Origin: Maribacter algicola
Lineage (GTDB): Bacteria; Bacteroidota; Bacteroidia; Flavobacteriales; Flavobacteriaceae
Length of the DNA stretch: 64,000 bases
Reading direction: 5' to 3'
Assembly (NCBI RefSeq): GCF_003933245.1
Contig: NZ_QUSX01000001.1
Span: forward strand, 1,550,001-1,614,000
Part shown: positions 1-64,000 of the stretch, piece by piece
Layout: each line of letters opens with the position of its first letter
How positions within the stretch are numbered: the first letter of the stretch is position 1
Position numbers and translations under genes: made by a program
Notes under the pieces: generated by a model
Database searches by the model: none
Told to the model about the DNA's origin: nothing
Seen by the model: only the letters and a program-made list of their open reading frames with translations

Positions 1-108
1 GAGTAGTTGCGTGGTTTAGCACTTAACTTTGCAAGTACACACCAGGCTGAAAATCCGCTAGGATTTTCAGAAGTAGGCGAGAACAAGCAATTACTTATAG
101 CCAATGTT
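1..108. repeat. attC-like site 1, right part only
   Basis: This is the right-hand part of a site whose left part lies outside the window. It closely matches 7572-7681. It holds a 10-bp perfect hairpin (CTGAAAATCC at 47-56, loop GCTA, complement 61-70) and ends in TATAGCCAATGTT before the slot repeat GTTGTGCTT. No gene is seen in it. Confidence 0.65.
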
Positions 109-117
109 GTGCTTTCG

Positions 118-870
118 TTATTTATTTTGTAACTCAATTGTAATCTTATCTATCAGTTCAAGAATACTATTTTCAACTCTTTTTCCACGGGATTGAATTG
201 TGCTATTTTCGAAAGCAATAGCATTTAGTAACTTAATGAATTTTGAATCTTTTTTTAATTTTTGATAATCCTCCTTACTAATGTCAAAATAAAATCCATA
301 GTAAGCTGAGGGGTTATTTATATCATAATTCATTGAAAAGTATTCTAATAGTTGTGTTTCGCTATGTAAGGCGTGAAATCTTCCGCGTTCATCCTCATAA
401 GTTTTATAATAAGGGTATAATATATCATATTGATATGAAATAGAATTTCTCAGACTGTCATTTTTGATTATTCCCACACTTCGAGATTGCAATAAATTAT
501 ATCCACTATTTATGGGGTTAAAATGTGGTGTAACTCTTAGAATAGCTGAACTTACCGATAAAGAATCGGTTGGTTCGTCAAGAGTAAGTAAATGATTTTT
601 AACACTTAAACAGGCCTTATTAATGTCAACCATTAACTCTAAATCTTCTCTAATTTCTGTTAGGTCTGTTTGGAGGTTATTTCGAATTTCTTTTAGAATT
701 TTGACTTCAAAATCATTTGCTTTCCTTTGCTCATTCAGGTTGTTCACCTGAAGTGCAATTAAAATTCCAATAACCACAAGAACAATTTCTCCAATTGCAT
801 ATTTCAAATACTTTCCAGTTTTATTTTCCATAAGCAAGTTTTGGCGAATTTTTCTAAAGAATTTTATCAT
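118..870 (-). CDS. DUF6090 family membrane protein (cassette gene)
   Basis: This 250-residue protein has the layout of the Bacteroidota DUF6090 family: a basic start (MIKFFRKIRQNLL), a Gly/Lys/Tyr stretch GKYLKYAIGEIVLVVIGILI, one membrane helix at about residues 26-44, then a soluble helical region of roughly 200 residues. The biochemical role of the family is unknown to me. It fills the first slot, lying tightly between the inverted repeats at 106-114 and 893-901, and has no operon partner, as expected of a cassette gene. The ATG start at 870 sits 22 bases from the right-hand repeat. The next minus-strand gene upstream belongs to another slot, so expression from a promoter within the slot or the site is likely. 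Family call is firm, function is open. Confidence 0.8.
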   Translation of the reverse strand: MIKFFRKIRQNLLMENKTGKYLKYAIGEIVLVVIGILIALQVNNLNEQRKANDFEVKILKEIRNNLQTDLTEIREDLELMVDINKACLSVKNHLLTLDEPTDSLSVSSAILRVTPHFNPINSGYNLLQSRSVGIIKNDSLRNSISYQYDILYPYYKTYEDERGRFHALHSETQLLEYFSMNYDINNPSAYYGFYFDISKEDYQKLKKDSKFIKLLNAIAFENSTIQSRGKRVENSILELIDKITIELQNK

Positions 871-898
871 CGGTTATTGGTTGGTCATAATGAAGCAC

Positions 899-1378
899 AA
901 CGCCGCGCTATGTGAAGTCCGGCGAATTTTATGGAAATATAGTGAAAACCATCAACGATGGTTCGGTTATCTGGCAGGTTTTTGGTATTGTGAACCGTAT
1001 CATCGTTCATCGATAAGGCTACGTAGTGGCCGTCTATCGTGGTTTTCACGGTATTGGGAATAAAATTTGTCGACCAGATTACATATAGCGTCCTGATATG
1101 TCGAGTAGATAAGCCGTAGCGGCGGTCTTTGCAAAGAGGTCCCTTATCCTACGGCCAATGTAATCTGGCATAGCGCGGCGATGATGTCGACTGGCTTTTG
1201 GTGCGGTAATTGCGCTAGCAATGCGACAAAAGTACGCCGCAGGCGTATTCGACATCATCGTTATTGTATAAGATTAGTGGCGTGTTTAAGCACCTAATTT
1301 AGCAAATAAAACTGAATAGGAAATCCGCGAGGATTTTGGTAAGTAAGCGAGAACTAGCCATTAATTTTATACGGTGTT
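899..1378. repeat. Composite attC-like site 2 (P1-P2-P3)
   Basis: This 480-bp stretch without a credible gene consists of three palindromes in a row. P1 is enclosed by CGCCGCGCTATG (901-912) and its perfect complement (1169-1180), and itself contains GTGAAAACCA/TGGTTTTCAC (942-951, 1040-1049) and CCAGATTACAT/ATGTAATCTGG (1074-1084, 1158-1168). P2 is enclosed by CGATGATGTCGA (1179-1190) and its perfect complement (1249-1260). P3 has arms at 1266-1281 and 1357-1372 (14 of 16 paired) with an inner AAATCC-GCGA-GGATTT hairpin. A short reading frame at 881-1063 runs through P1 but has no protein-like character. Confidence 0.7.
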
Positions 1379-1419
1379 AGCAACTGGCTTTTTTCTCCAT
1401 AATAAGTTGTTATGGCAAA

Positions 1420-1986
1420 CTATTCATTTTTTAATTTATCTATATACGGTTTTATTTCCTCTAAAGTATATCGTTGCTGGATATGCTGTGGGCAATTTAT
1501 ATCCCAAGCTGTTATTTTTATTTTAATGATTCGTTCTATAGGGACGTCATAGTCTTTATCTATAAACTGTTCCATAAGATTTGATTCATTTGTGATGATG
1601 GAAGCTTCTCCCCAAATTTTTATTCTTTTCCTATTTGGGTAATCTATTAAAAAGAGGTGTACTTTATTATTTTCATCAAAATTACCTACTGAAATATATT
1701 GCCTATTTCCTGAAAAGTCTGCAAAGGCCAAATGTTGGTCATCCATCACTTTTAAAAAGCCTTTAGGACCACCTCTATGTTGTATGTAAGGTTGCCCATC
1801 TGCATTTGCCGAAGCCATATAAAAAGAATCTCTTTCACTAATAAAAAAACGGAGTTGTTCAGTGATTTTAGTTTGCCAATCCCTTTTTTCTGCCATATTT
1901 TGATAGGCTACTCTTGAGCCCATTTCTTCTTGTCTATTTTTTACTGACGGAGTGAATGCAATATCACTTATATATCTTGAATCCAT
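1420..1986 (-). CDS. Pyridoxamine 5'-phosphate oxidase-family (FMN-binding split barrel) protein
   Basis: A 188-residue protein resembling the PPOX-like FMN-binding split-barrel family. Typical stretches are FYMASANADGQPYIQHRGG (about residues 56-74, strand-turn contacting flavin), LAFADFSGNRQY (about 85-96) and the basic RKRIKIWGEA strand (about 118-127). Members bind FMN or F420 and reduce small molecules or act in redox protection; substrate cannot be read from sequence. It is the last gene of the ten-gene TetR-controlled run, 13 bases after the Dps-like gene, and its stop lies about 30 bases from the slot repeat at 1376-1389. Company with Dps, OsmC and AhpD-like proteins points to a role in oxidative or electrophile stress (inference). 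Confidence 0.8.
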   Translation of the reverse strand: MDSRYISDIAFTPSVKNRQEEMGSRVAYQNMAEKRDWQTKITEQLRFFISERDSFYMASANADGQPYIQHRGGPKGFLKVMDDQHLAFADFSGNRQYISVGNFDENNKVHLFLIDYPNRKRIKIWGEASIITNESNLMEQFIDKDYDVPIERIIKIKITAWDINCPQHIQQRYTLEEIKPYIDKLKNE

Positions 1987-1999
1987 ACGTGTGTGTTTT

Positions 2000-2473
2000 T
2001 TAATTTATATAGGCAGAATACATCCAAACTGATTTTTCCTGCTCTCTAATATAATCGCTCATTAAAGCATTTGTTCCTTCATCATTTGAATCTGATGCAA
2101 GGTCTAATAATTCCCTTTCGAGCGGTAGTAGTGTTTCATATCCTTTCAATATTAATTGAATAGCATCTTCTCCGTTGCTTATGTCTTTTGCTTCTTGGAT
2201 TGATGCTGAATTCAGATAATCAGAATAGTTATGCAATGGTGTGTAGCCCAATGTCAATATTCGCTCTGCTATCTCATCAATTTTTATTAAGGAGTCATTA
2301 TATAACTCTTCAAATTTCAAGTGCAGCTCAAAAAAATTATTGCCTTTGATATTCCAATGAAAACCTCGTGTATTCATGTAGAATATTTGATAGTTCGCAA
2401 GTAGAACATTTAATCTTTCCGCAAGTACTTTAGACTCTTTAACATTGAGTCCGATTCTGTTTAAATTCTTCAT
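2000..2473 (-). CDS. dps: Dps-family ferritin-like DNA-protection protein
   Basis: A 157-residue Dps/miniferritin protein. The intersubunit ferroxidase ligands expected for the family are visible: H39 in FHWN, H51, D66 and E70 in the stretch KIDEIAERI. Length and the four-helix pattern fit. Dps dodecamers oxidise Fe(II) with hydrogen peroxide and store iron, sparing DNA; DNA binding itself cannot be judged because there is no long basic tail. The C-terminus ends at SVWMYSAYIN, slightly shorter than many homologues. It follows the 64-residue gene by only 3 bases, so translation is probably coupled, and it is transcribed with the other stress genes of the TetR slot. Confidence 0.92.
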   Translation of the reverse strand: MKNLNRIGLNVKESKVLAERLNVLLANYQIFYMNTRGFHWNIKGNNFFELHLKFEELYNDSLIKIDEIAERILTLGYTPLHNYSDYLNSASIQEAKDISNGEDAIQLILKGYETLLPLERELLDLASDSNDEGTNALMSDYIREQEKSVWMYSAYIN

Positions 2474-2476
2474 TTT

Positions 2477-2671
2477 TCAATTATTTAAGTTAATAAGTTT
2501 TTTAAATACCCCTTTGGTATACCTAACATACTTCTTGTTTTCTAAATCATATCCAACCCATTGGTAAGTATTGCCAAACGGACAACTTGGTGCATCCTCA
2601 TACTCTTTACCCGACCGTAGCTCATACCGCTTTGGATCTTTAGAAAAGACTTGCATGTCTATCCTTTTCAT
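2477..2671 (-). CDS. Small conserved-looking protein of unknown function
   Basis: I do not recognise this 64-residue protein. It is basic and soluble, with no membrane segment, and contains a CPFGNTYQWVGYD stretch and a Tyr/Lys-rich C-terminus. It is packed without a gap against the zinc-ribbon gene upstream (which stops at 2672) and 3 bases from dps downstream, so the small frame is almost certainly translated as part of the operon. The single Cys in APSCPF could be redox-active given the neighbours, but nothing proves this. Confidence 0.6.
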   Translation of the reverse strand: MKRIDMQVFSKDPKRYELRSGKEYEDAPSCPFGNTYQWVGYDLENKKYVRYTKGVFKKLINLNN

Positions 2672-2953
2672 TTAAGTTTGTTTATATGCGACTTTACATT
2701 TGTTGCAGACCAACTCATGATTTTTGGGGCGAAGTACGATTTCTGTTAGGTTTTTGTTGACATAATCCTGTATCCAACCAATATTAGAGTCCTTTGTATT
2801 TAGGCTTGGGGCGTTCACCTTTATAGCTTCAAAGAATTGTCCCCCATATTCTTGCCTTCCCCAACAATTGGGACAGAAACCTTCTGGTGACTGGGATGGG
2901 GTAAGATGTTTATCTGATTCTAAAAACTTTAAGAGCTTATCTATTAGGTTCAT
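2672..2953 (-). CDS. Small zinc-ribbon-like protein
   Basis: A 93-residue protein with two CxxC knuckles: CPNC at residues 27-30 and CNKC at 83-86, the spacing of a split zinc ribbon. The middle part is rich in Asn/Lys and has no membrane helix. I know of similar small proteins beside OsmC-type genes in flavobacteria but no defined role. It lies 104 bases after osmC-like, the largest gap inside the operon apart from the operator region, and abuts the next small gene. Zinc binding is inferred from the cysteines only; a thiol-based sensor or chaperone are both possible. Confidence 0.65.
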   Translation of the reverse strand: MNLIDKLLKFLESDKHLTPSQSPEGFCPNCWGRQEYGGQFFEAIKVNAPSLNTKDSNIGWIQDYVNKNLTEIVLRPKNHELVCNKCKVAYKQT

Positions 2954-3057
2954 TATGTTATTTTTTAGTATTAAAAATATTTATTCTTCCTCTCTGGATT
3001 GTATTTACAGGATATGCACACAGAAATTTCCTATCCTCACATGCTGCTTGGTGCTGC

Positions 3058-3477
3058 TTACACAGCAGAGGTTTTGATTTTGATTTCGTTGAGCAGGGTC
3101 TTATTTACTGGGCATTTATCTGCAATTTCCATAAGCCTTGCTCGCTGTTTGTCATCAAGTTTGCCTGTTAATTTAACTTCCTTCTCAATTAGATGGACGT
3201 AACCTTCAGTTGATTTACAATCTTCACAATCATTATGGTGTAACCGTTCTTGCGATAACTTTACTTCAACACCTTCCAAGTCCCAATTTTTCCTGTCCGC
3301 ATACATACGGATTGTCATAGCTACACAACCACCTAAAGCCATTAGCAATAAACTGTAAGGGTCGGTGCCTTGATCTGTGCCAAAAGGAGCTGGTTCATCT
3401 CCAATTACTTGATGCGTTCCATCAGAAAAGATGGTTTTATAATTAGACCGGTCGATTTTTGCAGTTACGTGTTTCAT
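3058..3477 (-). CDS. OsmC-family peroxiredoxin-like protein
   Basis: This 139-residue protein belongs to the OsmC/Ohr fold. The two conserved cysteines of the family are present: C51 in LGGCVAMTIRMYADRK and C122 in ADKCPVNKTL, and an acidic GTDPYSLLLMALGG lead-in precedes the first. In OsmC/Ohr proteins these cysteines reduce organic hydroperoxides. An additional CxxC (CEDC, residues 84-87) is unusual for the core fold. Lack of the exact Ohr signature favours the YhfA/OsmC-like subgroup. It sits 21 bases downstream of the glyceraldehyde-3-phosphate dehydrogenase gene in the TetR operon and fits its stress theme. Confidence 0.88.
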   Translation of the reverse strand: MKHVTAKIDRSNYKTIFSDGTHQVIGDEPAPFGTDQGTDPYSLLLMALGGCVAMTIRMYADRKNWDLEGVEVKLSQERLHHNDCEDCKSTEGYVHLIEKEVKLTGKLDDKQRARLMEIADKCPVNKTLLNEIKIKTSAV

Positions 3478-3498
3478 TGTTTATTTTTTTTAGTTGGA

Positions 3499-4488
3499 TT
3501 ATACATTTTCTAATATTTGTCTAATCATTTGATTAGCAAAGCCCCATTCATTGTCATACCACGCCAATACTTTTACCAAATCTCCATCCACAACCTTTGT
3601 CATTTCTAAATCAATAACTGCGGCGTGTGGGTCTTTAACTATGTCACTTGAAACAATAGGGTCATTAGTCACTCTTATTACATTTTTATAGCGAGCAGTT
3701 GAAGCCTCTTCTGTAAATATTTGATTGAGTTCTTCTTTAGAGGTCTTTCTAGTTGTTACTAGTGTAATATCTGAAACCGACCCAATTGCTACTGGAACTC
3801 TAATTGCCATACCGTCAAATTTACCTGCATACTCTGGTAACGACTTAGTGGTTGCTGTGGCTGCACCTGTTGAGGTGGGAATTAAATTATTCATTCCAGA
3901 CCTTCCCATTCTTGTTTTTTTAGAGGGTGCATCTACTGTGCTATTAGAAGATGTGTTTGCGTGTACTGTGGTCATTATCGCTTTTGCGATACCTATTCTT
4001 CTGCCCAAAATCTCAATAACAGGACTTATATTGTTTGTGGTACAGCTTGCACAAGAAAATATTGTGTTCTTTCCATCTTTAGTATTTACACCGTGTATAA
4101 CCGTTGGAACGCCGCCACTTGCGGTAGGTCCCGAAATTACAACGACTTTAGCTCCTGCATCTACGTGTTTTTGAGCGTCTTCTTCTTTAGTAAAAAAGCC
4201 TGTACTTTCTATTACGACATCTACATCAAGTTCTTTCCAAGGAAGGTCTTCTGGATTTCTTTGAGAATAGAAAGGAATTTTTTTTCCGTTTACTAGTAAA
4301 CTATCATTCTCTACATTTACGTCTTTTTCAAAAATTCCGTGAACACTATCATATTTTAGGAGGTAGGCAATGTTCTCGATGGAAGCAATATCATTAACTG
4401 CTACCAAGTCTAATGCTGGATTATCTAAAATTATTTTCAAAGAGGCTCTTCCTATGCGCCCCATTCCGTTTATGGCTATTTTTTTCAT
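3499..4488 (-). CDS. gap: Glyceraldehyde-3-phosphate dehydrogenase, divergent paralogue
   Basis: A 329-residue type I GAPDH. The Rossmann fingerprint GMGRIG is at residues 8-13, D32 favours NAD, the catalytic C149 lies in SCASCTTNN, and H176 in TTVHANTSSN is the base; IPTSTGAA further on is the phosphate-binding stretch. The loop after H176 (normally TVHAYTNDQ) is changed to NTSSNSTVDAPSKK, and the first residue before Cys is SCA rather than SNA, so this is not a typical housekeeping copy. Its position among OsmC, Dps and AhpD-like genes suggests a stress-specific replacement for oxidised GAPDH (inference). It is 12 bases downstream of the hydrolase gene. Confidence 0.92.
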   Translation of the reverse strand: MKKIAINGMGRIGRASLKIILDNPALDLVAVNDIASIENIAYLLKYDSVHGIFEKDVNVENDSLLVNGKKIPFYSQRNPEDLPWKELDVDVVIESTGFFTKEEDAQKHVDAGAKVVVISGPTASGGVPTVIHGVNTKDGKNTIFSCASCTTNNISPVIEILGRRIGIAKAIMTTVHANTSSNSTVDAPSKKTRMGRSGMNNLIPTSTGAATATTKSLPEYAGKFDGMAIRVPVAIGSVSDITLVTTRKTSKEELNQIFTEEASTARYKNVIRVTNDPIVSSDIVKDPHAAVIDLEMTKVVDGDLVKVLAWYDNEWGFANQMIRQILENV

Positions 4489-4500
4489 TTTTGTTCTATT

Positions 4501-5481
4501 CTATTGGTTAATTGTTTTCATAAATGCCCTCATTTTTGAAATGATTTCGGCGCCATCTTCCTCTAGTGCAAAGTGTCCTGTGTTAAAGATGTTGTAATCA
4601 ATATTTTTTACGTCCTTTTTAAATGCCGCAGCACCACTCTCAGGAAAAAACTCATCATTTTTACCCCAAACCACTAAAAGCGGTGGTTGATTATCTCTTA
4701 AATATTGTTGCCACGTCGGGTATAGTGTTAAATTATTCTGGTAATCATACAATAAATCTAAAGCGGCATTATGAGCATTAGGTCGTGATAATCTTAAATA
4801 GTCAAGTTGCCAGTTATCTGGATTCACATTTTCAATATTTCTAGTCCCGTGTGTATATTGCCACTTTAATCCCTCTAATGAGAATGCAGGTAGTATAGCT
4901 TTTTCAGTCTCGAGAGTTCTATTTGCCCATAGTACTCTTATATCTTTCCAAGCTTTTCCAAGCCCTTCTTCATACGCATTTCCATTTTGATTAATGATTG
5001 CCGTAATGCGTTCTGGGTGGGCAGTTGCAATCCTAAAACCTACAGGAGCGCCAAAGTCTTGAATCATTAAGGCATAAGAGTTAAGTGCTTTCTTTTCAAG
5101 AAAGGCGTCTATGGTCTTTGCTAAATTGTCAAAGGTGTATTGATACTCATCTGGAGAAGGGAAATCACTATTCCCGAATCCTGGGTAATCTGGTGCTATG
5201 AGATAAAATTCATCAGATAACTCGTTTAAAACCTTGCGATATTGTTGTGAAGATGAAGGAAAACCGTGTAGTAAAACGATAGTTGGGTTATCTGGGTTTC
5301 CAGCTTCTCGATAAGCGATATTCACTCCATTAATATCGATGCTTTTAAATTTAGTAGTCTGCTCTTTTAATGCAGTCTGTGTTGTCGTTACGGTAGTGGT
5401 ATCGCTTTTTTCTTCTACGTTCTGTTGACACGCTACGATGAATAGGACCAGCAGTAATTTAAGTGTTATAAATTTTTTCAT
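4501..5481 (-). CDS. Alpha/beta hydrolase lipoprotein, dehalogenase/epoxide-hydrolase type
   Basis: A 326-residue exported hydrolase. A lipobox ends at C18 (LFIVACQQ), followed by a Thr/Gln-rich linker. The oxyanion-hole motif HGFPSSSQ is at about 72-79; the nucleophile elbow reads IQDFGAPVG, giving D142 rather than Ser, as in haloalkane dehalogenases and epoxide hydrolases. The catalytic His lies in NTGHFALEEDG near residue 310. Substrate is unknown; detoxifying an electrophile would fit the operon. It lies 16 bases after the DUF1348-like gene and 12 before gap. Both the signal and the Asp nucleophile are direct readings, the function is inference. Confidence 0.85.
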   Translation of the reverse strand: MKKFITLKLLLVLFIVACQQNVEEKSDTTTVTTTQTALKEQTTKFKSIDINGVNIAYREAGNPDNPTIVLLHGFPSSSQQYRKVLNELSDEFYLIAPDYPGFGNSDFPSPDEYQYTFDNLAKTIDAFLEKKALNSYALMIQDFGAPVGFRIATAHPERITAIINQNGNAYEEGLGKAWKDIRVLWANRTLETEKAILPAFSLEGLKWQYTHGTRNIENVNPDNWQLDYLRLSRPNAHNAALDLLYDYQNNLTLYPTWQQYLRDNQPPLLVVWGKNDEFFPESGAAAFKKDVKNIDYNIFNTGHFALEEDGAEIISKMRAFMKTINQ

Positions 5482-5497
5482 TGTGTTTGTTTTAAGG

Positions 5498-5908
5498 CTA
5501 TAGTTTCCTATCAGTTTCTTTTATTTGTAGATCATTAATGCTCGCATAACGTTTTTGCATCAAACCGTTTTCATCAAACTCCCAATTCTCATTGCCGTAA
5601 GCACGGAACCACTGACCATCTTTGTTTCTGTACTCGTACTCAAACCTTACAGCAATTCTATTGTCAAGAAAAGCCCATAGTTCTTTTTTGAGTTTATATT
5701 CTAATTCATTTTGCCATTTGTCTTTTAGAAATTCTTGTACTTCTTGACGCCCATTAATAAATTGATTTCTATTGCGCCATTCCGTATCGATGGAATAAGC
5801 CATTGAAATTTTTACCGGGTCTTTACTGTTCCAAGCGTCTTCTGCCAGTTGTACCTTCTGTTTTGCTGTTTCAGTATTAAATGGCGGTAAAGGATGTTTT
5901 GTTTCCAT
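5498..5908 (-). CDS. NTF2-like DUF1348 protein
   Basis: This 136-residue protein resembles the DUF1348 group of the nuclear transport factor 2 (cone-shaped) fold: it starts with [21 protein letters not shown], has the [11 protein letters not shown] turn at about 45-55, the FLKDKW helix, and the strand pair ending in [13 protein letters not shown]2-like proteins bind small molecules in a pocket and some act as isomerases or dehydratases; none is proven for this group. It follows the AhpD-like gene by 55 bases and precedes the alpha/beta hydrolase by 16, so it is an operon member under TetR control. Confidence 0.82.
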
Positions 5909-5963
5909 AATTTTAAAGTTTATTAGGACAATGCGTATTCTTGCATTGTCCTTTAGATGAGTT

Positions 5964-6503
5964 TTATATTTTAGCTACTACAGGAAAATCTATTACTGTG
6001 TTGGCTGTATTATTAAAATAGTTAGTAAATACGTTTAAGGCTACGTGAGCTATAATTTCTCCAATTTCTCCTTCTGTGTAACCTGCATCTTTTACCATTT
6101 GTACATCTTCATCAGATACTCTTCCTCCTGTAGTTACCAGTTTTTTTGCAAACACCAAACCTGTTTGGACCTTCTCATTAGAACTCTCAGCTGTTCTTGC
6201 CGATTGTAAAGAAGTTGAATCTATTTTTACTAAATTTTCTCCAATAAAAGTGTGTGCAGATAGGCAATAATCACAATTATTCTCTTGCGATACTGTTAGG
6301 GCTATTAATTCGCCCATTTTTGCACCAATACTTGCTTTAGCTAATGCACCACTTAAGTTTAAGTAACCTTCTAATACAGCAGGTGAATTACCCATAGTTC
6401 TCATCATATTTGGCACCATACCCAACTTTGATTGAACTCCGTTAAATAATTCTTTTGATTTACCAGTTGTTGTTTCTGGATTTAAAGCTTGTAATCGTTT
6501 CAT
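5964..6503 (-). CDS. AhpD-like carboxymuconolactone decarboxylase-family protein
   Basis: A 179-residue protein of the CMD/AhpD fold. The redox motif is [10 protein letters not shown]77, C80 and H84, the CxxCxxxH pattern of alkylhydroperoxidase-type members that reduce peroxides by a thiol relay. An upstream Glu (E65 in [10 protein letters not shown]) occupies the usual proton-relay site. It is the first structural gene of the operon: its ATG lies 32 bases from the perfect palindrome at 6535-6550, the presumed TetR operator. This makes it the best candidate for the main product of the response. Confidence 0.9.
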
Positions 6504-6534
6504 TTTTTTAATTTTAATGTTAATAATTTATATT

Positions 6535-6550
6535 TACCGAACGTTCGGTA
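6535..6550. promoter_or_regulatory. TetR operator, structural-gene side
   Basis: TACCGAACGTTCGGTA is a perfect 16-bp palindrome between tetR and the AhpD-like gene, placed to block transcription of the nine structural genes. A near-identical copy at 7164-7179 lies before tetR. The paired positions make TetR the obvious binder (inference). Confidence 0.8.
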
Positions 6551-6571
6551 TATTTTTGACGTAAAAAAAAG

Positions 6572-7135
6572 TTATTCCTTACTATATCGATTTTTAATTA
6601 TGCGTAATGTGTTTTCAAAAATACTCAAATCTTTAAGTCCTTCAGAGACGATTAGACTTCCTTGAATATCAATCAAATTTTGTACGGCATTGCTTTTTGC
6701 CTCTTCTTTAGATTGTCCAAAAGCTAATCCAAGTTCCATGAAATGATGAATCCATTGTTCCATACCATTTTTAATGCGACTTCCAAATAATTCAAGACCT
6801 ACTTTCATAGATAATGTTCTAAAAATACAGGATTCTTCACCGTCATTATATAACTCTTTAATATTATTTATACTTTGGTTTAATCTTTGATCAGGAGTGA
6901 GCGTGTTGTTTATTAAGGCTCCGAATATTTTTATTTCTACCCATTCATCTATATAGTTGAATACAGCTTCTGCCATTTGTTTTTTGCCCTCTGGAAATCT
7001 GTGATACAAACTAGCTTTTTTTAACCCTGTAGCATCAGCTATTTCATTAAGGCTTGCACCTTCAAATCCTTTTGCTCTGAACACTTTGGTCAAAGCAGAA
7101 TAAATATCGTTATCTAAAACTTTTTGTGGTCTCAT
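6572..7135 (-). CDS. TetR/AcrR-family repressor of the stress operon
   Basis: A 187-residue TetR-family regulator with its helix-turn-helix at about residues 23-54 (GASLNEIADATGLKKASLYH plus the RFPEGKKQM helix), followed by a divergent helical ligand domain. Such proteins leave DNA when a small ligand binds. The two palindromes TACCGAACGTTCGGTA and TACCAAACGTTCGGTA flank the gene at its 3' and 5' sides, consistent with separate control of the downstream operon and of itself. The ligand is unknown; a reactive electrophile or oxidised lipid would suit the cargo. The gene is the first of the large slot and starts about 60 bases from the slot end at 7196-7204. Confidence 0.9.
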   Translation of the reverse strand: MRPQKVLDNDIYSALTKVFRAKGFEGASLNEIADATGLKKASLYHRFPEGKKQMAEAVFNYIDEWVEIKIFGALINNTLTPDQRLNQSINNIKELYNDGEESCIFRTLSMKVGLELFGSRIKNGMEQWIHHFMELGLAFGQSKEEAKSNAVQNLIDIQGSLIVSEGLKDLSIFENTLRIIKNRYSKE

Positions 7136-7163
7136 AGGGCAAATATACGAATAAAAAATTAAT

Positions 7164-7179
7164 TACCAAACGTTCGGTA
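7164..7179. promoter_or_regulatory. TetR operator, autoregulatory copy
   Basis: TACCAAACGTTCGGTA, 28 bases before the tetR start, matches the operator at 6535-6550 in 15 of 16 positions. It implies negative autoregulation. It lies inside the slot, 16 bases from the terminal repeat, so the regulator would carry its own control region if the slot moved. Confidence 0.75.
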
Positions 7180-7201
7180 AATTTTATTTCAGCTTGTTGC
7201 T

Positions 7202-7681
7202 AACGCAGGGCTATGTGAAGCCACGTTACGGGTTTTAAATTTACGCAATTGGTTGGGATAAATTTAAAATACGTGTTGAACGTGGACAGGTTGCATATAG
7301 CCGTTGATATGTACAGTTATCCTCGATGGCACCTAAAGGTGATAGGTTGGCTGGTCCCTTATCCTACGGATTATGCAAACTGGCATGGCCCGGAGCCTGT
7401 GCAGAGTTTACCGAAGTAATGATGTACAAATCCCAAGGGGCGGGAATTGGAGCCTTTGGCGAGAATGTAGCGACTTGGGTTCACCTTTAGGTGACCGAGC
7501 GAAGCGACCGATGAATACCCTTGAAAAACAATAAAAATTAGATGAATAATTGTACATCATTGGTCTCGGCTATGAGTAGTTGGGTGGTTTAGCACTTAAT
7601 TTTGCAAGTACACACCAACCTGAAAATCCGCGAGGATTTTCAGAAGTGGGCGAGAACAAGCAATTACTTATAGCCATTGTT
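7202..7681. repeat. Composite attC-like site 4 (P1-P2-P3)
   Basis: This 480-bp gene-free stretch has the same three-part plan as 899-1378 but largely different sequence. P1 starts CGCAGGGCTATG (7204-7215) and contains CAGGTTGCAT/ATGCAAACTG (7287-7296, 7373-7382). P2 is closed by ATGATGTACAA (7419-7429) and its perfect complement (7550-7560). P3 runs from GGTCTCGGCTATG (7562-7574) to TTATAGCCATTGTT, with a 10-bp GCGA-loop hairpin at 7620-7643. Confidence 0.7.
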
Positions 7682-7689
7682 GTGTGCAG

Positions 7690-8766
7690 TTATTTTATTT
7701 CTTTTTTAATGTTTAAAGCCAACTCTTCAAGTCTATCATCTATTCCTTTAGATAAAACTGTGCCTTCAAAACTGGCATTCGATAATACAGCAATTCCAAT
7801 GTTAGATTCTGGGAAAATCATAAGCCAATTCTGCATTCCCCAAATTCCACCGTGATGACGATAACATATTTCGTTTTCAAATTCAATAATATTCCAATGA
7901 TATCCGATATCAAAATCGTATTGAGTCTTGAAAAAGTTTTTATGGGATTCTTGAACTTCTGGTATTGATTCGTTCAAATGGTATTTAATATATTTCATTA
8001 AATCCTTTGTGTTTGAATGAATCCCAGCAATTCCGCCCCAAAGGTTGTTTTGAAAATGCTCTTGTGGTTCCTTCTCTCCATTGTAGCCTTGTATCAACAA
8101 AATTTTGTCGTTTGCATTGAGGACAAATTTGGTGTTTGTCATTTCGTTTGGTTCTAAAATATGTTCCTCAATCAGTTTTTGATATGGAACTCCGTAAGTT
8201 TTTTCAAGGATATATGCAGTTATTTCAGGTGCAGTGTTTGAGTAATGGAATTCCGTTCCGGGTTTAGAGCTTATTTCTACCTGATGCAATCCATTCCAAA
8301 ATGCTTTCTTGTTTTCATCATCAGGTGGAAAATTTGGAAAACCGCCTGTATGAGTTATGATATCTTTAATTGTTATTTTTTCTCCTTCGTATTCAAAATT
8401 GGGATATTCCTGTGGCAAATAGTTACGAATATCATCGTCAAGCGATATTTTACCATCAAGAACCGCCTTTGCAACCATTGTTCCGGTAAAGGTCTTGGTT
8501 ACAGAGGCCAGTTCATAAAGCGTAGAGTCGGTTGGTGGGTTTTTCTTGTTTGGATTTTGTTCGCCAAAATGAAATGTAGTTTCTTTTCCGTTATTGTAGA
8601 GTGCAATTGAAACGGAATAAATTCTGTCATCATCTAAAAACTCGGTAGCAAAATGTTCGACAATTTCCTCTGGGCTTTTATTCTCTATTGATTTATTTCG
8701 ATTGCAACTGACTATTAAAAAAGTTACAAATCCAAAAAGTATTGTTTTCTGAATGTTTCTTATCAA
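7690..8766 (-). CDS. Serine hydrolase of the beta-lactamase (class C/DD-peptidase) fold, lipoprotein
   Basis: A 358-residue secreted hydrolase. The lipobox LIVSC gives C21. The nucleophile motif is S88-V-T-K91 in ELASVTKTFTGT, the second motif is Y175-S-N177 in FHYSNTAPE, and a HHGG motif near residue 308 replaces the KTG triad. This is the pattern of class C-like esterases and peptidases; beta-lactam hydrolysis is not implied. It fills slot 3 alone, between the repeats 7679-7688 and 8788-8797. No ATG is available near the start: the frame opens with TTG at 8764-8766, which gives a good signal sequence (MIRNIQKTILFGF). Confidence 0.88.
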   Translation of the reverse strand: MIRNIQKTILFGFVTFLIVSCNRNKSIENKSPEEIVEHFATEFLDDDRIYSVSIALYNNGKETTFHFGEQNPNKKNPPTDSTLYELASVTKTFTGTMVAKAVLDGKISLDDDIRNYLPQEYPNFEYEGEKITIKDIITHTGGFPNFPPDDENKKAFWNGLHQVEISSKPGTEFHYSNTAPEITAYILEKTYGVPYQKLIEEHILEPNEMTNTKFVLNANDKILLIQGYNGEKEPQEHFQNNLWGGIAGIHSNTKDLMKYIKYHLNESIPEVQESHKNFFKTQYDFDIGYHWNIIEFENEICYRHHGGIWGMQNWLMIFPESNIGIAVLSNASFEGTVLSKGIDDRLEELALNIKKEIK

Positions 8767-8794
8767 TGTTTATCGATTTTTGGTAATTGCAAAC

Positions 8795-9275
8795 AACGCC
8801 GCGCTATGTGAAGTCCGGCGAATTTTATGGAAATATAGTGAAAATCATCAACGATGGTTCGGTTATCTGACCGGTTTCGGATATTGCTAACCGAATCATC
8901 GTTCATCGATAAGGCTACGTAGTGGCCGTCTATCGTGGTTTTCACGGTATTGGGAATATAATTTGTCGACCAGATTACATATAGCGTCCTGATATGTCGA
9001 GTAGATAAGCCGTAGCGGCGGTCTTTGCAAAGAGGTCCCTTATCCTAGGGCCATTGCAATCTGACATAGCCCTGCGATGATGTCGACTGGCTTTTGGTGC
9101 GGCAATTGCGCTAGCAATGCAACAAAAGTACGCCGCAGGCGTATTCGACATCATCGGTTTGTATAAACGCAGTAGCGGTATTTTATGCACTGACTTTTCG
9201 TTTTATAATGGACGTTCAATTTATGTGTTTTGTTTGGTTTAATCACCTTCACCGCTATTGCGTTTATACCGTGTT
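8795..9275. repeat. Composite attC-like site 3 (P1-P2-P3)
   Basis: Nearly a copy of 899-1378 in P1 and P2. The 5' arm of P1 is CGCCGCGCTATG (8797-8808), but the 3' arm is CATAGCCCTGCG (9065-9076), which pairs perfectly with the P1 arm of the site at 7204-7215, not with its own. P2 is bounded by CGATGATGTCGA (9075-9086) and its complement (9145-9156). P3 differs: arms 9161-9178 and 9252-9269 pair at 17 of 18 positions. No credible gene is present. Confidence 0.7.
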
Positions 9276-9284
9276 ACCTGCTGT

Positions 9285-11546
9285 TTACTTCCTATAATTC
9301 TCTAATATATTTGTACTTACCCAATATATGTCTTGATTGCTCGTGTAAAAAAGGTATTTTCCATCTCCTGATACAAATGGACATAATTCGTGCTTTTCTG
9401 TATTTATGGATTCTCCCATATTTACTGCCTCGGTCCAATTTCCATTTTTGTTTTTAAAGCTTATGTACAAATCTCCTTGACCAAGTCCATTTTTACGAAT
9501 AGAACAGAATATCATATATGACTCATCTGGTGCGATAAATACATCGGCCTCATATCTATTGGTGTTTATGGATTCAGGTAAGATTTCGGGTTCCAAGAAT
9601 TGTCCATTCTCATATTCAGAACGATAAATGTCAAAAGCATAACGAGGTGCATCTTTAGATTTGTCTTTAGATGCAAAATATAGTGTTCCATCATTCGTAA
9701 AAGATGCATAATATTCATTCAAGGGGCTGTTCACAGGCAATCCCAAATTTATTGGTTTAGACCATTCTGACTCTATTCTTTCTCGCTCTATGTACCAAAG
9801 GTCTATATCTTCTTTTGTTGTTTCTCCATCAGGCGAACGGTTGGATATGAAATAAAGCCGTTTCTGGTCTGGTGAAAACATCGGGTCATTGTAGCTGATA
9901 GAATCAGATTCAAAAAGCTTTCTTTGAGACGACCAAACACCATCTATCAAGTTTGAAAAATGGATTTCCATTACACCATTGTTATCTACACCAAAATAGA
10001 ATTCTGTTCCATCCTTCGAGAGTGTGCACCCAAACTCGTGTCTATCTGGTTTTGATATGATATTTGGCGCGAACAATTCAGGTCGATTAAGTGGCGGTTT
10101 TTGACCAAAATAGGTCATTAAATTGTCTGTTTCTGAACCTACATTTCCCTTAACAGAATTTATCAGTTTCTTAGGGTCATAACCAATCCCATTTTTAAAT
10201 ACAGTCGCTACTTTCCTAATTGTCTTTGGATTATTTTCTAAGTCGCCATTAAGTATGACCAAATTTGCAATTTTTCCTTCTTCAATCGTACCGATGTCGC
10301 TTCTTTCTAAAAGCTTGGCTCCATTGGAAGTCATCACTTGAATAGCTTCTTCTGGCGTAAACCCGGCTTCAATAAATAATTCATAATTTTTTTGGTCGCC
10401 AAATCCGGGCATATTGTGAAGACCTGGGTCAAGACCTGCTACTAACAATCCTCCCATTTTAAAGAACTGAAGTTCGTAGGCCATTGATTTGGTAAGCCAT
10501 TCTTTTTTGAAATACCAAGCATCACCCTGTGCTTGTTTTCTTGCTTCGCGGGTATAGTATGCTTCGCGGTGATGAGGTGCCATTACCTCCAAATCTCTCA
10601 AATCCGCAGCGACATTTGCCTGAGCTTCAAAAATGGCCAATGTAGAACCTAGGGCCACTTCATTTTCAATTAATTTTTGTTGAACCTCTTTAACTTCATC
10701 GCTTTCTATCGCCAAGTTTGTTCTAAAATCAGTATTCCCACTACAAGTACCTATTTCTCTTTCGGTTGCGTAGTCATAGCTATGAATAAAGCCGTGTTCA
10801 ACAGCATTAATTCCTATTTCGGCAGCTTCAGAGTAGGTAGTAGCACAAAGATGCCCTGTTACTTTTAAGTTATTTTTATGTGCCTCGTCAACTATGACCT
10901 TTAAATCTTGTGGTCTTGTATCTGTGTAAACTTTTAACCATTTAACTCCTTTGTTTGCCCAGTATTGAATGGTATCTCTCACCATTTTCTCGCTCGTAAA
11001 TCTTACGAAATTTGGTCTTCCATCAGGTCCTGTAAAGTAAGGCCCCGAATTTATTATCTCTGGTCCAGGCTGCGCTCCGTCTTCGATGGATTTTGCTATG
11101 GCCAATTCTTCATAAGGGTTTCCAGTTCCACAAGTTTCGATAGTTGTCACTCCGGCAGCGAGATATAATTTTGGTGATGTTGAGAGCATAGCGGAACTTG
11201 GAATTCTCATATGGTTGTGCATCCCAATAATTCCTGGAATAATGGTCTTGCCTGAAAGATTTATTTGATAGAATCCATTTGGGACTTGCAGTGAATTTGA
11301 GTTCCCAACTTTGAGAATTTTGCCATTTTCAATTAAAATTGTTTGGGAATCTCTTAATGGATTGCCTGTTCCATCAATTACCTTGACATTTTGCAAAGCA
11401 ACCCTTGAAGAATCAAGAGAAACGAAGCTCTCTGTATAATCTGACAAGCCTACTCTTGAATCTTGCGACACCTCCTCTTGTTTCTGTGAACAACTTTGGA
11501 AGGAAACTAGTGTTGGGACAATTAAAATTTTAAATAGTCTTTTCAT
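9285..11546 (-). CDS. Amidohydrolase fused to a PD40 beta-propeller, lipoprotein
   Basis: A 753-residue exported protein with two parts. After a lipobox at C19 (SFQSCSQ), residues about 50-470 form a metal-dependent amidohydrolase: the H110-x-H112 pair in GMHNHMRIP, a His in KVTGHLCATT near 232, HGFIHSYDY, and the Asp of AGLDPGLHNMPG. Residues about 500-753 carry five TolB-like PD40 blades (for example MFSPDQKRLYFISNRSPDG). Such fusions are usually imidazolonepropionase- or prolidase-like enzymes of unknown substrate; a secreted peptide or cyclic amide hydrolase is likely. The stop codon lies 2 bases inside the slot repeat at 9273-9282. It is the only gene of its slot. Confidence 0.87.
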   Translation of the reverse strand: MKRLFKILIVPTLVSFQSCSQKQEEVSQDSRVGLSDYTESFVSLDSSRVALQNVKVIDGTGNPLRDSQTILIENGKILKVGNSNSLQVPNGFYQINLSGKTIIPGIIGMHNHMRIPSSAMLSTSPKLYLAAGVTTIETCGTGNPYEELAIAKSIEDGAQPGPEIINSGPYFTGPDGRPNFVRFTSEKMVRDTIQYWANKGVKWLKVYTDTRPQDLKVIVDEAHKNNLKVTGHLCATTYSEAAEIGINAVEHGFIHSYDYATEREIGTCSGNTDFRTNLAIESDEVKEVQQKLIENEVALGSTLAIFEAQANVAADLRDLEVMAPHHREAYYTREARKQAQGDAWYFKKEWLTKSMAYELQFFKMGGLLVAGLDPGLHNMPGFGDQKNYELFIEAGFTPEEAIQVMTSNGAKLLERSDIGTIEEGKIANLVILNGDLENNPKTIRKVATVFKNGIGYDPKKLINSVKGNVGSETDNLMTYFGQKPPLNRPELFAPNIISKPDRHEFGCTLSKDGTEFYFGVDNNGVMEIHFSNLIDGVWSSQRKLFESDSISYNDPMFSPDQKRLYFISNRSPDGETTKEDIDLWYIERERIESEWSKPINLGLPVNSPLNEYYASFTNDGTLYFASKDKSKDAPRYAFDIYRSEYENGQFLEPEILPESINTNRYEADVFIAPDESYMIFCSIRKNGLGQGDLYISFKNKNGNWTEAVNMGESINTEKHELCPFVSGDGKYLFYTSNQDIYWVSTNILENYRK

Positions 11547-11562
11547 TTCTCAAATAGCAGGT

Positions 11563-11687
11563 AACGGTCTAGTATAACCGTCAGTTACGGGTTAATATGC
11601 GTTAATTTTCGGTTTGGCACAGACTTTAGCAATTCCGAGTGGATTCGGACGCAGTCGAATCCGCCGTAATTGCGGTTATACATTGTT
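11563..11687. repeat. Simple attC-like site 5
   Basis: A 125-bp site without P1 or P2. GTATAACCG (11572-11580) pairs perfectly with CGGTTATAC (11673-11681), the inner part is a further nested palindrome around 11628-11672, and the ends are AAC and GTT. Size and plan are those of a classical integron attC. Confidence 0.65.
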
Positions 11688-11706
11688 GGCATTTCGTTTT
11701 TATTGC

Positions 11707-12645
11707 TCATTTGTTATTTTCCTTCAAGATTCCTTCATACAATTCCATAATTGTTTCTGTTGAAGGTTCTTTCTTCATATTTTCTATCCGTTCCTTTTGG
11801 GTAGCTTGCCATCTATATAACCAAGAAATCCCCCATTTTTTGAAATAATTATCTTTTTGTTGGTACACTTTATCAGTCAATGCGTTTTCTAGGTTGATAA
11901 ATTGATATTGTCTTTTTTTTAATTCGGTTATTAATTGGGGCAAAAAATCTGCATTTAACTTGTTGTCGTGACAAAGATAGATTTGGTTGATTGTCCGTTG
12001 ATAATCTTCTTTTGCAAGAGTCTCAAAAAAATCAAAATATTCTAAAGTTTTAATTAAATAAGACTCTCCAATTTCTTTCGCTTTTTTGAAATCTTTTATA
12101 CTCAAATAATGCTCGTAAACAGTATTATACATCCAATCGGAACTTTCTATTGTAAATGGTGTAATTATGTATCCTTTCTCTTGTAAAAAATCTTTTATTT
12201 GAGAATGCTGAATAGAATCTTTCCCTAAATCGTTAAAAGGAAACCTGAAGTATTTAATGGGTTTCTTATATTTTTTTGCAAGTTGTCGTGAGATAGATTC
12301 ACCATTCACAATTTCGTGTGCGAAAGAATCAATTCCAATTGTGGAATATCTAAGATGATTAAACGAATGATTGCCTAATGTTACATATTCCTTTTGAATC
12401 CAATTGTTTAAAAGTTCAAAATTTTTAGAAATGGAATCAGTTTTGTATATCAGTCCTTCGTTAATAAATATTGCTATAGGTATCTTTAATGAGTCTAATT
12501 TATTCAAAAGAACAGATTGATAGCTGTCTTTTTTGAACCTATTTGAATTGGGTACATCATCAATTGTAATCGACACCATTTTTTGACAATTGGCCAATTG
12601 ATAAGTGATTAAAAATCCAGTTAATAATAGGTGTTTGAAATTCAA
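11707..12645 (-). CDS. Polysaccharide deacetylase-family (NodB-like) secreted protein
   Basis: A carbohydrate esterase family 4-like protein, likely cleaved at a signal peptide (LLLTGFLITYQLANCQ). Motif 1 is the TIDDVP pair of acidic residues, motif 2 is HSFNH (two zinc-binding His, the typical H-x3-H), and motif 3 is the Arg-containing YFRFPFND. These enzymes remove acetyl groups from peptidoglycan, chitin or xylan; substrate is not decidable. No ATG is present. TTG at 12643-12645 begins MNFKHLLLTGF; an earlier TTG at 12670-12672 would overlap the slot repeat at 12665-12673, which is why I prefer the later one. It is alone in its slot. Confidence 0.8.
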   Translation of the reverse strand: MNFKHLLLTGFLITYQLANCQKMVSITIDDVPNSNRFKKDSYQSVLLNKLDSLKIPIAIFINEGLIYKTDSISKNFELLNNWIQKEYVTLGNHSFNHLRYSTIGIDSFAHEIVNGESISRQLAKKYKKPIKYFRFPFNDLGKDSIQHSQIKDFLQEKGYIITPFTIESSDWMYNTVYEHYLSIKDFKKAKEIGESYLIKTLEYFDFFETLAKEDYQRTINQIYLCHDNKLNADFLPQLITELKKRQYQFINLENALTDKVYQQKDNYFKKWGISWLYRWQATQKERIENMKKEPSTETIMELYEGILKENNK

Positions 12646-12670
12646 TTTATTAGTTTTTTTAATGAATGCC

Positions 12671-12794
12671 AACGGTCTCGGCTATGATTTCGTAGCGGCA
12701 ATTCCCAACGGGAATTGTCGGACTGAAATCCAGCCGTATTAAAAGTAATTATTTTTAAGCTAGCGGTATGCAGCTATGAATTATAGCCATTGTT
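12671..12794. repeat. Simple attC-like site 6
   Basis: A 124-bp site beginning AACGGTCTCGGCTATGA and ending TTATAGCCATTGTT, with an inner hairpin formed by CAATTCCC and GGGAATTG around 12699-12717. The outer arms match P3 of the site at 7562-7681, so P3 and the simple sites are the same element class. Confidence 0.65.
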
Positions 12795-12809
12795 GGCGGT
12801 AGTTTTTTA

Positions 12810-13151
12810 TTACACGTCCCCAATATCAAATCCGTCGTATGAATTTATTCCAAATTTTTCAGCGACTTTGTAGAATTCTATGTTCCTTTCAAATAGGGAA
12901 TCAACTGAGTGAATTTCAACTTTTTCAATATGCAAATAATACATTTCCGCTTTTTCATTTTCTTCCGATTCCGCTTTGAAAATGTCAACAAAAGTGTAAC
13001 CATTCTTTTTAAGGTTATCCCCAACAGTTTTAAGTTTTTGGCGATTTTCGTCTAGAAAAAAATAACCATAAAGTAATTCCCGATTAATATCCCATTCCCC
13101 TTTTTGTCGGATGTCCTCGAAAACTTCCAGAATAGTACTCTTATCAATCAA
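12810..13151 (-). CDS. RraB-like (regulator of ribonuclease E) family protein
   Basis: A 113-residue acidic protein resembling the RraB/ribonuclease E inhibitor B family: an N-terminal helix, the GYFFLDENRQKL strand-turn, the GYTFVDIF strand and MYYLHIEKVEIHSVDSL near the C-terminal half, then YDGFDIGDV. In Proteobacteria RraB binds and inhibits RNase E; Bacteroidota members sit on mobile DNA and their role is unproven. The start is TTG at 13149-13151, as the frame is closed by a stop upstream and has an AAAGGA motif just before it. It occupies the slot nearest the recombinase remnant. Confidence 0.8.
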   Translation of the reverse strand: MIDKSTILEVFEDIRQKGEWDINRELLYGYFFLDENRQKLKTVGDNLKKNGYTFVDIFKAESEENEKAEMYYLHIEKVEIHSVDSLFERNIEFYKVAEKFGINSYDGFDIGDV

Positions 13152-13177
13152 TTTAATTCCTTTATTAAATTACCGCC

Positions 13178-13466
13178 AACGCCGCGCTATGTGAAGTCCG
13201 GCGAATTTTATGGAAATATAGTGAAAACCATCAACGATGGTTCGGTTATCTGGCAGGTTTTTGGTATTGTGAACCGTATCATCGTTCATCGATAAGGCTA
13301 CGTAGTGGCCGTCTATCGTGGTTTTCACGGTATTGGGAATAAAATTTGTCGACCAGATTACATATAGCGTCCTGATATGTCGAGTAGATAAGCCGTAGCG
13401 GCGGTCTTTGCAAAGAGGTCCCTTATCCTAGGGCCATTGCAATCTGACATAGCCCTGCGATGATGT
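13178..13466. repeat. Composite attC-like site 7, cut after P1
   Basis: P1 is complete: 5' arm CGCCGCGCTATG (13180-13191), 3' arm CATAGCCCTGCG (13448-13459). The left half is identical to the site at 899-1080, the right half to the site at 8970-9083, so it is a chimera of the two. P2 is lost: after ATGATGT (13460-13466) the sequence switches to the recombinase remnant. It is a strong direct repeat of 899-1187 and 8795-9083. Confidence 0.75.
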
Positions 13467-14263
13467 AAAAATTAAAGGCCTACAGCCCTAACACCATACG
13501 GGTGTACCTAGCTGAGTTTGCGCACTTGCTCCATCTATTGGATGATTATCCCGTACAGGACCTATCGCCCAAAAGGCTCAAGGATTACTTTTTGTACTGT
13601 GTAAACGTGGAGAAAATGGCAGAGCGTAAGATGAACGGAAAAATCAATGCCATTAAGTTTTTCTTTGAGCAGGTACTGCACAGACCAAAAATGTTCTTTG
13701 ATATTCCTAGACCAAAAAAGCCAACGACCCTGCCAAAGCTCCTGAGTAGAACAGAGGTAAAAAAAATAGTGCGCGTCACCATCAATTTAAAACACAATAT
13801 AGCAATACAGCTTTACTACGGTATGGGGTTACGGGTCTCAGAGTTGGTCAACCTCAAACTGGAGGATGTGGACAGTAAACGTATGATGGTGCGCATTTCC
13901 GTTGCAAAGGGAAAAAAGGACCGCTATGTGCCCTTACCGGAATCTATCCTGCCCAAACTTAGGGAGTATTATATCGCCTACAAGCCAAAATTATACCTTT
14001 TTGAAGGACAGTACGGCGGCCCCTATGCAAAAAGTAGTCTGCAACAGGTATTTAAAAATGCACTTAGGAAAGCGGGCATAAAAAAGACCATTGGTATACA
14101 CGGCCTTAGGCATAGTTATGCCACACATCTATTGGAAAGTGGGGCGGATATGCGGTTTGTCCAAGAATTGTTGGGTCACAATTCCATAAAGACCACCCAA
14201 CTGTACACCAAAGTGACCCCAAGAAGTATCTCCAAGATAAAAAGTCCGCTGGATAGTCTATAG
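13467..14263 (+). pseudogene. 5'-truncated tyrosine recombinase (XerD/IntI-like)
   Basis: The frame is open from 13469, reading KLKAYSPNTIRVYLAEF, which is the middle of the SAM-like core-binding domain, so the true N-terminus (perhaps 100 residues) is missing. A GTG at 13502 could start a 253-residue protein but lies inside the domain. The catalytic domain is intact: R111, K136/K138, H200-x-x-R203, H226 and Y235 (numbered from the GTG), ending IKSPLDSL. It is divergent from the cassette genes, as an integron integrase would be. I recall this IKSPLD-ending family as widespread in Bacteroidota; a link to the cassettes is inference. Confidence 0.8.
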
Positions 14264-14291
14264 ATACCATTTGCCAACTTGTACAAAGTAG

Positions 14292-15140
14292 TCATCCGGT
14301 CATATACCCCTTTTTAAAAACTGATGGATTCTCGCCCGTTATCTTTTTAAAACTCCGGTTAAAATAGGAAAGACTTTCAAATCCGCACTCAAAACACGCT
14401 TCGCCCACATGCTTTCCCATGAGCAATAAGCGTTTGGCCTGACTTATACGGTACTGGTTTAAAAATGAAACAAAGGTGCTGCCCGTGGTCTTTTTAAAAT
14501 AGCGACAAAAAGCAGGTTTGGTCAGCCCGCAGAGGTTGGCCATTTCATCCAGGGTTATTTTTTCCTGATAGCGTTCATCTATATGTGCATATATCTTTCG
14601 CATCCGCTTTTGTTCCTTGTTTTTTAGCTTGTTAACATAGGGTGTTTTATGTAACAGTTGAAACTCCTTGCTTTGGGACAAACGTTTTAGAATGTTCAAT
14701 ACGGATATAAAGAACTCAAAGGGTTCCAATTGATACAATTGCTTCAATAGCGTACCCACCTCTTCCTTGGTCTTACCGTAAAAGGCAACCCCATATCTGG
14801 ATAGGTCCAAAAGACGGTCCAGTTGCTTCAGTTCCGGGTAATCCCGTAACACGGTATCCTTAAAACCGGGTTTTATATGCAGTACCTCTTTGCGGTACGA
14901 TGTAGTAACCCCATGATCAAAATTCAAATGCGGAATGTTGGAACCTATGAGCACAAGGTCGCTGCCGGCAAAATTCGATATATGATCGCCCACATGGCGT
15001 TTGGCATCGGCACCTTCTATATATACCAGTTCCAATTCTGGATGAAAATGCCAATAAAAAAGGTGGCTAAGTTTAGGGTCGTGTAATAACCTGAACGGAC
15101 TTTTGGAATCGGGCGAAATGGTTTCCAGTTGTACTTTCAT
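14292..15140 (-). CDS. AraC-family transcriptional regulator with cupin N-terminus
   Basis: A 282-residue regulator. Residues about 1-120 look like a cupin sensory domain (FYWHFHPELELVYIEGADAK, SDLVLIGSNIPHLNF). The double helix-turn-helix is at about 180-280, with EKITLDEMANLCGLTKPAFCRYF and the second recognition helix SLSYFNRSFKKITGENPSVFKK. The ATG at 15140 is preferred over a TTG one codon upstream. It is divergent from the phytanoyl-CoA dioxygenase-like gene, sharing a 160-bp region, and so probably controls it. Such pairs often govern use of a small sugar or oxidised compound. It converges with the recombinase remnant. Confidence 0.88.
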   Translation of the reverse strand: MKVQLETISPDSKSPFRLLHDPKLSHLFYWHFHPELELVYIEGADAKRHVGDHISNFAGSDLVLIGSNIPHLNFDHGVTTSYRKEVLHIKPGFKDTVLRDYPELKQLDRLLDLSRYGVAFYGKTKEEVGTLLKQLYQLEPFEFFISVLNILKRLSQSKEFQLLHKTPYVNKLKNKEQKRMRKIYAHIDERYQEKITLDEMANLCGLTKPAFCRYFKKTTGSTFVSFLNQYRISQAKRLLLMGKHVGEACFECGFESLSYFNRSFKKITGENPSVFKKGYMTG

Positions 15141-15305
15141 CAAAATGAATTTCTATGCCGAATATAACTAAATTGACACTAAAATAGATAGTAACACATA
15201 AAAATGTTAATATAGTTCAAACTTAGATTAATATTACGGTAGCCGGAAGGTTTGTTTCGCATTAGTTTTACCTAAAGATTCAGACAAACATCAATACGAT
15301 ACAAC

Positions 15306-16280
15306 ATGCAACAATCCAAAGAAAAAATAGCAATGGGAAATATGGCCCATCAGGATATTCCCGGAAATCCGTCGACCGCTACGAGCAGTAAGCAAAAGCT
15401 CAATGATCGATCTAATGGAGAACCGCTTCGAGTGCTTTCGGAGTCAGATTGGGAGTTTTGGAAACACAACGGCTACATCGTAATCAAGAATGCCATAACA
15501 AAGGAACAGGCCAAAAAGACCGCAGAATTCCTTTGGGAATTTGATGAAAAGGATCCCAATGACAAAAGTACCTGGTATGCCCCGCCACGGGCAGAAATGA
15601 AAATGAAGGAACTTACCGGCACAGGGATGGTGGAAGTCTATAACCACCAATACCTATGGGATAACCGCCAAACCCAAAAGGTATACGATGCCTTTGTAGA
15701 TGTATGGGGTACAGAAAAACTTTGGGTGACCATTGATCGTGCCAACCTAAATTTTCCGCAGCGGGAGGGGGAAAATAAAAAAGGTTTCATCCATTGGGAT
15801 TATGACCCGGAAACCAAACCGCAAAACGTACAGGGTGTTCTGGCACTAGCCGATCAAACCGATGAAAACATGGGCGGTTTTCAGTGTATTCCTTGGTTGT
15901 ACCGAAATTATGATACCTGGAAATTGACCCAACCCGAAGACCGAGATCGTTTTCAACCCGATATTTCCAATTTGGAGGATAAAATTGTGAAGGTGAAAAT
16001 GGAAGCTGGCGACCTCCTGATTTTCAATAGCACAGAACCGCATGGAATCAGGCCCAATAAATCTGGGGATAAGGTACGTATAGCGCAATATATTTCCATG
16101 ATGCCTGCCGAAGAGGATAATGAAGCCCTTAAAGATTGGCGTATAAATTCATGGAAAAACAGGGTGGCACCGGAAGGTTATGCATTTCCCGGGGATCCCA
16201 GAAACTGGGAACAAACGAGATATGAAACCGCCAAACTATCCCCACTGGGAGAAAAATTATTGGGCCTAAAGCCTTGGTAA
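15306..16280 (+). CDS. Phytanoyl-CoA dioxygenase (PhyH)-family non-heme iron enzyme
   Basis: A 324-residue Fe(II)/2-oxoglutarate dioxygenase. The iron ligands are H163-W-D165 (FIHWDYDPET) and H246 (EPHGIRPN), with the 2-oxoglutarate-binding Arg at about 258 in KVRIA. Length and motif order fit PhyH. The usual substrates are hydroxylated side chains; here the substrate is unknown. No signal peptide, so cytoplasmic. It is controlled in all likelihood by the divergent AraC regulator; the SulP gene follows after 80 bases in the same direction but with its own promoter motif. Confidence 0.87.
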   Translation: MQQSKEKIAMGNMAHQDIPGNPSTATSSKQKLNDRSNGEPLRVLSESDWEFWKHNGYIVIKNAITKEQAKKTAEFLWEFDEKDPNDKSTWYAPPRAEMKMKELTGTGMVEVYNHQYLWDNRQTQKVYDAFVDVWGTEKLWVTIDRANLNFPQREGENKKGFIHWDYDPETKPQNVQGVLALADQTDENMGGFQCIPWLYRNYDTWKLTQPEDRDRFQPDISNLEDKIVKVKMEAGDLLIFNSTEPHGIRPNKSGDKVRIAQYISMMPAEEDNEALKDWRINSWKNRVAPEGYAFPGDPRNWEQTRYETAKLSPLGEKLLGLKPW

Positions 16281-16334
16281 GTTGCTAAATCGTTAATAAT
16301 CATTCGGTTTCTGGTCGCTTCTTGTAATTAATAC

Positions 16335-16342
16335 TATTTTTG
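16335..16342 (+). promoter_or_regulatory. Candidate -7 promoter element of the SulP gene
   Basis: TATTTTTG, a match to the Bacteroidota -7 consensus TANNTTTG, is followed by CGCC and lies 20 bases before the GTG start. No TTG is found at the expected -33 distance, so confidence is moderate. Confidence 0.35.
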
Positions 16343-16362
16343 CGCCCTTAAAATAATGAGGC

Positions 16363-17940
16363 GTGCGCAAGTATTTGAATTTATTCGATTTTAAACAAAA
16401 GGTAGATTATAAAACCGAAATCCTATCTGGGTTAACCGTGGCCTTGGCCTTGGTGCCAGAGGCCATTGCCTTTGCCCTGATTCCTGGGTTTTCTCCCCTA
16501 ACCGGTTTGTATGCCGCTTTTGTCTTGGCCTTGGTGACTTCAATTTTTGGTGGACGGCCGGGAATGATCTCGGGGGCAACAGGTGCCGTTGCTGTAATTT
16601 TTGTGGGGTTGATCTTGGAATTGAAACGGAACTTTCCCGGGATTGAACCCGAGACTATTTTGAATTATGTCTTTGCGACCGTTATCCTGGCAGGGGTGCT
16701 CCAAATAGGTGCCGGACTTTTAAGATTGGGTAAGTTTATCAGATTGGTGCCGCACCCTGTCATGTTTGGGTTTGTGAACGGGTTGGCCATCATCATATTC
16801 ATGGCGCAATTTCCAAATTTTTACAATAAAACTACGGGTGATTTATTAAGTGGGGCTTCATTGTATATCATGTTGGGGCTCACGCTTTTGACCATGGTTA
16901 TCATTTGGGGTCTGCCCAAATTAACGAAGGCGGTACCGTCTTCCTTGGTTGCCATATTGGTAGTTTCAGCTATCGTATTAGGTTTTGGTATCGATACCAT
17001 GCAAGTGGCCGATATCATGGCCGAAGGAGAAAGCATCAAAGGTGGTTTTCCCCCTCTATCCATTCCGCAATTACCCTTAACTTGGGCAACGTTTAAAATC
17101 ATTATACCCTATGCGGCCATCGTTGCGGGCGTTGGACTTATAGAAAGTTTGTTGACGCTGAACATCATTGATGAGATAACGGAAACCCGAGGGAGCGGAA
17201 ACAAGGAATGTGTCGCCCAGGGAACGGCGAACATCCTTTCGGGATTTTTATCGGGTATGGGCGGTTGTGCCATGATCGGTCAAAGTTTGATCAACACGTC
17301 CGCAGGGGCAAGGGCACGTTTATCGGGAATAACCGCAGCTGTAATGTTATTGGTCTTTATCATGTTCGGTTCCAGTTTGATCGAAAGTTTGCCCATGGCG
17401 GCGTTAGTGGGTCTTATGTTTATGGTGGCCATTGGGACTTTTGAATGGGCCAGCTTTAAGACCTTTGGGAAGATGCCCAAATCCGATGTTATCGTGATGG
17501 TATTGGTAACCTTGATTACGGCCATAACACATAACCTTGCAGTAGCGGTGCTTTTAGGGGTAGTCATTTCTGCCTTGGCATATTCCTGGGAGAATGCAAA
17601 GCGTATCCGTGCCAGAAAATATGTGGATGAAAATGGGGTAAAGCACTATGAAATTTATGGTCCCCTTTTCTTTGGTTCTACCACGCTTTTTGCCGAAAAA
17701 TTTGATGTTCCCAATGATCCGGAAGAAGTGATTATCGACTTTAAGGAAAGTAGGGTCGCCGATATGTCCGGTATCGAGGCCCTGAACAAAATCACGGAAC
17801 GTTATGCCAAGGTTGGAAAAAAAGTGCACTTAAGACATTTGAGTAAGGATTGTATCCGTCTACTGCAAAATGCCGATGAGATTATCGATGTAAACGTAAT
17901 GGAAGACCCAACCTATAAAGTGGTCGCAGATAGGTTCTAG
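16363..17940 (+). CDS. SulP-family inorganic anion transporter with STAS domain
   Basis: A 525-residue protein with about ten to twelve hydrophobic segments (for example LSGLTVALALVPEAIAFALI near residue 22) and a C-terminal STAS domain at about 430-525 (VIIDFKESRVADMSGIEAL). SulP proteins move sulfate, bicarbonate or related anions across the inner membrane; the substrate cannot be told. The start is GTG at 16363, since the ATG at 16356 is in another frame. The length matches the family. It is followed, convergently, by a small membrane-protein gene 15 bases away. Confidence 0.93.
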   Translation: MRKYLNLFDFKQKVDYKTEILSGLTVALALVPEAIAFALIPGFSPLTGLYAAFVLALVTSIFGGRPGMISGATGAVAVIFVGLILELKRNFPGIEPETILNYVFATVILAGVLQIGAGLLRLGKFIRLVPHPVMFGFVNGLAIIIFMAQFPNFYNKTTGDLLSGASLYIMLGLTLLTMVIIWGLPKLTKAVPSSLVAILVVSAIVLGFGIDTMQVADIMAEGESIKGGFPPLSIPQLPLTWATFKIIIPYAAIVAGVGLIESLLTLNIIDEITETRGSGNKECVAQGTANILSGFLSGMGGCAMIGQSLINTSAGARARLSGITAAVMLLVFIMFGSSLIESLPMAALVGLMFMVAIGTFEWASFKTFGKMPKSDVIVMVLVTLITAITHNLAVAVLLGVVISALAYSWENAKRIRARKYVDENGVKHYEIYGPLFFGSTTLFAEKFDVPNDPEEVIIDFKESRVADMSGIEALNKITERYAKVGKKVHLRHLSKDCIRLLQNADEIIDVNVMEDPTYKVVADRF

Positions 17941-17955
17941 AGCAAAAAGTATGTT

Positions 17956-18243
17956 CTAAATCAAATATTCGATATATAGGAAAGTGATAATAATAAGCAA
18001 CACAAAAATGCTGATGCCCATAACCCAAAGATTGTGTAACCTATCTTTTTTCGCCTGTTTTCGTATCCTATCCTTTATTATCTGCTGTTGAAATGGGGTA
18101 AGTTCCTTAAACTTTAATTTGGTCGTACTAGTCAGGTCCTCATATTCCGCACGTATATCCCTAAAGGTGCGCCGCTTTTTCAATAGCGCCCTATTGGCCC
18201 TTATTACCTTTACCGCATCCAATGAAAACCCTCCGCCTCCCAT
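17956..18243 (-). CDS. Small conserved membrane protein, unknown function
   Basis: A 95-residue protein of unknown function, recognisable as a flavobacterial family that starts MGGGGFSLDAVKVIRANRALL. It has a basic, helical N-terminal two thirds (KKRRTFRDI, then KDRIRKQAKKDR) and one membrane helix at the C-terminus, about residues 70-92. Its topology is therefore tail-anchored with a cytoplasmic charged domain. It is convergent with SulP and divergent from the TlpA-like gene. Confidence 0.7.
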   Translation of the reverse strand: MGGGGFSLDAVKVIRANRALLKKRRTFRDIRAEYEDLTSTTKLKFKELTPFQQQIIKDRIRKQAKKDRLHNLWVMGISIFVLLIIITFLYIEYLI

Positions 18244-18346
18244 AGTTGTATTATTACTCTAAAAATAGGCATTTTTGGTACCATTGTAATTTCAATGTAT
18301 CCAATACGTCTATTTAAAGGTTTGACAGGAATAAAATAGCAAGAAA

Positions 18347-18949
18347 GTGAAAGTATCAAAATTTAAAATCAGTGATGTTCTCTTTGTTGTGTTTATTGTG
18401 TTGTTGCTAATACCCCAGACCAGAACCCCTATAATGGTTTTGGTCAACAAGGTAAAAGTGGAACTGTTTTCACCAGGTGCGGTATCAGCAAAGGAACAAA
18501 TACAATTAGAGCCCTTTATCTATAAACTTGAAAACTTGGATGGAGAATCGGTCAAGGTCAAAGTGGGTGACGGGGATATCACCTTTATAAGTTATTGGGC
18601 CACTTGGTGCCCGCCGTGCATCGCAGAACTTCCCAGTATAGAAGCCTTGTATCAGGATTATGGGGACAAAATAAATTTTGTGATGATATCCAATGAAGAC
18701 CCGGAAAAAATTAGGAAGTTCCTAGAAAAGAAAAATTTTGCCGTTCCAGCAGTCATTCCAAAAATGGAAGCGCCTGAAGAGCTTTATGAAAAAACAATCC
18801 CTACGAATTATATAATAGATGCATCTGGAAAAATCATCATCAAGGAAAAGGGAGCTTCGGATTGGAACAGTGAAAAAGTAAGACAGGTCTTGGATGCATT
18901 GATTGCGGAGCGAGACAGTACAATGCATAAAAAAGCCCTTTCCAAATAG
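18347..18949 (+). CDS. TlpA-family membrane-anchored thioredoxin-like protein
   Basis: A 200-residue protein with one N-terminal membrane helix (about residues 9-27) and a periplasmic thioredoxin fold. The active site is WCPPC, C88 and C91, in ISYWATWCPPCIAELPS. The cis-Pro turn is in KTIPTNYIID. It is most likely a periplasmic disulfide reductant, for cytochrome c maturation or repair. A lipoprotein cytochrome c lies convergently 35 bases away. Start is GTG at 18347. Confidence 0.9.
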   Translation: MKVSKFKISDVLFVVFIVLLLIPQTRTPIMVLVNKVKVELFSPGAVSAKEQIQLEPFIYKLENLDGESVKVKVGDGDITFISYWATWCPPCIAELPSIEALYQDYGDKINFVMISNEDPEKIRKFLEKKNFAVPAVIPKMEAPEELYEKTIPTNYIIDASGKIIIKEKGASDWNSEKVRQVLDALIAERDSTMHKKALSK

Positions 18950-18960
18950 TAGAAAGGGCT
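18934..18960 (-). terminator. Rho-independent terminator of the cytochrome c gene
   Basis: AGCCCTTTC (18934-18942) pairs with GAAAGGGCT (18952-18960). Read on the minus strand it is followed by six T residues, right after the cytochrome c gene stop at 18985. It overlaps the end of the TlpA-like gene. Confidence 0.7.
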
Positions 18961-18984
18961 TCAAAGTTTTATTCAATATTTTTT

Positions 18985-19467
18985 CTAAAGCGTACGCAGG
19001 TACTCCGCAACGGCTCTTGCATCTTCCTCGGAAAGGTTTTGGTTTAGCATAATGGCATTATTGTATTCTTTCAACAAAGCCTTGGCAATTGGATCTTCCT
19101 TAAGCATTCCATCAGGGTTCAATATCATGTTCATTACCCACTCCGGACTCCTTCTTTCATACACCCCTTTTAACGCCGGTCCGATCATACGCTGTTCCGC
19201 CATATGGCAAGCCGTACAAATAGCTTGGAATTTTTCTTCCCCGGCAGCCGCCAAATCTGCATCAATTTCATCCCCAAACGTTACATTTTTGATCGGGCCA
19301 ACACCTTTGTTGTCCATATCCACAGGAACACCACCGGTGGTCTCCGTAGCCTTAACTTCCTCTTTCTTGGAACGGTTCATTTCAAACCCTTCCTTTTTTT
19401 CTTCTTTCTTTTCGCCACAGCTCATGACCATAGCGCCAAGGGCCAATACGGTGAGTAATTTTCGCAT
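18985..19467 (-). CDS. Lipoprotein c-type cytochrome
   Basis: A 160-residue exported haem protein. A lipobox gives C17 (AMVMSCGEKK), followed by a Lys/Glu-rich linker of about 40 residues. The haem motif is C84-T-A-C87-H88 and the region ends with EEDARAVAEYLRTL, the usual C-terminal helix of a class I cytochrome c. Start at 19467 is preferred over an in-frame ATG at 19563, since only the shorter form has a proper signal sequence and the upstream extension overlaps the next gene. Electron carrier in the periplasm (inference). Confidence 0.87.
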   Translation of the reverse strand: MRKLLTVLALGAMVMSCGEKKEEKKEGFEMNRSKKEEVKATETTGGVPVDMDNKGVGPIKNVTFGDEIDADLAAAGEEKFQAICTACHMAEQRMIGPALKGVYERRSPEWVMNMILNPDGMLKEDPIAKALLKEYNNAIMLNQNLSEEDARAVAEYLRTL

Positions 19468-19552
19468 TTCTTTTATGATTTTAATCTTAATTAATTTTGG
19501 AAGGACTAAGATATGAAATTTTATTTGTTGGGGCTGATTTTTATGGGTCTCC

Positions 19553-20518
19553 CTATCCTTCAAAAGTCTTAAAAAATTCTAAGGAACGTACTTCCGTATA
19601 GGTAGTATTCCTAGGGCCATGAAAGCCTACATGCCCTCCATATTTTGGAATTTCCAGGTGGAGGTTTTTATTTTCTTCGGCTTCCTTTACAGGATAACAG
19701 GCTTCGCCTAGAAAGGAATCGTTTGCTGCATTCACGATGAGGCAGGGAACAGCAATGAAAGATAGGAATTGAAGACAGCTGCTTTTGGCATAATAGTCCA
19801 TGGCATTGGCAAACCCGTGGGCCTTGCTGGTATAAATATCGTCAAAGTCCTTTAAGGTCTTAACTTTTTTGATGTCGTGCGTTGCGATTTTATCGGGAAA
19901 AAATTCCTTTTTTATTTTTAGTTTTTCAATGAGGTTTCCTTTGAACCGTTTTGCATACAGGACATTTTTAAATTGTAATAATTGCCCCAAGGAATCCGCC
20001 AGTTGGCATGGTACGGAAATGGCCGCCGCTGCAACGATTGCTGAGGGAATCAACTCATTTTCCCCTAAATACTTCAACAACAGGTTGCCGCCCAAACTAA
20101 AACCATAAAGATAGATTTGGCTATGTCTGTCCATCTCCAGCAAGTGGTCAATTACATCCACTAGGTCTTCCGTAGCCCCGGAATGATAGGAACGATACCT
20201 TTCATTGGGTACGCCGCTGCACCCCCTGAGATTTATGGCACAGACATCAAAGGAATTAGTACTTAAAATTTTGGCCGCACCTTGAACATAGGCCCGTTGT
20301 GCGTCCCCTTCAAGTCCATGAATGATAATACATACCTTTTTTGAAGGTTTGGTGGCGTAACTCCAATCCAAATCCAAAAAATCACCATCTGAAAGCCTAA
20401 TTCTTTCCCTAACCTGAGTCAGCCCCGTTACCTTTCTGAACAGTCCGTTATAAATGGTTGAAAAATGACTGTGCCTGAACAGCAAGGGAGGATTGTAATT
20501 GGAAGAAATGAGGGGCAT
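19553..20518 (-). CDS. YheT-like alpha/beta hydrolase
   Basis: A 321-residue hydrolase of the YheT (AB-hydrolase 1) group. The oxyanion stretch is IIIHGLEGDAQRAY (about 64-77), the serine nucleophile S141 is in the GFSLGGN elbow, and a catalytic His is in YGGHVGFHGP near the end. YheT-like proteins are cytoplasmic or weakly membrane-associated esterases. The ATG at 20518 is chosen since a longer in-frame start at 20656 would overlap the nitronate monooxygenase. Its start lies 5 bases after that gene's stop, so the pair forms an operon. Confidence 0.87.
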   Translation of the reverse strand: MPLISSNYNPPLLFRHSHFSTIYNGLFRKVTGLTQVRERIRLSDGDFLDLDWSYATKPSKKVCIIIHGLEGDAQRAYVQGAAKILSTNSFDVCAINLRGCSGVPNERYRSYHSGATEDLVDVIDHLLEMDRHSQIYLYGFSLGGNLLLKYLGENELIPSAIVAAAAISVPCQLADSLGQLLQFKNVLYAKRFKGNLIEKLKIKKEFFPDKIATHDIKKVKTLKDFDDIYTSKAHGFANAMDYYAKSSCLQFLSFIAVPCLIVNAANDSFLGEACYPVKEAEENKNLHLEIPKYGGHVGFHGPRNTTYTEVRSLEFFKTFEG

Positions 20519-20523
20519 AAAGC

Positions 20524-21498
20524 TTACTTGGGAAATGTTTCCAGTACTTTGATTTGTTCCTCGATGGCCTTTTTGAATTCCGATTTTAAGTTGGTTACCA
20601 ATTTGGAAACCGGGAGTGTGTCCTCTATGTTGGCCACTCCTTGACCGGCGGACCAAATGGTTTTCCAGGCCTTGGCCTCGGTATCCAATTCCTTCCCAAA
20701 ATCTATTTTGGTATCCTTTTTTAAATCTTCCTCTGTTATCCCGGCAGCCTTTAGGCTTGCGCCTAAAAAATTGGCATGCACCCCGGATATCGCTGCTGTA
20801 TAGACCACATCGCTTGCACCGGCATTAATGATCATTTCACGGTATTCCGCGGGGGCCTTACTTTCTTCGGTATTGATGAATCGGGTACCCATATAGGCTA
20901 GATCCGCACCCATTTGAAGTGCCGATGCAATATCCCTACCTGTACTTATGCACCCTGAAAGGATAACGGTTTTCGTGTAGAACTTTTTTATTTCCGAGAC
21001 CAGGGTCATTGGATTTATGGTTCCTGCATGGCCCCCTGCACCGGCCGCTACCAATATGAGCCCATCCACCCCGGCCTCTGCGGCCTTTTCGGCATGTCTT
21101 TTCTTAATGATATCGTGGAAAACCAATCCGCCATAACTGTGAATGGCATTCACTACTTGGGAAACCGCCCCCAATGAGGTGATGATTAAGGGCACTTGAT
21201 GTTTGATGCACAATTTCAAGTCGGCCTCCAACCTGGGATTGGTTTGATGTACAATAAGGTTGACCCCAAAAGGAGCCGCTTTTTTTCCGGTTTCCGCTTC
21301 AAATTCCTTCAGAGCTGTTTTAATTTCGACCAGCCACTCCTCAAAGCCCTCGCTGGTACGCTGGTTTAAGGCAGGAAACGTTCCTACAATCCCATTTTTG
21401 CAACATTCTATCACCAGTTTTGGCCCCGAAATAAGGAACATGGGTGCGGCGATAACCGGTAACGAGAGTTTTTCGATAAATGGAGCTTTTGTTGTCAT
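20524..21498 (-). CDS. Nitronate monooxygenase (2-nitropropane dioxygenase family)
   Basis: A 324-residue FMN-dependent TIM-barrel enzyme. The N-terminus LPVIAAPMFLISGP, the GVNLIVHQTNPRL stretch, the DGLILVAAGAGGHAG loop with the catalytic His, and the AYMGTRFINTEES strand match class I nitronate monooxygenases, which oxidise nitroalkane-derived nitronates such as propionate-3-nitronate. The ATG at 21498 is used; a TTG seven codons upstream is less likely. It is the first gene of a two-gene unit with the YheT-like hydrolase. Confidence 0.9.
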   Translation of the reverse strand: MTTKAPFIEKLSLPVIAAPMFLISGPKLVIECCKNGIVGTFPALNQRTSEGFEEWLVEIKTALKEFEAETGKKAAPFGVNLIVHQTNPRLEADLKLCIKHQVPLIITSLGAVSQVVNAIHSYGGLVFHDIIKKRHAEKAAEAGVDGLILVAAGAGGHAGTINPMTLVSEIKKFYTKTVILSGCISTGRDIASALQMGADLAYMGTRFINTEESKAPAEYREMIINAGASDVVYTAAISGVHANFLGASLKAAGITEEDLKKDTKIDFGKELDTEAKAWKTIWSAGQGVANIEDTLPVSKLVTNLKSEFKKAIEEQIKVLETFPK

Positions 21499-21615
21499 GA
21501 TATTTCTTGTTGATTTCAAAATTTAATTAAAAAAGCGGAACGGATGTATATCGTTTAACCAAAACTATGGTATTTTTATGAAGTATTATGCGCGCATAGC
21601 AAAAAATGGATAGGA

Positions 21616-22089
21616 ATGTACTTAAAAGATTTTGAAATTAGATGGAGCGATGTGGATGCCAACAGACATTTGGCAAACTCGGCCTACCTAAATTTTATGA
21701 GCCATACGCGTATGGCCTTTTTAATGGAAATTGGCTTTGATCAAAGGACCTTGGCCGTCCATGAAATTGGACCGGTGGTCTTTTATGAGCATATCTATTA
21801 TTTCAAGGAAGCCTTTCCTGGGAAGCCTATCAAAGTATCCATGGAAATCATGGGGATGAGTGAGGATGCCAAATTTTTTGAATTTCATCATAATTTTTAT
21901 AATCATAAAGGGGAGAATTTTGCCCATTGCGAAATGATGGGCGCTTGGATGGATCTAAAAACCCGAAAGCTTACCGGACTTTCGGACCAATTTTTAAACA
22001 CCTTCAAAAGTGTGGAAAAGGGAGAGGGTTTTAGAGTATTGTCCAAGGAAGATACCCGTAAATTTTCCAAAACCCCCAAAAATTTATAG
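21616..22089 (+). CDS. Hotdog-fold acyl-CoA thioesterase (4HBT type)
   Basis: A 157-residue single-hotdog protein. Its N-terminus, FEIRWSDVDANRHLANSAYLNF, carries the Asp (about residue 14) of the 4-hydroxybenzoyl-CoA thioesterase active site and the long helix that follows. Cytoplasmic; acyl-CoA substrate unknown. It is divergent from the nitronate monooxygenase and followed by a regulator in the same direction after 85 bases. Confidence 0.88.
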   Translation: MYLKDFEIRWSDVDANRHLANSAYLNFMSHTRMAFLMEIGFDQRTLAVHEIGPVVFYEHIYYFKEAFPGKPIKVSMEIMGMSEDAKFFEFHHNFYNHKGENFAHCEMMGAWMDLKTRKLTGLSDQFLNTFKSVEKGEGFRVLSKEDTRKFSKTPKNL

Positions 22090-22174
22090 CTTTATTTTCT
22101 TAAGAATTTAGCTACATTCTTTCCCCCGGAATGGCAGTTTGTTTTTATAAGATTTAATTTTTTAATTTCATCTA

Positions 22175-22792
22175 ATGATAGAACAAGCAGTCGACTGTTT
22201 CGAAATTGTTTACACCAAGTTCCGCAAATTAATCCTTACCAAAGGAATACCGTCCGGTGAGCCTATTTGTCAGACAAAACTTTCCCAAATCCTAAATGCA
22301 AATATCGATTGCCTAGATTTGGCGGTTGAAAGGCTTCGCAAGGAGACTTTCGTCACCCTAAATTCAAAAAAAGAAATCATGATACGGGAGGTGAGTACCA
22401 AGGAAATCATCGATATTTTGGATTATAGGATTGCCTTGGAAACACAGGCCATTAAACTCTTTACATTAAGGGCCCCTCAGGCTAGGATAGATGATTTAAG
22501 AAACTTGATGGTACCCTTTGAGAATGGCCCCCAGAACGGATATGTCTTTCATAAAATTTATCGAATTTTCCATGAAATTATTGTGGACAATTGTGGTAAC
22601 GACATGTTGGTCAGCATCTTTAGGCAATTCAATTGCTGGCCAACCTTGGAACTATTAGGTTTTACGAGGCCACTTATGGAAATATTGCAGGAGCATTTGG
22701 ATATTGTGTCTGCCGTTCATAACAGGGATGCCAATAAAGCGGCGGACCTGATACAACAGCACTTGGAGCAATGTAAATTCTCCATATTATAG
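22175..22792 (+). CDS. GntR/FadR-like transcriptional regulator
   Basis: A 205-residue protein resembling the FadR subgroup of GntR regulators. The N-terminal part (about 15-70) is the winged-helix domain, divergent but with the expected turn ICQTKLSQILNANIDCLDLAVERLRKE, and the C-terminal part (about 75-205) is an all-helical FCD-like ligand domain (EIIDILDYRIALETQAIKLF). FCD metal ligands usually include Asp and several His; H133, H138 and H197 are candidates. The gene is close to the thioesterase, which it may regulate. Confidence 0.7.
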   Translation: MIEQAVDCFEIVYTKFRKLILTKGIPSGEPICQTKLSQILNANIDCLDLAVERLRKETFVTLNSKKEIMIREVSTKEIIDILDYRIALETQAIKLFTLRAPQARIDDLRNLMVPFENGPQNGYVFHKIYRIFHEIIVDNCGNDMLVSIFRQFNCWPTLELLGFTRPLMEILQEHLDIVSAVHNRDANKAADLIQQHLEQCKFSIL

Positions 22793-22807
22793 GGGGGTAT
22801 TATAATC

Positions 22808-23704
22808 CTAGACCTTTGCCCTAACTGGTTTTCTGTTTGCTAGGTATACCCCTGCCAGAACTAGGAATGCCGCCACTATTTTTATAAAGCTCAAGCTGTC
22901 CTTTCCCGTTCCCAAGGCGAAAAGAATGCCAATAAGGGGTTGAAGATATGTAAAGGCACTTACTGAGGAAGCTTTTAACTGGGTCAAGGCGAAAACGTTG
23001 AACAAATAGGTAAGAAACGTAGTGCCTAAGATTACAAACGCAATGGAGGCATATGCTTGTGGGGGTATCATAGACCATTGTATGGCTTGCACCTCACTCA
23101 AGGTTATAGGGAAATTAATTATGACGCCAATGGTGAAAAGCCATTTCATCAAGGTAAGTGGATGGTATTTTTCAATTAGTTTTTTAACAAGGATGAGGTA
23201 CGTACCGTAGGCAGTGGCATTTACGATTAAAAGGATATTGCCCAAGGGAATATTGGGAGCGTCCTGTCTTACTTCCGCTCCCATTAAGATCAATAGTAGG
23301 GCTCCCACAAAACCCATAAGTATCCCCATAGCTTTTTGCCATGTTATTTTCTCTTTGATCAATAAGGCAGACAGTATTACAACGATAATGGGCGTAATAG
23401 TTACCAAAACGGAACTATTGATGGGTGTTGATAACTGAAGGCCCTTGAAAAATGACAGCATATTGATGCCCATACCAAAAAACGAGCAGACAAGAAGTCG
23501 GCCCCAATCCCTTTTTTCTATTTTTTGTTTTGGCCCAAGCAAGGAGAAAATCCAGAATAGTACTGTAGCACCGGTTACCCTAAGCATTATGAATCCAAAA
23601 GGCTGCACATAATGTGGCATAACGCCTTTGGCAATGGTATGGTTGAGGGCGTATATGGTAGTGGCTCCTAGGGCAGCCAATATGGCTAGGGTCCGTCTGT
23701 TCAC
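22808..23704 (-). CDS. EamA/DMT-family transporter
   Basis: A 298-residue protein with ten hydrophobic segments arranged as two EamA repeats (first about 8-140, second about 150-290), as in RhaT/PecM-type permeases of the drug/metabolite transporter superfamily. Such proteins export amino acids or other metabolites. Start is GTG at 23704, overlapping the ArsC/Spx-like gene by 4 bases, so the two are translationally coupled. Substrate unknown. Confidence 0.9.
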   Translation of the reverse strand: MNRRTLAILAALGATTIYALNHTIAKGVMPHYVQPFGFIMLRVTGATVLFWIFSLLGPKQKIEKRDWGRLLVCSFFGMGINMLSFFKGLQLSTPINSSVLVTITPIIVVILSALLIKEKITWQKAMGILMGFVGALLLILMGAEVRQDAPNIPLGNILLIVNATAYGTYLILVKKLIEKYHPLTLMKWLFTIGVIINFPITLSEVQAIQWSMIPPQAYASIAFVILGTTFLTYLFNVFALTQLKASSVSAFTYLQPLIGILFALGTGKDSLSFIKIVAAFLVLAGVYLANRKPVRAKV

Positions 23705-24057
23705 GAATGAATGGCGTCTTTGGCAGTTTCTATGGTCTTTTTGCTATTCCCAATGAAAACTTTGTCATCCATGATGATTACCGGTCTTTTTAAAAAGGTA
23801 TAATGGTCCAGGATGAGGTCTTTGTAATCTATTTCTCCAAGCTCTTTTTCATGTAATCCCCTTTGCCTAAAGAGTATGGCCCTTTTACTAAAAAGAGCCT
23901 CATAACTATTCGATAAAGCATGCATTTCCTCTAATTGATCTTTGGTAATAGGTTCGGACTTTATGTCCTGAAGTACAAACCCGTCCAAGGGTTCTAGCTC
24001 CTTTAGAATTCTTTGGCAGGTATTACAGGTGCTTAGGTGGTATATTTTTTTGCTCAT
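23701..24057 (-). CDS. ArsC/Spx-family thioredoxin-fold protein
   Basis: A 118-residue protein with CNTC at residues 11-14 (STCNTCQRILKEL) and KRPVIIMDDKVFIGNS near the end, as in ArsC/Spx-like proteins. Both families share this scaffold; the CxxC form is more Spx-like, while the Arg in KRPV is shared with arsenate reductases. A true arsenate reductase is not implied: no other arsenic genes are present. It overlaps the EamA gene. Confidence 0.85.
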   Translation of the reverse strand: MSKKIYHLSTCNTCQRILKELEPLDGFVLQDIKSEPITKDQLEEMHALSNSYEALFSKRAILFRQRGLHEKELGEIDYKDLILDHYTFLKRPVIIMDDKVFIGNSKKTIETAKDAIHS

Positions 24058-24136
24058 GACATATCAAATTGTGGTACAAAGAAACCCAAATCTATTTAAT
24101 TGTACTATTTTTAGGTATCATTAAAATAGCATCGAT

Positions 24137-24595
24137 TTGAATAGTCAATTAGCCCTTACCTTGCAAAACAGGAGACATTTGCACCAAATATTGACCCAAA
24201 CACCCAAAAAGGATTTGTTGAAAATACCCGATGGTTTTAGAAATAATATCTGGTGGAATATTGCCCATGTCGTGGTTACCCAACAAATATTGGTTTATAA
24301 GTTCAGTGCACTACAGATGAGGGTTCCTGATGAACTGGTTGAAAAATTCATGAAAGGTACCACTCCAGATGGAACTGCCACGGATGAGGAGATTATGATG
24401 GTGGCAGATTTTTTGATTTCCACCATTGAATGGACCAAACAGGATTTGGAGGAAGGACTCTTTAAGGAGTACAAACCCTATACGACAAGTGCCGGTTTCC
24501 ATTTGGAAACTCTTGGGGATGCCATCAATTTTAACCTTTTTCACGAAGGTTTGCATATGGCGACCATCCTGACCCAAAAAAGACTATTGAAGTAA
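24137..24595 (+). CDS. DinB-family (YfiT-like) four-helix protein
   Basis: A 152-residue DinB-superfamily protein with the typical metal-binding histidines: one in NIWWNIAHVVVTQQILVYK and a second site in NLFHEGLHMATI near the end. DinB-like proteins bind a divalent metal and some act as thiol-dependent S-transferases (bacillithiol or mycothiol). The start is TTG at 24137, the frame being closed just upstream. It stands alone, divergent from the ArsC/Spx-like gene. Confidence 0.85.
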   Translation: MNSQLALTLQNRRHLHQILTQTPKKDLLKIPDGFRNNIWWNIAHVVVTQQILVYKFSALQMRVPDELVEKFMKGTTPDGTATDEEIMMVADFLISTIEWTKQDLEEGLFKEYKPYTTSAGFHLETLGDAINFNLFHEGLHMATILTQKRLLK

Positions 24596-24600
24596 AATTC

Positions 24601-25341
24601 CTATAAAGATAGTGGTATCAGGTATCGTTGGATTTCCTCAAAGGGCAAGTTCAAAATTATAGGGCCATCCGCATAGGATGCTACTTCATATTGTTCGTAG
24701 AATAACTGCAGGCCATCATTGGTAAAACCTATATTCTCGGGGAGGTAAAATTCATCGCCCTCGAACATGAATCCCGTACTGTTAATGGCTTGGGACGTAG
24801 GAATATTTTCTTGTTCCCTAAATTTTGCTTCGGCAAAACCTTGAAAATCCACGATATCCTTAAAAAGTTCTTCATTGCCAAGTTCGGTGGCTTTTGTTTT
24901 ATCAAAGTTCAAAAAACGGGTACTGCCATATCCATGGGCACCGCCCGTAAAGAGATAATAGTCCAGTTGAATGGTCAATATCCTGTCATTTTCATAGGTT
25001 ACCGCTCCGTTTATCGAGGCTTCCCAAAGGGTGGATTCCTCCGGAAATTTCTCTCTTAATTTGGAATATTCGTTCTGGAACGATTGTATGGCGGAATCGA
25101 TGGAGTTGGCATTCACTTCGTCGTCATACTTTAGGATGAATATAACCTCTTCCCTCAAAGCATTATTGATTACCTCGTCCAACTTCTTGTTTCCCATAGC
25201 CTTAGGTACGGAAATTGTAACCGTCGCACAATTGCTACAGCGCTCGTTGTCAAAACTGGAAGTCTCAAAGATCAGATTCTTATCTTCTTTGCATCCAATA
25301 AAAATCAGTGTTACTAGAAGAATTGAAAGTGTATATTTCAT
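24601..25341 (-). CDS. DUF3298/DUF4163 (RsiV-like) lipoprotein
   Basis: A 246-residue lipoprotein, C17 in TLIFIGCKED. The C-terminal half (about 120-246) shows the DUF3298 signature: YYLFTGGAHGYGSTRFLNFD, a DUF4163-like N-part before it. Members include the sensory part of RsiV, which binds lysozyme, but most have no assigned role. It is convergent with the DinB-like gene and divergent from the cystathionine-type enzyme. Confidence 0.8.
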   Translation of the reverse strand: MKYTLSILLVTLIFIGCKEDKNLIFETSSFDNERCSNCATVTISVPKAMGNKKLDEVINNALREEVIFILKYDDEVNANSIDSAIQSFQNEYSKLREKFPEESTLWEASINGAVTYENDRILTIQLDYYLFTGGAHGYGSTRFLNFDKTKATELGNEELFKDIVDFQGFAEAKFREQENIPTSQAINSTGFMFEGDEFYLPENIGFTNDGLQLFYEQYEVASYADGPIILNLPFEEIQRYLIPLSL

Positions 25342-25425
25342 GGTTATTTGTCAAGGTTGGACAAATGTAAGGCTTCGTTGTAATCCCCAAAAGATAACGA
25401 TACATTTGTATGAATAATTATAGGT

Positions 25426-26580
25426 ATGGCTGCCAATAAATTGAGATTCAATAGTAAGGTTATTCACGGAGGCCAAGAACCAGATAAGGCCTATGGGGCT
25501 GTGATGCCGCCTATTTATCAAACAACGACGTTTGCCCAAAGTTCGCCAGGCAAAAACAAAGGATATGAGTATTCCAGAAGTGCCAACCCCACCAGGACGG
25601 CACTGGAGAACGCCTTGGCAAGTATTGAAAATGGAAATTTTGGACTGACCTTTGCCAGTGGATTGGCCGCAATAGACGCGGTCTTAAAATTATTAAATCC
25701 GGGGGATGAGGTTATTTCAACAAGTGATCTTTATGGAGGTAGCTACCGATTGTTCAAAAAGGTTTTTGAAAACTATGGAATCGTTTTTCATTTTGTAGGA
25801 ACGGAGCATGTTTCCAATATCAAAGACCGAATCAATGAAAAGACAAAATTGATCTGGTTGGAAACACCAACCAACCCTATGATGAACATTGTGGACATTG
25901 AGGCTGTTTCCCAATTGGTAGAACGAAACGAGCTTCTTTTGGCCGTGGACAACACCTTTGCCACGCCTTATTTACAAAAGCCTTTGGACCTTGGCGCCCA
26001 TATTGTTATGCATTCCGCCACCAAGTATCTGGGAGGGCATAGTGATGTCATTTTAGGGGCCTTGGTGGTAAAGGACGAATCATTGGCCAAAAGATTATAT
26101 TTTATCCAAAATGCCAGCGGTGCCGTATCCGGTCCCATGGATAGTTTTCTCGTGCTACGGGGAATCAAGACTTTACACGTGCGTATGCAAAGGCATTGTG
26201 AGAACGGGAAAGCCATTGCAAATTTCCTGCGAAAGCACCCCAAGGTAGAAAAAGTCTATTGGCCCGGGTTTGAAGATCATCCCAATCATAAAATTGCAAG
26301 GAAGCAGATGACCCAATTTGGAGGTATGATTTCCTTTGTGCCCAAGGGAAGCAATTATAACGATGCCATTAAAATTGTAGAGCGCTTAAAACTGTTTACG
26401 TTGGCGGAATCATTGGGCGGTGTTGAAAGTCTTGCCGGACATCCTGCAAGTATGACCCATGCCAGTATACCTAAAGAAGAGCGGGAAAAGATCGGTATTG
26501 TAGATGCATTGATACGTTTGAGTGTGGGAATTGAGGATGTTGAAGACCTTATTGAGGATTTATCGCAAGCCATGGAATAA
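25426..26580 (+). CDS. Trans-sulfuration enzyme (cystathionine gamma-synthase/lyase family)
   Basis: A 384-residue PLP enzyme. The PLP-binding lysine is K200 in SATKYLGGHSD, YEYSRSANPTR at about 48-58 contacts the cofactor of the partner subunit, and D175 in AVDNTFATPY binds the pyridine ring. Family members make or cleave cystathionine or produce homocysteine; synthase and lyase cannot be told apart here. Cytoplasmic tetramer by family analogy. Single gene upstream of gdhA. Confidence 0.92.
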   Translation: MAANKLRFNSKVIHGGQEPDKAYGAVMPPIYQTTTFAQSSPGKNKGYEYSRSANPTRTALENALASIENGNFGLTFASGLAAIDAVLKLLNPGDEVISTSDLYGGSYRLFKKVFENYGIVFHFVGTEHVSNIKDRINEKTKLIWLETPTNPMMNIVDIEAVSQLVERNELLLAVDNTFATPYLQKPLDLGAHIVMHSATKYLGGHSDVILGALVVKDESLAKRLYFIQNASGAVSGPMDSFLVLRGIKTLHVRMQRHCENGKAIANFLRKHPKVEKVYWPGFEDHPNHKIARKQMTQFGGMISFVPKGSNYNDAIKIVERLKLFTLAESLGGVESLAGHPASMTHASIPKEEREKIGIVDALIRLSVGIEDVEDLIEDLSQAME

Positions 26581-26707
26581 TGGCTCATTTAATGTATTGT
26601 TTAACGGGAAACCCTATTTATTTTTCAGGGATATCAAATGTTTGTCATTAAAACCATAATTTTTAATGTATTATGAAATATTTAGGTATATAATTATAAT
26701 AATAACA

Positions 26708-26715
26708 TAATTTTG
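26708..26715 (+). promoter_or_regulatory. Candidate -7 element of gdhA
   Basis: TAATTTTG matches TANNTTTG exactly, 38 bases before the gdhA start and within an AT-rich leader of 170 bases. No clear -33 TTG. Confidence 0.35.
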
Positions 26716-26753
26716 CCGATATATTTTGAATTCAATAATTTAAATCGACGTTA

Positions 26754-28106
26754 ATGAGCTCAATGAAAGCAAAAATAGATGCATTTATGGATGAGGTGAA
26801 GTCCCGAAATGGACATGAACCAGAATTCATTCAAGCCGTTCAAGAAGTGGCAGATACGGTAATACCTTATATTGCCGATAATGATATATATAACGGCAAG
26901 AATATCCTCTTAAGAATGGTGGAACCGGAAAGATTGATTTCCTTCAGGGTCGCTTGGGTCGATGATGCGGGCGAAATCCATGTAAACCGTGGATATCGCA
27001 TACAGATGAATTCTGCCATTGGACCCTACAAAGGTGGTTTGCGCTTTCATCCAACGGTAAATGCAAGTATCCTTAAATTTTTGGCTTTTGAGCAAGTATT
27101 CAAAAATAGTTTGACTACCCTTCCCATGGGAGGTGGTAAAGGAGGATCGGATTTTGACCCCAAAGGTAAATCTGACGATGAGGTAATGCGTTTCTGCCAT
27201 GCCTTTATGTTGGAACTTAATAGGCACATAGGTCCCAATACTGATGTGCCCGCGGGGGATATAGGTGTTGGCGCTCGTGAAATTGGGTACTTGTTCGGGA
27301 TGTACAAAAAAATCCGAAATGAGTTTACCGGGGTTTTGACCGGTAAGGGTCTTTCCTGGGGCGGTTCCAAAATCCGTCCAGAGGCTACCGGATATGGTAC
27401 CGTTTACTTTGCCGAAAACATGTTGAAAACCAAGAATGAGAACCTTGACGGTAAAACCGTTGTAATTTCTGGATCAGGCAACGTAGCACAGTATGCCGCT
27501 GAAAAGGTAATCCAACTAGGTGGTAAGGTCGTCACACTTTCAGATTCCAGTGGCTATATCTATGATGCCGATGGTATCGATACAGAAAAGCTGAAATTCG
27601 TTATGGACCTAAAAAACAATAAGCGCGCACGTATTTCTGAATATGTTAAGGAATATCCCAACGCGGAATATAGAGATGGTAAAACTCCTTGGGACGTGAA
27701 GTGCGATATAGCCTTGCCATGTGCCACCCAGAACGAGTTGAATGAAAAGGATGCCAAGAAACTATTGGACAACGGATGTATCTGTGTTGCCGAAGGGGCC
27801 AATATGCCTTGTACCGCAGACGCCGTACATGCCTTTCACAACGCAAAAATCCTTTTTGCACCTGGAAAGGCTTCCAATGCAGGTGGTGTTGCAACCTCAG
27901 GACTTGAGATGTCACAAAACTCCTTGCGTATAAGTTGGACCCGAGAGGAGGTCGATGAACGCTTAAAAGGTATCATGTCAGATATCCACGATTCTTGTAT
28001 CGAGTACGGTATGGAGGAAAATGGCTATTGTAATTACGTAAAAGGTGCCAACATCGCCGGTTTCGTAAAAGTGGCGGATGCCATGTTGGCCCAAGGGGTC
28101 ATTTAA
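26754..28106 (+). CDS. gdhA: NADP-type glutamate dehydrogenase
   Basis: A 450-residue hexameric-type glutamate dehydrogenase. The catalytic Lys is K129 in PMGGGKGGSDFDPKGK, the 2-oxoglutarate region is GPYKGGLRFHP (about 90-100), and the Rossmann fingerprint GSGNVAQYAAE (about 240) binds the cofactor. Length matches the assimilatory NADP enzyme. It converts 2-oxoglutarate and ammonia to glutamate in the cytoplasm. A strong terminator follows directly, so it is monocistronic. Confidence 0.95.
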   Translation: MSSMKAKIDAFMDEVKSRNGHEPEFIQAVQEVADTVIPYIADNDIYNGKNILLRMVEPERLISFRVAWVDDAGEIHVNRGYRIQMNSAIGPYKGGLRFHPTVNASILKFLAFEQVFKNSLTTLPMGGGKGGSDFDPKGKSDDEVMRFCHAFMLELNRHIGPNTDVPAGDIGVGAREIGYLFGMYKKIRNEFTGVLTGKGLSWGGSKIRPEATGYGTVYFAENMLKTKNENLDGKTVVISGSGNVAQYAAEKVIQLGGKVVTLSDSSGYIYDADGIDTEKLKFVMDLKNNKRARISEYVKEYPNAEYRDGKTPWDVKCDIALPCATQNELNEKDAKKLLDNGCICVAEGANMPCTADAVHAFHNAKILFAPGKASNAGGVATSGLEMSQNSLRISWTREEVDERLKGIMSDIHDSCIEYGMEENGYCNYVKGANIAGFVKVADAMLAQGVI

Positions 28107-28127
28107 AGGAATATACTTTATTGTAAG

Positions 28128-28155
28128 GCCCATCCTTTTTAAGGATGGGCTTTTT
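28128..28155 (+). terminator. Terminator of gdhA
   Basis: GCCCATCC and GGATGGGC form an 8-bp stem (28128-28150) with a 7-base loop and five T residues, 20 bases after the gdhA stop. Confidence 0.85.
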
Positions 28156-28224
28156 GTTAGGTATAAGATCAGATTGGACAGTAGCATCATATTTTATCCT
28201 ATTTTTATGCCCTAAAACAAGGGC

Positions 28225-29667
28225 TTGCTATTCAATTCTTTTGAGTTTTTGGTTTTTCTGATTGTTGTCTTTGGGCTCTATTGGCTCGTTTTCAACACCA
28301 AAACCAAGTATCAGAATGTATTACTGTTACTAGCGTCCTATAGCTTCTATGGATGGTGGGACTATAGGTTTCTGTCCCTTATTTTCATATCCACACTGGT
28401 GGACTATGTAGTAGGCCTTCAAATTCACGGAACCGTTAAAGCATCCCAAAGAAAAGTATTATTGGGAATAAGTATGGCCTTTAATATTGGTCTGTTGGCA
28501 TTTTTTAAATACTTCAATTTTTTTGTGGATTCATGGATCCAAGTATTGGACAATCTAGGATATCACACAAAGAATACATGGTCGTTGAACATCATACTTC
28601 CCGTAGGAATTTCCTTTTATACCTTTCAGACAATGTCCTATACCATTGATGTATATCGAAAGAAACTGGTACCAACCAAAGACTTTATTTCCTTTGCGGC
28701 CTTCGTTTCCTTCTTTCCACAGTTGGTAGCGGGGCCTATAGAACGTGCCTCTAATCTGCTGCCACAAATATTGGGAAAGAGGAACTTTTCCTATGAAAAG
28801 GGGATGCAGGGATTACGGCTAATTTTATGGGGCTTGGTGAAAAAGGTTGTAATTGCTGATGTTTTGGCCCTTAAGGTGGATGATATCTTTGGAAACTACC
28901 ATGACTTTGGAGGTGGAGTACTCTGGTTGGGAGCCATCTATTTTGCCATTCAGATCTATTGTGATTTCAGTGGATATTCTGATATCGCCATTGGGGTGTC
29001 CAAATTGTTCGGTATCGAATTAATGTCAAATTTCAAGTTTCCCTACTTTTCAAGAAATGTGGGTGAATTTTGGCGGAGATGGCATATTTCCTTGTCCACA
29101 TGGTTTAGGGATTATCTTTATATCCCCCTTGGAGGTTCACGCAATGGCAAATGGAAATCGCTGCGTAACGTATTTATAATATTTTTGGTAAGTGGACTGT
29201 GGCACGGGGCCAATTGGACCTTTGTAGTATGGGGGGGGCTCCACGCACTGTTGTTCGTTCCCAGTTATATCATGGGGCGAAATAGAAAATATACCGATGC
29301 CATTGTTGCGGAAAACTCTTGGTTTCCCACTCTAAGGGAATTCGCTGAAATACTGTTGACCTTTTTATTGGTTGTTTTGGCATGGGTGTTTTTTCGAAGC
29401 GAATCATTGGCATCCGCTTTGGAATACCTGACTTTTATGTTCACCAAACTGGATTTTCCACTGATTTATAAAAATGGTCTGTACAGTGTAGGGTCCCTGC
29501 TCTTTTTGGATTGGATTTTTAGAAAGGATGAACGTCTCAATTTTACTTTTTTAAAGAATATCAACAAAAAAGTGTTGGGTTTTGTGGAAGTAGCGGTCCT
29601 GGTCATAGTGGTATACCTTATTAGTTTGAATACCAGTTCAAGTCAATTCATTTATTTTCAATTTTAG
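28225..29667 (+). CDS. MBOAT-family O-acyltransferase (AlgI-like)
   Basis: A 480-residue membrane protein starting LFNSFEFLVFLIVVFGLYW (TTG start at 28225), with about ten membrane segments. The MBOAT catalytic His is in SGLWHGANWTFVVWG near residue 330, and QIYCDFSGYSDIAIG at about 240 is the DFxGYSD motif of AlgI. Such proteins move acetyl groups across the inner membrane to O-acetylate an exopolysaccharide or cell-wall polymer. The next gene starts one base after the stop. Confidence 0.93.
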   Translation: MLFNSFEFLVFLIVVFGLYWLVFNTKTKYQNVLLLLASYSFYGWWDYRFLSLIFISTLVDYVVGLQIHGTVKASQRKVLLGISMAFNIGLLAFFKYFNFFVDSWIQVLDNLGYHTKNTWSLNIILPVGISFYTFQTMSYTIDVYRKKLVPTKDFISFAAFVSFFPQLVAGPIERASNLLPQILGKRNFSYEKGMQGLRLILWGLVKKVVIADVLALKVDDIFGNYHDFGGGVLWLGAIYFAIQIYCDFSGYSDIAIGVSKLFGIELMSNFKFPYFSRNVGEFWRRWHISLSTWFRDYLYIPLGGSRNGKWKSLRNVFIIFLVSGLWHGANWTFVVWGGLHALLFVPSYIMGRNRKYTDAIVAENSWFPTLREFAEILLTFLLVVLAWVFFRSESLASALEYLTFMFTKLDFPLIYKNGLYSVGSLLFLDWIFRKDERLNFTFLKNINKKVLGFVEVAVLVIVVYLISLNTSSSQFIYFQF

Positions 29668-30624
29668 ATGAAAGCATTTCTCAAAAAGACAGCAATTTTT
29701 GGTTTGACGGTGCTGGCATACTTTTCTGCTACGAGTATTTATAATTACACGATCGACCCTTATGGAATTTTTGGAAACAGGAGGGAATTCAAGGGTCTAC
29801 GGCCAAATGAACACAGTTTAAAAACCAATTATGTACTGCAAAACCCAAATATGTTCAACAGTTTTCTGTTTTCCAATTCCAAAGGAGGCGTACTGCATGT
29901 GAACCAATTGAATACAGCGGAATCCAGATGGTACAATATGACCTATTCATTAGGTACTCCAGAAGAATTCTATAAGAGCCTGTTGCTTTTTCTTGAGAAC
30001 GATGTTCAAGTGGATAACATTATTTTAGCTATGGATGAAGGGGTTATCTACGAGCGAACGAGTGCCCATGAGAACGACGCCTCTCGAAAGTTCGTAAACC
30101 TACAGGAGAATAAAATCCAATGGGAGTTTCTATTCTTGCCCATTTCCATCAAGAAAATTTTGGGGGCCGATCTGAGTAAAAAGTATATTGAGCACGATAT
30201 ATATACCGATGGCAATTATTACGCAAATAATGCTTATGAAACGGACTGCAGGCTTCATGAGAATTTGGAGATACTAGATATTCCAGATGCGGTACCCATT
30301 CATCCACTGGATTTTTCTTCACAAATTGAAATTCTTAAGAAAATCAAACTATTGTGCGAACAAAGGGGTATCAAGCTAACCTTTCTGGTACACCCCAATT
30401 CTTATGAAAATTATATTAGTTCCACGGAAAGGAGGATACAATTTGGCTATCTCTTGGATGTACTTGAAAATAATGGTTTTGAACTCTTTAGGCCATACGG
30501 TTCAAAAGTATTGGGTGTAAGCCCCTGTTACTGGTTGGATAAGCACCACTACACTAAAAATATTGGGGATATAATATTAAATGAATACTCCCAGTATTGG
30601 ATGAACAGAGCAATAAGGCAGTAA
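29668..30624 (+). CDS. SGNH-like partner of the MBOAT acyltransferase
   Basis: A 318-residue protein with one N-terminal membrane helix (about 9-27) and a periplasmic domain. Block-I-like FLFSNSKGG (about 66-74) and a C-terminal WLDKHHYTKNIGD (Asp and His) resemble the Ser-Asp-His set of SGNH/AlgX-type enzymes, though I cannot assign the Ser with confidence. The start follows the MBOAT stop with no gap, giving a two-gene unit. Likely it transfers the acetyl group to a polysaccharide. Confidence 0.75.
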   Translation: MKAFLKKTAIFGLTVLAYFSATSIYNYTIDPYGIFGNRREFKGLRPNEHSLKTNYVLQNPNMFNSFLFSNSKGGVLHVNQLNTAESRWYNMTYSLGTPEEFYKSLLLFLENDVQVDNIILAMDEGVIYERTSAHENDASRKFVNLQENKIQWEFLFLPISIKKILGADLSKKYIEHDIYTDGNYYANNAYETDCRLHENLEILDIPDAVPIHPLDFSSQIEILKKIKLLCEQRGIKLTFLVHPNSYENYISSTERRIQFGYLLDVLENNGFELFRPYGSKVLGVSPCYWLDKHHYTKNIGDIILNEYSQYWMNRAIRQ

Positions 30625-30651
30625 AGGATATCTTTGTAAAAACCTTTTTTA

Positions 30652-31371
30652 ATGCAGGTAACCACCAAGGCCATTGTATTGACTTCCATTAAATATGGGG
30701 ACACAAGTTTGATCGTGCGTATTTATACGGAATCCGATGGGCTAAAATCCTATTTGTTAAGGGGCATTTTGGCTTCAAAAAAGGGAAAGGTAAGAAAAGC
30801 GTTGTTCCATCCACTTTCCCAACTTGAAATAGTCGCCAACCATAGAAATAAAGGCTCCTTGGAAAGTATAAAGGAAGCAAAGATCTACTACCATTATCAG
30901 AACGTCCATAGCAATATGGTAAAAAATGCCATGGCCCTGTTTCTGGCGGAAATGCTCGCCAATAGTATCCACGAGGAAGAAAGTAACAAGGAATTGTTCC
31001 GGTTTCTGGAGGCATCCTTGCAGTGGATGGATATCCATACGGAAATATCCAATTTCCATCTCTACTTTTTGCTACTATTGACCAAGTATCTAGGGTTTTA
31101 CCCAGATTTGGATAAGGTGGATGCCCCGTATTTTGACCTGTTGGAAGGTGAGTTTGTCTCCACCACGTCTTTAAATCCCATGCTCTACGGTGAAAATATT
31201 TCGTATTTCAAATCCTTTTTAGGCATAAATTTTGATGGAATAAGTACTGTAAAAATGAGAAAAAAAAACAGGCAGGAACTCCTTCAATCCTTGGTTTTGT
31301 ATTATGAATTGCATTTGCAAGGTTTTAGAAAACCGAAATCATTGGCGGTTCTAAATGAGGTGTTTAGTTAG
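30652..31371 (+). CDS. recO: DNA repair protein RecO
   Basis: A 239-residue RecO. The N-terminal OB-fold (about 1-80; VTTKAIVLTSIKYGDTSLIV) and the helical C-terminal half are clear. The zinc cysteines of many RecO proteins are absent, as is common in this phylum. RecO loads RecA onto SSB-coated single-stranded DNA with RecR. The gene is followed by a TonB receptor whose start lies one base after its stop. Confidence 0.9.
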   Translation: MQVTTKAIVLTSIKYGDTSLIVRIYTESDGLKSYLLRGILASKKGKVRKALFHPLSQLEIVANHRNKGSLESIKEAKIYYHYQNVHSNMVKNAMALFLAEMLANSIHEEESNKELFRFLEASLQWMDIHTEISNFHLYFLLLLTKYLGFYPDLDKVDAPYFDLLEGEFVSTTSLNPMLYGENISYFKSFLGINFDGISTVKMRKKNRQELLQSLVLYYELHLQGFRKPKSLAVLNEVFS

Positions 31372-31372
31372 T

Positions 31373-33784
31373 ATGAGCAGAATTTTACCCCTACTTTTTC
31401 TTTTATATGGTTGTATAGGGTGGTCCCAACAAGTGACCGTCTTGGATGATGATACCCATGAGCCCATCCCAAATGTGGCCGTATTTAACCCGGATAAGAC
31501 CAAAATAAGTGTGACCGATTTCGACGGAAATTTTGATTTCACCCCTTTTTTAAATGAGGAGCGATTGATTCTAAGGCATTTGAGTTACGAAACAAAAAAG
31601 CTAACGCGTCTTCAGTTAGTCAAAAATGGGTACAAGGTATTTTTACTAATGAAACCTGAGCGATTGGACGAGGTGGTCATGTCCGTCTCCAAGTGGGAGC
31701 AACAAAAGAAGGAGGTACCCAACAAAATCGTTTCCATAGATGCCCAGACTATTGCGATGAATACGCCACAGACTTCAGCGGATCTTTTGCAGAGCAGTGG
31801 AAAGGTCTTTGTCCAAAAAAGTCAATTGGGAGGAGGAAGTCCTATGATAAGGGGGTTTGCCACCAACAGGCTGGTACTATCCGTGGATGGGGTTCGTATG
31901 AACAATGCAATATTCAGAGGCGGAAACTTGCAGAATGTCATATCCATTGACCCCTTCAACATCAGGAATACCGAAATCATTTTTGGTCCTGGATCGGTTA
32001 TTTATGGAAGTGATGCCATTGGCGGTGTCATGAACTTTTACACGAAACAGCCTACGTTGAGCCAAAAGGAAACTGCTGAAATCTCGGGGAACGCCATTTA
32101 TAGATTCTCCTCGGCAAATACAGAAAATACGGTTAACGCCAATGTAAACATCGGCAAGGAGAAATGGGCGTCCTTGACCAGTTTTTCTTATAATAGCTTT
32201 CAGGATTTAACAATGGGGAAACATGGTCCGGATTCCTATTTGAGGAACTCTTTCGTGAAAACCTTAAATGGGGAAGATATCCTCGTGCCAAACGAAAACC
32301 CAAGAAATCAGGTCCCTACGGGTTATGATCAAAGGAACTTCATGCAGAAATTCCTTTACAGACCCCATGTAAACTGGGATTTGAACTTGGGAATCCATTA
32401 CTCGGAAACATCGGATTATTCCCGTTTTGACAGGCTTATTAGGCCTTCACGCGATGGTCAAGGATTAAGGTCGGCAGAATGGTATTATGGCCCACAAAAA
32501 TGGTTTATGGGCAATGTGCAGTTAAAAAAGAAAGGCAACGGAAAATTGTACGATGGACTCAAACTCACCGCAGCCTACCAATTTTTTGAAGAAAGTAGGA
32601 ATGACAGGGATTTTCAGGGCACCGTATTAAATACCACGCGCGAAAAGGTGGATGCGTTAAACCTGAACTTAGATTTTGAAAACAAGAAAATTGGGAATTT
32701 TAAACTGTATTACGGGGGGGAGTTTATTTTTAACAAGGTTGGTTCAACAGGTATGGACACCAACATAATCACCGGGGAAATGGCATCTGCAGCGTCCAGA
32801 TATCCAGACGGTGCCACTTGGAAAAGTTTGGCAGGCTATCTAAATGGGGAATACAAGGCTAAGCCTAACTTCATTTTAATGTCCGGTTTACGGTATAGCC
32901 ATGTTTGGATAGATGCGTTGTTCAATCGTACTTTTTATGCGTTTCCTTTTGAGAATGCGGATGTTAGTACAGGAGCACTAACTGGAAGTGTGGGTTTCAG
33001 TTGGTTTCCAAAACAAAACCTTCAAATTACGTTTAACGGATCAACTGGTTTTAGGGCCCCCAATGTAGACGATATAGGGAAAATATTCGATTCTGAACCG
33101 GGCTCCGTGGTAGTTCCCAACCCAGACCTGGAATCTGAATACGCGTACAATGTAGAGTTGGGAGTTCATAAGAATTTTAAGGATAAACTTGTATTGAAAG
33201 GGACTACCTTCTATACGTATTTGGTAGATGCCTTGGTTCGAAGGGACTTTACCTTTAATGGCTTAACGCAAATTGAGTACGGAGGCGAGTTGAGCAATGT
33301 TCAGGCCATACAGAATGCCGCAAAGGCCTATGTTTATGGTTTTGAGTTTGGATTGGATGCATATTTGTCAGATCAATGGTCCCTTTCGTCCAATCTTACC
33401 ATTACCGAAGGGATTGAGGAGGAAGAGGACGGTACGGACTCACCGGCAAGACATGCGCCACCTACTTTTGGTGATTTTCATGTAAAATGGAAGAAGGAGA
33501 AAATATCCACTGATTTTTTCCTGAATTATAATGGTGAGGTAGCCAATGATCAATTGGCAATATCTGAACAATCCAAGGATTACATCTACGAGAGGGATGA
33601 AAATGGAGATCCTTTTTCACCATCCTGGTATACCTTGAACTTTCGTTCCCAATACGCCATTGCGAACAACCTCAAAGCAACGCTAAGTTTGGAAAACATA
33701 ACCAATCAGAGGTATAGGACCTATTCTTCCGGAATTGTTGCTCCGGGAAGTAATTTAATATTGGGGATAGGGTACCATTTTTAG
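31373..33784 (+). CDS. TonB-dependent outer-membrane receptor
   Basis: A receptor of 803 residues with a signal peptide (MSRILPLLFLLYGCIGWSQ), a carboxypeptidase-like CarboxypepD_reg domain (about 20-95), a plug domain (ending near 220; SAIGGV-like loop GSDAIGGVMNFY) and a 22-stranded barrel finishing in LILGIGYHF. The ligand is unknown. The ATG at 31373 is preferred to one in frame at 31355, which lies inside recO. Followed by a terminator. Confidence 0.92.
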   Translation: MSRILPLLFLLYGCIGWSQQVTVLDDDTHEPIPNVAVFNPDKTKISVTDFDGNFDFTPFLNEERLILRHLSYETKKLTRLQLVKNGYKVFLLMKPERLDEVVMSVSKWEQQKKEVPNKIVSIDAQTIAMNTPQTSADLLQSSGKVFVQKSQLGGGSPMIRGFATNRLVLSVDGVRMNNAIFRGGNLQNVISIDPFNIRNTEIIFGPGSVIYGSDAIGGVMNFYTKQPTLSQKETAEISGNAIYRFSSANTENTVNANVNIGKEKWASLTSFSYNSFQDLTMGKHGPDSYLRNSFVKTLNGEDILVPNENPRNQVPTGYDQRNFMQKFLYRPHVNWDLNLGIHYSETSDYSRFDRLIRPSRDGQGLRSAEWYYGPQKWFMGNVQLKKKGNGKLYDGLKLTAAYQFFEESRNDRDFQGTVLNTTREKVDALNLNLDFENKKIGNFKLYYGGEFIFNKVGSTGMDTNIITGEMASAASRYPDGATWKSLAGYLNGEYKAKPNFILMSGLRYSHVWIDALFNRTFYAFPFENADVSTGALTGSVGFSWFPKQNLQITFNGSTGFRAPNVDDIGKIFDSEPGSVVVPNPDLESEYAYNVELGVHKNFKDKLVLKGTTFYTYLVDALVRRDFTFNGLTQIEYGGELSNVQAIQNAAKAYVYGFEFGLDAYLSDQWSLSSNLTITEGIEEEEDGTDSPARHAPPTFGDFHVKWKKEKISTDFFLNYNGEVANDQLAISEQSKDYIYERDENGDPFSPSWYTLNFRSQYAIANNLKATLSLENITNQRYRTYSSGIVAPGSNLILGIGYHF

Positions 33785-33792
33785 TATAAAAA

Positions 33793-33814
33793 GGCCCGCA
33801 ACCGGGCCTTTTTT
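33793..33814 (+). terminator. Terminator of the TonB receptor gene
   Basis: GGCCCG and CGGGCC form a 6-bp stem (33793-33808) with loop CAAC and six T residues, 8 bases after the stop. On the minus strand it could also serve the convergent lipoprotein gene. Confidence 0.8.
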
Positions 33815-33858
33815 GTTTAGAAATTGTACGCTTCCTATTTTAAGAAAGTACAGGTTTT

Positions 33859-34212
33859 TTACTGTGAAATTTTATCCGCCGCTTCCTTGGTGGCGTCCTT
33901 TACATCCTCACCAATTTTTTTTGCTTTGTCCATAGCTTCTTCGCCGGCCTCTTTTGCGGAATCCAAAGCATCCTCGCCTGCTTCCTTGGCAGAGTCAATG
34001 GCTTTCTCTCCTGCCTCCTTCATGCTTTCTCCAGCTTCCTTGGCCTTGTCCATGGCGTCTTCGCCAACCTCTTTTAGGTCATTTCCGGTTTGTTCCAAAG
34101 ATTCTTCAGCTTGGGTGGCTGCGTCTTTCGCCTTTTCTGCCGTTTCCCTACAGGAAATAAAAGAAGCGCCCAAAGCCAAAACCAATACGGTGCTTACTAC
34201 TAATTTTTTCAT
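33859..34212 (-). CDS. LEA-like repetitive lipoprotein
   Basis: A 117-residue lipoprotein (C21 in SFISCRETAE) almost wholly composed of Ala/Lys/Glu/Asp repeats of about 11 residues, of the form DxAKEAGExxxxA. It has the amphipathic periodicity of late embryogenesis abundant and YtxH-like proteins and would form a long helix. Likely role: protection or surfactant-like cover in the periplasm. It is divergent from ileS. Confidence 0.75.
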   Translation of the reverse strand: MKKLVVSTVLVLALGASFISCRETAEKAKDAATQAEESLEQTGNDLKEVGEDAMDKAKEAGESMKEAGEKAIDSAKEAGEDALDSAKEAGEEAMDKAKKIGEDVKDATKEAADKISQ

Positions 34213-34351
34213 GTTGTTAATTTTTAGTGTTTGTACCCGTATATACGAGGGAATACCCTTTTTGGATCAAGGGTCTTGTATTCTCTTTTGGGGAATTTTC
34301 CATTTGAGCCATTTCATGGCGGGGTAGGGCTACAGTTCCAACTAAATTAAT

Positions 34352-34359
34352 TAATTTTG
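34352..34359 (+). promoter_or_regulatory. Candidate -7 element of ileS
   Basis: TAATTTTG matches TANNTTTG and is followed by CGGGC; it lies 33 bases before the ileS start. No -33 TTG seen. Confidence 0.35.
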
Positions 34360-34392
34360 CGGGCTTAAAACCCAGAACCATAAGCATTTCGT

Positions 34393-37300
34393 ATGAAGTT
34401 CGCAGAATATAAGGGATTAGACTTGCCTAAAGTTGCAGAAGAAGTTCTAAATTACTGGAAGACCGCCAAGATTTTTGAAAAGAGTATTTCATCCAGGGAG
34501 GGTAAACAAAGCTATGTCTTTTATGAAGGGCCACCATCAGCGAATGGAATGCCGGGTATCCACCACGTAATGGCGCGGACTATCAAGGATATTTTCCCTC
34601 GCTACAAAACAATGAAGGGCTTTCAGGTAAAAAGAAAGGCCGGTTGGGATACACACGGACTTCCTATCGAATTGGGCGTGGAGAAGGAACTTGGGATTAC
34701 GAAAGAAGATATTGGTGTAAAAATTTCCGTAGAGGAATATAATGCAGCCTGTAAGAAGGCGGTAATGCGCTATACGGATGTTTGGAACGCCATGACCGAG
34801 CAAGTTGGGTATTGGGTGGATATGGACGACCCTTACATTACCTATAAATCCAAATACATGGAATCTGTTTGGTGGTTGTTGAAACAGATTTATGAGAAAG
34901 GACTCATATATAAAGGGTACACCATACAGCCGTATTCTCCAAAAGCGGGTACCGGATTAAGTTCTCATGAACTGAACCAGCCAGGTACCTATCAAGATGT
35001 TACGGATACTACCGTAACGGCCCAATTTAAGGCTTTGGAGGAAACCTTGCCAGACTTCCTTAAAAATGAGGGAACCATTTATTTTTTGGCATGGACAACA
35101 ACACCGTGGACACTTCCCTCCAATACGGCTTTAACCGTTGGCCCCAAGATTGATTATGTAATGGTAGAGACCTATAACCAGTATACATTTGAACCTATGA
35201 ATGTCATACTTGCCAAAAACTTGGTAGGTAAGCAATTTGCAGGAAAATATTTTGAGGTTTCGGAAAAATCAGATTTAATCGGCTATACGAAGGAGGACAA
35301 AAAGATTCCATTCTATCAGGTAAAGGAATTTAAGGGAATAGACCTTGTAGGCATTCGATACGAACAGCTTTTGGATTATGTACTTCCCTATGAAAATGCA
35401 GAGAATGCATTTCGGGTAATTTCCGGTGATTTTGTAACTACGGAAGACGGTACGGGTATTGTACATACGGCCCCAACTTTTGGCGCTGATGATGCCTTTG
35501 TGGCAAAGCAGGCCGTTCCGGAAATACCTCCCATGTTGGTATTGGACGAAAATGCGAACCTTGTCCCGCTTGTAGATTTGCAGGGGAGGTTTAGACCGGA
35601 GTTAAAGGAACTCGGTGGAAAATATGTAAAGAACGAATATTATGAGGAGGGGGAAGCTCCAGAGCGTTCCGTTGATGTGGAGATTGCCATTAAACTCAAA
35701 GAGGAAAACAAGGCCTTTAAGGTTGAAAAATATGTGCACAGTTATCCCAACTGTTGGCGTACCGATAAGCCTATTTTGTATTACCCTTTGGACTCCTGGT
35801 TTATAAAGGTTACAGATATTAAGGACAGGATGTTCGAGTTGAACCAGTCCATCAATTGGAAACCCAAGGCAACTGGTGAGGGACGGTTTGGAAATTGGTT
35901 GGCGAACGCAAACGATTGGAACTTATCCAGGTCGCGGTATTGGGGCATTCCTTTGCCCATCTGGAGAACCAGTGATGGTAAGGAGGAACTGATAATCGGC
36001 TCTGTTTCTGAGTTGAAGTTGGAAATGCAAAAGGCCATGGAAGCCGGCATACTTGAAAAGGATATTTTTGAGGACTTTGTGGTAGGCGATATGTCCGAAG
36101 CAAACTATGAAAGGATAGACCTGCACAAAAATATTGTAGATCAGATCACCTTGGTTTCGCCATTGGGGAAACCCATGAAGCGTGAAAGCGACTTGATCGA
36201 TGTTTGGTTCGATAGTGGTTCCATGCCCTATGCGCAATGGCACTATCCATTTGAAAACAAGGAACTCATCGACACGGGCAAGACCTTTCCAGCCGATTTT
36301 ATTGCGGAAGGTGTTGATCAGACGAGGGGATGGTTTTACACCCTACATGCCATAGGCACCATGGTGTTCGATTCCGTGGCCTATAAAAACGTGGTTTCTA
36401 ACGGACTTGTGCTTGACAAGGAAGGGAAAAAAATGTCCAAAAGATTGGGCAACGCCGTAGACCCCTTCGATACGATGAAGGAGCATGGTGCGGACGCGAC
36501 TCGCTGGTACATGATCAGCAATGCGAACCCATGGGACAACCTAAAATTTGACCCCGAGGGCATTGTTGAAGTGAAGCGAAAATTCTTCGGGACACTTTAC
36601 AATACGTATTCATTTTTTGCCCTGTACGCAAATATCGATGCCTTTAGCTTTTCCGAGGAAAATATACCCGTGGAGGAAAGACCGGAAATAGATAGATGGA
36701 TATTGTCCGAACTCAATTCATTAATCGCTTTTGTAGATGATGCCTATGCAGATTATGAACCTACCAAGGCTACGAGGGCAATTTCAGATTTCGTACAGGA
36801 AAACCTAAGCAATTGGTACGTTCGCCTGTGCAGAAGAAGGTTCTGGAAAGGGGATTACCAAAAGGACAAGATCGCTGCCTATCAAACACTCTATACCTGT
36901 TTGGTAACGGTAGCCAAACTTTCCGCGCCCGTGGCACCTTTCTTTATGGACAGGCTCTACAAAGACCTGATCGCTACGACCAATTTGGAACCCTTTGAAA
37001 GTGTCCATTTGGCAGATTTCCCAACGTCGAATAAAAATATGATCGATTCTGCCTTGGAACAAAAGATGCAAAAGGCCCAAACGATATCGTCCTTGGTTTT
37101 ATCGATTCGGCAAAAGGAAAAGATAAAGGTGAGGCAACCGCTCCAAAAAATCATGATTCCTATTTTGGACGAGCAGGACAGAATGGATATTTTGGCGGTA
37201 TCGGACTTAATAAAGTCGGAGGTAAATGTTAAGGAAATAGAACTTTTGGACGATGCTTCAGGGGTTTTGGTAAAACGCATTAAACCTAATTTCAAGACCT

Positions 37301-37791
37301 TGGGACCAAGGTTCGGCAAAGAAATGAAGCAAATCGCAAACGCGATAAATGCTCTAAATCAGGAAGATATCCAAAAAATTGAACAAGAAGGCGAATTATC
37401 CCTTCAAATAGAAAATAAAAACATTATTTTACAGTTTCAGGATGTAGAGATAAGTTCCCAGGATATTGAGGGCTGGTTGGTGGCCTCATCCGGCAAAACA
37501 ACGGTCGCATTGGATATCACCATTAATGATGACCTAAAGAAGGAAGGCATCGCTAGGGAACTGGTCAACAGGATCCAGAATTTAAGAAAGGAATCTGGTT
37601 TTGAAGTGACAGACAAAATTGACATAAAGATGCAGAAGGACGGATTTGTAGAGCAGGCCGTAACCAGTAATCTTAGTTATATAAAGGCGGAAACTTTGAC
37701 AGCAGAATTGAATTTTGAGGAATATTTAGAGAATGGCACTGAAATTGCCTTCGATGAAGTGAACACTAAATTGTTTATTGCAAAACATTAA
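34393..37791 (+). CDS. ileS: Isoleucine-tRNA ligase
   Basis: A 1132-residue class I tRNA synthetase with the HIGH-type motif NGMPGIHH (about 51-58) and KMSKR near residue 680. The length and the HIGH region are of the eukaryote-like (type 2) IleS usual in Bacteroidota, a type associated with intrinsic mupirocin tolerance. The C-terminal zinc site of E. coli IleS is not seen. It is followed by a DksA-like gene and lspA, a common gene order in this phylum. Confidence 0.96.
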   Translation: MKFAEYKGLDLPKVAEEVLNYWKTAKIFEKSISSREGKQSYVFYEGPPSANGMPGIHHVMARTIKDIFPRYKTMKGFQVKRKAGWDTHGLPIELGVEKELGITKEDIGVKISVEEYNAACKKAVMRYTDVWNAMTEQVGYWVDMDDPYITYKSKYMESVWWLLKQIYEKGLIYKGYTIQPYSPKAGTGLSSHELNQPGTYQDVTDTTVTAQFKALEETLPDFLKNEGTIYFLAWTTTPWTLPSNTALTVGPKIDYVMVETYNQYTFEPMNVILAKNLVGKQFAGKYFEVSEKSDLIGYTKEDKKIPFYQVKEFKGIDLVGIRYEQLLDYVLPYENAENAFRVISGDFVTTEDGTGIVHTAPTFGADDAFVAKQAVPEIPPMLVLDENANLVPLVDLQGRFRPELKELGGKYVKNEYYEEGEAPERSVDVEIAIKLKEENKAFKVEKYVHSYPNCWRTDKPILYYPLDSWFIKVTDIKDRMFELNQSINWKPKATGEGRFGNWLANANDWNLSRSRYWGIPLPIWRTSDGKEELIIGSVSELKLEMQKAMEAGILEKDIFEDFVVGDMSEANYERIDLHKNIVDQITLVSPLGKPMKRESDLIDVWFDSGSMPYAQWHYPFENKELIDTGKTFPADFIAEGVDQTRGWFYTLHAIGTMVFDSVAYKNVVSNGLVLDKEGKKMSKRLGNAVDPFDTMKEHGADATRWYMISNANPWDNLKFDPEGIVEVKRKFFGTLYNTYSFFALYANIDAFSFSEENIPVEERPEIDRWILSELNSLIAFVDDAYADYEPTKATRAISDFVQENLSNWYVRLCRRRFWKGDYQKDKIAAYQTLYTCLVTVAKLSAPVAPFFMDRLYKDLIATTNLEPFESVHLADFPTSNKNMIDSALEQKMQKAQTISSLVLSIRQKEKIKVRQPLQKIMIPILDEQDRMDILAVSDLIKSEVNVKEIELLDDASGVLVKRIKPNFKTLGPRFGKEMKQIANAINALNQEDIQKIEQEGELSLQIENKNIILQFQDVEISSQDIEGWLVASSGKTTVALDITINDDLKKEGIARELVNRIQNLRKESGFEVTDKIDIKMQKDGFVEQAVTSNLSYIKAETLTAELNFEEYLENGTEIAFDEVNTKLFIAKH

Positions 37792-37795
37792 CGAG

Positions 37796-38179
37796 ATGGC
37801 AGAAGATTTAAAAGTAAGATACTCGGACAAGGATTTGGCGGAGTTCAAGGAATTGATAGAAGAGAAAATAGAAAAGGCTAAAAGTCATTTGGAGCTTCTT
37901 AAAAGCTCTTATATGAACGATGGAAATAACGGTACCGATGACACCTCCCCAACCTTCAAGGCCTTTGAGGAAGGTTCAGAAACTATGAGCAAGGAAGCGA
38001 ATACCCAATTGGCCATTCGGCAGGAGAAGTTCATCAGGGACTTAAAAAATGCGCTTCTCAGAATTGAGAACAAAACTTACGGCATTTGCCGGATAACGGG
38101 CAAACTCATAAATAAGGAGCGTTTGAAATTGGTGCCGCATGCCACCTTGAGTATAGAAGCCAAGAATATGCAAAAATAA
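37796..38179 (+). CDS. TraR/DksA-family protein with a degraded zinc site
   Basis: A 127-residue protein with the coiled-coil (about 5-75) and C-terminal DksA fold. The normal CxxC..CxxC set is reduced to a single Cys in YGICRITGKLI; the second pair is replaced by TLSIEAKN. The sequence still has the RLKLVPHA strand. This cysteine-poor form is usual for the phylum. It may bind RNA polymerase's secondary channel as DksA does, without zinc. ATG 37796, 5 bases after ileS. Confidence 0.85.
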   Translation: MAEDLKVRYSDKDLAEFKELIEEKIEKAKSHLELLKSSYMNDGNNGTDDTSPTFKAFEEGSETMSKEANTQLAIRQEKFIRDLKNALLRIENKTYGICRITGKLINKERLKLVPHATLSIEAKNMQK

Positions 38180-38183
38180 TCGA

Positions 38184-38205
38184 AACGCCTTCCGGGGCGT
38201 TTTTT
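38184..38205 (+). terminator. Terminator of the DksA-like gene
   Basis: AACGCC pairs with GGCGTT (38184-38201, six bp, loop TTCCGG), then a T run to 38205. It lies directly after the stop. Confidence 0.75.
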
Positions 38206-38216
38206 AATGGTCCGTT

Positions 38217-38834
38217 TTGAAATTATTTCCCTTAGTTCTTCTCCTGATCGCAGCACAGGTTACCGCTCAAAAGAAGGTGCACAAAGTTTTGTTGGGCGAA
38301 TCCGTAAAGTTGATACAGGTCAACGCGGAAAACTGTTACGAGGTCATTTTGGAAACTGGCGATAACGAGGAAATAGAGGTTGATGCCCAAATGGATGGCG
38401 AATACAGTGACGATCTTCAAATGAAGGTCTCTGAAGTGGGCAATACATTGGTACTTGGCGCCGGCTTCCAACCCGTCTTTAAAAACCCCAACGATAAACT
38501 AAGTGCACACAAAGTGGTCTCCATTGCATTAAAAATTAAACTTCCTAAATACAAAAGCGTGCAAGTTTTTGGAAATAGCTCCCGGGTCATCGCCTTTGGC
38601 GATTACTTGAAACTTGATGTCACCCTTTCTGATGGAACCTGTGAATTACATAATATTTCTCAAGCGGTAAACGTAAGAACCCAAAGTGGCAACATTGTGG
38701 TATATGCCAATAGGGCAACCATATCGGCAGAAACAAAATATGGCCAATATAAAAAGGATACTATACCTAATGGCTTCAACAGTTATAAGTTAAATTCGGT
38801 CACCGGAAATATCATACTGAACAAAACCGAATAA
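38217..38834 (+). CDS. Exported beta-solenoid-like (DUF2807/GIN-type) protein
   Basis: A 205-residue protein with a signal peptide (LFPLVLLLIAAQVTAQ) and a strand-rich body resembling the GIN/DUF2807 family (repeated short strands such as VQVFGNSSRVIAFGDYLKLDVT). Start is TTG at 38217. The role is unknown; such proteins lie in the periplasm or outer membrane. It sits between the DksA-like gene and lspA, with a terminator before it and a promoter motif after it. Confidence 0.65.
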   Translation: MKLFPLVLLLIAAQVTAQKKVHKVLLGESVKLIQVNAENCYEVILETGDNEEIEVDAQMDGEYSDDLQMKVSEVGNTLVLGAGFQPVFKNPNDKLSAHKVVSIALKIKLPKYKSVQVFGNSSRVIAFGDYLKLDVTLSDGTCELHNISQAVNVRTQSGNIVVYANRATISAETKYGQYKKDTIPNGFNSYKLNSVTGNIILNKTE

Positions 38835-38840
38835 TATTTC

Positions 38841-38848
38841 TATTTTTG
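38841..38848 (+). promoter_or_regulatory. Candidate -7 element of lspA
   Basis: TATTTTTG matches TANNTTTG and is followed by CGCC, 16 bases before the lspA start and just after the preceding stop. Confidence 0.35.
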
Positions 38849-38864
38849 CGCCGTTGAAAAGCTC

Positions 38865-39545
38865 ATGAACCTAAAAAAATCCATTTTATTAATAGTTTTG
38901 ATTCTCCTTATAGACCAATGGAGCAAAATATACATTAAGACAAACTTCGTATTGGGTGAATCTGTTGATGTCTTCAGTTGGTTCAAAATTCTTTTTATTG
39001 AGAACGAAGGCGCGGCGTGGGGTGCCAAGCTAAGTGATGTGCTCCCTATTTCCGATGCTACGGGTAAGCTGGTCCTCACCATTTTCAGGTTGTTTGCCAT
39101 TTTTGGGATCGGCTATTGGTTGTTCGATGTTGTTAAGAAAAAATCCTCAAAAACATTGATAGTTGCGGTTTCCTTAATATTCGCGGGGGCCCTGGGAAAT
39201 ATATTGGATTCTGTTTTTTACGGTCTCATTTTCGATGATAGCTACAATCATGTAGCGACTTTGTTTTCCGATGAACCTTATGGAAAGGTCTTTTATGGTA
39301 AAGTTGTGGATATGCTCTATTTTCCTTTAGTGGATACGACTTGGCCGGAATGTATGCCCTTTGTTGGCGGTAGTAATTTTCGTTTTTTCGAGCCCGTCTT
39401 TAACATTGCGGATACGGCCATAAGTACCGGGGTTGGGATTTTATTGGTTTTTAATAAAAGGGCATTTGGAAAGAACGAGGAGGAAGAAACTGTAGTTGAA
39501 ATTTCAGAAAATACTGAAAATCCTCAAGGGTCAATAAACGAATAA
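38865..39545 (+). CDS. lspA: Lipoprotein signal peptidase (signal peptidase II)
   Basis: A 226-residue integral membrane protease. The catalytic Asp residues are in GALGNILDSVFYG and FNIADTAIS. It cleaves diacylglyceryl-modified prolipoproteins, of which several are in this window. The protein is somewhat longer than the usual 160-200 residues, with an extra loop in the middle and an acidic tail (NEEEETVVEISENTEN). Its 3' end overlaps the convergent cyclo-ligase gene by 22 bases. Confidence 0.93.
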   Translation: MNLKKSILLIVLILLIDQWSKIYIKTNFVLGESVDVFSWFKILFIENEGAAWGAKLSDVLPISDATGKLVLTIFRLFAIFGIGYWLFDVVKKKSSKTLIVAVSLIFAGALGNILDSVFYGLIFDDSYNHVATLFSDEPYGKVFYGKVVDMLYFPLVDTTWPECMPFVGGSNFRFFEPVFNIADTAISTGVGILLVFNKRAFGKNEEEETVVEISENTENPQGSINE

Positions 39546-40090
39546 TTTTTTTGGGGAGTTATACAATAATCCAAAGGAACATCTCCAGGGAAGGCATCGC
39601 TTATTAAAGGTTCCGCTTCAAAAAAACTGAGCCCCACTTTTAATACATTTGGTTTACAGCTTGCCAAGAAGTTATCATAGAATCCTTTGCCATAGCCAAC
39701 CCTGTGTCCATTTATATCAAAAGCCAATAGGGGAATGAATACCACATCCATTTTATCCGGTTCAACCTTTATACCATCTACGGGTTCTGGAACGCCCCAA
39801 GAATTGTTTTTGAATTTGGTGTTATCTGTGAGTAGGAAATGTTCTAATACGTTCTGCTGTACTTTTGGGACGACGATATATTTATCCTTTCCCTGCAATA
39901 TGGACAGTAAATTGATGGTATCCACCTCATGTTTTGAAGGTATAGGAAGAAAAAGATGGTAATAATCTTTTGACCAAATGGGAAGTTCTAATGCCTTGTT
40001 GGATATATCAAGACTTTTGGCTGCAATCTGACTTACGGAGAGCTGTTTTCTAAGAGCTGAATATTTTAAACGCAAATCTTTCTTCAACAT
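39524..40090 (-). CDS. 5-formyltetrahydrofolate cyclo-ligase
   Basis: A 188-residue enzyme converting 5-formyl-THF to 5,10-methenyl-THF with ATP. The characteristic C-terminal stretch is HRVGYGKGFYDNFLAS (about 131-146). An N-terminal basic helix (MLKKDLRLKYSALRKQL) matches the family. It overlaps lspA by 22 bases convergently. Confidence 0.92.
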   Translation of the reverse strand: MLKKDLRLKYSALRKQLSVSQIAAKSLDISNKALELPIWSKDYYHLFLPIPSKHEVDTINLLSILQGKDKYIVVPKVQQNVLEHFLLTDNTKFKNNSWGVPEPVDGIKVEPDKMDVVFIPLLAFDINGHRVGYGKGFYDNFLASCKPNVLKVGLSFFEAEPLISDAFPGDVPLDYCITPQKNYSFIDP

Positions 40091-40125
40091 AATTGAAAAA
40101 TGATTTGAAGTACCTTGGGCACTAT

Positions 40126-40212
40126 TTAATCTTTTCCTGCCACAGCAAAGAAAACTTTAAAAAATAACATTAAGATGAGGTAGGTTCCGAGTGTTAAAAT
40201 GTAGCTTTCCAT
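40126..40212 (-). CDS. Possible 28-residue membrane microprotein
   Basis: A frame too short for usual gene finding: ATG at 40210-40212, stop at 40126-40128. It encodes a hydrophobic span (YILTLGTYLILMLFFKVFFA) with a charged end, AGKD, the shape of a single-helix membrane peptide. No ribosome-binding site is obvious, but few genes of this phylum have one. It lies 35 bases after the start of the cyclo-ligase gene on the same strand. Confidence 0.3.
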   Translation of the reverse strand: MESYILTLGTYLILMLFFKVFFAVAGKD

Positions 40213-40598
40213 ATATTAAACAAAAAGTATTTGAGGTTCCGTTTCAGTTTAAATGTAAGTAAAAAAATTATTAAATCTCCTTGAAAAGCACATTTTTGTC
40301 GTTAAAAAGCACAATTTTATATGAAAATTAACAGATAAGAGAATATAAATTTCATCTATAATAATATAATTCCCTAATAATCAATATTTTACACAAAACC
40401 ACATAGAATCAATCTTTTTTTAATTCCAATTTGACAAACTACCGTTAATTTTTTGAACAATTCCAACAATTGTTTAGCCACCATCCTTTATATCGTAATT
40501 CTTTTTTTTTGAAGTTAAAATACCTAGAAAATTTTAGCTGTTTCAAGAAAAGCATGTAAATTCAAATCCATCGATTTAAGAATTAGTTCAAAAGTAGT
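40213..40598. other. AT-rich intergenic region before uvrC
   Basis: Nearly 400 bases without a gene that I can support. AT-rich, with several poly-A/T runs, and presumably the promoter region of uvrC; I see no strong TANNTTTG/TTG pair and no RNA gene. Confidence 0.4.
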
Positions 40599-42386
40599 AT
40601 GTCCCAAATTCCAATTGACGTCCAGTTAACCGCACTGCCCAATGGACCTGGCGTGTATCAGTTTTATGACAAGGACGATAAAATTTTGTACGTTGGGAAG
40701 GCGAAAAATCTAAAAAAGCGGGTTTCGTCCTATTTTAATAAAAATCATGAATACGGGAAGACAAGGGTACTTGTTAAAAAAATACGGGGCATCAAGCACA
40801 TTGTTGTGCCAACGGAGTCAGACGCGCTTTTACTAGAAAACAATCTGATTAAGGAATACAAACCACGCTATAATGTTTTGCTCAAGGATGATAAGTCCTA
40901 TCCGTGGTTGTGTCTAAAGAATGAGCGGTTCCCAAGACTGTTTCCCACAAGACGCGTCATAAAGGACGGTTCTGATTATTATGGCCCCTATACTAGCATG
41001 AAGACGGTTAGGACACTTTTGGACCTTATAAAAAGTGTGTATCCGCTCAGGACCTGTACGTATGATCTGTCCAATGAGAAAATTAAGGCAGGTAAGTATA
41101 AGGTCTGTTTGGAATACCATTTGGGCAATTGTAAAGGACCATGTGAAGGTCTTCAGAGTTCCGAGGAATATGATAGACAGATTGCCGATATAAAGGAAAT
41201 CATAAAAGGGAATTTTAAGTCTTCTCTTCAATATTTCAAGGGTCAAATGAAATCCTTGGCAGAGGAGATGCGCTATGAGGAGGCCCAGCGTATAAAGGAC
41301 AAGATCGATGTTCTTGAAAATTACCAAGTAAAGTCTACTATCGTTAACCCAAAAATTAGCGATGTGGATGTATTTACGATAATTTCCGATAGCGCCCTTG
41401 CCTATGTGAATTTTCTTCAATTGTCCCACGGATCTATTATCAGGTCCCATACCATGGAGATCAAAAAGAAATTGGATGAATCTGATGAAGACTTACTTCA
41501 ATTGGCCATCGTGGAAATCAGACAGCGATTCAATTCGCAGTCCAAGGAACTTTATCTTCCTTTTGATGTTGCATTGGATGCAACCTTAAAAATAACCATA
41601 CCAAAGCTTGGTGACAAAAAACGTTTGCTGGAACTATCTGAACGAAACGCCAAATTTTTCAGACAGGAACGGTTTAATCAAATAAAGATCATTGACCCTG
41701 ATCGACATACCAATAGGATTATGGCCCAAATGAAGAAAGATTTGAGATTGTCCGAAGAGCCCAGGCATATAGAATGTTTCGATAACAGTAATATACAAGG
41801 CACCAATCCCGTGGCGGCCTGTGTCGTCTTTAAGGATGGCAAACCAAGTAAGAAGGACTACAGACATTTTAATATAAAGACCGTAACGGGACCGGACGAT
41901 TTTGCTTCTATGGAGGAGGTTGTATTCAGAAGGTATAAAAGGCTCTTGGAGGAGGAGGAACCATTACCTCAATTGATAATAATTGATGGGGGCAAGGGTC
42001 AGCTCTCCTCGGCATTGAAAAGTTTGGATGCTTTGGGTCTTCGAGGCAAAATAGCGATTGTAGGCATTGCGAAGCGGCTTGAGGAGATATATTTTCCGGA
42101 GGATTCCATTCCGCTTTACCTGGATAAAAAATCGGAAAGTTTGAAGATTATCCAACATTTAAGAAACGAAGCTCACAGATTTGGTATAACTTTTCATAGA
42201 AATAAAAGGAGCAAAAGTGCTATCAATTCAGAATTGGAAAATATTGAAGGGGTAGGTGAAAAAACAGCACGGGATTTGTTGAAGAAATTCAAATCCGTTA
42301 AACGGATCAAGGAAGCTTCCTTAGAACATTTAACCGAAGTAGTGGGTGCTTCCAAGGCAAAAAAAATATATGGTTCGTTTCATTGA
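40599..42386 (+). CDS. uvrC: Excinuclease ABC subunit C
   Basis: A 595-residue UvrC. The N-terminal GIY-YIG nuclease domain (about 12-95: GPGVYQFYDKDDKILYVGKA) makes the 3' cut; a UVR domain follows (about 200-240), then the C-terminal RNase H-like endonuclease (ECFDNSNIQGTNPVAACVVF, near 395) and helix-hairpin-helix (GVGEKTARDLLKKF). Nucleotide excision repair. Its last 17 bases overlap the patatin gene start. Confidence 0.95.
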   Translation: MSQIPIDVQLTALPNGPGVYQFYDKDDKILYVGKAKNLKKRVSSYFNKNHEYGKTRVLVKKIRGIKHIVVPTESDALLLENNLIKEYKPRYNVLLKDDKSYPWLCLKNERFPRLFPTRRVIKDGSDYYGPYTSMKTVRTLLDLIKSVYPLRTCTYDLSNEKIKAGKYKVCLEYHLGNCKGPCEGLQSSEEYDRQIADIKEIIKGNFKSSLQYFKGQMKSLAEEMRYEEAQRIKDKIDVLENYQVKSTIVNPKISDVDVFTIISDSALAYVNFLQLSHGSIIRSHTMEIKKKLDESDEDLLQLAIVEIRQRFNSQSKELYLPFDVALDATLKITIPKLGDKKRLLELSERNAKFFRQERFNQIKIIDPDRHTNRIMAQMKKDLRLSEEPRHIECFDNSNIQGTNPVAACVVFKDGKPSKKDYRHFNIKTVTGPDDFASMEEVVFRRYKRLLEEEEPLPQLIIIDGGKGQLSSALKSLDALGLRGKIAIVGIAKRLEEIYFPEDSIPLYLDKKSESLKIIQHLRNEAHRFGITFHRNKRSKSAINSELENIEGVGEKTARDLLKKFKSVKRIKEASLEHLTEVVGASKAKKIYGSFH

Positions 42387-44670
42387 ATTAGAAATATGGG
42401 CACGATGGATAGGCAAGGGTGCTGTATTGCTCCTTTTGTTTCTTTTTACCTTGAATTGCCCGGGTCAAAACCATGAATCAAAAAAACAGAAAGTTGGACT
42501 CGTACTCAGTGGGGGTGGTGCCAAAGGATTGGCGCATATTGGGGCCTTAAGGGTAATTGAGGAAGCGGGTGTAGAAATTGATTATGTTGGCGGAACCAGT
42601 ATGGGTGCCATTGTGGGGGCATTGTACGCCGCAGGATACACGGCGGATCAATTGGATTCTATTTTTAGGGCGACGGATTTTGTCAATTTGATTCAGGATA
42701 ATTTGCCTAGGAACGCCAAGACCTTTTATGAGAAAGAAGATTCCGAACGCTATGCATTGACATTGCCTTTTGACAATTTCAAGGTCAGTGTACCTACTGC
42801 ATTTTCAGGAGGGCAGAACATTTACAACGAACTTGTCAGGTTATTGTACCATGTAAAGGACGTAAACGATTTTTCCCAGCTTCCGATCCCTTTCGTCTGC
42901 ATTGCCACGGATATTGAAACAGGCGAGGAAGTTGTCCTGGATTCAGGTTACTTACCACAGGCCATAATGGCCAGCGGTACCTTGCCATCCTTGTTTGAGC
43001 CCTCCAGTATTGACGGCAGGGTCTTGATCGATGGTGGAGTCGTCAATAATTATCCAATTGATAAGGTAAGAAATATGGGTGCGGATGTAATTATTGGCAT
43101 TGACGTGCAGCACGATCTTTCCAAAAGGGACGCTCTATTGTCCGCAACGGAAATATTATCACAGATCAATAATTACAGGACCGTAAGGGATATGATGGAA
43201 AAGTCCAAAAAAACGGATATTTATATAAAACCGGATATTGAAGCCTTTTCAGTAATAGAATTTGACAAAGCTGACGCGATTATTGAAAAAGGGGTAACCG
43301 CGGCCAAGGAAAAACTCGAAGATCTTAAAGAGATTTCAAGCAAAGGGACCGTGGTTAGGAACCCAATAGACTATAAAGGCCTCAACGACTCCATAACCAT
43401 CAATAGATTGATCATTAATGGCAACAACCAACATACAAGGGGGTATGTGAAGGGAAAGCTTCGGTTTAATTTGGCAGAACCAATCACGTTCAAAAAACTA
43501 CAGCAGGGAATTAGCAATTTGACCGCTACCGGTAATTTTACCACAAATAGGTACAAATTGGTCTCTAATGGTCCCGGGGAGGATTTGATAATGCGATTGG
43601 ATGAGACCCCTAATACCTTGTTCATTAGGTTGGGCGCGCACTATGACGATCTTTATAAAAGTGCCGCGATAATTAATTTCACAAAAAGAAATTTGGCCCT
43701 ACAGGATGATGTAGCCTCCTTTGACCTTATTCTTGGGGACAATGTTAGGTACAATTTTCAATATTATGTGGACAAGGGATCCTATTGGAGCTTTGGGTTG
43801 AACTCAAGGTTCAGTGCCTTTACGCAGGACATAAACTTTGATTTGATACGTCAAAATTTTGATGTACCCTTTGGAACGAACTTGAACAACTTGAACCTTG
43901 ATGTCTCTGACTTTACAAGTCAACTGTACATTCAAACGGTTCTTAGGGAGGAATTTGCCTTTACGCTGGGAGCGGAATATAAATATTTGAAATACAGCAC
44001 ACGAACCATTGAACCCTTTTCCGGGGTAGAGGAAAATCTTACTAATACCGCTTCGGATGAACGGTTCTATTTCGAAAATGGGAGCTTTTTTAGTGTATTT
44101 GGAAATTTAAAGTTGGACACCTATGACGATAGGTACTTTCCAACTAGGGGATTGTATTTTGATGGGGATATGCATTACTATATTCTTTCATCGGACTTTA
44201 ATCAGAATTTTAAGGATTTTTCAATTTCCAAGGCAAAATTAGGAGCCGCTTTCCCAATATTTAAAAATCTTTCAATGAACATAGAAACCGAAGGTGGCTT
44301 TAAATTGGGAACCTCAGGCGTAACAACCTTCGATTTTGTTTTGGGAGGATTTGGGACGGACCTGATAAATAATTTCACCCCATTTTTTGGATATGATTTT
44401 TTAAGTCTTCCCGGAAATAGTTTTGTTAAGGCCTATGGAAGGCTCGACTTTGAATTCTACCCCAAAAACCATTTACTTTTGGCGGCGAATTACGCCAATG
44501 TGGAGGATGATATATTTAGAACGGGAGAATGGTTTACCGCCCCGGATTTTTCTGGCTATGGAATTGGATATGGTTGGGAATCTTTTATTGGGCCAATCCA
44601 GGTACTCTATTCTTGGTCCCCAGAGGCAAATAATTCAAACTTTTTTTTCAGCATTGGCTATTGGTTTTGA
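42370..44670 (+). CDS. Patatin-like phospholipase fused to an outer-membrane barrel
   Basis: A 766-residue protein. A signal-like helix (about 11-30) leads to a patatin domain (about 40-300): the G-GGAKG oxyanion loop in VLSGGGAKGLAHIGALR, the Ser of GGTSMGA and the Asp of IDGGVVNN. Then a POTRA-like part and a BamA-type barrel (about 410-766) ending in NSNFFFSIGYWF. It belongs to a group of surface phospholipase/autotransporter-like proteins (PlpD type). Start at 42370 overlaps uvrC by 17 bases, so the two are coupled. Confidence 0.9.
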   Translation: MVRFIELEIWARWIGKGAVLLLLFLFTLNCPGQNHESKKQKVGLVLSGGGAKGLAHIGALRVIEEAGVEIDYVGGTSMGAIVGALYAAGYTADQLDSIFRATDFVNLIQDNLPRNAKTFYEKEDSERYALTLPFDNFKVSVPTAFSGGQNIYNELVRLLYHVKDVNDFSQLPIPFVCIATDIETGEEVVLDSGYLPQAIMASGTLPSLFEPSSIDGRVLIDGGVVNNYPIDKVRNMGADVIIGIDVQHDLSKRDALLSATEILSQINNYRTVRDMMEKSKKTDIYIKPDIEAFSVIEFDKADAIIEKGVTAAKEKLEDLKEISSKGTVVRNPIDYKGLNDSITINRLIINGNNQHTRGYVKGKLRFNLAEPITFKKLQQGISNLTATGNFTTNRYKLVSNGPGEDLIMRLDETPNTLFIRLGAHYDDLYKSAAIINFTKRNLALQDDVASFDLILGDNVRYNFQYYVDKGSYWSFGLNSRFSAFTQDINFDLIRQNFDVPFGTNLNNLNLDVSDFTSQLYIQTVLREEFAFTLGAEYKYLKYSTRTIEPFSGVEENLTNTASDERFYFENGSFFSVFGNLKLDTYDDRYFPTRGLYFDGDMHYYILSSDFNQNFKDFSISKAKLGAAFPIFKNLSMNIETEGGFKLGTSGVTTFDFVLGGFGTDLINNFTPFFGYDFLSLPGNSFVKAYGRLDFEFYPKNHLLLAANYANVEDDIFRTGEWFTAPDFSGYGIGYGWESFIGPIQVLYSWSPEANNSNFFFSIGYWF

Positions 44671-44764
44671 TTTGTAAAGTTAGGTATTACGGGCAATTTT
44701 CTTAAGGGATTCATAAATCTGACTCTTAAATGTGAATTACTGTTAAGTTGAAAGTTAAAGTAAG

Positions 44765-44910
44765 TTAAAACCTACCCTAGAAGAAGAGTATGTTTTAATT
44801 TTACCGACGTAAGGGGTGGTTCCCTTACAACTTTAAGTATTGGTTTTTCATAATTTAAAGTTTGGTTGGTTATTTAGGAAAAGCCCAGTTATACGACTGG
44901 GCTTTTTTTG
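44765..44910 (+). ncRNA. Candidate structured non-coding RNA with terminator
   Basis: After the patatin gene stops at 44670, about 210 bases pass before a strong terminator, with no gene. Inside are three tandem hairpins: TTAAAAC/GTTTTAA (44765-44771, 44792-44798), TTACCGACGTAA (44801-44812) and AAGGG/CCCTT (44811-44815, 44822-44826). This may be an independent small RNA or a structured 3' end; no homologue is recognised. Confidence 0.35.
44882..44910 (+). terminator. Strong Rho-independent terminator
   Basis: AGCCCAGT (44882-44889) pairs perfectly with ACTGGGCT (44896-44903), loop TATACG, followed by seven T residues. Confidence 0.85.
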
Positions 44911-44999
44911 TGCAATACTTTGGAATAAATTTTGTTTAAGTTATTGTAAGGATGTTTTTCATGAAAAACGGAATAGTATTTTTACATAAAATTAATGAT

Positions 45000-45779
45000 A
45001 TGAAAAAGGTGTTGGCCATACTGCTTTTTATAGGTACAAACATGCTATTCTCACAAGCACGGCAATCTGCCTTTAAATCTGGGGAATGGCTCAAGTTCAG
45101 AATGCATTATGGTTTCCTGAACGCCAGTTATGCTACCCTTCATGTAAAAAATGCGACCATCGATTCCATTCCGGTCTACCATGTTGTAGGCCATGGCGAG
45201 ACCACTGGATTTGCAAGTATTTTTTTTAAGGTGGATGACACCTATGAAAGTTATTTTGACAAGGAAGATGGCAAGCCTTACAGATTTATAAGAAAGATAA
45301 ATGAAGGGGGGTATACGAAAGATGTGGAAATCAACTTTGACCATACCAATGACAAAGCCATACTTAATGATAAAAAAAACAATAAAAAGTTTAATTTTGA
45401 CCTTCAGGACAGTATACAGGATTTAATTTCCGCCTTTTACTATTTAAGGAACAATTATAATCCCGAAGACTTGGTAGTGGGTGAGGCCATTGACTTAAAA
45501 ATGTTGTATGATGATGATGGTGTTTTCAATTTCAAATTAAAATACCTAGGGAATGAGATAGTTAACACCAAGTATGGAAAAGTGGAATGTCTGAAATTTA
45601 GGCCCTATGTGCAATCCGGCAGGGTCTTTAAGGAGCAGGAGAGCTTATCTCTTTGGGTTTCCAATGACGATAATCGTATTCCTATCAGGATTAAAGCAGA
45701 TTTAGCGGTTGGTGCCATTAAGGCAGATTTGGATGGTTATAATGGTCTAAAGCATCAATTCAAGATATTAATGGATTAA
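45000..45779 (+). CDS. DUF3108 family exported protein
   Basis: A 259-residue protein with a signal peptide (MKKVLAILLFIGTNMLFSQ) and the DUF3108 body (FKSGEWLKFRMHYGFLNASYATLHV near the start; the repeated strand pattern of the family). No enzymatic motif is known. ATG 45000 is preferred over one at 44952 because only it gives a normal signal. First gene of a DUF3108-TDO-M23-pgi run. Confidence 0.8.
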   Translation: MKKVLAILLFIGTNMLFSQARQSAFKSGEWLKFRMHYGFLNASYATLHVKNATIDSIPVYHVVGHGETTGFASIFFKVDDTYESYFDKEDGKPYRFIRKINEGGYTKDVEINFDHTNDKAILNDKKNNKKFNFDLQDSIQDLISAFYYLRNNYNPEDLVVGEAIDLKMLYDDDGVFNFKLKYLGNEIVNTKYGKVECLKFRPYVQSGRVFKEQESLSLWVSNDDNRIPIRIKADLAVGAIKADLDGYNGLKHQFKILMD

Positions 45780-45785
45780 TTTAGA

Positions 45786-46754
45786 ATGGAGGACAAGGAG
45801 CGGGTCAAATCTCAAATTTTAAAACTTGAGGAAAAGTATAGGGATTCTGGCCAAGATCTTAGCTCTTACTTGGATGGGTTATTATATCAACGATATTTGA
45901 CCTATTGGGACTACATCCACTTGGATACCCTACTTAGCCTTCAAGTGCCAAGAACGCATTTTCCTGACGAGGAAATCTTCATTATGTACCATCAGATAAC
46001 CGAGTTGTATTTTAAACTCATTTTGCACGAGCAAAAACAATTGGTGGACGACAAATCCCAGAACCTTGATTTTTTTGTAGAAAGACTTCGGCGAATAAAC
46101 AGTTATTACACGGCGCTTATTTCTTCCTTTAGTATCATGATAAAGGGTATGGAACGGGAACAGTTTCTTCAATATAGAATGGCCCTTTTGCCCGCTAGTG
46201 GATTTCAGTCGGCACAATTCAGAATGATCGAGATTTATGCCACACCGCTTGAAAATTTGGTGCATGAGTCGCAAAGGGAACAGTTTTCTTCGGACAATAC
46301 CGTAGAGGAACTTTACGAAAATATCTATTGGAAAAAAGGGGCAACGGATGTTTCAACGGGAGAAAAGACCCTGACCTTAAAGCAATTTGAATATAGGTAT
46401 ACTCCTAGATTGGTGCGTACGGCAAAGCAATTGTTAAACAACACCATCTATCATAAATACTTAGCTTTGCCGGATCAGGCTAGAAAAAACAAAGAGTTGC
46501 TCGAAGCATTAAAGACGATGGACCTTAACGCTAACGTAAATTGGCCATTGATGCACATGGGCTCCGCCCATCGATACTTAGGAAAGGAATCCGGGGATTT
46601 GAGCGCTACCGGTGGAACAAATTGGAAAGAGTATCTTCCGCCCAGTTTTCAAAAAATAGTGTTCTTTCCAGGGATACATACGAAAGAGGAATTAAACGAA
46701 TGGGGCAAACAATGGGTAGACCATATATACAACCCCAATAAAATAAATACTTAG
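45786..46754 (+). CDS. Tryptophan 2,3-dioxygenase family protein
   Basis: A 322-residue haem dioxygenase. The N-terminus YLTYWDYIHLDTLLSLQ and the substrate-site helix IMYHQITELYFKLILHEQ are conserved, and a His in NWPLMHMGSAHRYLGK is the likely proximal haem ligand. ATGGTNWKEYLPP marks the C-terminal loop. It opens the indole ring of tryptophan to N-formylkynurenine. It starts 6 bases after the DUF3108 stop. The other kynurenine-pathway genes are not in the window. Confidence 0.88.
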   Translation: MEDKERVKSQILKLEEKYRDSGQDLSSYLDGLLYQRYLTYWDYIHLDTLLSLQVPRTHFPDEEIFIMYHQITELYFKLILHEQKQLVDDKSQNLDFFVERLRRINSYYTALISSFSIMIKGMEREQFLQYRMALLPASGFQSAQFRMIEIYATPLENLVHESQREQFSSDNTVEELYENIYWKKGATDVSTGEKTLTLKQFEYRYTPRLVRTAKQLLNNTIYHKYLALPDQARKNKELLEALKTMDLNANVNWPLMHMGSAHRYLGKESGDLSATGGTNWKEYLPPSFQKIVFFPGIHTKEELNEWGKQWVDHIYNPNKINT

Positions 46755-46758
46755 ACTC

Positions 46759-48045
46759 ATGCGAAAATATTGGGGCATAATATTTACGTTGGTTTTGTTA
46801 GGGGCATGTCAAGAAGAAAAGGTTGTCGTAAACCATGATGCATTAAAAATCAGTCCTATCGAAGATCCTATAGTTACAAGATTTGGTTTTAATTTCAAGG
46901 AATTCAACGTACATCATGACACTATCAAATACGGTGATAGCTTTGGGGAGCTGATGCTAAAAAACAAGGTGGAATATCCTAAAATAGCGACAATCTCAGA
47001 AAAATTCCGGGATACCTTTGACGTTCGAAAAATACGTGTTGGCAAACCATATTTGATACTTAAATCAAAGGATACTTCTGAACAGGCGCAAGTCTTCATA
47101 TATCAAAATAATCCCATTGATTATACCGTAGTGGACTTTAGGGACAGCGTACAGGTTTATAAAGGTAAAAAGAGAGTGAAGTATGTGGAAAGGGAAGTTT
47201 CCGGTATCATAGAGACCAATTTGTCAGAGGCCATTTTGAATCAAGGTATAGATTACAGTGTTACGCACAATCTTGCCAATGTTTTTGCCTGGACAATAGA
47301 CTTTTCAAGACTTCAAAAAAACGATAAGTTCAAGATTATCTATAAGGAGAAATATATCAATGATACTGTTTATGCAGGTTCTGAACCTTTGAATGCCGCC
47401 TTTTTTGAACATAATGGAATTCCTCTTTATGCGTTTGCCTATGAAGCCGACTCTTTAAAAAATCAAGTGGACTATTATGATCATGAGGCCAATAACCTTA
47501 GACGCGCCTTCCTCAAAATGCCTGTGGAATTTGGTAGATTGTCATCTAGATATAACCTAAAACGAAGAATTCGGTACTATGGTTATAAAGTAAGACCCCA
47601 TAAAGGAACGGATTTTGCCGCACCTATTGGAACCCCAATACTAGCCACTGCAGATGGTACCGTAACGGAATCTACCAGGAGGGGCGGTAACGGGAAATAT
47701 GTAAAAATCAGGCATAACGAGACCTATTCCACCCAATATCTGCACATGAAAAACCAGAACGTGAAAAAGGGGCAGTTCGTGCGTCAAGGCGATGTCATTG
47801 GTTGGGTCGGGATGACTGGAAATACCGGAGGACCTCACGTATGTTATCGCTTCTGGAAAAATGGCAAACAGGTAGACCCTCTAAGGGAGGAACTACCACA
47901 GGTGGAACCCCTTGCCGAGGCTTTGAGACCAGCTTTCTATGCCCACATAAATCCTATAAAGGAACAGCTGGATTGCATAGTTTTCCCAGAAAAGATCGAA
48001 GAAGATGAATTGCTAACACTTAATGAAATAGATGGCACTAAATAA
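46759..48045 (+). CDS. M23-family cell-wall endopeptidase, lipoprotein
   Basis: A 428-residue lipoprotein (C17 in LLGACQEEK) with a C-terminal LytM/M23 domain. Zinc-site motif 1 is [13 protein letters not shown] (His and Asp); motif 2 reads [12 protein letters not shown], so the second His of the usual HxH is a Cys. A preceding YLHMKN loop fits. It hydrolyses peptidoglycan cross-links, or acts as an activator if inactive. Its 3' end overlaps pgi by 14 bases. Confidence 0.9.
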
Positions 48046-49669
48046 TATTGACCCAACGACCACCAATGCTTGGAACAATCTAAAAGAACACTATAATACT
48101 ACAAAAGACCTACACATTAAGGAATTGTTCAGTAAGGATGAATTGCGGGCCGAGCGCTTTAGCATAACTTGGAACGATTTCCTCTTGGATTATTCCAAGA
48201 ACAGGATAACTACAGACACTTTACAATTGCTATTGGATTTGGCCGAAGAGGTCGGTTTAAAGGGAGCCATTGCGAAGTATTTTAAGGGTGATGAAATAAA
48301 TCAAACCGAAGGTAGGGCCGTATTGCACACCGCTTTGAGAGCAAAGGAAACAGACGCCATTTATGTGGATGGCATAAACGTGGTTCCGGAAATTTATGAA
48401 GTAAAAAGGCATATAAAGGAATTCTCAGAGTCCGTTATAAATGGCAATAGCAAAGGCTATACAGGAAAGAATTTTACAGACGTTGTAAATATTGGTATTG
48501 GAGGGTCTGATTTGGGGCCCGCTATGGTGACCGAAGCCTTAAAATTCTATAAGAACCATCTGAACGTTCATTTTGTCAGCAATGTGGACGGGGACCACGT
48601 TCATGAGGTCTTGAAAACCCTAAATCCTGAAACTACCTTGTTTGTAGTGGTATCTAAAACTTTCACCACACAGGAAACCTTGAGTAACGCCACCACTATC
48701 AAAAAGTGGTTCTTGCAATATGCCTCACAAGAGGATATAGCAAAACACTTTGCTGCTGTTTCTACCAATACTGAGAAAATAGCCGAATTTGGCATTTCAG
48801 ATACCAATGTTTTCCCTATGTGGGATTGGGTAGGAGGAAGATTCTCATTGTGGAGTGCCGTAGGACTTTCCATAGCCCTTGCGGTTGGTTACGAAAACTT
48901 CGATTCCATGTTACAGGGAGCCAATGAAATGGATGTCCATTTTAAGGAAACGGAATTCAAGGAAAACCTACCGGTATTGATGGCACTCTTGAGCATCTGG
49001 TATAATAATTTTCATCAGGCCGAAACAGAAGCTATCATTCCGTATACCCAATATTTAAGCCGATTTTCCGCTTATTTGCAACAAGGAATCATGGAAAGCA
49101 ACGGTAAGAGTGTTGGCAGAAATGGGAAACGGGTCAACTATGAAACGGGAACTATTATATGGGGAGAGCCTGGCACCAACTCACAACACGCTTTTTTCCA
49201 GTTGATACACCAGGGAACCAAACTTATACCTGTAGATTTTATCGGCTTTAAAAAATCCTTGCATGGGGATTCCGACCATCATAATAAGCTAATGGCAAAT
49301 TTCTTTGCCCAAACGGAAGCTTTGATGAACGGAAAAACCCTTCAAGAAGCGATTGCAGAATTACAAGAAAAGGGCACCCCTAAAAAAGATGTCGAACAAT
49401 TGGCTCCCTTCAAGGTTTTTGAAGGCAACAAGCCTACAAATACCATCATGATAGATATCTTGACACCTAAAAGCTTGGGGGCATTAATCGCCCTTTACGA
49501 GCATAAGATTTTTGTCCAGGGTATCATTTTGAACATCTTTAGTTATGATCAATGGGGGGTTGAATTGGGGAAGCAGTTGGCGGGGACTATTTTAAAGGAT
49601 ATAGAGGGTGATAAAATTGCGCCACATGACAGTTCTACATTACGACTATTGCAATATTTTAAGAGTTGA
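48032..49669 (+). CDS. pgi: Glucose-6-phosphate isomerase
   Basis: A 545-residue Pgi. The signatures are present: [15 protein letters not shown] (about 150-164), [14 protein letters not shown] (about 207-220), [13 protein letters not shown] (about 268-280) and the C-terminal [20 protein letters not shown]. Interconverts glucose-6-phosphate and fructose-6-phosphate. The ATG at 48032 lies inside the M23 gene; the overlap suggests coupled translation. Confidence 0.96.
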
Positions 49670-49778
49670 TCTGCACTATTCTTATTTTGAAATATAAGTT
49701 TATAACTTCTTCATAATCAGTCTTTTTTTCTTATTTATTGTAGTAAATTTAACATGGTGATTTAACGTTCCCTTAACG

Positions 49779-49806
49779 TTGAAAGTCTAAAAATACGAGA
49801 TTTTTG
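49779..49806 (+). promoter_or_regulatory. Candidate promoter of the Oar-like receptor
   Basis: TTG at 49779-49781, then 17 bases, then GATTTTTG at 49799-49806, one base away from TANNTTTG. The receptor ATG follows 34 bases later. This is the only site in the window with both boxes in place. Confidence 0.45.
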
Positions 49807-49839
49807 CACCGGTTTAAAAACTAACAAATACAAGAAAAA

Positions 49840-52800
49840 ATGAAAAAAATCTACTTTGCAATTGCGGCATTTCTACTGACCGTAACTGCGTTTTCACAGG
49901 GGGTAACTACCTCAAGTATGCAAGGTACTGTTTCTGATGAGGCAGGTGAATCCTTATTCGGAGCGAACATTGTTGCGACCCATACTCCTTCTGGAACCGT
50001 ATATGGGGCCATTTCAAATGAGGAGGGACGATTTTACCTGCCAAATATTCGTGTAGGGGGACCTTACACGGTAAAAGTAACTTATGTTGGTTTTCAGGAT
50101 AAGACTTTTGAAGGGATAACCCTTGGTTTGGGCCAAAGTTACAACCTTAAGGTCAACCTATCAGAAGGTGTCGAACTAGAAGAGGTGGTTGTAACCTCGC
50201 AAAGAGGGGAAATTATCGATCCTGATAGAACGGGACCAACAACAAACCTTTCAAGAGAAAAAATTGATGCATTGCCTACTATTAGTAGAAGTATCAATGA
50301 CTTTACAAGGCTTACTCCGCAATCAAATGGTACTTCGTTCGCTGGTACTTCAAGTCGTTTCAACAATTATACCATTGATGGAAATATTTACAACAACAAC
50401 TTTGGACTTGGATCAGGTCAGTTTGCAGGATCTAACCCAATTTCCTTAGACGCAATTGAGGAAGTACAGGTAAACCTTGCCCCTTTTGACGTGCGTTTGG
50501 CTGGTTTTACTGGTGCATCCGTAAATGCCGTTACAAAATCAGGAACCAACGAATTTAAGGGTTCTGCATATTATTATTTAAGGAATGATCAGATGCAGGG
50601 TAATAAGTTAAGGGACTTAGAGCTAAACCGTGGAGATGCTCAAAATGATATAAAGGGTGTTAGTCTTGGAGGACCCATTGTAAAGGACAAACTTTTTTTC
50701 TTTGTAAGTTATGAAGAGGAGCAGGAAGCGGTACCAGGTTTTACAAGACAAGCTGCGAGAGGTGGATTAACTCCAGATGGTTTAACTATTTCTAGGGTTC
50801 CCGCTTCAGAATTGGATTTTATTCGTGAAAGCATGCAAAGTCTTTATGGTTATGAGACCGGTCCTTATGAAAATTATCCATTTGCTTCAGAACAGACAAG
50901 GTTCAATGCACGATTGGACTACAACTTGAATCAAAACAATAAATTCTCTTTACGCTATAATAGATATGCTTCAGCTGAAGATGTGTCCATTAATGGTAAC
51001 TCAAATCGATTCTTGGCAACTCGTTATAGAAATACAGATAGGTTTGGCATAGAAGCAATTACTTTTGCCAATGCCAATTACACCAATGATCGTTTGGTAG
51101 AGTCCTTGGTAGGTGAATGGAATGCTAAGGTGGCGGACAATATGTCCAATCAATTGAATATAGGTTACACGGCTATTAGGGATCCAAAAAGAGGGATTCC
51201 CGGAGGTCAGGATTTTCCGTTTATAGAAGTGTTGGAACCGGATCCTTCTGGCAACCTATTGTACTATACTGCATTGGGTAATGAATTGTTTACGGTAGGA
51301 AACCTATTGGAAAACAATGTTTTCAACGTAACCAATAACTTCTCCATATATTCAGGAGACCACACATATACAATTGGTGCAAACTTTGAGTATATGACCT
51401 TTAAAAATGCCTTTAACCCTGTATTCAATGGTTTTTATAGGTTTACCAGTTATGACAGTTTCGTAGAGACCGTTATCAACCGTACCCCAGGAGCTTATCC
51501 AGACGCTTTCGCCAAAAGTTTTGCCTTGGATGGTTCAACAACACCTCCAGTGGATGAAACCAACTTTGGTCAGTTTGGTGTCTATTTTCAAGATGAGTAT
51601 CAAGTAAATGATAATTTCAAATTGACAGGAGGTTTACGAGTTGATTTTCCTTTCTACGCAACTGATATTCCAAGGAATACACTTTTGGATGATTTGAACA
51701 AAACCTTCACTGATGGGGATGGAAATACCTTTACTCCTGATGTAAGCCAGTTCCCTAAAGTTAGACCATTGTGGTCTCCAAGAGTTGGTTTCAACTGGGA
51801 TGTGAACGGGGAAGGCAAGACTCAGTTACGAGGTGGAACCGGTATTTTTTCTGGTCGTATCCCTTTCGTGTGGTTGAGCAATCAGGTCAATGGATCTGGT
51901 GTTGTACGTGGTGGTCTTGGTTTTGAAGGACAGGACGCTGTGGACTTTTTAGGCCCTAACTACCAGTTCAATCCAGACGTAACTTTTGGAAACCCAGCGA
52001 ATCCAGGTCAAACTTTGTCCAATGAGTTGAATCTCACTGATCGTGATTTCAAATTGCCACAGGTTTGGCGTACGAATATTGGTGTAGATCAACAATTGCC
52101 TTGGGGCATTACGGGTACTTTGGACTTTATCTATTCCAAGGACGTTTCTACGCCTATTGTTTATAATCCTATATTAAGAGAGCCAGATGGAAATTTAGCT
52201 GGTCCTGATCAACGTCCTTATTGGGATGGAGGATATTCCAATGATGCCGATTTCCGAAATGTGTTCTTATTGACAAATGCGGAGGAGAAAGCAGACTACT
52301 ATTCATTTACGGCCCAACTTCAAAAGCAATTCGATAATGGTTTTTATGCAATGATCGCATATACTGCTTCAAGGGCCAGGGATTTGGATGCATCCGGAGG
52401 GTCTCAGGCCGGTTCTCTATGGACTGCCACCGTACAGGAGGATAGAAACAAACCAAGATTGGGATTTGCTTCTTTTGACCAACCTAACCGTTTTATTGCC
52501 AATTTAAACTATCAAACAGATAACACTACCATCGGATTATTTTGGCAAGGTGGGGAAAATGGAAGGTATAGCTACACATATTCTGGAAACTTTGGAGATA
52601 ATTCAAATAGGTTAATATACATTCCAAATGACGCTTCTGAGCTTAATTTTGAAGAATATACTGCTGATGGTGTATTTATTTCAGAACAAGCCCAAATCAA
52701 TGCATTGAACAATTATATTGCACAGGATGAATATTTGAGTGAAAACCGTGGAACTATTGCCGAAAGAAATGGTGCAAAATTACCATGGGTCAATCGTTAC

Positions 52801-53094
52801 GATTTAAGAATCACGGAAGATATTAATCTGACAAAGGACAATAAAAATAAGATTCAGTTGTCTTTGGACTTCTTGAATATTGGTAATATGTTCAATTCAG
52901 ATTGGGGCGTTCCTCAATTCGCATTGCAAAATAATATATTAAACTATCGAGGTAGAAATGCCGCTAATGAGCCAATTTACAGATTGAATACGATATCTGG
53001 AACTTCTGAATTGCCTAGGGAGAGTTTTAGACCTTCCACTAGTTTAGGAGACACCTGGAGACTACAGGTAGGAATCCGTTATCTTTTCAACTAG
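49840..53094 (+). CDS. Oar/SusC-like TonB-dependent receptor with carboxypeptidase-regulatory domain
   Basis: A 1084-residue outer-membrane protein with a signal peptide (KIYFAIAAFLLTVTAFSQG), a CarboxypepD_reg domain (about 25-110; GTVSDEAGESLFGANIVATH), a plug domain (about 130-230) and a long barrel ending in RLQVGIRYLFN. The extended plug region and lack of a SusD gene resemble Oar, an adhesion/secretion receptor in Myxococcus. Substrate unknown. A good terminator follows. Confidence 0.92.
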   Translation: MKKIYFAIAAFLLTVTAFSQGVTTSSMQGTVSDEAGESLFGANIVATHTPSGTVYGAISNEEGRFYLPNIRVGGPYTVKVTYVGFQDKTFEGITLGLGQSYNLKVNLSEGVELEEVVVTSQRGEIIDPDRTGPTTNLSREKIDALPTISRSINDFTRLTPQSNGTSFAGTSSRFNNYTIDGNIYNNNFGLGSGQFAGSNPISLDAIEEVQVNLAPFDVRLAGFTGASVNAVTKSGTNEFKGSAYYYLRNDQMQGNKLRDLELNRGDAQNDIKGVSLGGPIVKDKLFFFVSYEEEQEAVPGFTRQAARGGLTPDGLTISRVPASELDFIRESMQSLYGYETGPYENYPFASEQTRFNARLDYNLNQNNKFSLRYNRYASAEDVSINGNSNRFLATRYRNTDRFGIEAITFANANYTNDRLVESLVGEWNAKVADNMSNQLNIGYTAIRDPKRGIPGGQDFPFIEVLEPDPSGNLLYYTALGNELFTVGNLLENNVFNVTNNFSIYSGDHTYTIGANFEYMTFKNAFNPVFNGFYRFTSYDSFVETVINRTPGAYPDAFAKSFALDGSTTPPVDETNFGQFGVYFQDEYQVNDNFKLTGGLRVDFPFYATDIPRNTLLDDLNKTFTDGDGNTFTPDVSQFPKVRPLWSPRVGFNWDVNGEGKTQLRGGTGIFSGRIPFVWLSNQVNGSGVVRGGLGFEGQDAVDFLGPNYQFNPDVTFGNPANPGQTLSNELNLTDRDFKLPQVWRTNIGVDQQLPWGITGTLDFIYSKDVSTPIVYNPILREPDGNLAGPDQRPYWDGGYSNDADFRNVFLLTNAEEKADYYSFTAQLQKQFDNGFYAMIAYTASRARDLDASGGSQAGSLWTATVQEDRNKPRLGFASFDQPNRFIANLNYQTDNTTIGLFWQGGENGRYSYTYSGNFGDNSNRLIYIPNDASELNFEEYTADGVFISEQAQINALNNYIAQDEYLSENRGTIAERNGAKLPWVNRYDLRITEDINLTKDNKNKIQLSLDFLNIGNMFNSDWGVPQFALQNNILNYRGRNAANEPIYRLNTISGTSELPRESFRPSTSLGDTWRLQVGIRYLFN

Positions 53095-53113
53095 TATTTA
53101 ATAACTAAATTGG

Positions 53114-53138
53114 AACCCCGCTTTTTGCGGGGTTTTTT
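53114..53138 (+). terminator. Terminator of the Oar-like receptor gene
   Basis: AACCCCGC pairs with GCGGGGTT (53114-53121, 53127-53134), loop of five T residues, then T to 53138. Confidence 0.85.
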
Positions 53139-53182
53139 ATGCCTAAAATTCATTATTTTTAAAATTCATTTAAAACAATAGT

Positions 53183-53620
53183 ATGTACGAAACTATTCAA
53201 ATGCTGCATTCCTATCTGGCCTATGTAGCATTGGCAATATTGATCATTGCCGTAATAAATGCCATTAGCGGATTGATTAGCAAAAGGGTTTTCACTATGA
53301 ACAAGGACCTTAGATTAAGTCTCTTCACTTTGATAATCTGCCACATTCAATTATTGGTAGGCCTTATTCTGTACTTTATTTCCCCTAGCGGATTGAACGC
53401 CATCCAGGAGTTTGGTATGGGAGGACTAACCTCCGCGGCCAGATTATTGGCCGTTGAACATCCCTTTATAAACATACTGGCCATTGCCGCCATAACGATA
53501 GGATGGTCCAGGCACAAAAAATTTGTTGAGGGCGATAAAAAGTTCAAGAGTATAGCCATTTTTTATGGAATAGGTCTGATATTGATTTTAAGTAGGATTC
53601 CATGGAGTCAGTGGTTTTAA
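53183..53620 (+). CDS. Four-helix membrane protein, unknown function
   Basis: A 145-residue membrane protein with four hydrophobic segments (about 10-32, 47-67, 85-106 and 122-140). Two His in the first half (MLHSYLAY and ICHIQ) and one in the third helix (VEHPFIN), plus SRHKKF, could bind haem, so a cytochrome b-like role is possible but unproven. Its 3' end lies just before the DUF1080 gene. Confidence 0.7.
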   Translation: MYETIQMLHSYLAYVALAILIIAVINAISGLISKRVFTMNKDLRLSLFTLIICHIQLLVGLILYFISPSGLNAIQEFGMGGLTSAARLLAVEHPFINILAIAAITIGWSRHKKFVEGDKKFKSIAIFYGIGLILILSRIPWSQWF

Positions 53621-53631
53621 GAATTAGGGGC

Positions 53632-54228
53632 ATGAAGAAATTATTGGCTATCGTTTTATTGATTTTTTGTGGCAGTCTCCTTAAAGCCCAAAGTATTTCC
53701 TTGTTCAACGGTGAAAATTTAGATGGCTGGGAAGTTTTTGGAACCGAAAAATGGTATGTGGAAGACGGACTTTTAATTTGTGAAAGTGGGCAAGATGCTG
53801 GCTATGGATATTTGGGCACTGAAAAGGAATACAAAAACTTCATTCTCGTTTTGGACTTTAAACAGGAAGCCGATGGGAACAGTGGAGTTTTTATTAGGTC
53901 CAGTGTTGAAGGAACTACTGTCAGTGGTTGGCAAGTGGAGGTCGCACCACCGGGCAAATTTACGGGAGGAGTTTATGAGTCTTATGGAAGGCAATGGTTG
54001 AAGAAACCAAAGCCTGAAAAGGATGGGGCCTTAAAATTTGGGGACTGGAACCACATGACCATCAAGGTGGATGGCAAACAAATAACCTCATGGCTCAACG
54101 GTACGGAAATGGTTTCCTTTAAGGACCGAATAATTGGTAAGGGGGAAGGTTCCGTTCTTCTTCAAATTCACGATGGAGGGGGTATCAAGGTGAAATGGAA
54201 AAATATTGAATTGACGCCTTTGGATTAA
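53632..54228 (+). CDS. DUF1080 (3-keto-disaccharide hydrolase-like) secreted protein
   Basis: A 198-residue secreted protein with a signal peptide (MKKLLAIVLLIFCGSLLKAQ) and the DUF1080 beta-sandwich: SLFNGENLDGWEVFG, NSGVFIRSSVEG, WNHMTIKVDGKQITSWLNG and QIHDGGGIKVKWKNIEL. The family belongs to the concanavalin-like fold and some members hydrolyse 3-keto-glycosides. ATG 53632 is preferred over 53602. Confidence 0.88.
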   Translation: MKKLLAIVLLIFCGSLLKAQSISLFNGENLDGWEVFGTEKWYVEDGLLICESGQDAGYGYLGTEKEYKNFILVLDFKQEADGNSGVFIRSSVEGTTVSGWQVEVAPPGKFTGGVYESYGRQWLKKPKPEKDGALKFGDWNHMTIKVDGKQITSWLNGTEMVSFKDRIIGKGEGSVLLQIHDGGGIKVKWKNIELTPLD

Positions 54229-54241
54229 GGCAGACATCTCT

Positions 54242-55303
54242 CTACTTAACTTCCCTTATCAAATGCACAAATACAGGGAAATGGTCACTATAGCCCCCAA
54301 TATAACTTCCGCCAGCGTAGGTACGTAAAGGATAGCCCTTATACATTCCTTTTGGGTCGATTAAGTATGGTGGGTTAAAAACATCTGCCTTCCAAAATCG
54401 GTATCCTTTTGGGTTGTTGACTAAATTGGCGGTTAGGTATATTTGGTCAAAAAGGTTCCATTGGTCCCTGTAGGCCAGAGAACCGATACCTTTTTTGAAT
54501 AAATTTTCCATGGGCCCAAAGAGACCTAAGGAATCCAGCTGTTTCTCCTTACCCCTTACCTTCAGTATTTTCTTAAAGCTGGGACTTATGGGGTCGTCGT
54601 TAAAATCGCCCATACTAATAATCTTCGCACTTGGGTCTAGATAACGCAAAGAATCAATAATTCTCCAGTTCAATTCCGCCGCCTTCAATCTATAAGGCCT
54701 GCTTCTGAGTTCTCCGCCGCTCCTTGAGGGCCAATGGTTCACGATAACATATATCTTTTCGTTGTCCAAAAGACCCTCCACCACCAATTGGTCCCGAGTG
54801 TAATCCCTAAACCCCTCTTCATTCGTCAACAGCAATCTTCTGCTTACAAAGGAAATAGGGATAAAAGAGGACTTTGCAAAAAGGAGACCTACATCAATTC
54901 CGCGTTCATCGGGGGAGTCGAAATGCACGATTCCATATTGCCTTTTTTTAAGCAAGGGATGATTGATCAAATCCTCAAGTACGGTTCGGTTTTCTGCCTC
55001 ACAGACACCAAGCAAGTCAGGACCCGATGGGTTATTATCGGAACCTATATCGGATAGGACTCTGGATAAATTTTCAATCTTTTTCCAATAGCGATCTTCG
55101 GTCCAGTTATCCTTTCCGGTAGGTGTCCTGTCATCGTCAAACACCAAACTGTCATTGGTGGTGTCGAACAGGTTTTCAAGATTATAGAAGGCGATGGTCC
55201 GTATTTGATATTCCTTTTTATCCTGACCAAAGCCGAACAGTGAGCACAATAGGATATAAAATAAGCTAACCTTCTTCAAATGACTAATTTTAAGTTTACG
55301 CAT
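54242..55303 (-). CDS. Secreted endonuclease/exonuclease/phosphatase-family protein
   Basis: A 353-residue exported protein (signal-like SLFYILLCSLFGFGQ). The EEP motifs are present: AFYNLENLF with the metal-binding Glu, the MGDFNDDP loop and SDHFPVFV with the catalytic His. Extracellular DNase or phosphodiesterase action is likely. It is divergent from the TonB receptor/DUF5689 pair, with which it probably shares a substrate. ATG 55303 is preferred over an earlier in-frame GTG/ATG. Confidence 0.87.
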   Translation of the reverse strand: MRKLKISHLKKVSLFYILLCSLFGFGQDKKEYQIRTIAFYNLENLFDTTNDSLVFDDDRTPTGKDNWTEDRYWKKIENLSRVLSDIGSDNNPSGPDLLGVCEAENRTVLEDLINHPLLKKRQYGIVHFDSPDERGIDVGLLFAKSSFIPISFVSRRLLLTNEEGFRDYTRDQLVVEGLLDNEKIYVIVNHWPSRSGGELRSRPYRLKAAELNWRIIDSLRYLDPSAKIISMGDFNDDPISPSFKKILKVRGKEKQLDSLGLFGPMENLFKKGIGSLAYRDQWNLFDQIYLTANLVNNPKGYRFWKADVFNPPYLIDPKGMYKGYPLRTYAGGSYIGGYSDHFPVFVHLIREVK

Positions 55304-55472
55304 AAATAGTTGAACATAAACCTTTGGTAAAGGTAATCTGCCGCTCCACAAAAACCTCTTTATTAGCGGTCATTAGAACCGAAATATATGGTTTTTAAGC
55401 AAAAAAAACGAGTTAAACCATTGTTTTTAAATATATTAGGATACCATTAATTTTTTGCACTAACCAACCACC

Positions 55473-58214
55473 ATGTACAAGGGCATATTCCTTATACTGA
55501 TTTTTGTCTTTTTCAATACCACATTCGGGCAAACAGGTTATTCCGTCTCCGGAACTGTTTTCAATGAAACTAATGATGCGCCCATTGAAGGAGCCAAGAT
55601 TAACATTGAAGGACATGGTTTGGAAACTAGCACAAATATAGAAGGGTCATTTTTGTTGCGGACAGACTTGATCGGGGAATTTATTATAAGGATTGCCTAT
55701 CAAGATTATGAATCTAAAAGGATTCCGGTTCTTCTTGATGGAAAGGAACTGGATCTTGGAATAATAGTTTTAAAAAGGGATATCTCCTTTGAACAACAGG
55801 ATAATCTGATCACCCTTACCGATGCAGAACTGCTGGATGATGAATCCACCTCCAACGCTTTGGGACTTTTACAGGCTACCCGAGATGTTTTTCTAAGTAG
55901 GGCCGCATTTGATTTTGGTCAGGCTTTTTTTAGGGTTCGAGGGTACGATGCCCAAGAAGGGGAGGTGCTGTTGAACGGTGTCCCCATGAACAAATTGTTC
56001 GATGGTCGCCCCCAGTGGAATAACTGGGGAGGGCTGAACGATATTACTAGGAACCAGGAATACTCGAATGGACTCGATGCTTCGGACTATACCTTTGGAG
56101 GTATATTGGGCAATACCAATATCGATTTGAGACCTTCCGGATTACGAGCGGGAACCCGTATTTCAACATCGGTATCCAATAGAACCTACAAGGGTAGGTT
56201 AATGGCTACCTATAATTCTGGTAGAAAAGAAAATGGATTGGCCTACGCACTATCCGGATCTAGAAGGTGGGCAAAGGAAGGTTTTATTGATGGAACTCTT
56301 TACGATGCATATTCTTTAAGCGGTCTGTTGGATTATGAGATTAATGACAACCACAGTTTTTTGCTATCGGGCATATTTACCACCAACAGGAGGGGGAGGT
56401 CATCGGCGATTACAGAGGAAGTATTCGATTTGGTCGGAAAAAAATACAATCCGTATTGGGGGCTACAGGATGGAAAGATCAGGAACTCAAGGGAACGATT
56501 CATTTCAGAACCCATGCTCATGTTCAATTATTTTTATACTACGAACAAATTAAACCTCACTCTTGGTATGGTCTATCAAAATGGCAATCATAAACGAAGC
56601 AGGTTGGGGTACTACAATGCCCCTAATCCAGACCCAACATACTACAGATACCTTCCCAGCTTTTATATCAACAGTCCCATTGGTGCGAATTTTATCAGTG
56701 TAGAAATGGCCAAGAATAGTTTTCTAAGAGATCCGCAGTTGAATTGGCAAAATGTGTACAATGCCAATGCCAATTCGTCCTTGGCAGGTGAAGCAGTCTA
56801 TATGCTCTACAATGATGTGGCTTCGGATGCGCAGTTTACGGCCAATTTGAACGGTAATTTCCAATGGAACCCCAACATAAAAGTCGATTTTGGTATCATG
56901 AACCGTTATTTAACTTCTAAAAACTTCGCCGAAGTGGATGATTTATTGGGGGCCGAATTTCACAGGGATATCGACCCTTTTTCCGATACCAGAAATGACC
57001 TCGATTCCAATTTGGAAAAAAGGGAAGGGGATGTCTTTGGTTATAACTACACATTTAATGCATCTGAACTTAGGGCCTATTCGCAAATTCAGGTCGATTT
57101 GAACAAGTGGAAGTTCTTTTTGGCTGGCCAATTCAATCAGAAAGCATATCAAAGAACAGGTAAATTTCAGAATGAACGGTTTCTGGAAAATTCTTTGGGC
57201 GCAAGCAGGAACATAACTTTTTCAAATTTTGGGGTCAAAGGGGGTCTTACCCATGCGATAACGGGAAGGCATTGGGTCACTATGCAAGGGGCATTGATCA
57301 AAAGGGCACCGCTGCTTCAAAATGTTTTTGTGAACCCAAGGGAGTCAAATGCCCTAGTTCCCAACGTACGTACGGAAACCGTTTCCACCTTGGATGTCAA
57401 TTATTTCCTTCGTTTACCCAATCTTACCGGTCGGATAACCGGTTATTATACCCGATTTCAAGACCTTACCGATATCAACTTCTTCTTTGTCGACTCCGGT
57501 GTTGGGTCGGATTTTGTCCAAGAGGTATTGACGGATTTGGACAAATTGCACCTTGGAACGGAATTGGGGCTGGAATACCAGGTATCCTCAACGGTAAAAC
57601 TGTCATTGGTTTCTTCCACCGGAAAATATGTGTATGCCAGTGATCCTTCGGTGACCATTAATTTCGATACCGCATCGGCGGAGGAAGAACTGATTAATGT
57701 CCAGGGATTCCAGGATTTGGGGCCTGCAAAGCTAAAGGGATATAAATTGGGTCAGGGACCACAACAAGCCTTTGCCTTCGGCATGGAATATAGGGATCCC
57801 AAGTACTGGTGGGTAGGTGTCACCGCCAATTACCTTGCAAATAACTATGCCAATATTTCCACAATAACGAGAACGGATAGCTTTGTTTTGAACCCTGAGA
57901 CGGGGCAACGTTTTCCCGAGGCAACAGAAGAAAATGTGGAAGCACTTTTGGAACAAAAACGCTTGGACAACTTTTACCTTTTGAACCTTGTAGGGGGGAA
58001 ATCGTGGTTGAAAAATGGAAAGTACCTAGGTGTTTTCGCCAGTGTGACCAACTTGTTCGATGCTACTTTTAGAACCGGTGGCTACGAACAAAGCCGCAAT
58101 GGCAACTTTGGTCAGTTACGACAGGACAATTTGAGCGGTACCCCTTCCTTTGCGCCAAAATACTGGTATGGTTACGGAAGGACCTTCTTTCTAAATATAG
58201 CCCTAAGTTTTTGA
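55473..58214 (+). CDS. TonB-dependent receptor with carboxypeptidase-regulatory domain
   Basis: A 913-residue outer-membrane receptor with a signal peptide (GIFLILIFVFFNTTFGQ), CarboxypepD_reg domain (about 24-105; GTVFNETNDAPIEGAKINI), a plug (about 115-230; FFRVRGYDAQEGEVLLNG) and a barrel ending RTFFLNIALSF. Its stop overlaps the DUF5689 start by one base, so they are translated together. Substrate: an extracellular phosphate- or nucleotide-like compound if the divergent nuclease is a guide (inference). Confidence 0.92.
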   Translation: MYKGIFLILIFVFFNTTFGQTGYSVSGTVFNETNDAPIEGAKINIEGHGLETSTNIEGSFLLRTDLIGEFIIRIAYQDYESKRIPVLLDGKELDLGIIVLKRDISFEQQDNLITLTDAELLDDESTSNALGLLQATRDVFLSRAAFDFGQAFFRVRGYDAQEGEVLLNGVPMNKLFDGRPQWNNWGGLNDITRNQEYSNGLDASDYTFGGILGNTNIDLRPSGLRAGTRISTSVSNRTYKGRLMATYNSGRKENGLAYALSGSRRWAKEGFIDGTLYDAYSLSGLLDYEINDNHSFLLSGIFTTNRRGRSSAITEEVFDLVGKKYNPYWGLQDGKIRNSRERFISEPMLMFNYFYTTNKLNLTLGMVYQNGNHKRSRLGYYNAPNPDPTYYRYLPSFYINSPIGANFISVEMAKNSFLRDPQLNWQNVYNANANSSLAGEAVYMLYNDVASDAQFTANLNGNFQWNPNIKVDFGIMNRYLTSKNFAEVDDLLGAEFHRDIDPFSDTRNDLDSNLEKREGDVFGYNYTFNASELRAYSQIQVDLNKWKFFLAGQFNQKAYQRTGKFQNERFLENSLGASRNITFSNFGVKGGLTHAITGRHWVTMQGALIKRAPLLQNVFVNPRESNALVPNVRTETVSTLDVNYFLRLPNLTGRITGYYTRFQDLTDINFFFVDSGVGSDFVQEVLTDLDKLHLGTELGLEYQVSSTVKLSLVSSTGKYVYASDPSVTINFDTASAEEELINVQGFQDLGPAKLKGYKLGQGPQQAFAFGMEYRDPKYWWVGVTANYLANNYANISTITRTDSFVLNPETGQRFPEATEENVEALLEQKRLDNFYLLNLVGGKSWLKNGKYLGVFASVTNLFDATFRTGGYEQSRNGNFGQLRQDNLSGTPSFAPKYWYGYGRTFFLNIALSF

Positions 58215-59596
58215 TGACACTTCTTTCTAAAACATACTACCGGTTCATTATACATACCATATTCTTACTTATGGCATGTATGTTTTTGGCCTGTGTTAAG
58301 AGCAAGGATTTTCAGGAATTACAGCCCTCTTGTGAGACAGATTTAATAGCGAACATCAGTATCCAGGAGCTTAAGGATTATTATCAGGGTGAAACGATTC
58401 AAATTCTGGAGGATTGGGTCATCGAAGGATATGTGATTTCTTCCGATACCGAAAACAATTTTTTCAGCGTGCTGTATTTTCAGAACACGCCAAGTAACCC
58501 CACCGATGGACTTCAGATAGAAATAGACATGCGGGATTCCCATCTATTTTTTGAGGTTGGGAGCAAGATCCTGATCAAGCTAAAAGGATTGTACTTGGGA
58601 CGTACCAGAAATCAGTATAAAATTGGCGGCGTATTTACCTCCTTTGGGAATATATCCGTTGGGCGATTGCCATATAACCAAGTATTTGAGCATGTCTTTG
58701 TAGCCTGTGGTGAAGGAGCTGCTTTGCAACCAGATTTAATTACAATTCCGGACTTGAGGGATATCAATGCAGGCACATTGGTCCGATTTGAAGATTTGGA
58801 GTTTTCAGCCGAAGAAATGGGTAAAACCTTTGCCGAAAAAGAGGCCGAAACGGAGCGTCTACTGGTAGATTGCGAGGATAACGAGTTGGTATTGGTAAAT
58901 AGTGGTTTTGCCGATTTTCAATCCATTTTGCTACCTGAAGGTCGCGGAAATATCACCGGGGTCCTCGTTAAGGACGGAAACGACTTTAAATTGGTCATAA
59001 GGGATTTGACCGATATCGAATTTGACCAAGATAGGTGCGAGGATTTCGTGGATGAATTTACTTCCAACACTATTTTCTTTTCGGAATTGGCGGACCCAGA
59101 TAATAATCCAGAAGCCAGATTTTTGGAATTGTATAATTCGGCTTTAGAGCCCTTGTCACTCAAAGGTTGGCAAATCCTTCGGTATACCAATGACAGTGAA
59201 ACCGTAAGTGCTACAACGGATCTATCAGAATATACCATAAATGGGGAAAGTACTTTACTGATATCGCCCAATCCATCGGTATTTGAACAAGTTTATGGGT
59301 TTTTACCTGATATGGATGCTGGAACCAATTCACCCGCGGATTCCAATGGTGACGACAACCTAGTATTGATGGATCCATTTGGAACTATTATAGATACTTT
59401 TGGTGTACCCGGACAGGACGGAACAGGTACCAACCATGAGTTTGAGGATGGTCGTGCCCTACGAAGATTGGAAGTAACGGAAGGGCGTCCCGCTTATAAG
59501 TTTTCTGAATGGGAAATATTCAATGATTCCGGGGAGGCGGGTACGGTTAATTCACCTCAACTGGCTCCAGGGGATTTTTCACCAGGAATAAGATGA
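58214..59596 (+). CDS. DUF5689/lamin-tail-domain lipoprotein
   Basis: A 460-residue lipoprotein (about C27 in MFLACVKSKD). The N-terminal half resembles DUF5689 (YYQGETIQILEDWVIEGYVIS, an OB-like nucleic-acid-binding fold), the C-terminal part a lamin-tail domain (about 285-400: FFSELADPDNNPEARFLELYN). Such proteins co-occur with endonucleases and TonB receptors. ATG at 58214 overlaps the receptor stop by one base (TGATG). Confidence 0.85.
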   Translation: MTLLSKTYYRFIIHTIFLLMACMFLACVKSKDFQELQPSCETDLIANISIQELKDYYQGETIQILEDWVIEGYVISSDTENNFFSVLYFQNTPSNPTDGLQIEIDMRDSHLFFEVGSKILIKLKGLYLGRTRNQYKIGGVFTSFGNISVGRLPYNQVFEHVFVACGEGAALQPDLITIPDLRDINAGTLVRFEDLEFSAEEMGKTFAEKEAETERLLVDCEDNELVLVNSGFADFQSILLPEGRGNITGVLVKDGNDFKLVIRDLTDIEFDQDRCEDFVDEFTSNTIFFSELADPDNNPEARFLELYNSALEPLSLKGWQILRYTNDSETVSATTDLSEYTINGESTLLISPNPSVFEQVYGFLPDMDAGTNSPADSNGDDNLVLMDPFGTIIDTFGVPGQDGTGTNHEFEDGRALRRLEVTEGRPAYKFSEWEIFNDSGEAGTVNSPQLAPGDFSPGIR

Positions 59597-59598
59597 TT

Positions 59599-59988
59599 TT
59601 ACTTAATATTTTTCAAAGATTCTTCCATTAAGGGCTTCACTAAATAGGATGTTACCGAGGGAAATTGATGTGCCTTGGTCAAATTCTCCGGACTTATAAA
59701 GGAACTCACAATATAAACCTTTACATCTTCACGCTGATGCTTGGGAATGTTCTGAAACTCCTCCAAAAAGCCCCATCCATCTTTGTTGGGCATATTAAGG
59801 TCTAAAAAGATAATTTCCGGTAAGGGAATGTTTTCGATCAAAAGCCCAATAAGACTGTCTATGGCTTCCTGCCCATCTGCATACCACAGAACGTTTTCAC
59901 AAAACTTAATGTCCTTCATGAGTTTTTTTATGTTAAATGCAAAAAACTCATCATCATCAATTATACAACAACTAGAAATCTTACTCAT
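59599..59988 (-). CDS. Stand-alone response-regulator receiver protein
   Basis: A 129-residue CheY-like receiver. The acidic pocket is DDD at 11-13, the phosphoacceptor D63 in IIFLDLNMP, the switch Ser near 96 (YIVSSF) and the Lys near 118 (YLVKPL). No output domain follows; it probably acts through protein contacts with a hybrid kinase system. It converges with the DUF5689 gene (2 bases apart). Paralogue at 60180. Confidence 0.9.
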   Translation of the reverse strand: MSKISSCCIIDDDEFFAFNIKKLMKDIKFCENVLWYADGQEAIDSLIGLLIENIPLPEIIFLDLNMPNKDGWGFLEEFQNIPKHQREDVKVYIVSSFISPENLTKAHQFPSVTSYLVKPLMEESLKNIK

Positions 59989-60179
59989 TAAAGGAATTAT
60001 TTGCCCAAATGGTTTTCTTGAAATTTATATCTAAGTAAAAATTATTGATCAGATATAATAGCTACTAATTAAGGTTAAATAGTATGTTTTGGACCTCATT
60101 TAAAATTAGCTACTATAATCAATCACCTAAAATTTTGGGTAAAGCTATAAAATAATGGGTAGATCTTGACTGATAATAG

Positions 60180-60590
60180 TCATCTTTTAGTTTTTAAGGT
60201 TTGTACAACATTTTCCAGGTCATTGGGGGTAATGGGTTTTAGGATATACTTATTGACAACTTTGTAGTTTTTTACTTTTTCCAAATCCCTGGGGTTTACG
60301 GAAGAGCTTAAAATATAAATGAGGGTCCCATAAAGTTTATCGCCGTGTAACCTAATAAATTGGTCTAAAAACTCCCATCCGTCCATTATCGGCATATTTA
60401 GGTCCAAAAAAATGACATCCGGGATTTTTTTCCCTAATGTGCAAATTTGATCTAACCCCTCCAGTGCTTCTTGCCCATTGCTATATACGATTAGGTCCTC
60501 ATAGAAATCGGTTTCTTTCATAATTCGCTTGGTTCCATATATAAATATGGGATCGTCATCTATTATACAACACCTTCCGACTTTATTCAT
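60180..60590 (-). CDS. Second stand-alone response-regulator receiver protein
   Basis: A 136-residue receiver, similar to the one at 59599 throughout (CCIIDDD start, D63 in VIFLDLNMP, Ser pair in YILSSSVNP, Lys near 118 in YILKPI). No output domain. The two genes are separated by 190 bases and look like a tandem duplication. No histidine kinase is in the window. Confidence 0.9.
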   Translation of the reverse strand: MNKVGRCCIIDDDPIFIYGTKRIMKETDFYEDLIVYSNGQEALEGLDQICTLGKKIPDVIFLDLNMPIMDGWEFLDQFIRLHGDKLYGTLIYILSSSVNPRDLEKVKNYKVVNKYILKPITPNDLENVVQTLKTKR

Positions 60591-61434
60591 AACTAAGATT
60601 TCACTTTTTATTCGCTTGTAAACGTTTTGTTTTTGTCTGGTCTACTTTTTTCGCAAAATGGGAACTTCCATTTTCCTTTCTTATCTCGGAAAAGGTTTAT
60701 TAGTGTTGCCTATTGAATTTACATTGCTATTTCTTGAAAAATGACAACAGAATAAACTTTTGCCGAAATATCGGTCGCTTCTGATTCATATTTAAATTCA
60801 AGTGCTTGGTCAGGTTAAATCCCAATCTAAAGGATAGGGAACAAAGTAAAAAAAAGCAATTAAAACACACATGGATATACACAAATAAATATGCAAAATT
60901 ATCGGAGCGAACCTTTATGGTATGCTAATTTTAATTTTTCATGGAAGTATAATGTATATCCAGTAGGATTTATTTTTAAATATTTTTTGGCCCTTATGGC
61001 ATTTTTACCAATTAACCTAAGGCATTTTACTGTTTTTGTAGTTTCTATAATGGCAATTATTCTGTGATCTCTTTTCTTTAGTTTTAGTTCCGATTATCTT
61101 TGTCAAAAAGTTTTTGCAATCCGTATAGTACCAGGTGTTATTTGTTATAAATGTTATGTAATTTGAATTGAAATGCCTGTTTTTTGTACCTGAACCTATA
61201 TGACAGTCAATCCGGTATTCCAAAAAGATACTTTTTAACAAGGTTTATTAGAAAATAGGAATTTTCATCGAGTATTTAGCGTTTATTAAGTATAAAATGT
61301 TTCCTTTAGCAAAAAAGGGATGATTAAATGTGCTAGGAAATGTGGACTAATTATTGAACGTTTGTCCAGAGGTATTGCCAAAAATAAAGCGTGTGAATTT
61401 AAAATAGTCCAGCATTCATTATTTTTTAAGAGAT
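60591..61434. other. 844-bp stretch without a credible gene
   Basis: AT-rich. A frame of 74 codons on the minus strand (61017-61241) lacks protein-like character and is not accepted. No tRNA, repeat or terminator is recognised. It may hold regulatory DNA of the ankyrin gene or a decayed gene. Confidence 0.4.
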
Positions 61435-61899
61435 ATGAAATTTACCATTTACGATCAAATTAGGAGTGGAGATTTGGAAGGAGTAAAGAAATCCTTAACC
61501 ATTGAACCGGAACTTGTCAATTCCAGGGATGAAAGGGGGTCTACCCCGCTGGTATTGGCCACATACTATAACCAATTGGGAATAACGCAATTATTACTTG
61601 AATCCGGGGCGAACATAAATGCCACGGATGCCGCTGGCAATACACCTTTAATGGGTGTATGTTTTAAAGGTTATTTGGAGGCTGCAAAACTATTGATGGA
61701 CAATGGTGCTAAAATGGACGTGCAAAATACAATGGGTGCAACCGCACTTATATATTCGGCAATGTTCGATAAATTTGAGCTAGCCCAACTTCTGGTTGAT
61801 AATGGAGCGGACAAAACAATTAAGGACCAAAGGGGAAATACGGCCTTGGACCATGCCAAGACAAAAGGGAATCCTAAGCTAATTGAATTATTGAAATGA
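61435..61899 (+). CDS. Ankyrin-repeat protein
   Basis: A 154-residue protein built of four ankyrin repeats (for example RGSTPLVLATYYNQLGITQL and GNTPLMGVCFKGYLEAAKLL) that run from about 10 to 154. No signal peptide. It likely binds a protein partner; in some bacteria such genes pair with catalases, but none is nearby. Start at 61435, 52 bases before the amidase gene. Confidence 0.88.
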   Translation: MKFTIYDQIRSGDLEGVKKSLTIEPELVNSRDERGSTPLVLATYYNQLGITQLLLESGANINATDAAGNTPLMGVCFKGYLEAAKLLMDNGAKMDVQNTMGATALIYSAMFDKFELAQLLVDNGADKTIKDQRGNTALDHAKTKGNPKLIELLK

Positions 61900-61951
61900 T
61901 ACTTGCAAGGACGCAACCTTTAAAAGGAATATTTGAACCACATTATTTAAA

Positions 61952-62734
61952 ATGAAAAACGAACTTAAGCTTGCCTTGGTCCAGTCTCCAATTATTTGGG
62001 AACAGCCAGCACTAAACAGGGATTACTTTTCCTCTAAGATTGCCACCCTAAAAAATGCCGTGGACGTAATCGTGTTACCTGAAATGTTTACCACTGGCTT
62101 TACAATGTCTCCTGAAAACTTGGATGCCAAGGAGGGTGGTATTACCCTAACATGGATGCAGGAAAAAGCAAAGGAACTAAATACCGCAATTTGTGGGAGT
62201 ATAGTTTTTTCAGAACGCGGTTTATATTTCAACAGATTATTTTTTGTAACCCCAAAGGGAGAGGTCCATCAATATAACAAAAGACACACATTTACCTTGG
62301 CCGGTGAAAACGAAAAATACCAAGCCGGTAAGCAGCATTTGATTTTGGATTATAAAGGATTTAAAATGAATCTTATGATTTGTTATGATCTACGATTTCC
62401 AGTTTGGAGTAGGAATACCGTTGATTATGATGTTCTGCTATATGTAGCAAACTGGCCGAAACCGCGCATTGAAGCTTGGGATACCTTATTAAAGGCAAGA
62501 GCTATCGAAAACATGAGTTATTGTATTGGGGTAAATAGGGTAGGAAGGGATGAAAAGGGTCTTGAATATGTAGGTCACTCCGCTGTATATGATTCGCTTG
62601 GTCAACAATTAGTTTTTTCGGAAAAGGAAGAAATTCTTGAAATTATTTTGGATAAAGCACATATTATCCAAACAAGGGATAATTTAAAATTTCTTTATGA
62701 TAGGGACAATTTTGAACTAATTGGAATTAATTAA
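61952..62734 (+). CDS. Nitrilase-superfamily amidohydrolase (omega-amidase-like)
   Basis: A 260-residue enzyme with the nitrilase triad E44 (LPEMFTTGF), K110 (YNKRHTF) and C144 (MICYDLRFP). The FTTGF and TLAGEN stretches are of the YafV/Nit2 omega-amidase group, which hydrolyses 2-oxoglutaramate and 2-oxosuccinamate. Cytoplasmic. It overlaps the end of the convergent gene by 18 bases. Confidence 0.92.
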   Translation: MKNELKLALVQSPIIWEQPALNRDYFSSKIATLKNAVDVIVLPEMFTTGFTMSPENLDAKEGGITLTWMQEKAKELNTAICGSIVFSERGLYFNRLFFVTPKGEVHQYNKRHTFTLAGENEKYQAGKQHLILDYKGFKMNLMICYDLRFPVWSRNTVDYDVLLYVANWPKPRIEAWDTLLKARAIENMSYCIGVNRVGRDEKGLEYVGHSAVYDSLGQQLVFSEKEEILEIILDKAHIIQTRDNLKFLYDRDNFELIGIN

Positions 62735-63391
62735 GGAAAAAAGTGTAACCAAGTCTTCCTCTTTTTTAAGTGATAACTTTTCTTTTTTAAGGATTTCCAA
62801 AAAGTTAGAAGGTAATACTGATTTCATGGATTTTTTATTTTTCGGTACCTGCACTGCCTCACCACCATTCTCATTAAAATAGTAATCATTTAATATTTCT
62901 ACTCTATCAACGCTTTCTAAATTCAACAATTTAGCATCTGAAGGCGCTCTAATTATTTTGACATCAAAAACTTTATATAGGTTGTATTTTCCTTTGAAAA
63001 GGATTTCGGCGAAAATTGCTTTATTCCTTTTTTCTATTTTAAGGGGAACAAAACTCTTGTTATTAAGAGTAACTTCTATTCCGTCGGTAGTGAACAAGGC
63101 AGAAATTTCCTTTTCCCCTAAAATCTCGATTTCACTGTGGTATGCATTAAAACGTGCAAGAAGTTTAATCTTTTTATTGTTGGATAAATTAACAATAGTA
63201 GCTTGTTCCCATTCTTCATTTAAATATATGCTGCCAACAATCTTATTGCCGCTTGTTTCGGAAACCCGTAAAAATGGAACATCCAAATTTCCCATTTGAA
63301 GGGTACCTCCGTCTTCATTCACATAATTTGGTTGTGAAAAAAGGGAACAGTAAACAAGTAGAAAATATCCAATAAAAAAAATTCTTATCAT
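62717..63391 (-). CDS. Exported protein of unknown function
   Basis: I do not recognise this 224-residue protein. It has a signal peptide (FFIGYFLLVYCSLFSQ), then a strand-rich body with repeated Asn/Lys motifs and a C-terminal helical part (EILKKEKLSLKKEEDLVTLF). It may be a periplasmic or surface protein. It starts 7 bases after the stop of the gene at 63398 on the same strand, so they form an operon. Confidence 0.7.
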   Translation of the reverse strand: MIRIFFIGYFLLVYCSLFSQPNYVNEDGGTLQMGNLDVPFLRVSETSGNKIVGSIYLNEEWEQATIVNLSNNKKIKLLARFNAYHSEIEILGEKEISALFTTDGIEVTLNNKSFVPLKIEKRNKAIFAEILFKGKYNLYKVFDVKIIRAPSDAKLLNLESVDRVEILNDYYFNENGGEAVQVPKNKKSMKSVLPSNFLEILKKEKLSLKKEEDLVTLFSLINSN

Positions 63392-63397
63392 ACTAGT

Positions 63398-64000
63398 TCA
63401 ATTTAGTATTGTAAAAGAAATATTCTCTATCCAATTGGCACGCATCTCAATTGTATTGGGGTAGTATGAAACCTTTTCCGGTTGAACTCCCTTCAGGTAG
63501 TTTCCCGTATCCCATTGGCCGTTATTGTTGGCATCGAATATAGCTCGAATTAAATATTTCCCGGGTTTTATGTGATTGAATTCAAAAACTTGGGCTTCCT
63601 TTGCAATCTGTTTTCTTTGTACCTCCCCTTTTTCATTCGTCAATTCCAAAATGACGGGATATTCTATGGAATCGCCACTTAAACTAACGGTAAGGTTCCC
63701 ATAGTCAGCAAAACTCTTGGTGTTTAGGTTAAAATTTATAGAATCGTTCGTGGTTCCAAAAAAATCGGCTACTGCACCGGGAAGCATTTGTATTTTGTAT
63801 TTTTCATTGGGACCTACTTCAAAATTGAAATTTACCTGATTACCCAAAGTATCTAAGGCTACCGTATGCATCATCTGTAGGGTATCCTGTTTGAAAAGCT
63901 TAAACTTGGTACTGTCAATGGAGCTAATAGGGGTATTGGCCCAAAGTGAAAAACGCTCTTCAAAATTCATGGTTCCCGTTTGGCTAGGGGTCAATTTAAG
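63398..64000 (-). CDS. C-terminal part of a large exported Ig-like protein (cut by window edge)
   Basis: The frame is open to the window end, so the N-terminus is missing. The visible 200 residues hold beta-sandwich units; VEFNHIKPGKYLIRAIFDANNNGQWD-type segments (split here) resemble bacterial Ig-like domains with a calcium-binding-like DANNNGQWDTG loop. Bacteroidota have about 540-residue lipoproteins of this type with SbsA-like Ig domains. Function unknown. Confidence 0.7.
   Translation of the reverse strand, partial: LKLTPSQTGTMNFEERFSLWANTPISSIDSTKFKLFKQDTLQMMHTVALDTLGNQVNFNFEVGPNEKYKIQMLPGAVADFFGTTNDSINFNLNTKSFADYGNLTVSLSGDSIEYPVILELTNEKGEVQRKQIAKEAQVFEFNHIKPGKYLIRAIFDANNNGQWDTGNYLKGVQPEKVSYYPNTIEMRANWIENISFTILN

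Follow-up and report, generated by a model that had tools for sequence, protein, structure and literature searches.

The locus raises the question of what a row of gene slots, each bounded by its own inverted repeat, represents when it stands beside a tyrosine recombinase remnant. The window (the whole stretch of DNA analysed, 64,000 nucleotides of the Maribacter algicola genome) holds six such slots between positions 106 and 13180. The initial annotation had described each as starting with GTT, finishing with AAC and having slot-specific complementary ends of 9-10 bp, with a single mismatch in one slot, and all six were recovered in this form. We consider these slots most likely to be the portion of an integron-like gene-cassette array that lies nearest the integrase. 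They are part only, since the array continues to the left past the window edge to about 1542 kb in the genome.

Architecture of the array in the window

The features are listed below; R1 is a covariance model built from 27 hairpin sites lying between slots.

106..901, minus strand: slot S1, one DUF6090-type gene (118-870), ends GTTGTGCTT/AAGCACAAC
899..1378, no strand: compound site, with hairpin site A, an ORF-less insert and hairpin site B (1257-1378, R1 94.7 bits), from folding
1376..7204, minus strand: slot S2, large, ten ORFs, ends GTTAGCAAC
7202..7681, no strand: compound site, with site B at 7559-7681, from folding and an R1 match
7679..8797, minus strand: slot S3, serine hydrolase of the beta-lactamase fold family (PF00144), ends GTTGTGTGCA/GTTGTTTGCA
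8795..9275, no strand: compound site, with site B at 9153-9275, from folding and an R1 match
9273..11565, minus strand: slot S4, amidohydrolase with PD40 repeats (PF01979, PF07676), ends GTTACCTGCT
11563..11687, no strand: simple site with one hairpin (R1 82.7 bits; itself among the 27 model-building sites)
11685..12673, minus strand: slot S5, polysaccharide-deacetylase-like gene (NCBIfam matches under their cut-offs), ends GTTGGCATT
12671..12794, no strand: simple site with one hairpin (R1 78.7 bits; itself among the 27 model-building sites)
12792..13180, minus strand: slot S6, RraB-family gene (PF06877), the first cassette of the array, ends GTTGGCGGTA
13178..13467, no strand: compound site in truncated form, joined to the recombinase remnant; 13128-13427 and 849-1148 share 88% identity
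13469..14260, plus strand: tyrosine recombinase remnant, 264 open codons without a start; about 91 N-terminal residues are gone and the catalytic region is kept

The division into six slots stood as first described, but three of the spacers (899-1378, 7202-7681 and 8795-9275) proved to be compound, with two sites around an insert lacking ORFs. In a profile search, the S1 gene matched PF19578 with 30.3 bits, above the cut-off of 23.5. The ORFs of S2 comprised a PPOX-type flavoprotein, a Dps-like protein, two small ORFs, an OsmC-like protein, a GAPDH-like protein (assigned by eye), an alpha/beta-hydrolase-like protein, DUF1348, an AhpD-like protein and TetR, some of these assignments scoring under their cut-offs. 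No attI-like stretch was seen at 13178-13467. With ~91 codons missing from the start of the recombinase gene, and attI missing too, the array in the window is probably frozen.

Slot ends pair in a slot-specific manner

Reading inward from GTT, the slot start and the reverse complement of the tail agreed over 9 bp in S1 (GTTGTGCTT, perfect), S2 and S5, over 10 bp in S4 and S6, and with one mismatch in S3. The comparison was extended to many loci using 341 sites found with R1 (343 minus two duplicates), slots longer than 8 kb being skipped. The first 113 of the 343 consisted of 94 of the 97 matches at E ≤0.01 in class A loci, the window's own type, and 19 sites from the window's own genome, with L024 14506 and L025 10525 not taken; among the class A matches set aside were a minus-strand shadow in L085 and one cut-off match, L068 12615. 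Class B loci contributed 230 of 231 R1 matches, one cut-off match being omitted.

Of the 274 adjacent slots, 225 agreed at six or seven of the seven end positions 4-10. This level of agreement was reached by 2.9% of 74802 start/tail pairs in which start and tail came from different slots, and by 5.0% of the 339 pairs formed by the two sides of one site. Unlike in the first reading, the match did not simply fade beyond 9-10 bp: in 204 of the 225 good slots position 11 read G at the slot start but A in the complement of the tail, and in 204 position 12 paired again. Slots mostly carried a single ORF in one direction: of 225, the longest ORF (at least 50 aa) lay on the expected strand in 196, on the opposite strand in 16 and was absent in 13; a single ORF of at least 80 aa occupied the expected strand in 168.

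The long match had initially been set against integron ends said to pair over only 7 bp. This contrast was abandoned, as PMC2727003 gives 9-11 consecutive complementary nucleotides for most integron cassettes, and true-IntI arrays of Bacteroidota showed end matches of 10 bp and often of 11-13 bp, in a scan that admitted only ends with 9 or more matches among the first 10 positions. Since true-IntI arrays pair over equal lengths, a long match alone distinguishes nothing from an ordinary integron and was rejected as a sign of something beyond one. What sets the system apart from an ordinary integron is its recombinase, together with the lack of the extrahelical base and the presence of conserved G.T pairs.

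Conserved hairpin sites between the slots

Within the 27 sites used for R1, 11 of the 16 pairs of the L stem had changed on both sides, and none of 500 shuffles reached the covariation score. G.T pairs occupied L-stem position 7 in 25 and position 12 in 26 of these sites. When 291 of the 341 sites (those of 90-140 nt) were folded, the AAC-to-GTT strand folded better in 265. Applied to 20 true-IntI loci, which were selected from the phylum sample mainly by contig room, R1 gave no match at E 0.1.

In integron sites, the extrahelical base is what the I2 additional domain of IntI docks. Among sites found without the model, a bulge in the right (R''-L'') arm was present in 9 of 157 class A and B sites versus 46 of 50 near true IntI. 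G.T fell at stem positions 6-8 in 106 of the 157 and in none of the 50; these counts cover only sites with a stem score of at least 12 (class A 13/37, class B 144/220, true IntI 50/57). The model-free chain method also yields false chains (20 of at least four slots in the shuffled 40 class B loci), and real chains were counted otherwise. Stems were not uniformly unbulged, since 92 of 293 sites (exact AAC and GTT, 90-190 nt, unique) carried a bulge in any arm, three of them in the right arm, and left-arm bulges occurred in 54 of 157 sites of the model-free set. A separate scan for AAC..GTT with a stem was discarded, as its yield at low threshold was hardly above that of Markov-chain sequence (9, 9 and 7 versus 1-6, 4-7 and 2-3).

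A recombinase lineage without the I2 domain

Relatives of the recombinase in the window are 355 aa long and up to 83% identical to it; no further close homologue was found in its own genome. The columns from R243 to H302 span 58-59 residues in all 32 relatives, compared with 100 in all 17 true IntI, and the additional domain of IntI (I2, ~42 residues) is absent from 32 of 32. The relatives formed one clade apart from IntI (support 96/91) and separate from the XerC and XerD clades, in a tree that drew a long-branch warning from the program, in which 2 of 19 Xer rows sit on odd, long branches and from which the truncated protein of the window is absent; IntI_L161 and XerD_L195 were omitted from both the tree and the landmark count. 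The window copy and four relatives scored 184.5-196.6 bits against TIGR02249, whose cut-off is 265. No protein over this cut-off was found in the window's own genome or among the Flavobacteriaceae rows of the phylum sample, and true IntI was present in 84 of 296 Bacteroidota genomes.

Most relatives carry an N-terminal extension of their own, of ~85 residues. Profile searches of Pfam and PDB returned only weak matches below cut-off for it, 5 of 12 members matching DUF5710 at E 0.017 at best. As these matches stay below cut-off, a DNA-binding role for the extension is a guess.

Linkage of recombinase and sites

Sites stood beside the recombinase in 39 of 40 class B loci, a selection from the listed homologue matches to which two genomes contribute two loci each. 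All 230 counted class B sites lay 3' of the integrase on the opposite strand, and all 94 class A matches used lay 5' of it on its own strand. The search for attI covered 42 loci, namely 11 of the 15 class A loci and those class B loci whose first tail was clear. A palindrome following the first AAC reached at least the 99% level of the control in 23 of these, with 21 among the 31 class B and 2 among the 11 class A loci; the other 19 candidates fell below it, including 9 of the 11 class A loci. The candidates are short palindromes, resembling dif in this respect.

Such sites were found in 251 of 299 Flavobacteriaceae genomes. Compared by eye, they occurred in 84 of the 86 genomes with a recombinase homologue at E 1e-60 and in 167 of the 213 without one, so that the sites are far more widespread than the recombinase at this threshold. 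Some Bacteroidota outside Flavobacteriaceae hold both R1 sites and true IntI, which counts against the reading we prefer below.

Homologous slots at other loci

The mobile unit appears to be the gene together with its 3' site, as judged from homologous slots. Six of 15 homologous slot pairs shared the 3' site of the gene (0.96-1.0) but not the 5' site (0.33-0.68), two shared the right site but not the left (L071/L109, and slots 5 and 6 of L113), and seven showed no clear side. The initial annotation had suggested looking for the same gene with the same slot-specific repeat elsewhere, and this was found for S1: a 95% identical copy in another genus has the same end repeats and a 3' site similarity of 0.89, against 0.64 for the 5' site (baseline mean 0.67). 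These few cases support the proposed unit.

Homologues lacking matching ends, which had been named beforehand as counter-evidence, were also encountered. Besides S1 itself, 29 homologues were examined: five had ends matching at 5-6 of 6 positions, two of these also sharing the 3' site, and 24 had no such ends in the stretch searched. Most of the latter are taken to be ordinary chromosomal paralogues. The idea that each slot was once joined end to end keeps the slot-specific complementarity and the S1 copy in another genus on its side and loses the argument from a 7-bp limit; the ends may well have been joined, because complementarity of this kind is expected if they form one folded site in a free cassette.

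Proposed mechanism and alternative explanations

We considered that a cassette would consist of GTT-gene-AAC and the hairpin site at the 3' end of the gene (on the left here, given the leftward direction of the genes). Once the cassette is a free circle, the slot ends would flank this site and pair as an outer R stem (~12-14 bp), with an inner L stem of ~16 bp above it. The tyrosine recombinase from that array end would join one folded strand of the site with the double-stranded attI-like site beside its gene. The strand would be chosen through the conserved G.T pairs at positions 7 and 12 of the L stem and 11 of the R stem, which would be A.C mismatches on the other strand, and not through a flipped-out base. 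The enzyme belongs to a family distinct from IntI, which lacks I2 and mostly has the ~85-residue N-terminal extension. Single-strand folding, use of attI, strand choice by G.T and the role of the extension are what we infer from sequence.

Our best reading, held with good confidence, is an integron lineage without I2 that has an integron-like cassette array. Evenly balanced, in our judgement, is the larger proposal of a second, independently evolved integron in most Flavobacteriaceae, in which a non-IntI lineage without the I2 helix would recombine folded single-strand sites; conserved G.T pairs, in place of flipped-out bases, would mark the strand that can be used and would perhaps be read by a new N-terminal domain.

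The recombinase might instead act in a Xer-like way on the sites as double-stranded palindromes and not as folded single strands, which we regard as improbable though worth keeping in view. The absence of I2, described in PMC7790495 as having enabled single-strand recombination, points in this direction, as do the attI-like sites, whose palindromes recall dif; however, the slot-specific compensatory ends and the conserved G.T fit a folded strand, and a duplex site would gain nothing from retaining G.T on a particular strand. Less probable again is an ordinary integron or CALIN, with classical attC sites and a true IntI located elsewhere or lost. The general layout and the AAC/GTT cores are the same, the spacers of true-IntI arrays are similarly asymmetric (6 and 2-3 nt), and true IntI does occur in the phylum, but the lack of TIGR02249 matches over cut-off in the window's own genome and the Flavobacteriaceae rows, the silence of R1 in the 20 true-IntI loci and the one-sided linkage of I2-less recombinases to the sites all speak against it.

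We give very little credence to transposons with terminal inverted repeats, or MITE-like elements, whose repeats would be the slot ends: inverted ends are indeed found on every slot, but they vary from slot to slot, conserved sequence lies between the slots, and no transposase was among the family matches of the tested slot genes. Just as hard to credit is that the hairpins, which do lie downstream of genes, are transcription terminators or RNA elements and that the slot ends pair by chance or codon bias. The pairing links both ends of a slot across the gene, its frequency (225/274) far exceeds the 2.9% control, and no Rfam family reached its gathering score in the window.

Comparison with known systems

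The preferred I2-less lineage resembles IntI integrons in having an integrase at one array end, an attI-like stretch in many loci, cassettes in one direction, AAC/GTT cores, slot-specific R''/R' pairing, a better-folding bottom strand and a 3' site that appears to move with the gene. It differs from them in its recombinase, which lacks I2 and mostly bears the extension, in sites mostly without the right-arm extrahelical base and with G.T pairs in the L stem (positions 7 and 12) and the R stem (position 11), and in the failure of R1 to match the 20 true-IntI loci. XerC and XerD share the catalytic core and the lack of I2, and the attI candidates are short palindromes; the separate clade, the linkage to cassette arrays and the extension in most members set the family apart from them.

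An 'Integron-like' subgroup of tyrosine recombinases is described in PMC8138268 as having an insertion that is not fully conserved, and the insertion is there called essential for integron function; the likeness would lie in the incomplete insertion. PMC7790495 presents the I2 helix as the acquisition that took integron integrases from double- to single-strand recombination. If our reading is true, a common lineage running cassette arrays without I2 would be a natural counter-example to the I2 requirement. A literature search, whose coverage left aside preprints and most subscription journals, returned no account of an I2-less integron system. One survey method defines IntI by the additional domain, according to PMC9668308, and should by prediction miss these integrases. 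With sites in 251 of the 299 Flavobacteriaceae genomes sampled, marine bacteria would then harbour a large reservoir of mobile genes that has so far gone uncounted as such.

The window's own genome has two more arrays, C1 (~1859-1871 kb) and C3 (~256-260 kb), with sites and no adjoining recombinase homologue. With at least two sites each they resemble CALIN, as determined by R1 and not by a classical attC model, and they differ from CALIN in site type, having G.T pairs and mostly no right-arm extrahelical base.

The array and its hairpin sites

The six gene slots at window positions 106-13180, which the initial annotation had described as starting with GTT, ending with AAC and carrying complementary, slot-specific ends, were all recovered as such (6/6). 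Their genes run leftward, and a rightward tyrosine recombinase frame stands at the right end of the array. In the 4.1-Mb genome (window at G000:C1:1550001-1614000), the array extends left of the window to about 1542 kb, and two more arrays (C1 about 1859-1871 kb and C3 about 256-260 kb) and three single sites were found elsewhere. A search of this genome revealed no recombinase homologue beside either further array. A transposase-like ORF (G000:C1 about 1859835-1860803), by eye presumably IS110-like, adjoins a site of the second array. The window slot at 1376-7204 spans 5.8 kb, against a median slot length of 642 bp, and its ten ORFs are of stress-related and metabolic kinds, with a TetR regulator among them. 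The hairpin sites between slots are simple or compound:

11563-11687, simple site, single hairpin of about 124 nt
12671-12794, simple site, single hairpin of about 124 nt
899-1378, compound site
7202-7681, compound site
8795-9275, compound site
13178-13467, fourth compound site, cut

Compound sites, in which roughly 300 bp of ORF-less insert separates two sites, also occur in loci L025, L071, L099, and L102, from several genera. Since their inner core is ATC, not AAC, in most cases, each compound may move as a single site.

In an alignment of 27 sites drawn from this genome and its relatives, the 16-bp inner stem (L stem) was paired in 98.6% of cells, with both sides changed in 11 of 16 pairs, and its covariation score was reached by none of 500 shuffles. 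G.T pairs occupied stem position 7 in 25 and position 12 in 26 of the 27 sites; on the opposite strand these become A.C mismatches. The covariance model made from this alignment (R1) was used to search this genome and its relatives for sites. The AAC-to-GTT strand gave the better fold in 265 of 291 site bodies; relative to the genes this is the bottom strand, the one used by integrons (PMC8946536).

Pairing of slot ends

R1 matches gave 341 distinct sites and, from these, 274 adjacent slots. Over positions 4-10, start and tail agreed at 7/7 in 162 slots and at 6/7 in 63, and six or more agreements were reached by 2.9% of 74802 start/tail pairs from different slots and by 5.0% of 339 comparisons between the two sides of one site. 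Among the 49 failing slots, 23 had a matching inner AAC (control rate of rescue 54/980), by eye mostly before a site missed by R1. In 204 of the 225 good slots, position 11 combined a start G with an A in the complement of the tail, which makes a further G.T pair when the strand is folded; position 12 agreed in 204/225. The pattern was plain in 160 good slots, showed a T/A mismatch before the G/A in 25 and an extra T in 18, and varied in the rest. Among ORFs of at least 50 aa, the longest lay on the expected strand in 196 of 225 slots and on the other strand in 16; 13 slots had none.

A probable mobile unit

The set contained 15 homologous slot pairs, with a baseline site identity of 0.67. In six of them (L086 1/3, L125 0/1, L067 1/2, L108 4/5, L128 2/3, and L113 4/6), four being tandem neighbours, the site on the 3' side of the gene was shared (0.96-1.0) and the other was not (0.33-0.68). 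Two pairs were reversed (L071/L109 and L113 5/6, where the long slot may hide a missed site), and seven favoured no clear side.

The initial annotation had proposed looking for a slot-specific repeat at another locus, and this was borne out for slot S1, a DUF6090-type gene: a 95% identical copy from another genus is bounded by the same repeats, and site identity is 0.89 on its 3' side and 0.64 on its 5' side. The L215 homologue (76% protein identity) matched at 5 of 6 end positions, with values of 0.86 and 0.61 for the 3' and 5' sites, and three more homologues had matching ends and unrelated sites. The annotation had also held that homologues lacking matching ends would speak against such units, and here the outcome was divided: 5 of 29 S1 homologues had matching ends, and 24 had none in the stretch searched. 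The 3'-site sharing in homologous slots, together with the S1 copies, argues that the unit is probably a gene plus its 3' site, from a modest number of cases; integron cassettes have the same composition.

Linkage to the recombinase and candidate attI

In class A, the recombinase type of the window, all 94 R1 matches used lay 5' of the recombinase gene and on its strand. Class B comprised 40 loci from 38 genomes, with homologues of about 40-53% identity. R1 matches occurred in 39 of these (the contig of the fortieth ends about 167 bp past the gene), and all 230 counted matches (231 reported) were 3' of the gene on the other strand, with no exception. The GTT side of the array faces the recombinase gene in both classes; only the gene orientation differs.

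Many loci carry a palindrome between the AAC of the first cassette and the recombinase gene, of the form AAC-atatgg-ATAAACGCACC-GGTGCGTTTAT in L114. It often lies 42-50 bp from the gene end in class B. In 8 of 11 class A loci the attI-like stretch begins 149-152 bp upstream of the start codon; in some class A loci it has the form ACATAAATA-actctg-TATTTATG. Palindromes at or above the 99th percentile of shuffled sequence were found in 23 of 42 loci (21/31 class B and 2/11 class A), and this candidate may serve as attI. Draft contigs stop about 40-1600 bp upstream of the class A integrases in L072, L074, L075, L077, L080, L097, and L098, as if arrays break assemblies.

The recombinase family

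The window recombinase (13469-14260, +) is a startless frame open for 264 codons. Its identity to proteins of 355 aa reaches 83%, and about 91 of their N-terminal residues are missing from it. The columns with the catalytic residues of tyrosine recombinases were invariant in the protein alignment A3, the window copy included. The cut coincides with the fusion point of a compound site and the gene, and the attI-like stretch of the relatives is absent at this junction. Because its recombinase lost its start, the window copy is probably immobile; the second-ranking homologue in this genome has 31% identity.

An N-terminal extension, about 85 residues long and marked by a common motif (..IxFxYN..L...KWSxTxKxWYLP in alignment A4), is present in most class A and B proteins; L104 and its like lack it. 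Compared with known families, the extension gave no match above the cut-off, the best being a weak DUF5710 likeness (E 0.017, below the cut-off).

Comparison with IntI and Xer

The integron integrase family TIGR02249 matched the window copy and four relatives in two pieces, at 184.5-196.6 bits against a cut-off of 265. The R243-H302 spacing was 58-59 residues in 32 class A and B proteins and 100 in 17 true IntI (classical integron integrases with the additional I2 domain), with medians of 66 (range to 97) for XerD and 62 (range to 89) for XerC. The tree separated three clades: class A with class B (96/91), true IntI (94/100), and 17 of the 19 XerCD rows (100/100); its root is not fixed, nor therefore the order of descent. 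The two other Xer rows are long branches, of which the program warns, and are perhaps wrongly chosen ORFs.

As a control, 20 true-IntI loci were taken from Bacteroidota genomes with true IntI over the cut-off. No R1 sites were detected in them at E 0.1, and cassette arrays were plain in many, e.g. L173, L179, L185, L189, and L192 among the matches listed. Sites were also found without R1, by slot-end matching, in a scan that includes some false slots.

Features of sites in the model-free scan (true IntI; class A and B)
Right-arm bulged base: 46/50; 9/157
Left-arm bulges: 2/50; 54/157
G.T at stem positions 6-8: 0/50; 106/157
G.T at stem positions 11-14: 1/50; 144/157

In the same scan, some false slots included, G/A at position 11 occurred in 18/46 class A and 154/262 class B slots, and in 68 true-IntI slots it did not rank among the five most frequent pairs. 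An earlier count had given a bulge in 33/33 classical sites (26 at position 7) and in 92/293 new sites, nearly all left-arm and three right-arm. Position 7, the place of those 26 bulges, is G.T in the new sites. Neither an artefact nor ordinary in their details, the arrays most likely represent a variant integron lineage.

According to published work, the I2 helix of IntI docks extrahelical bases (PMC7790495, PMC3053210), the first of which sets strand choice (PMC2727003). In contrast to IntI systems, here the I2 helix is missing, the right-arm base is rare, and a conserved G.T pair stands at the same stem position. The joint absence of helix and base is expected if both work together. The G.T pairs would mark the usable strand, and the folded site might be recognized by other parts of the recombinase, perhaps the N-terminal extension; what the data establish here is the sequence pattern. 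PMC8138268 describes the insertion as not fully conserved in an integron-like subgroup, yet essential for integron function. The literature searched, with preprints and most subscription journals lying outside it, yielded no description of a cassette system lacking I2.

Distribution

A recombinase homologue at E 1e-60 or better was present in 86 of 299 family genomes. R1 sites at E 1e-6 occurred in 251/299 (scoring was limited to 11 candidates per genome); lists compared by eye placed sites in 84 of the 86 genomes with the homologue and 167 of the 213 without. Across 296 Bacteroidota genomes, 87 had R1 sites at E 1e-4, many outside Flavobacteriaceae, and several of the latter also carry true IntI; none of the Flavobacteriaceae rows of this sample had true IntI over the cut-off. 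True IntI exceeded the cut-off in 84 of the 296 genomes, more than the published accounts consulted suggest.
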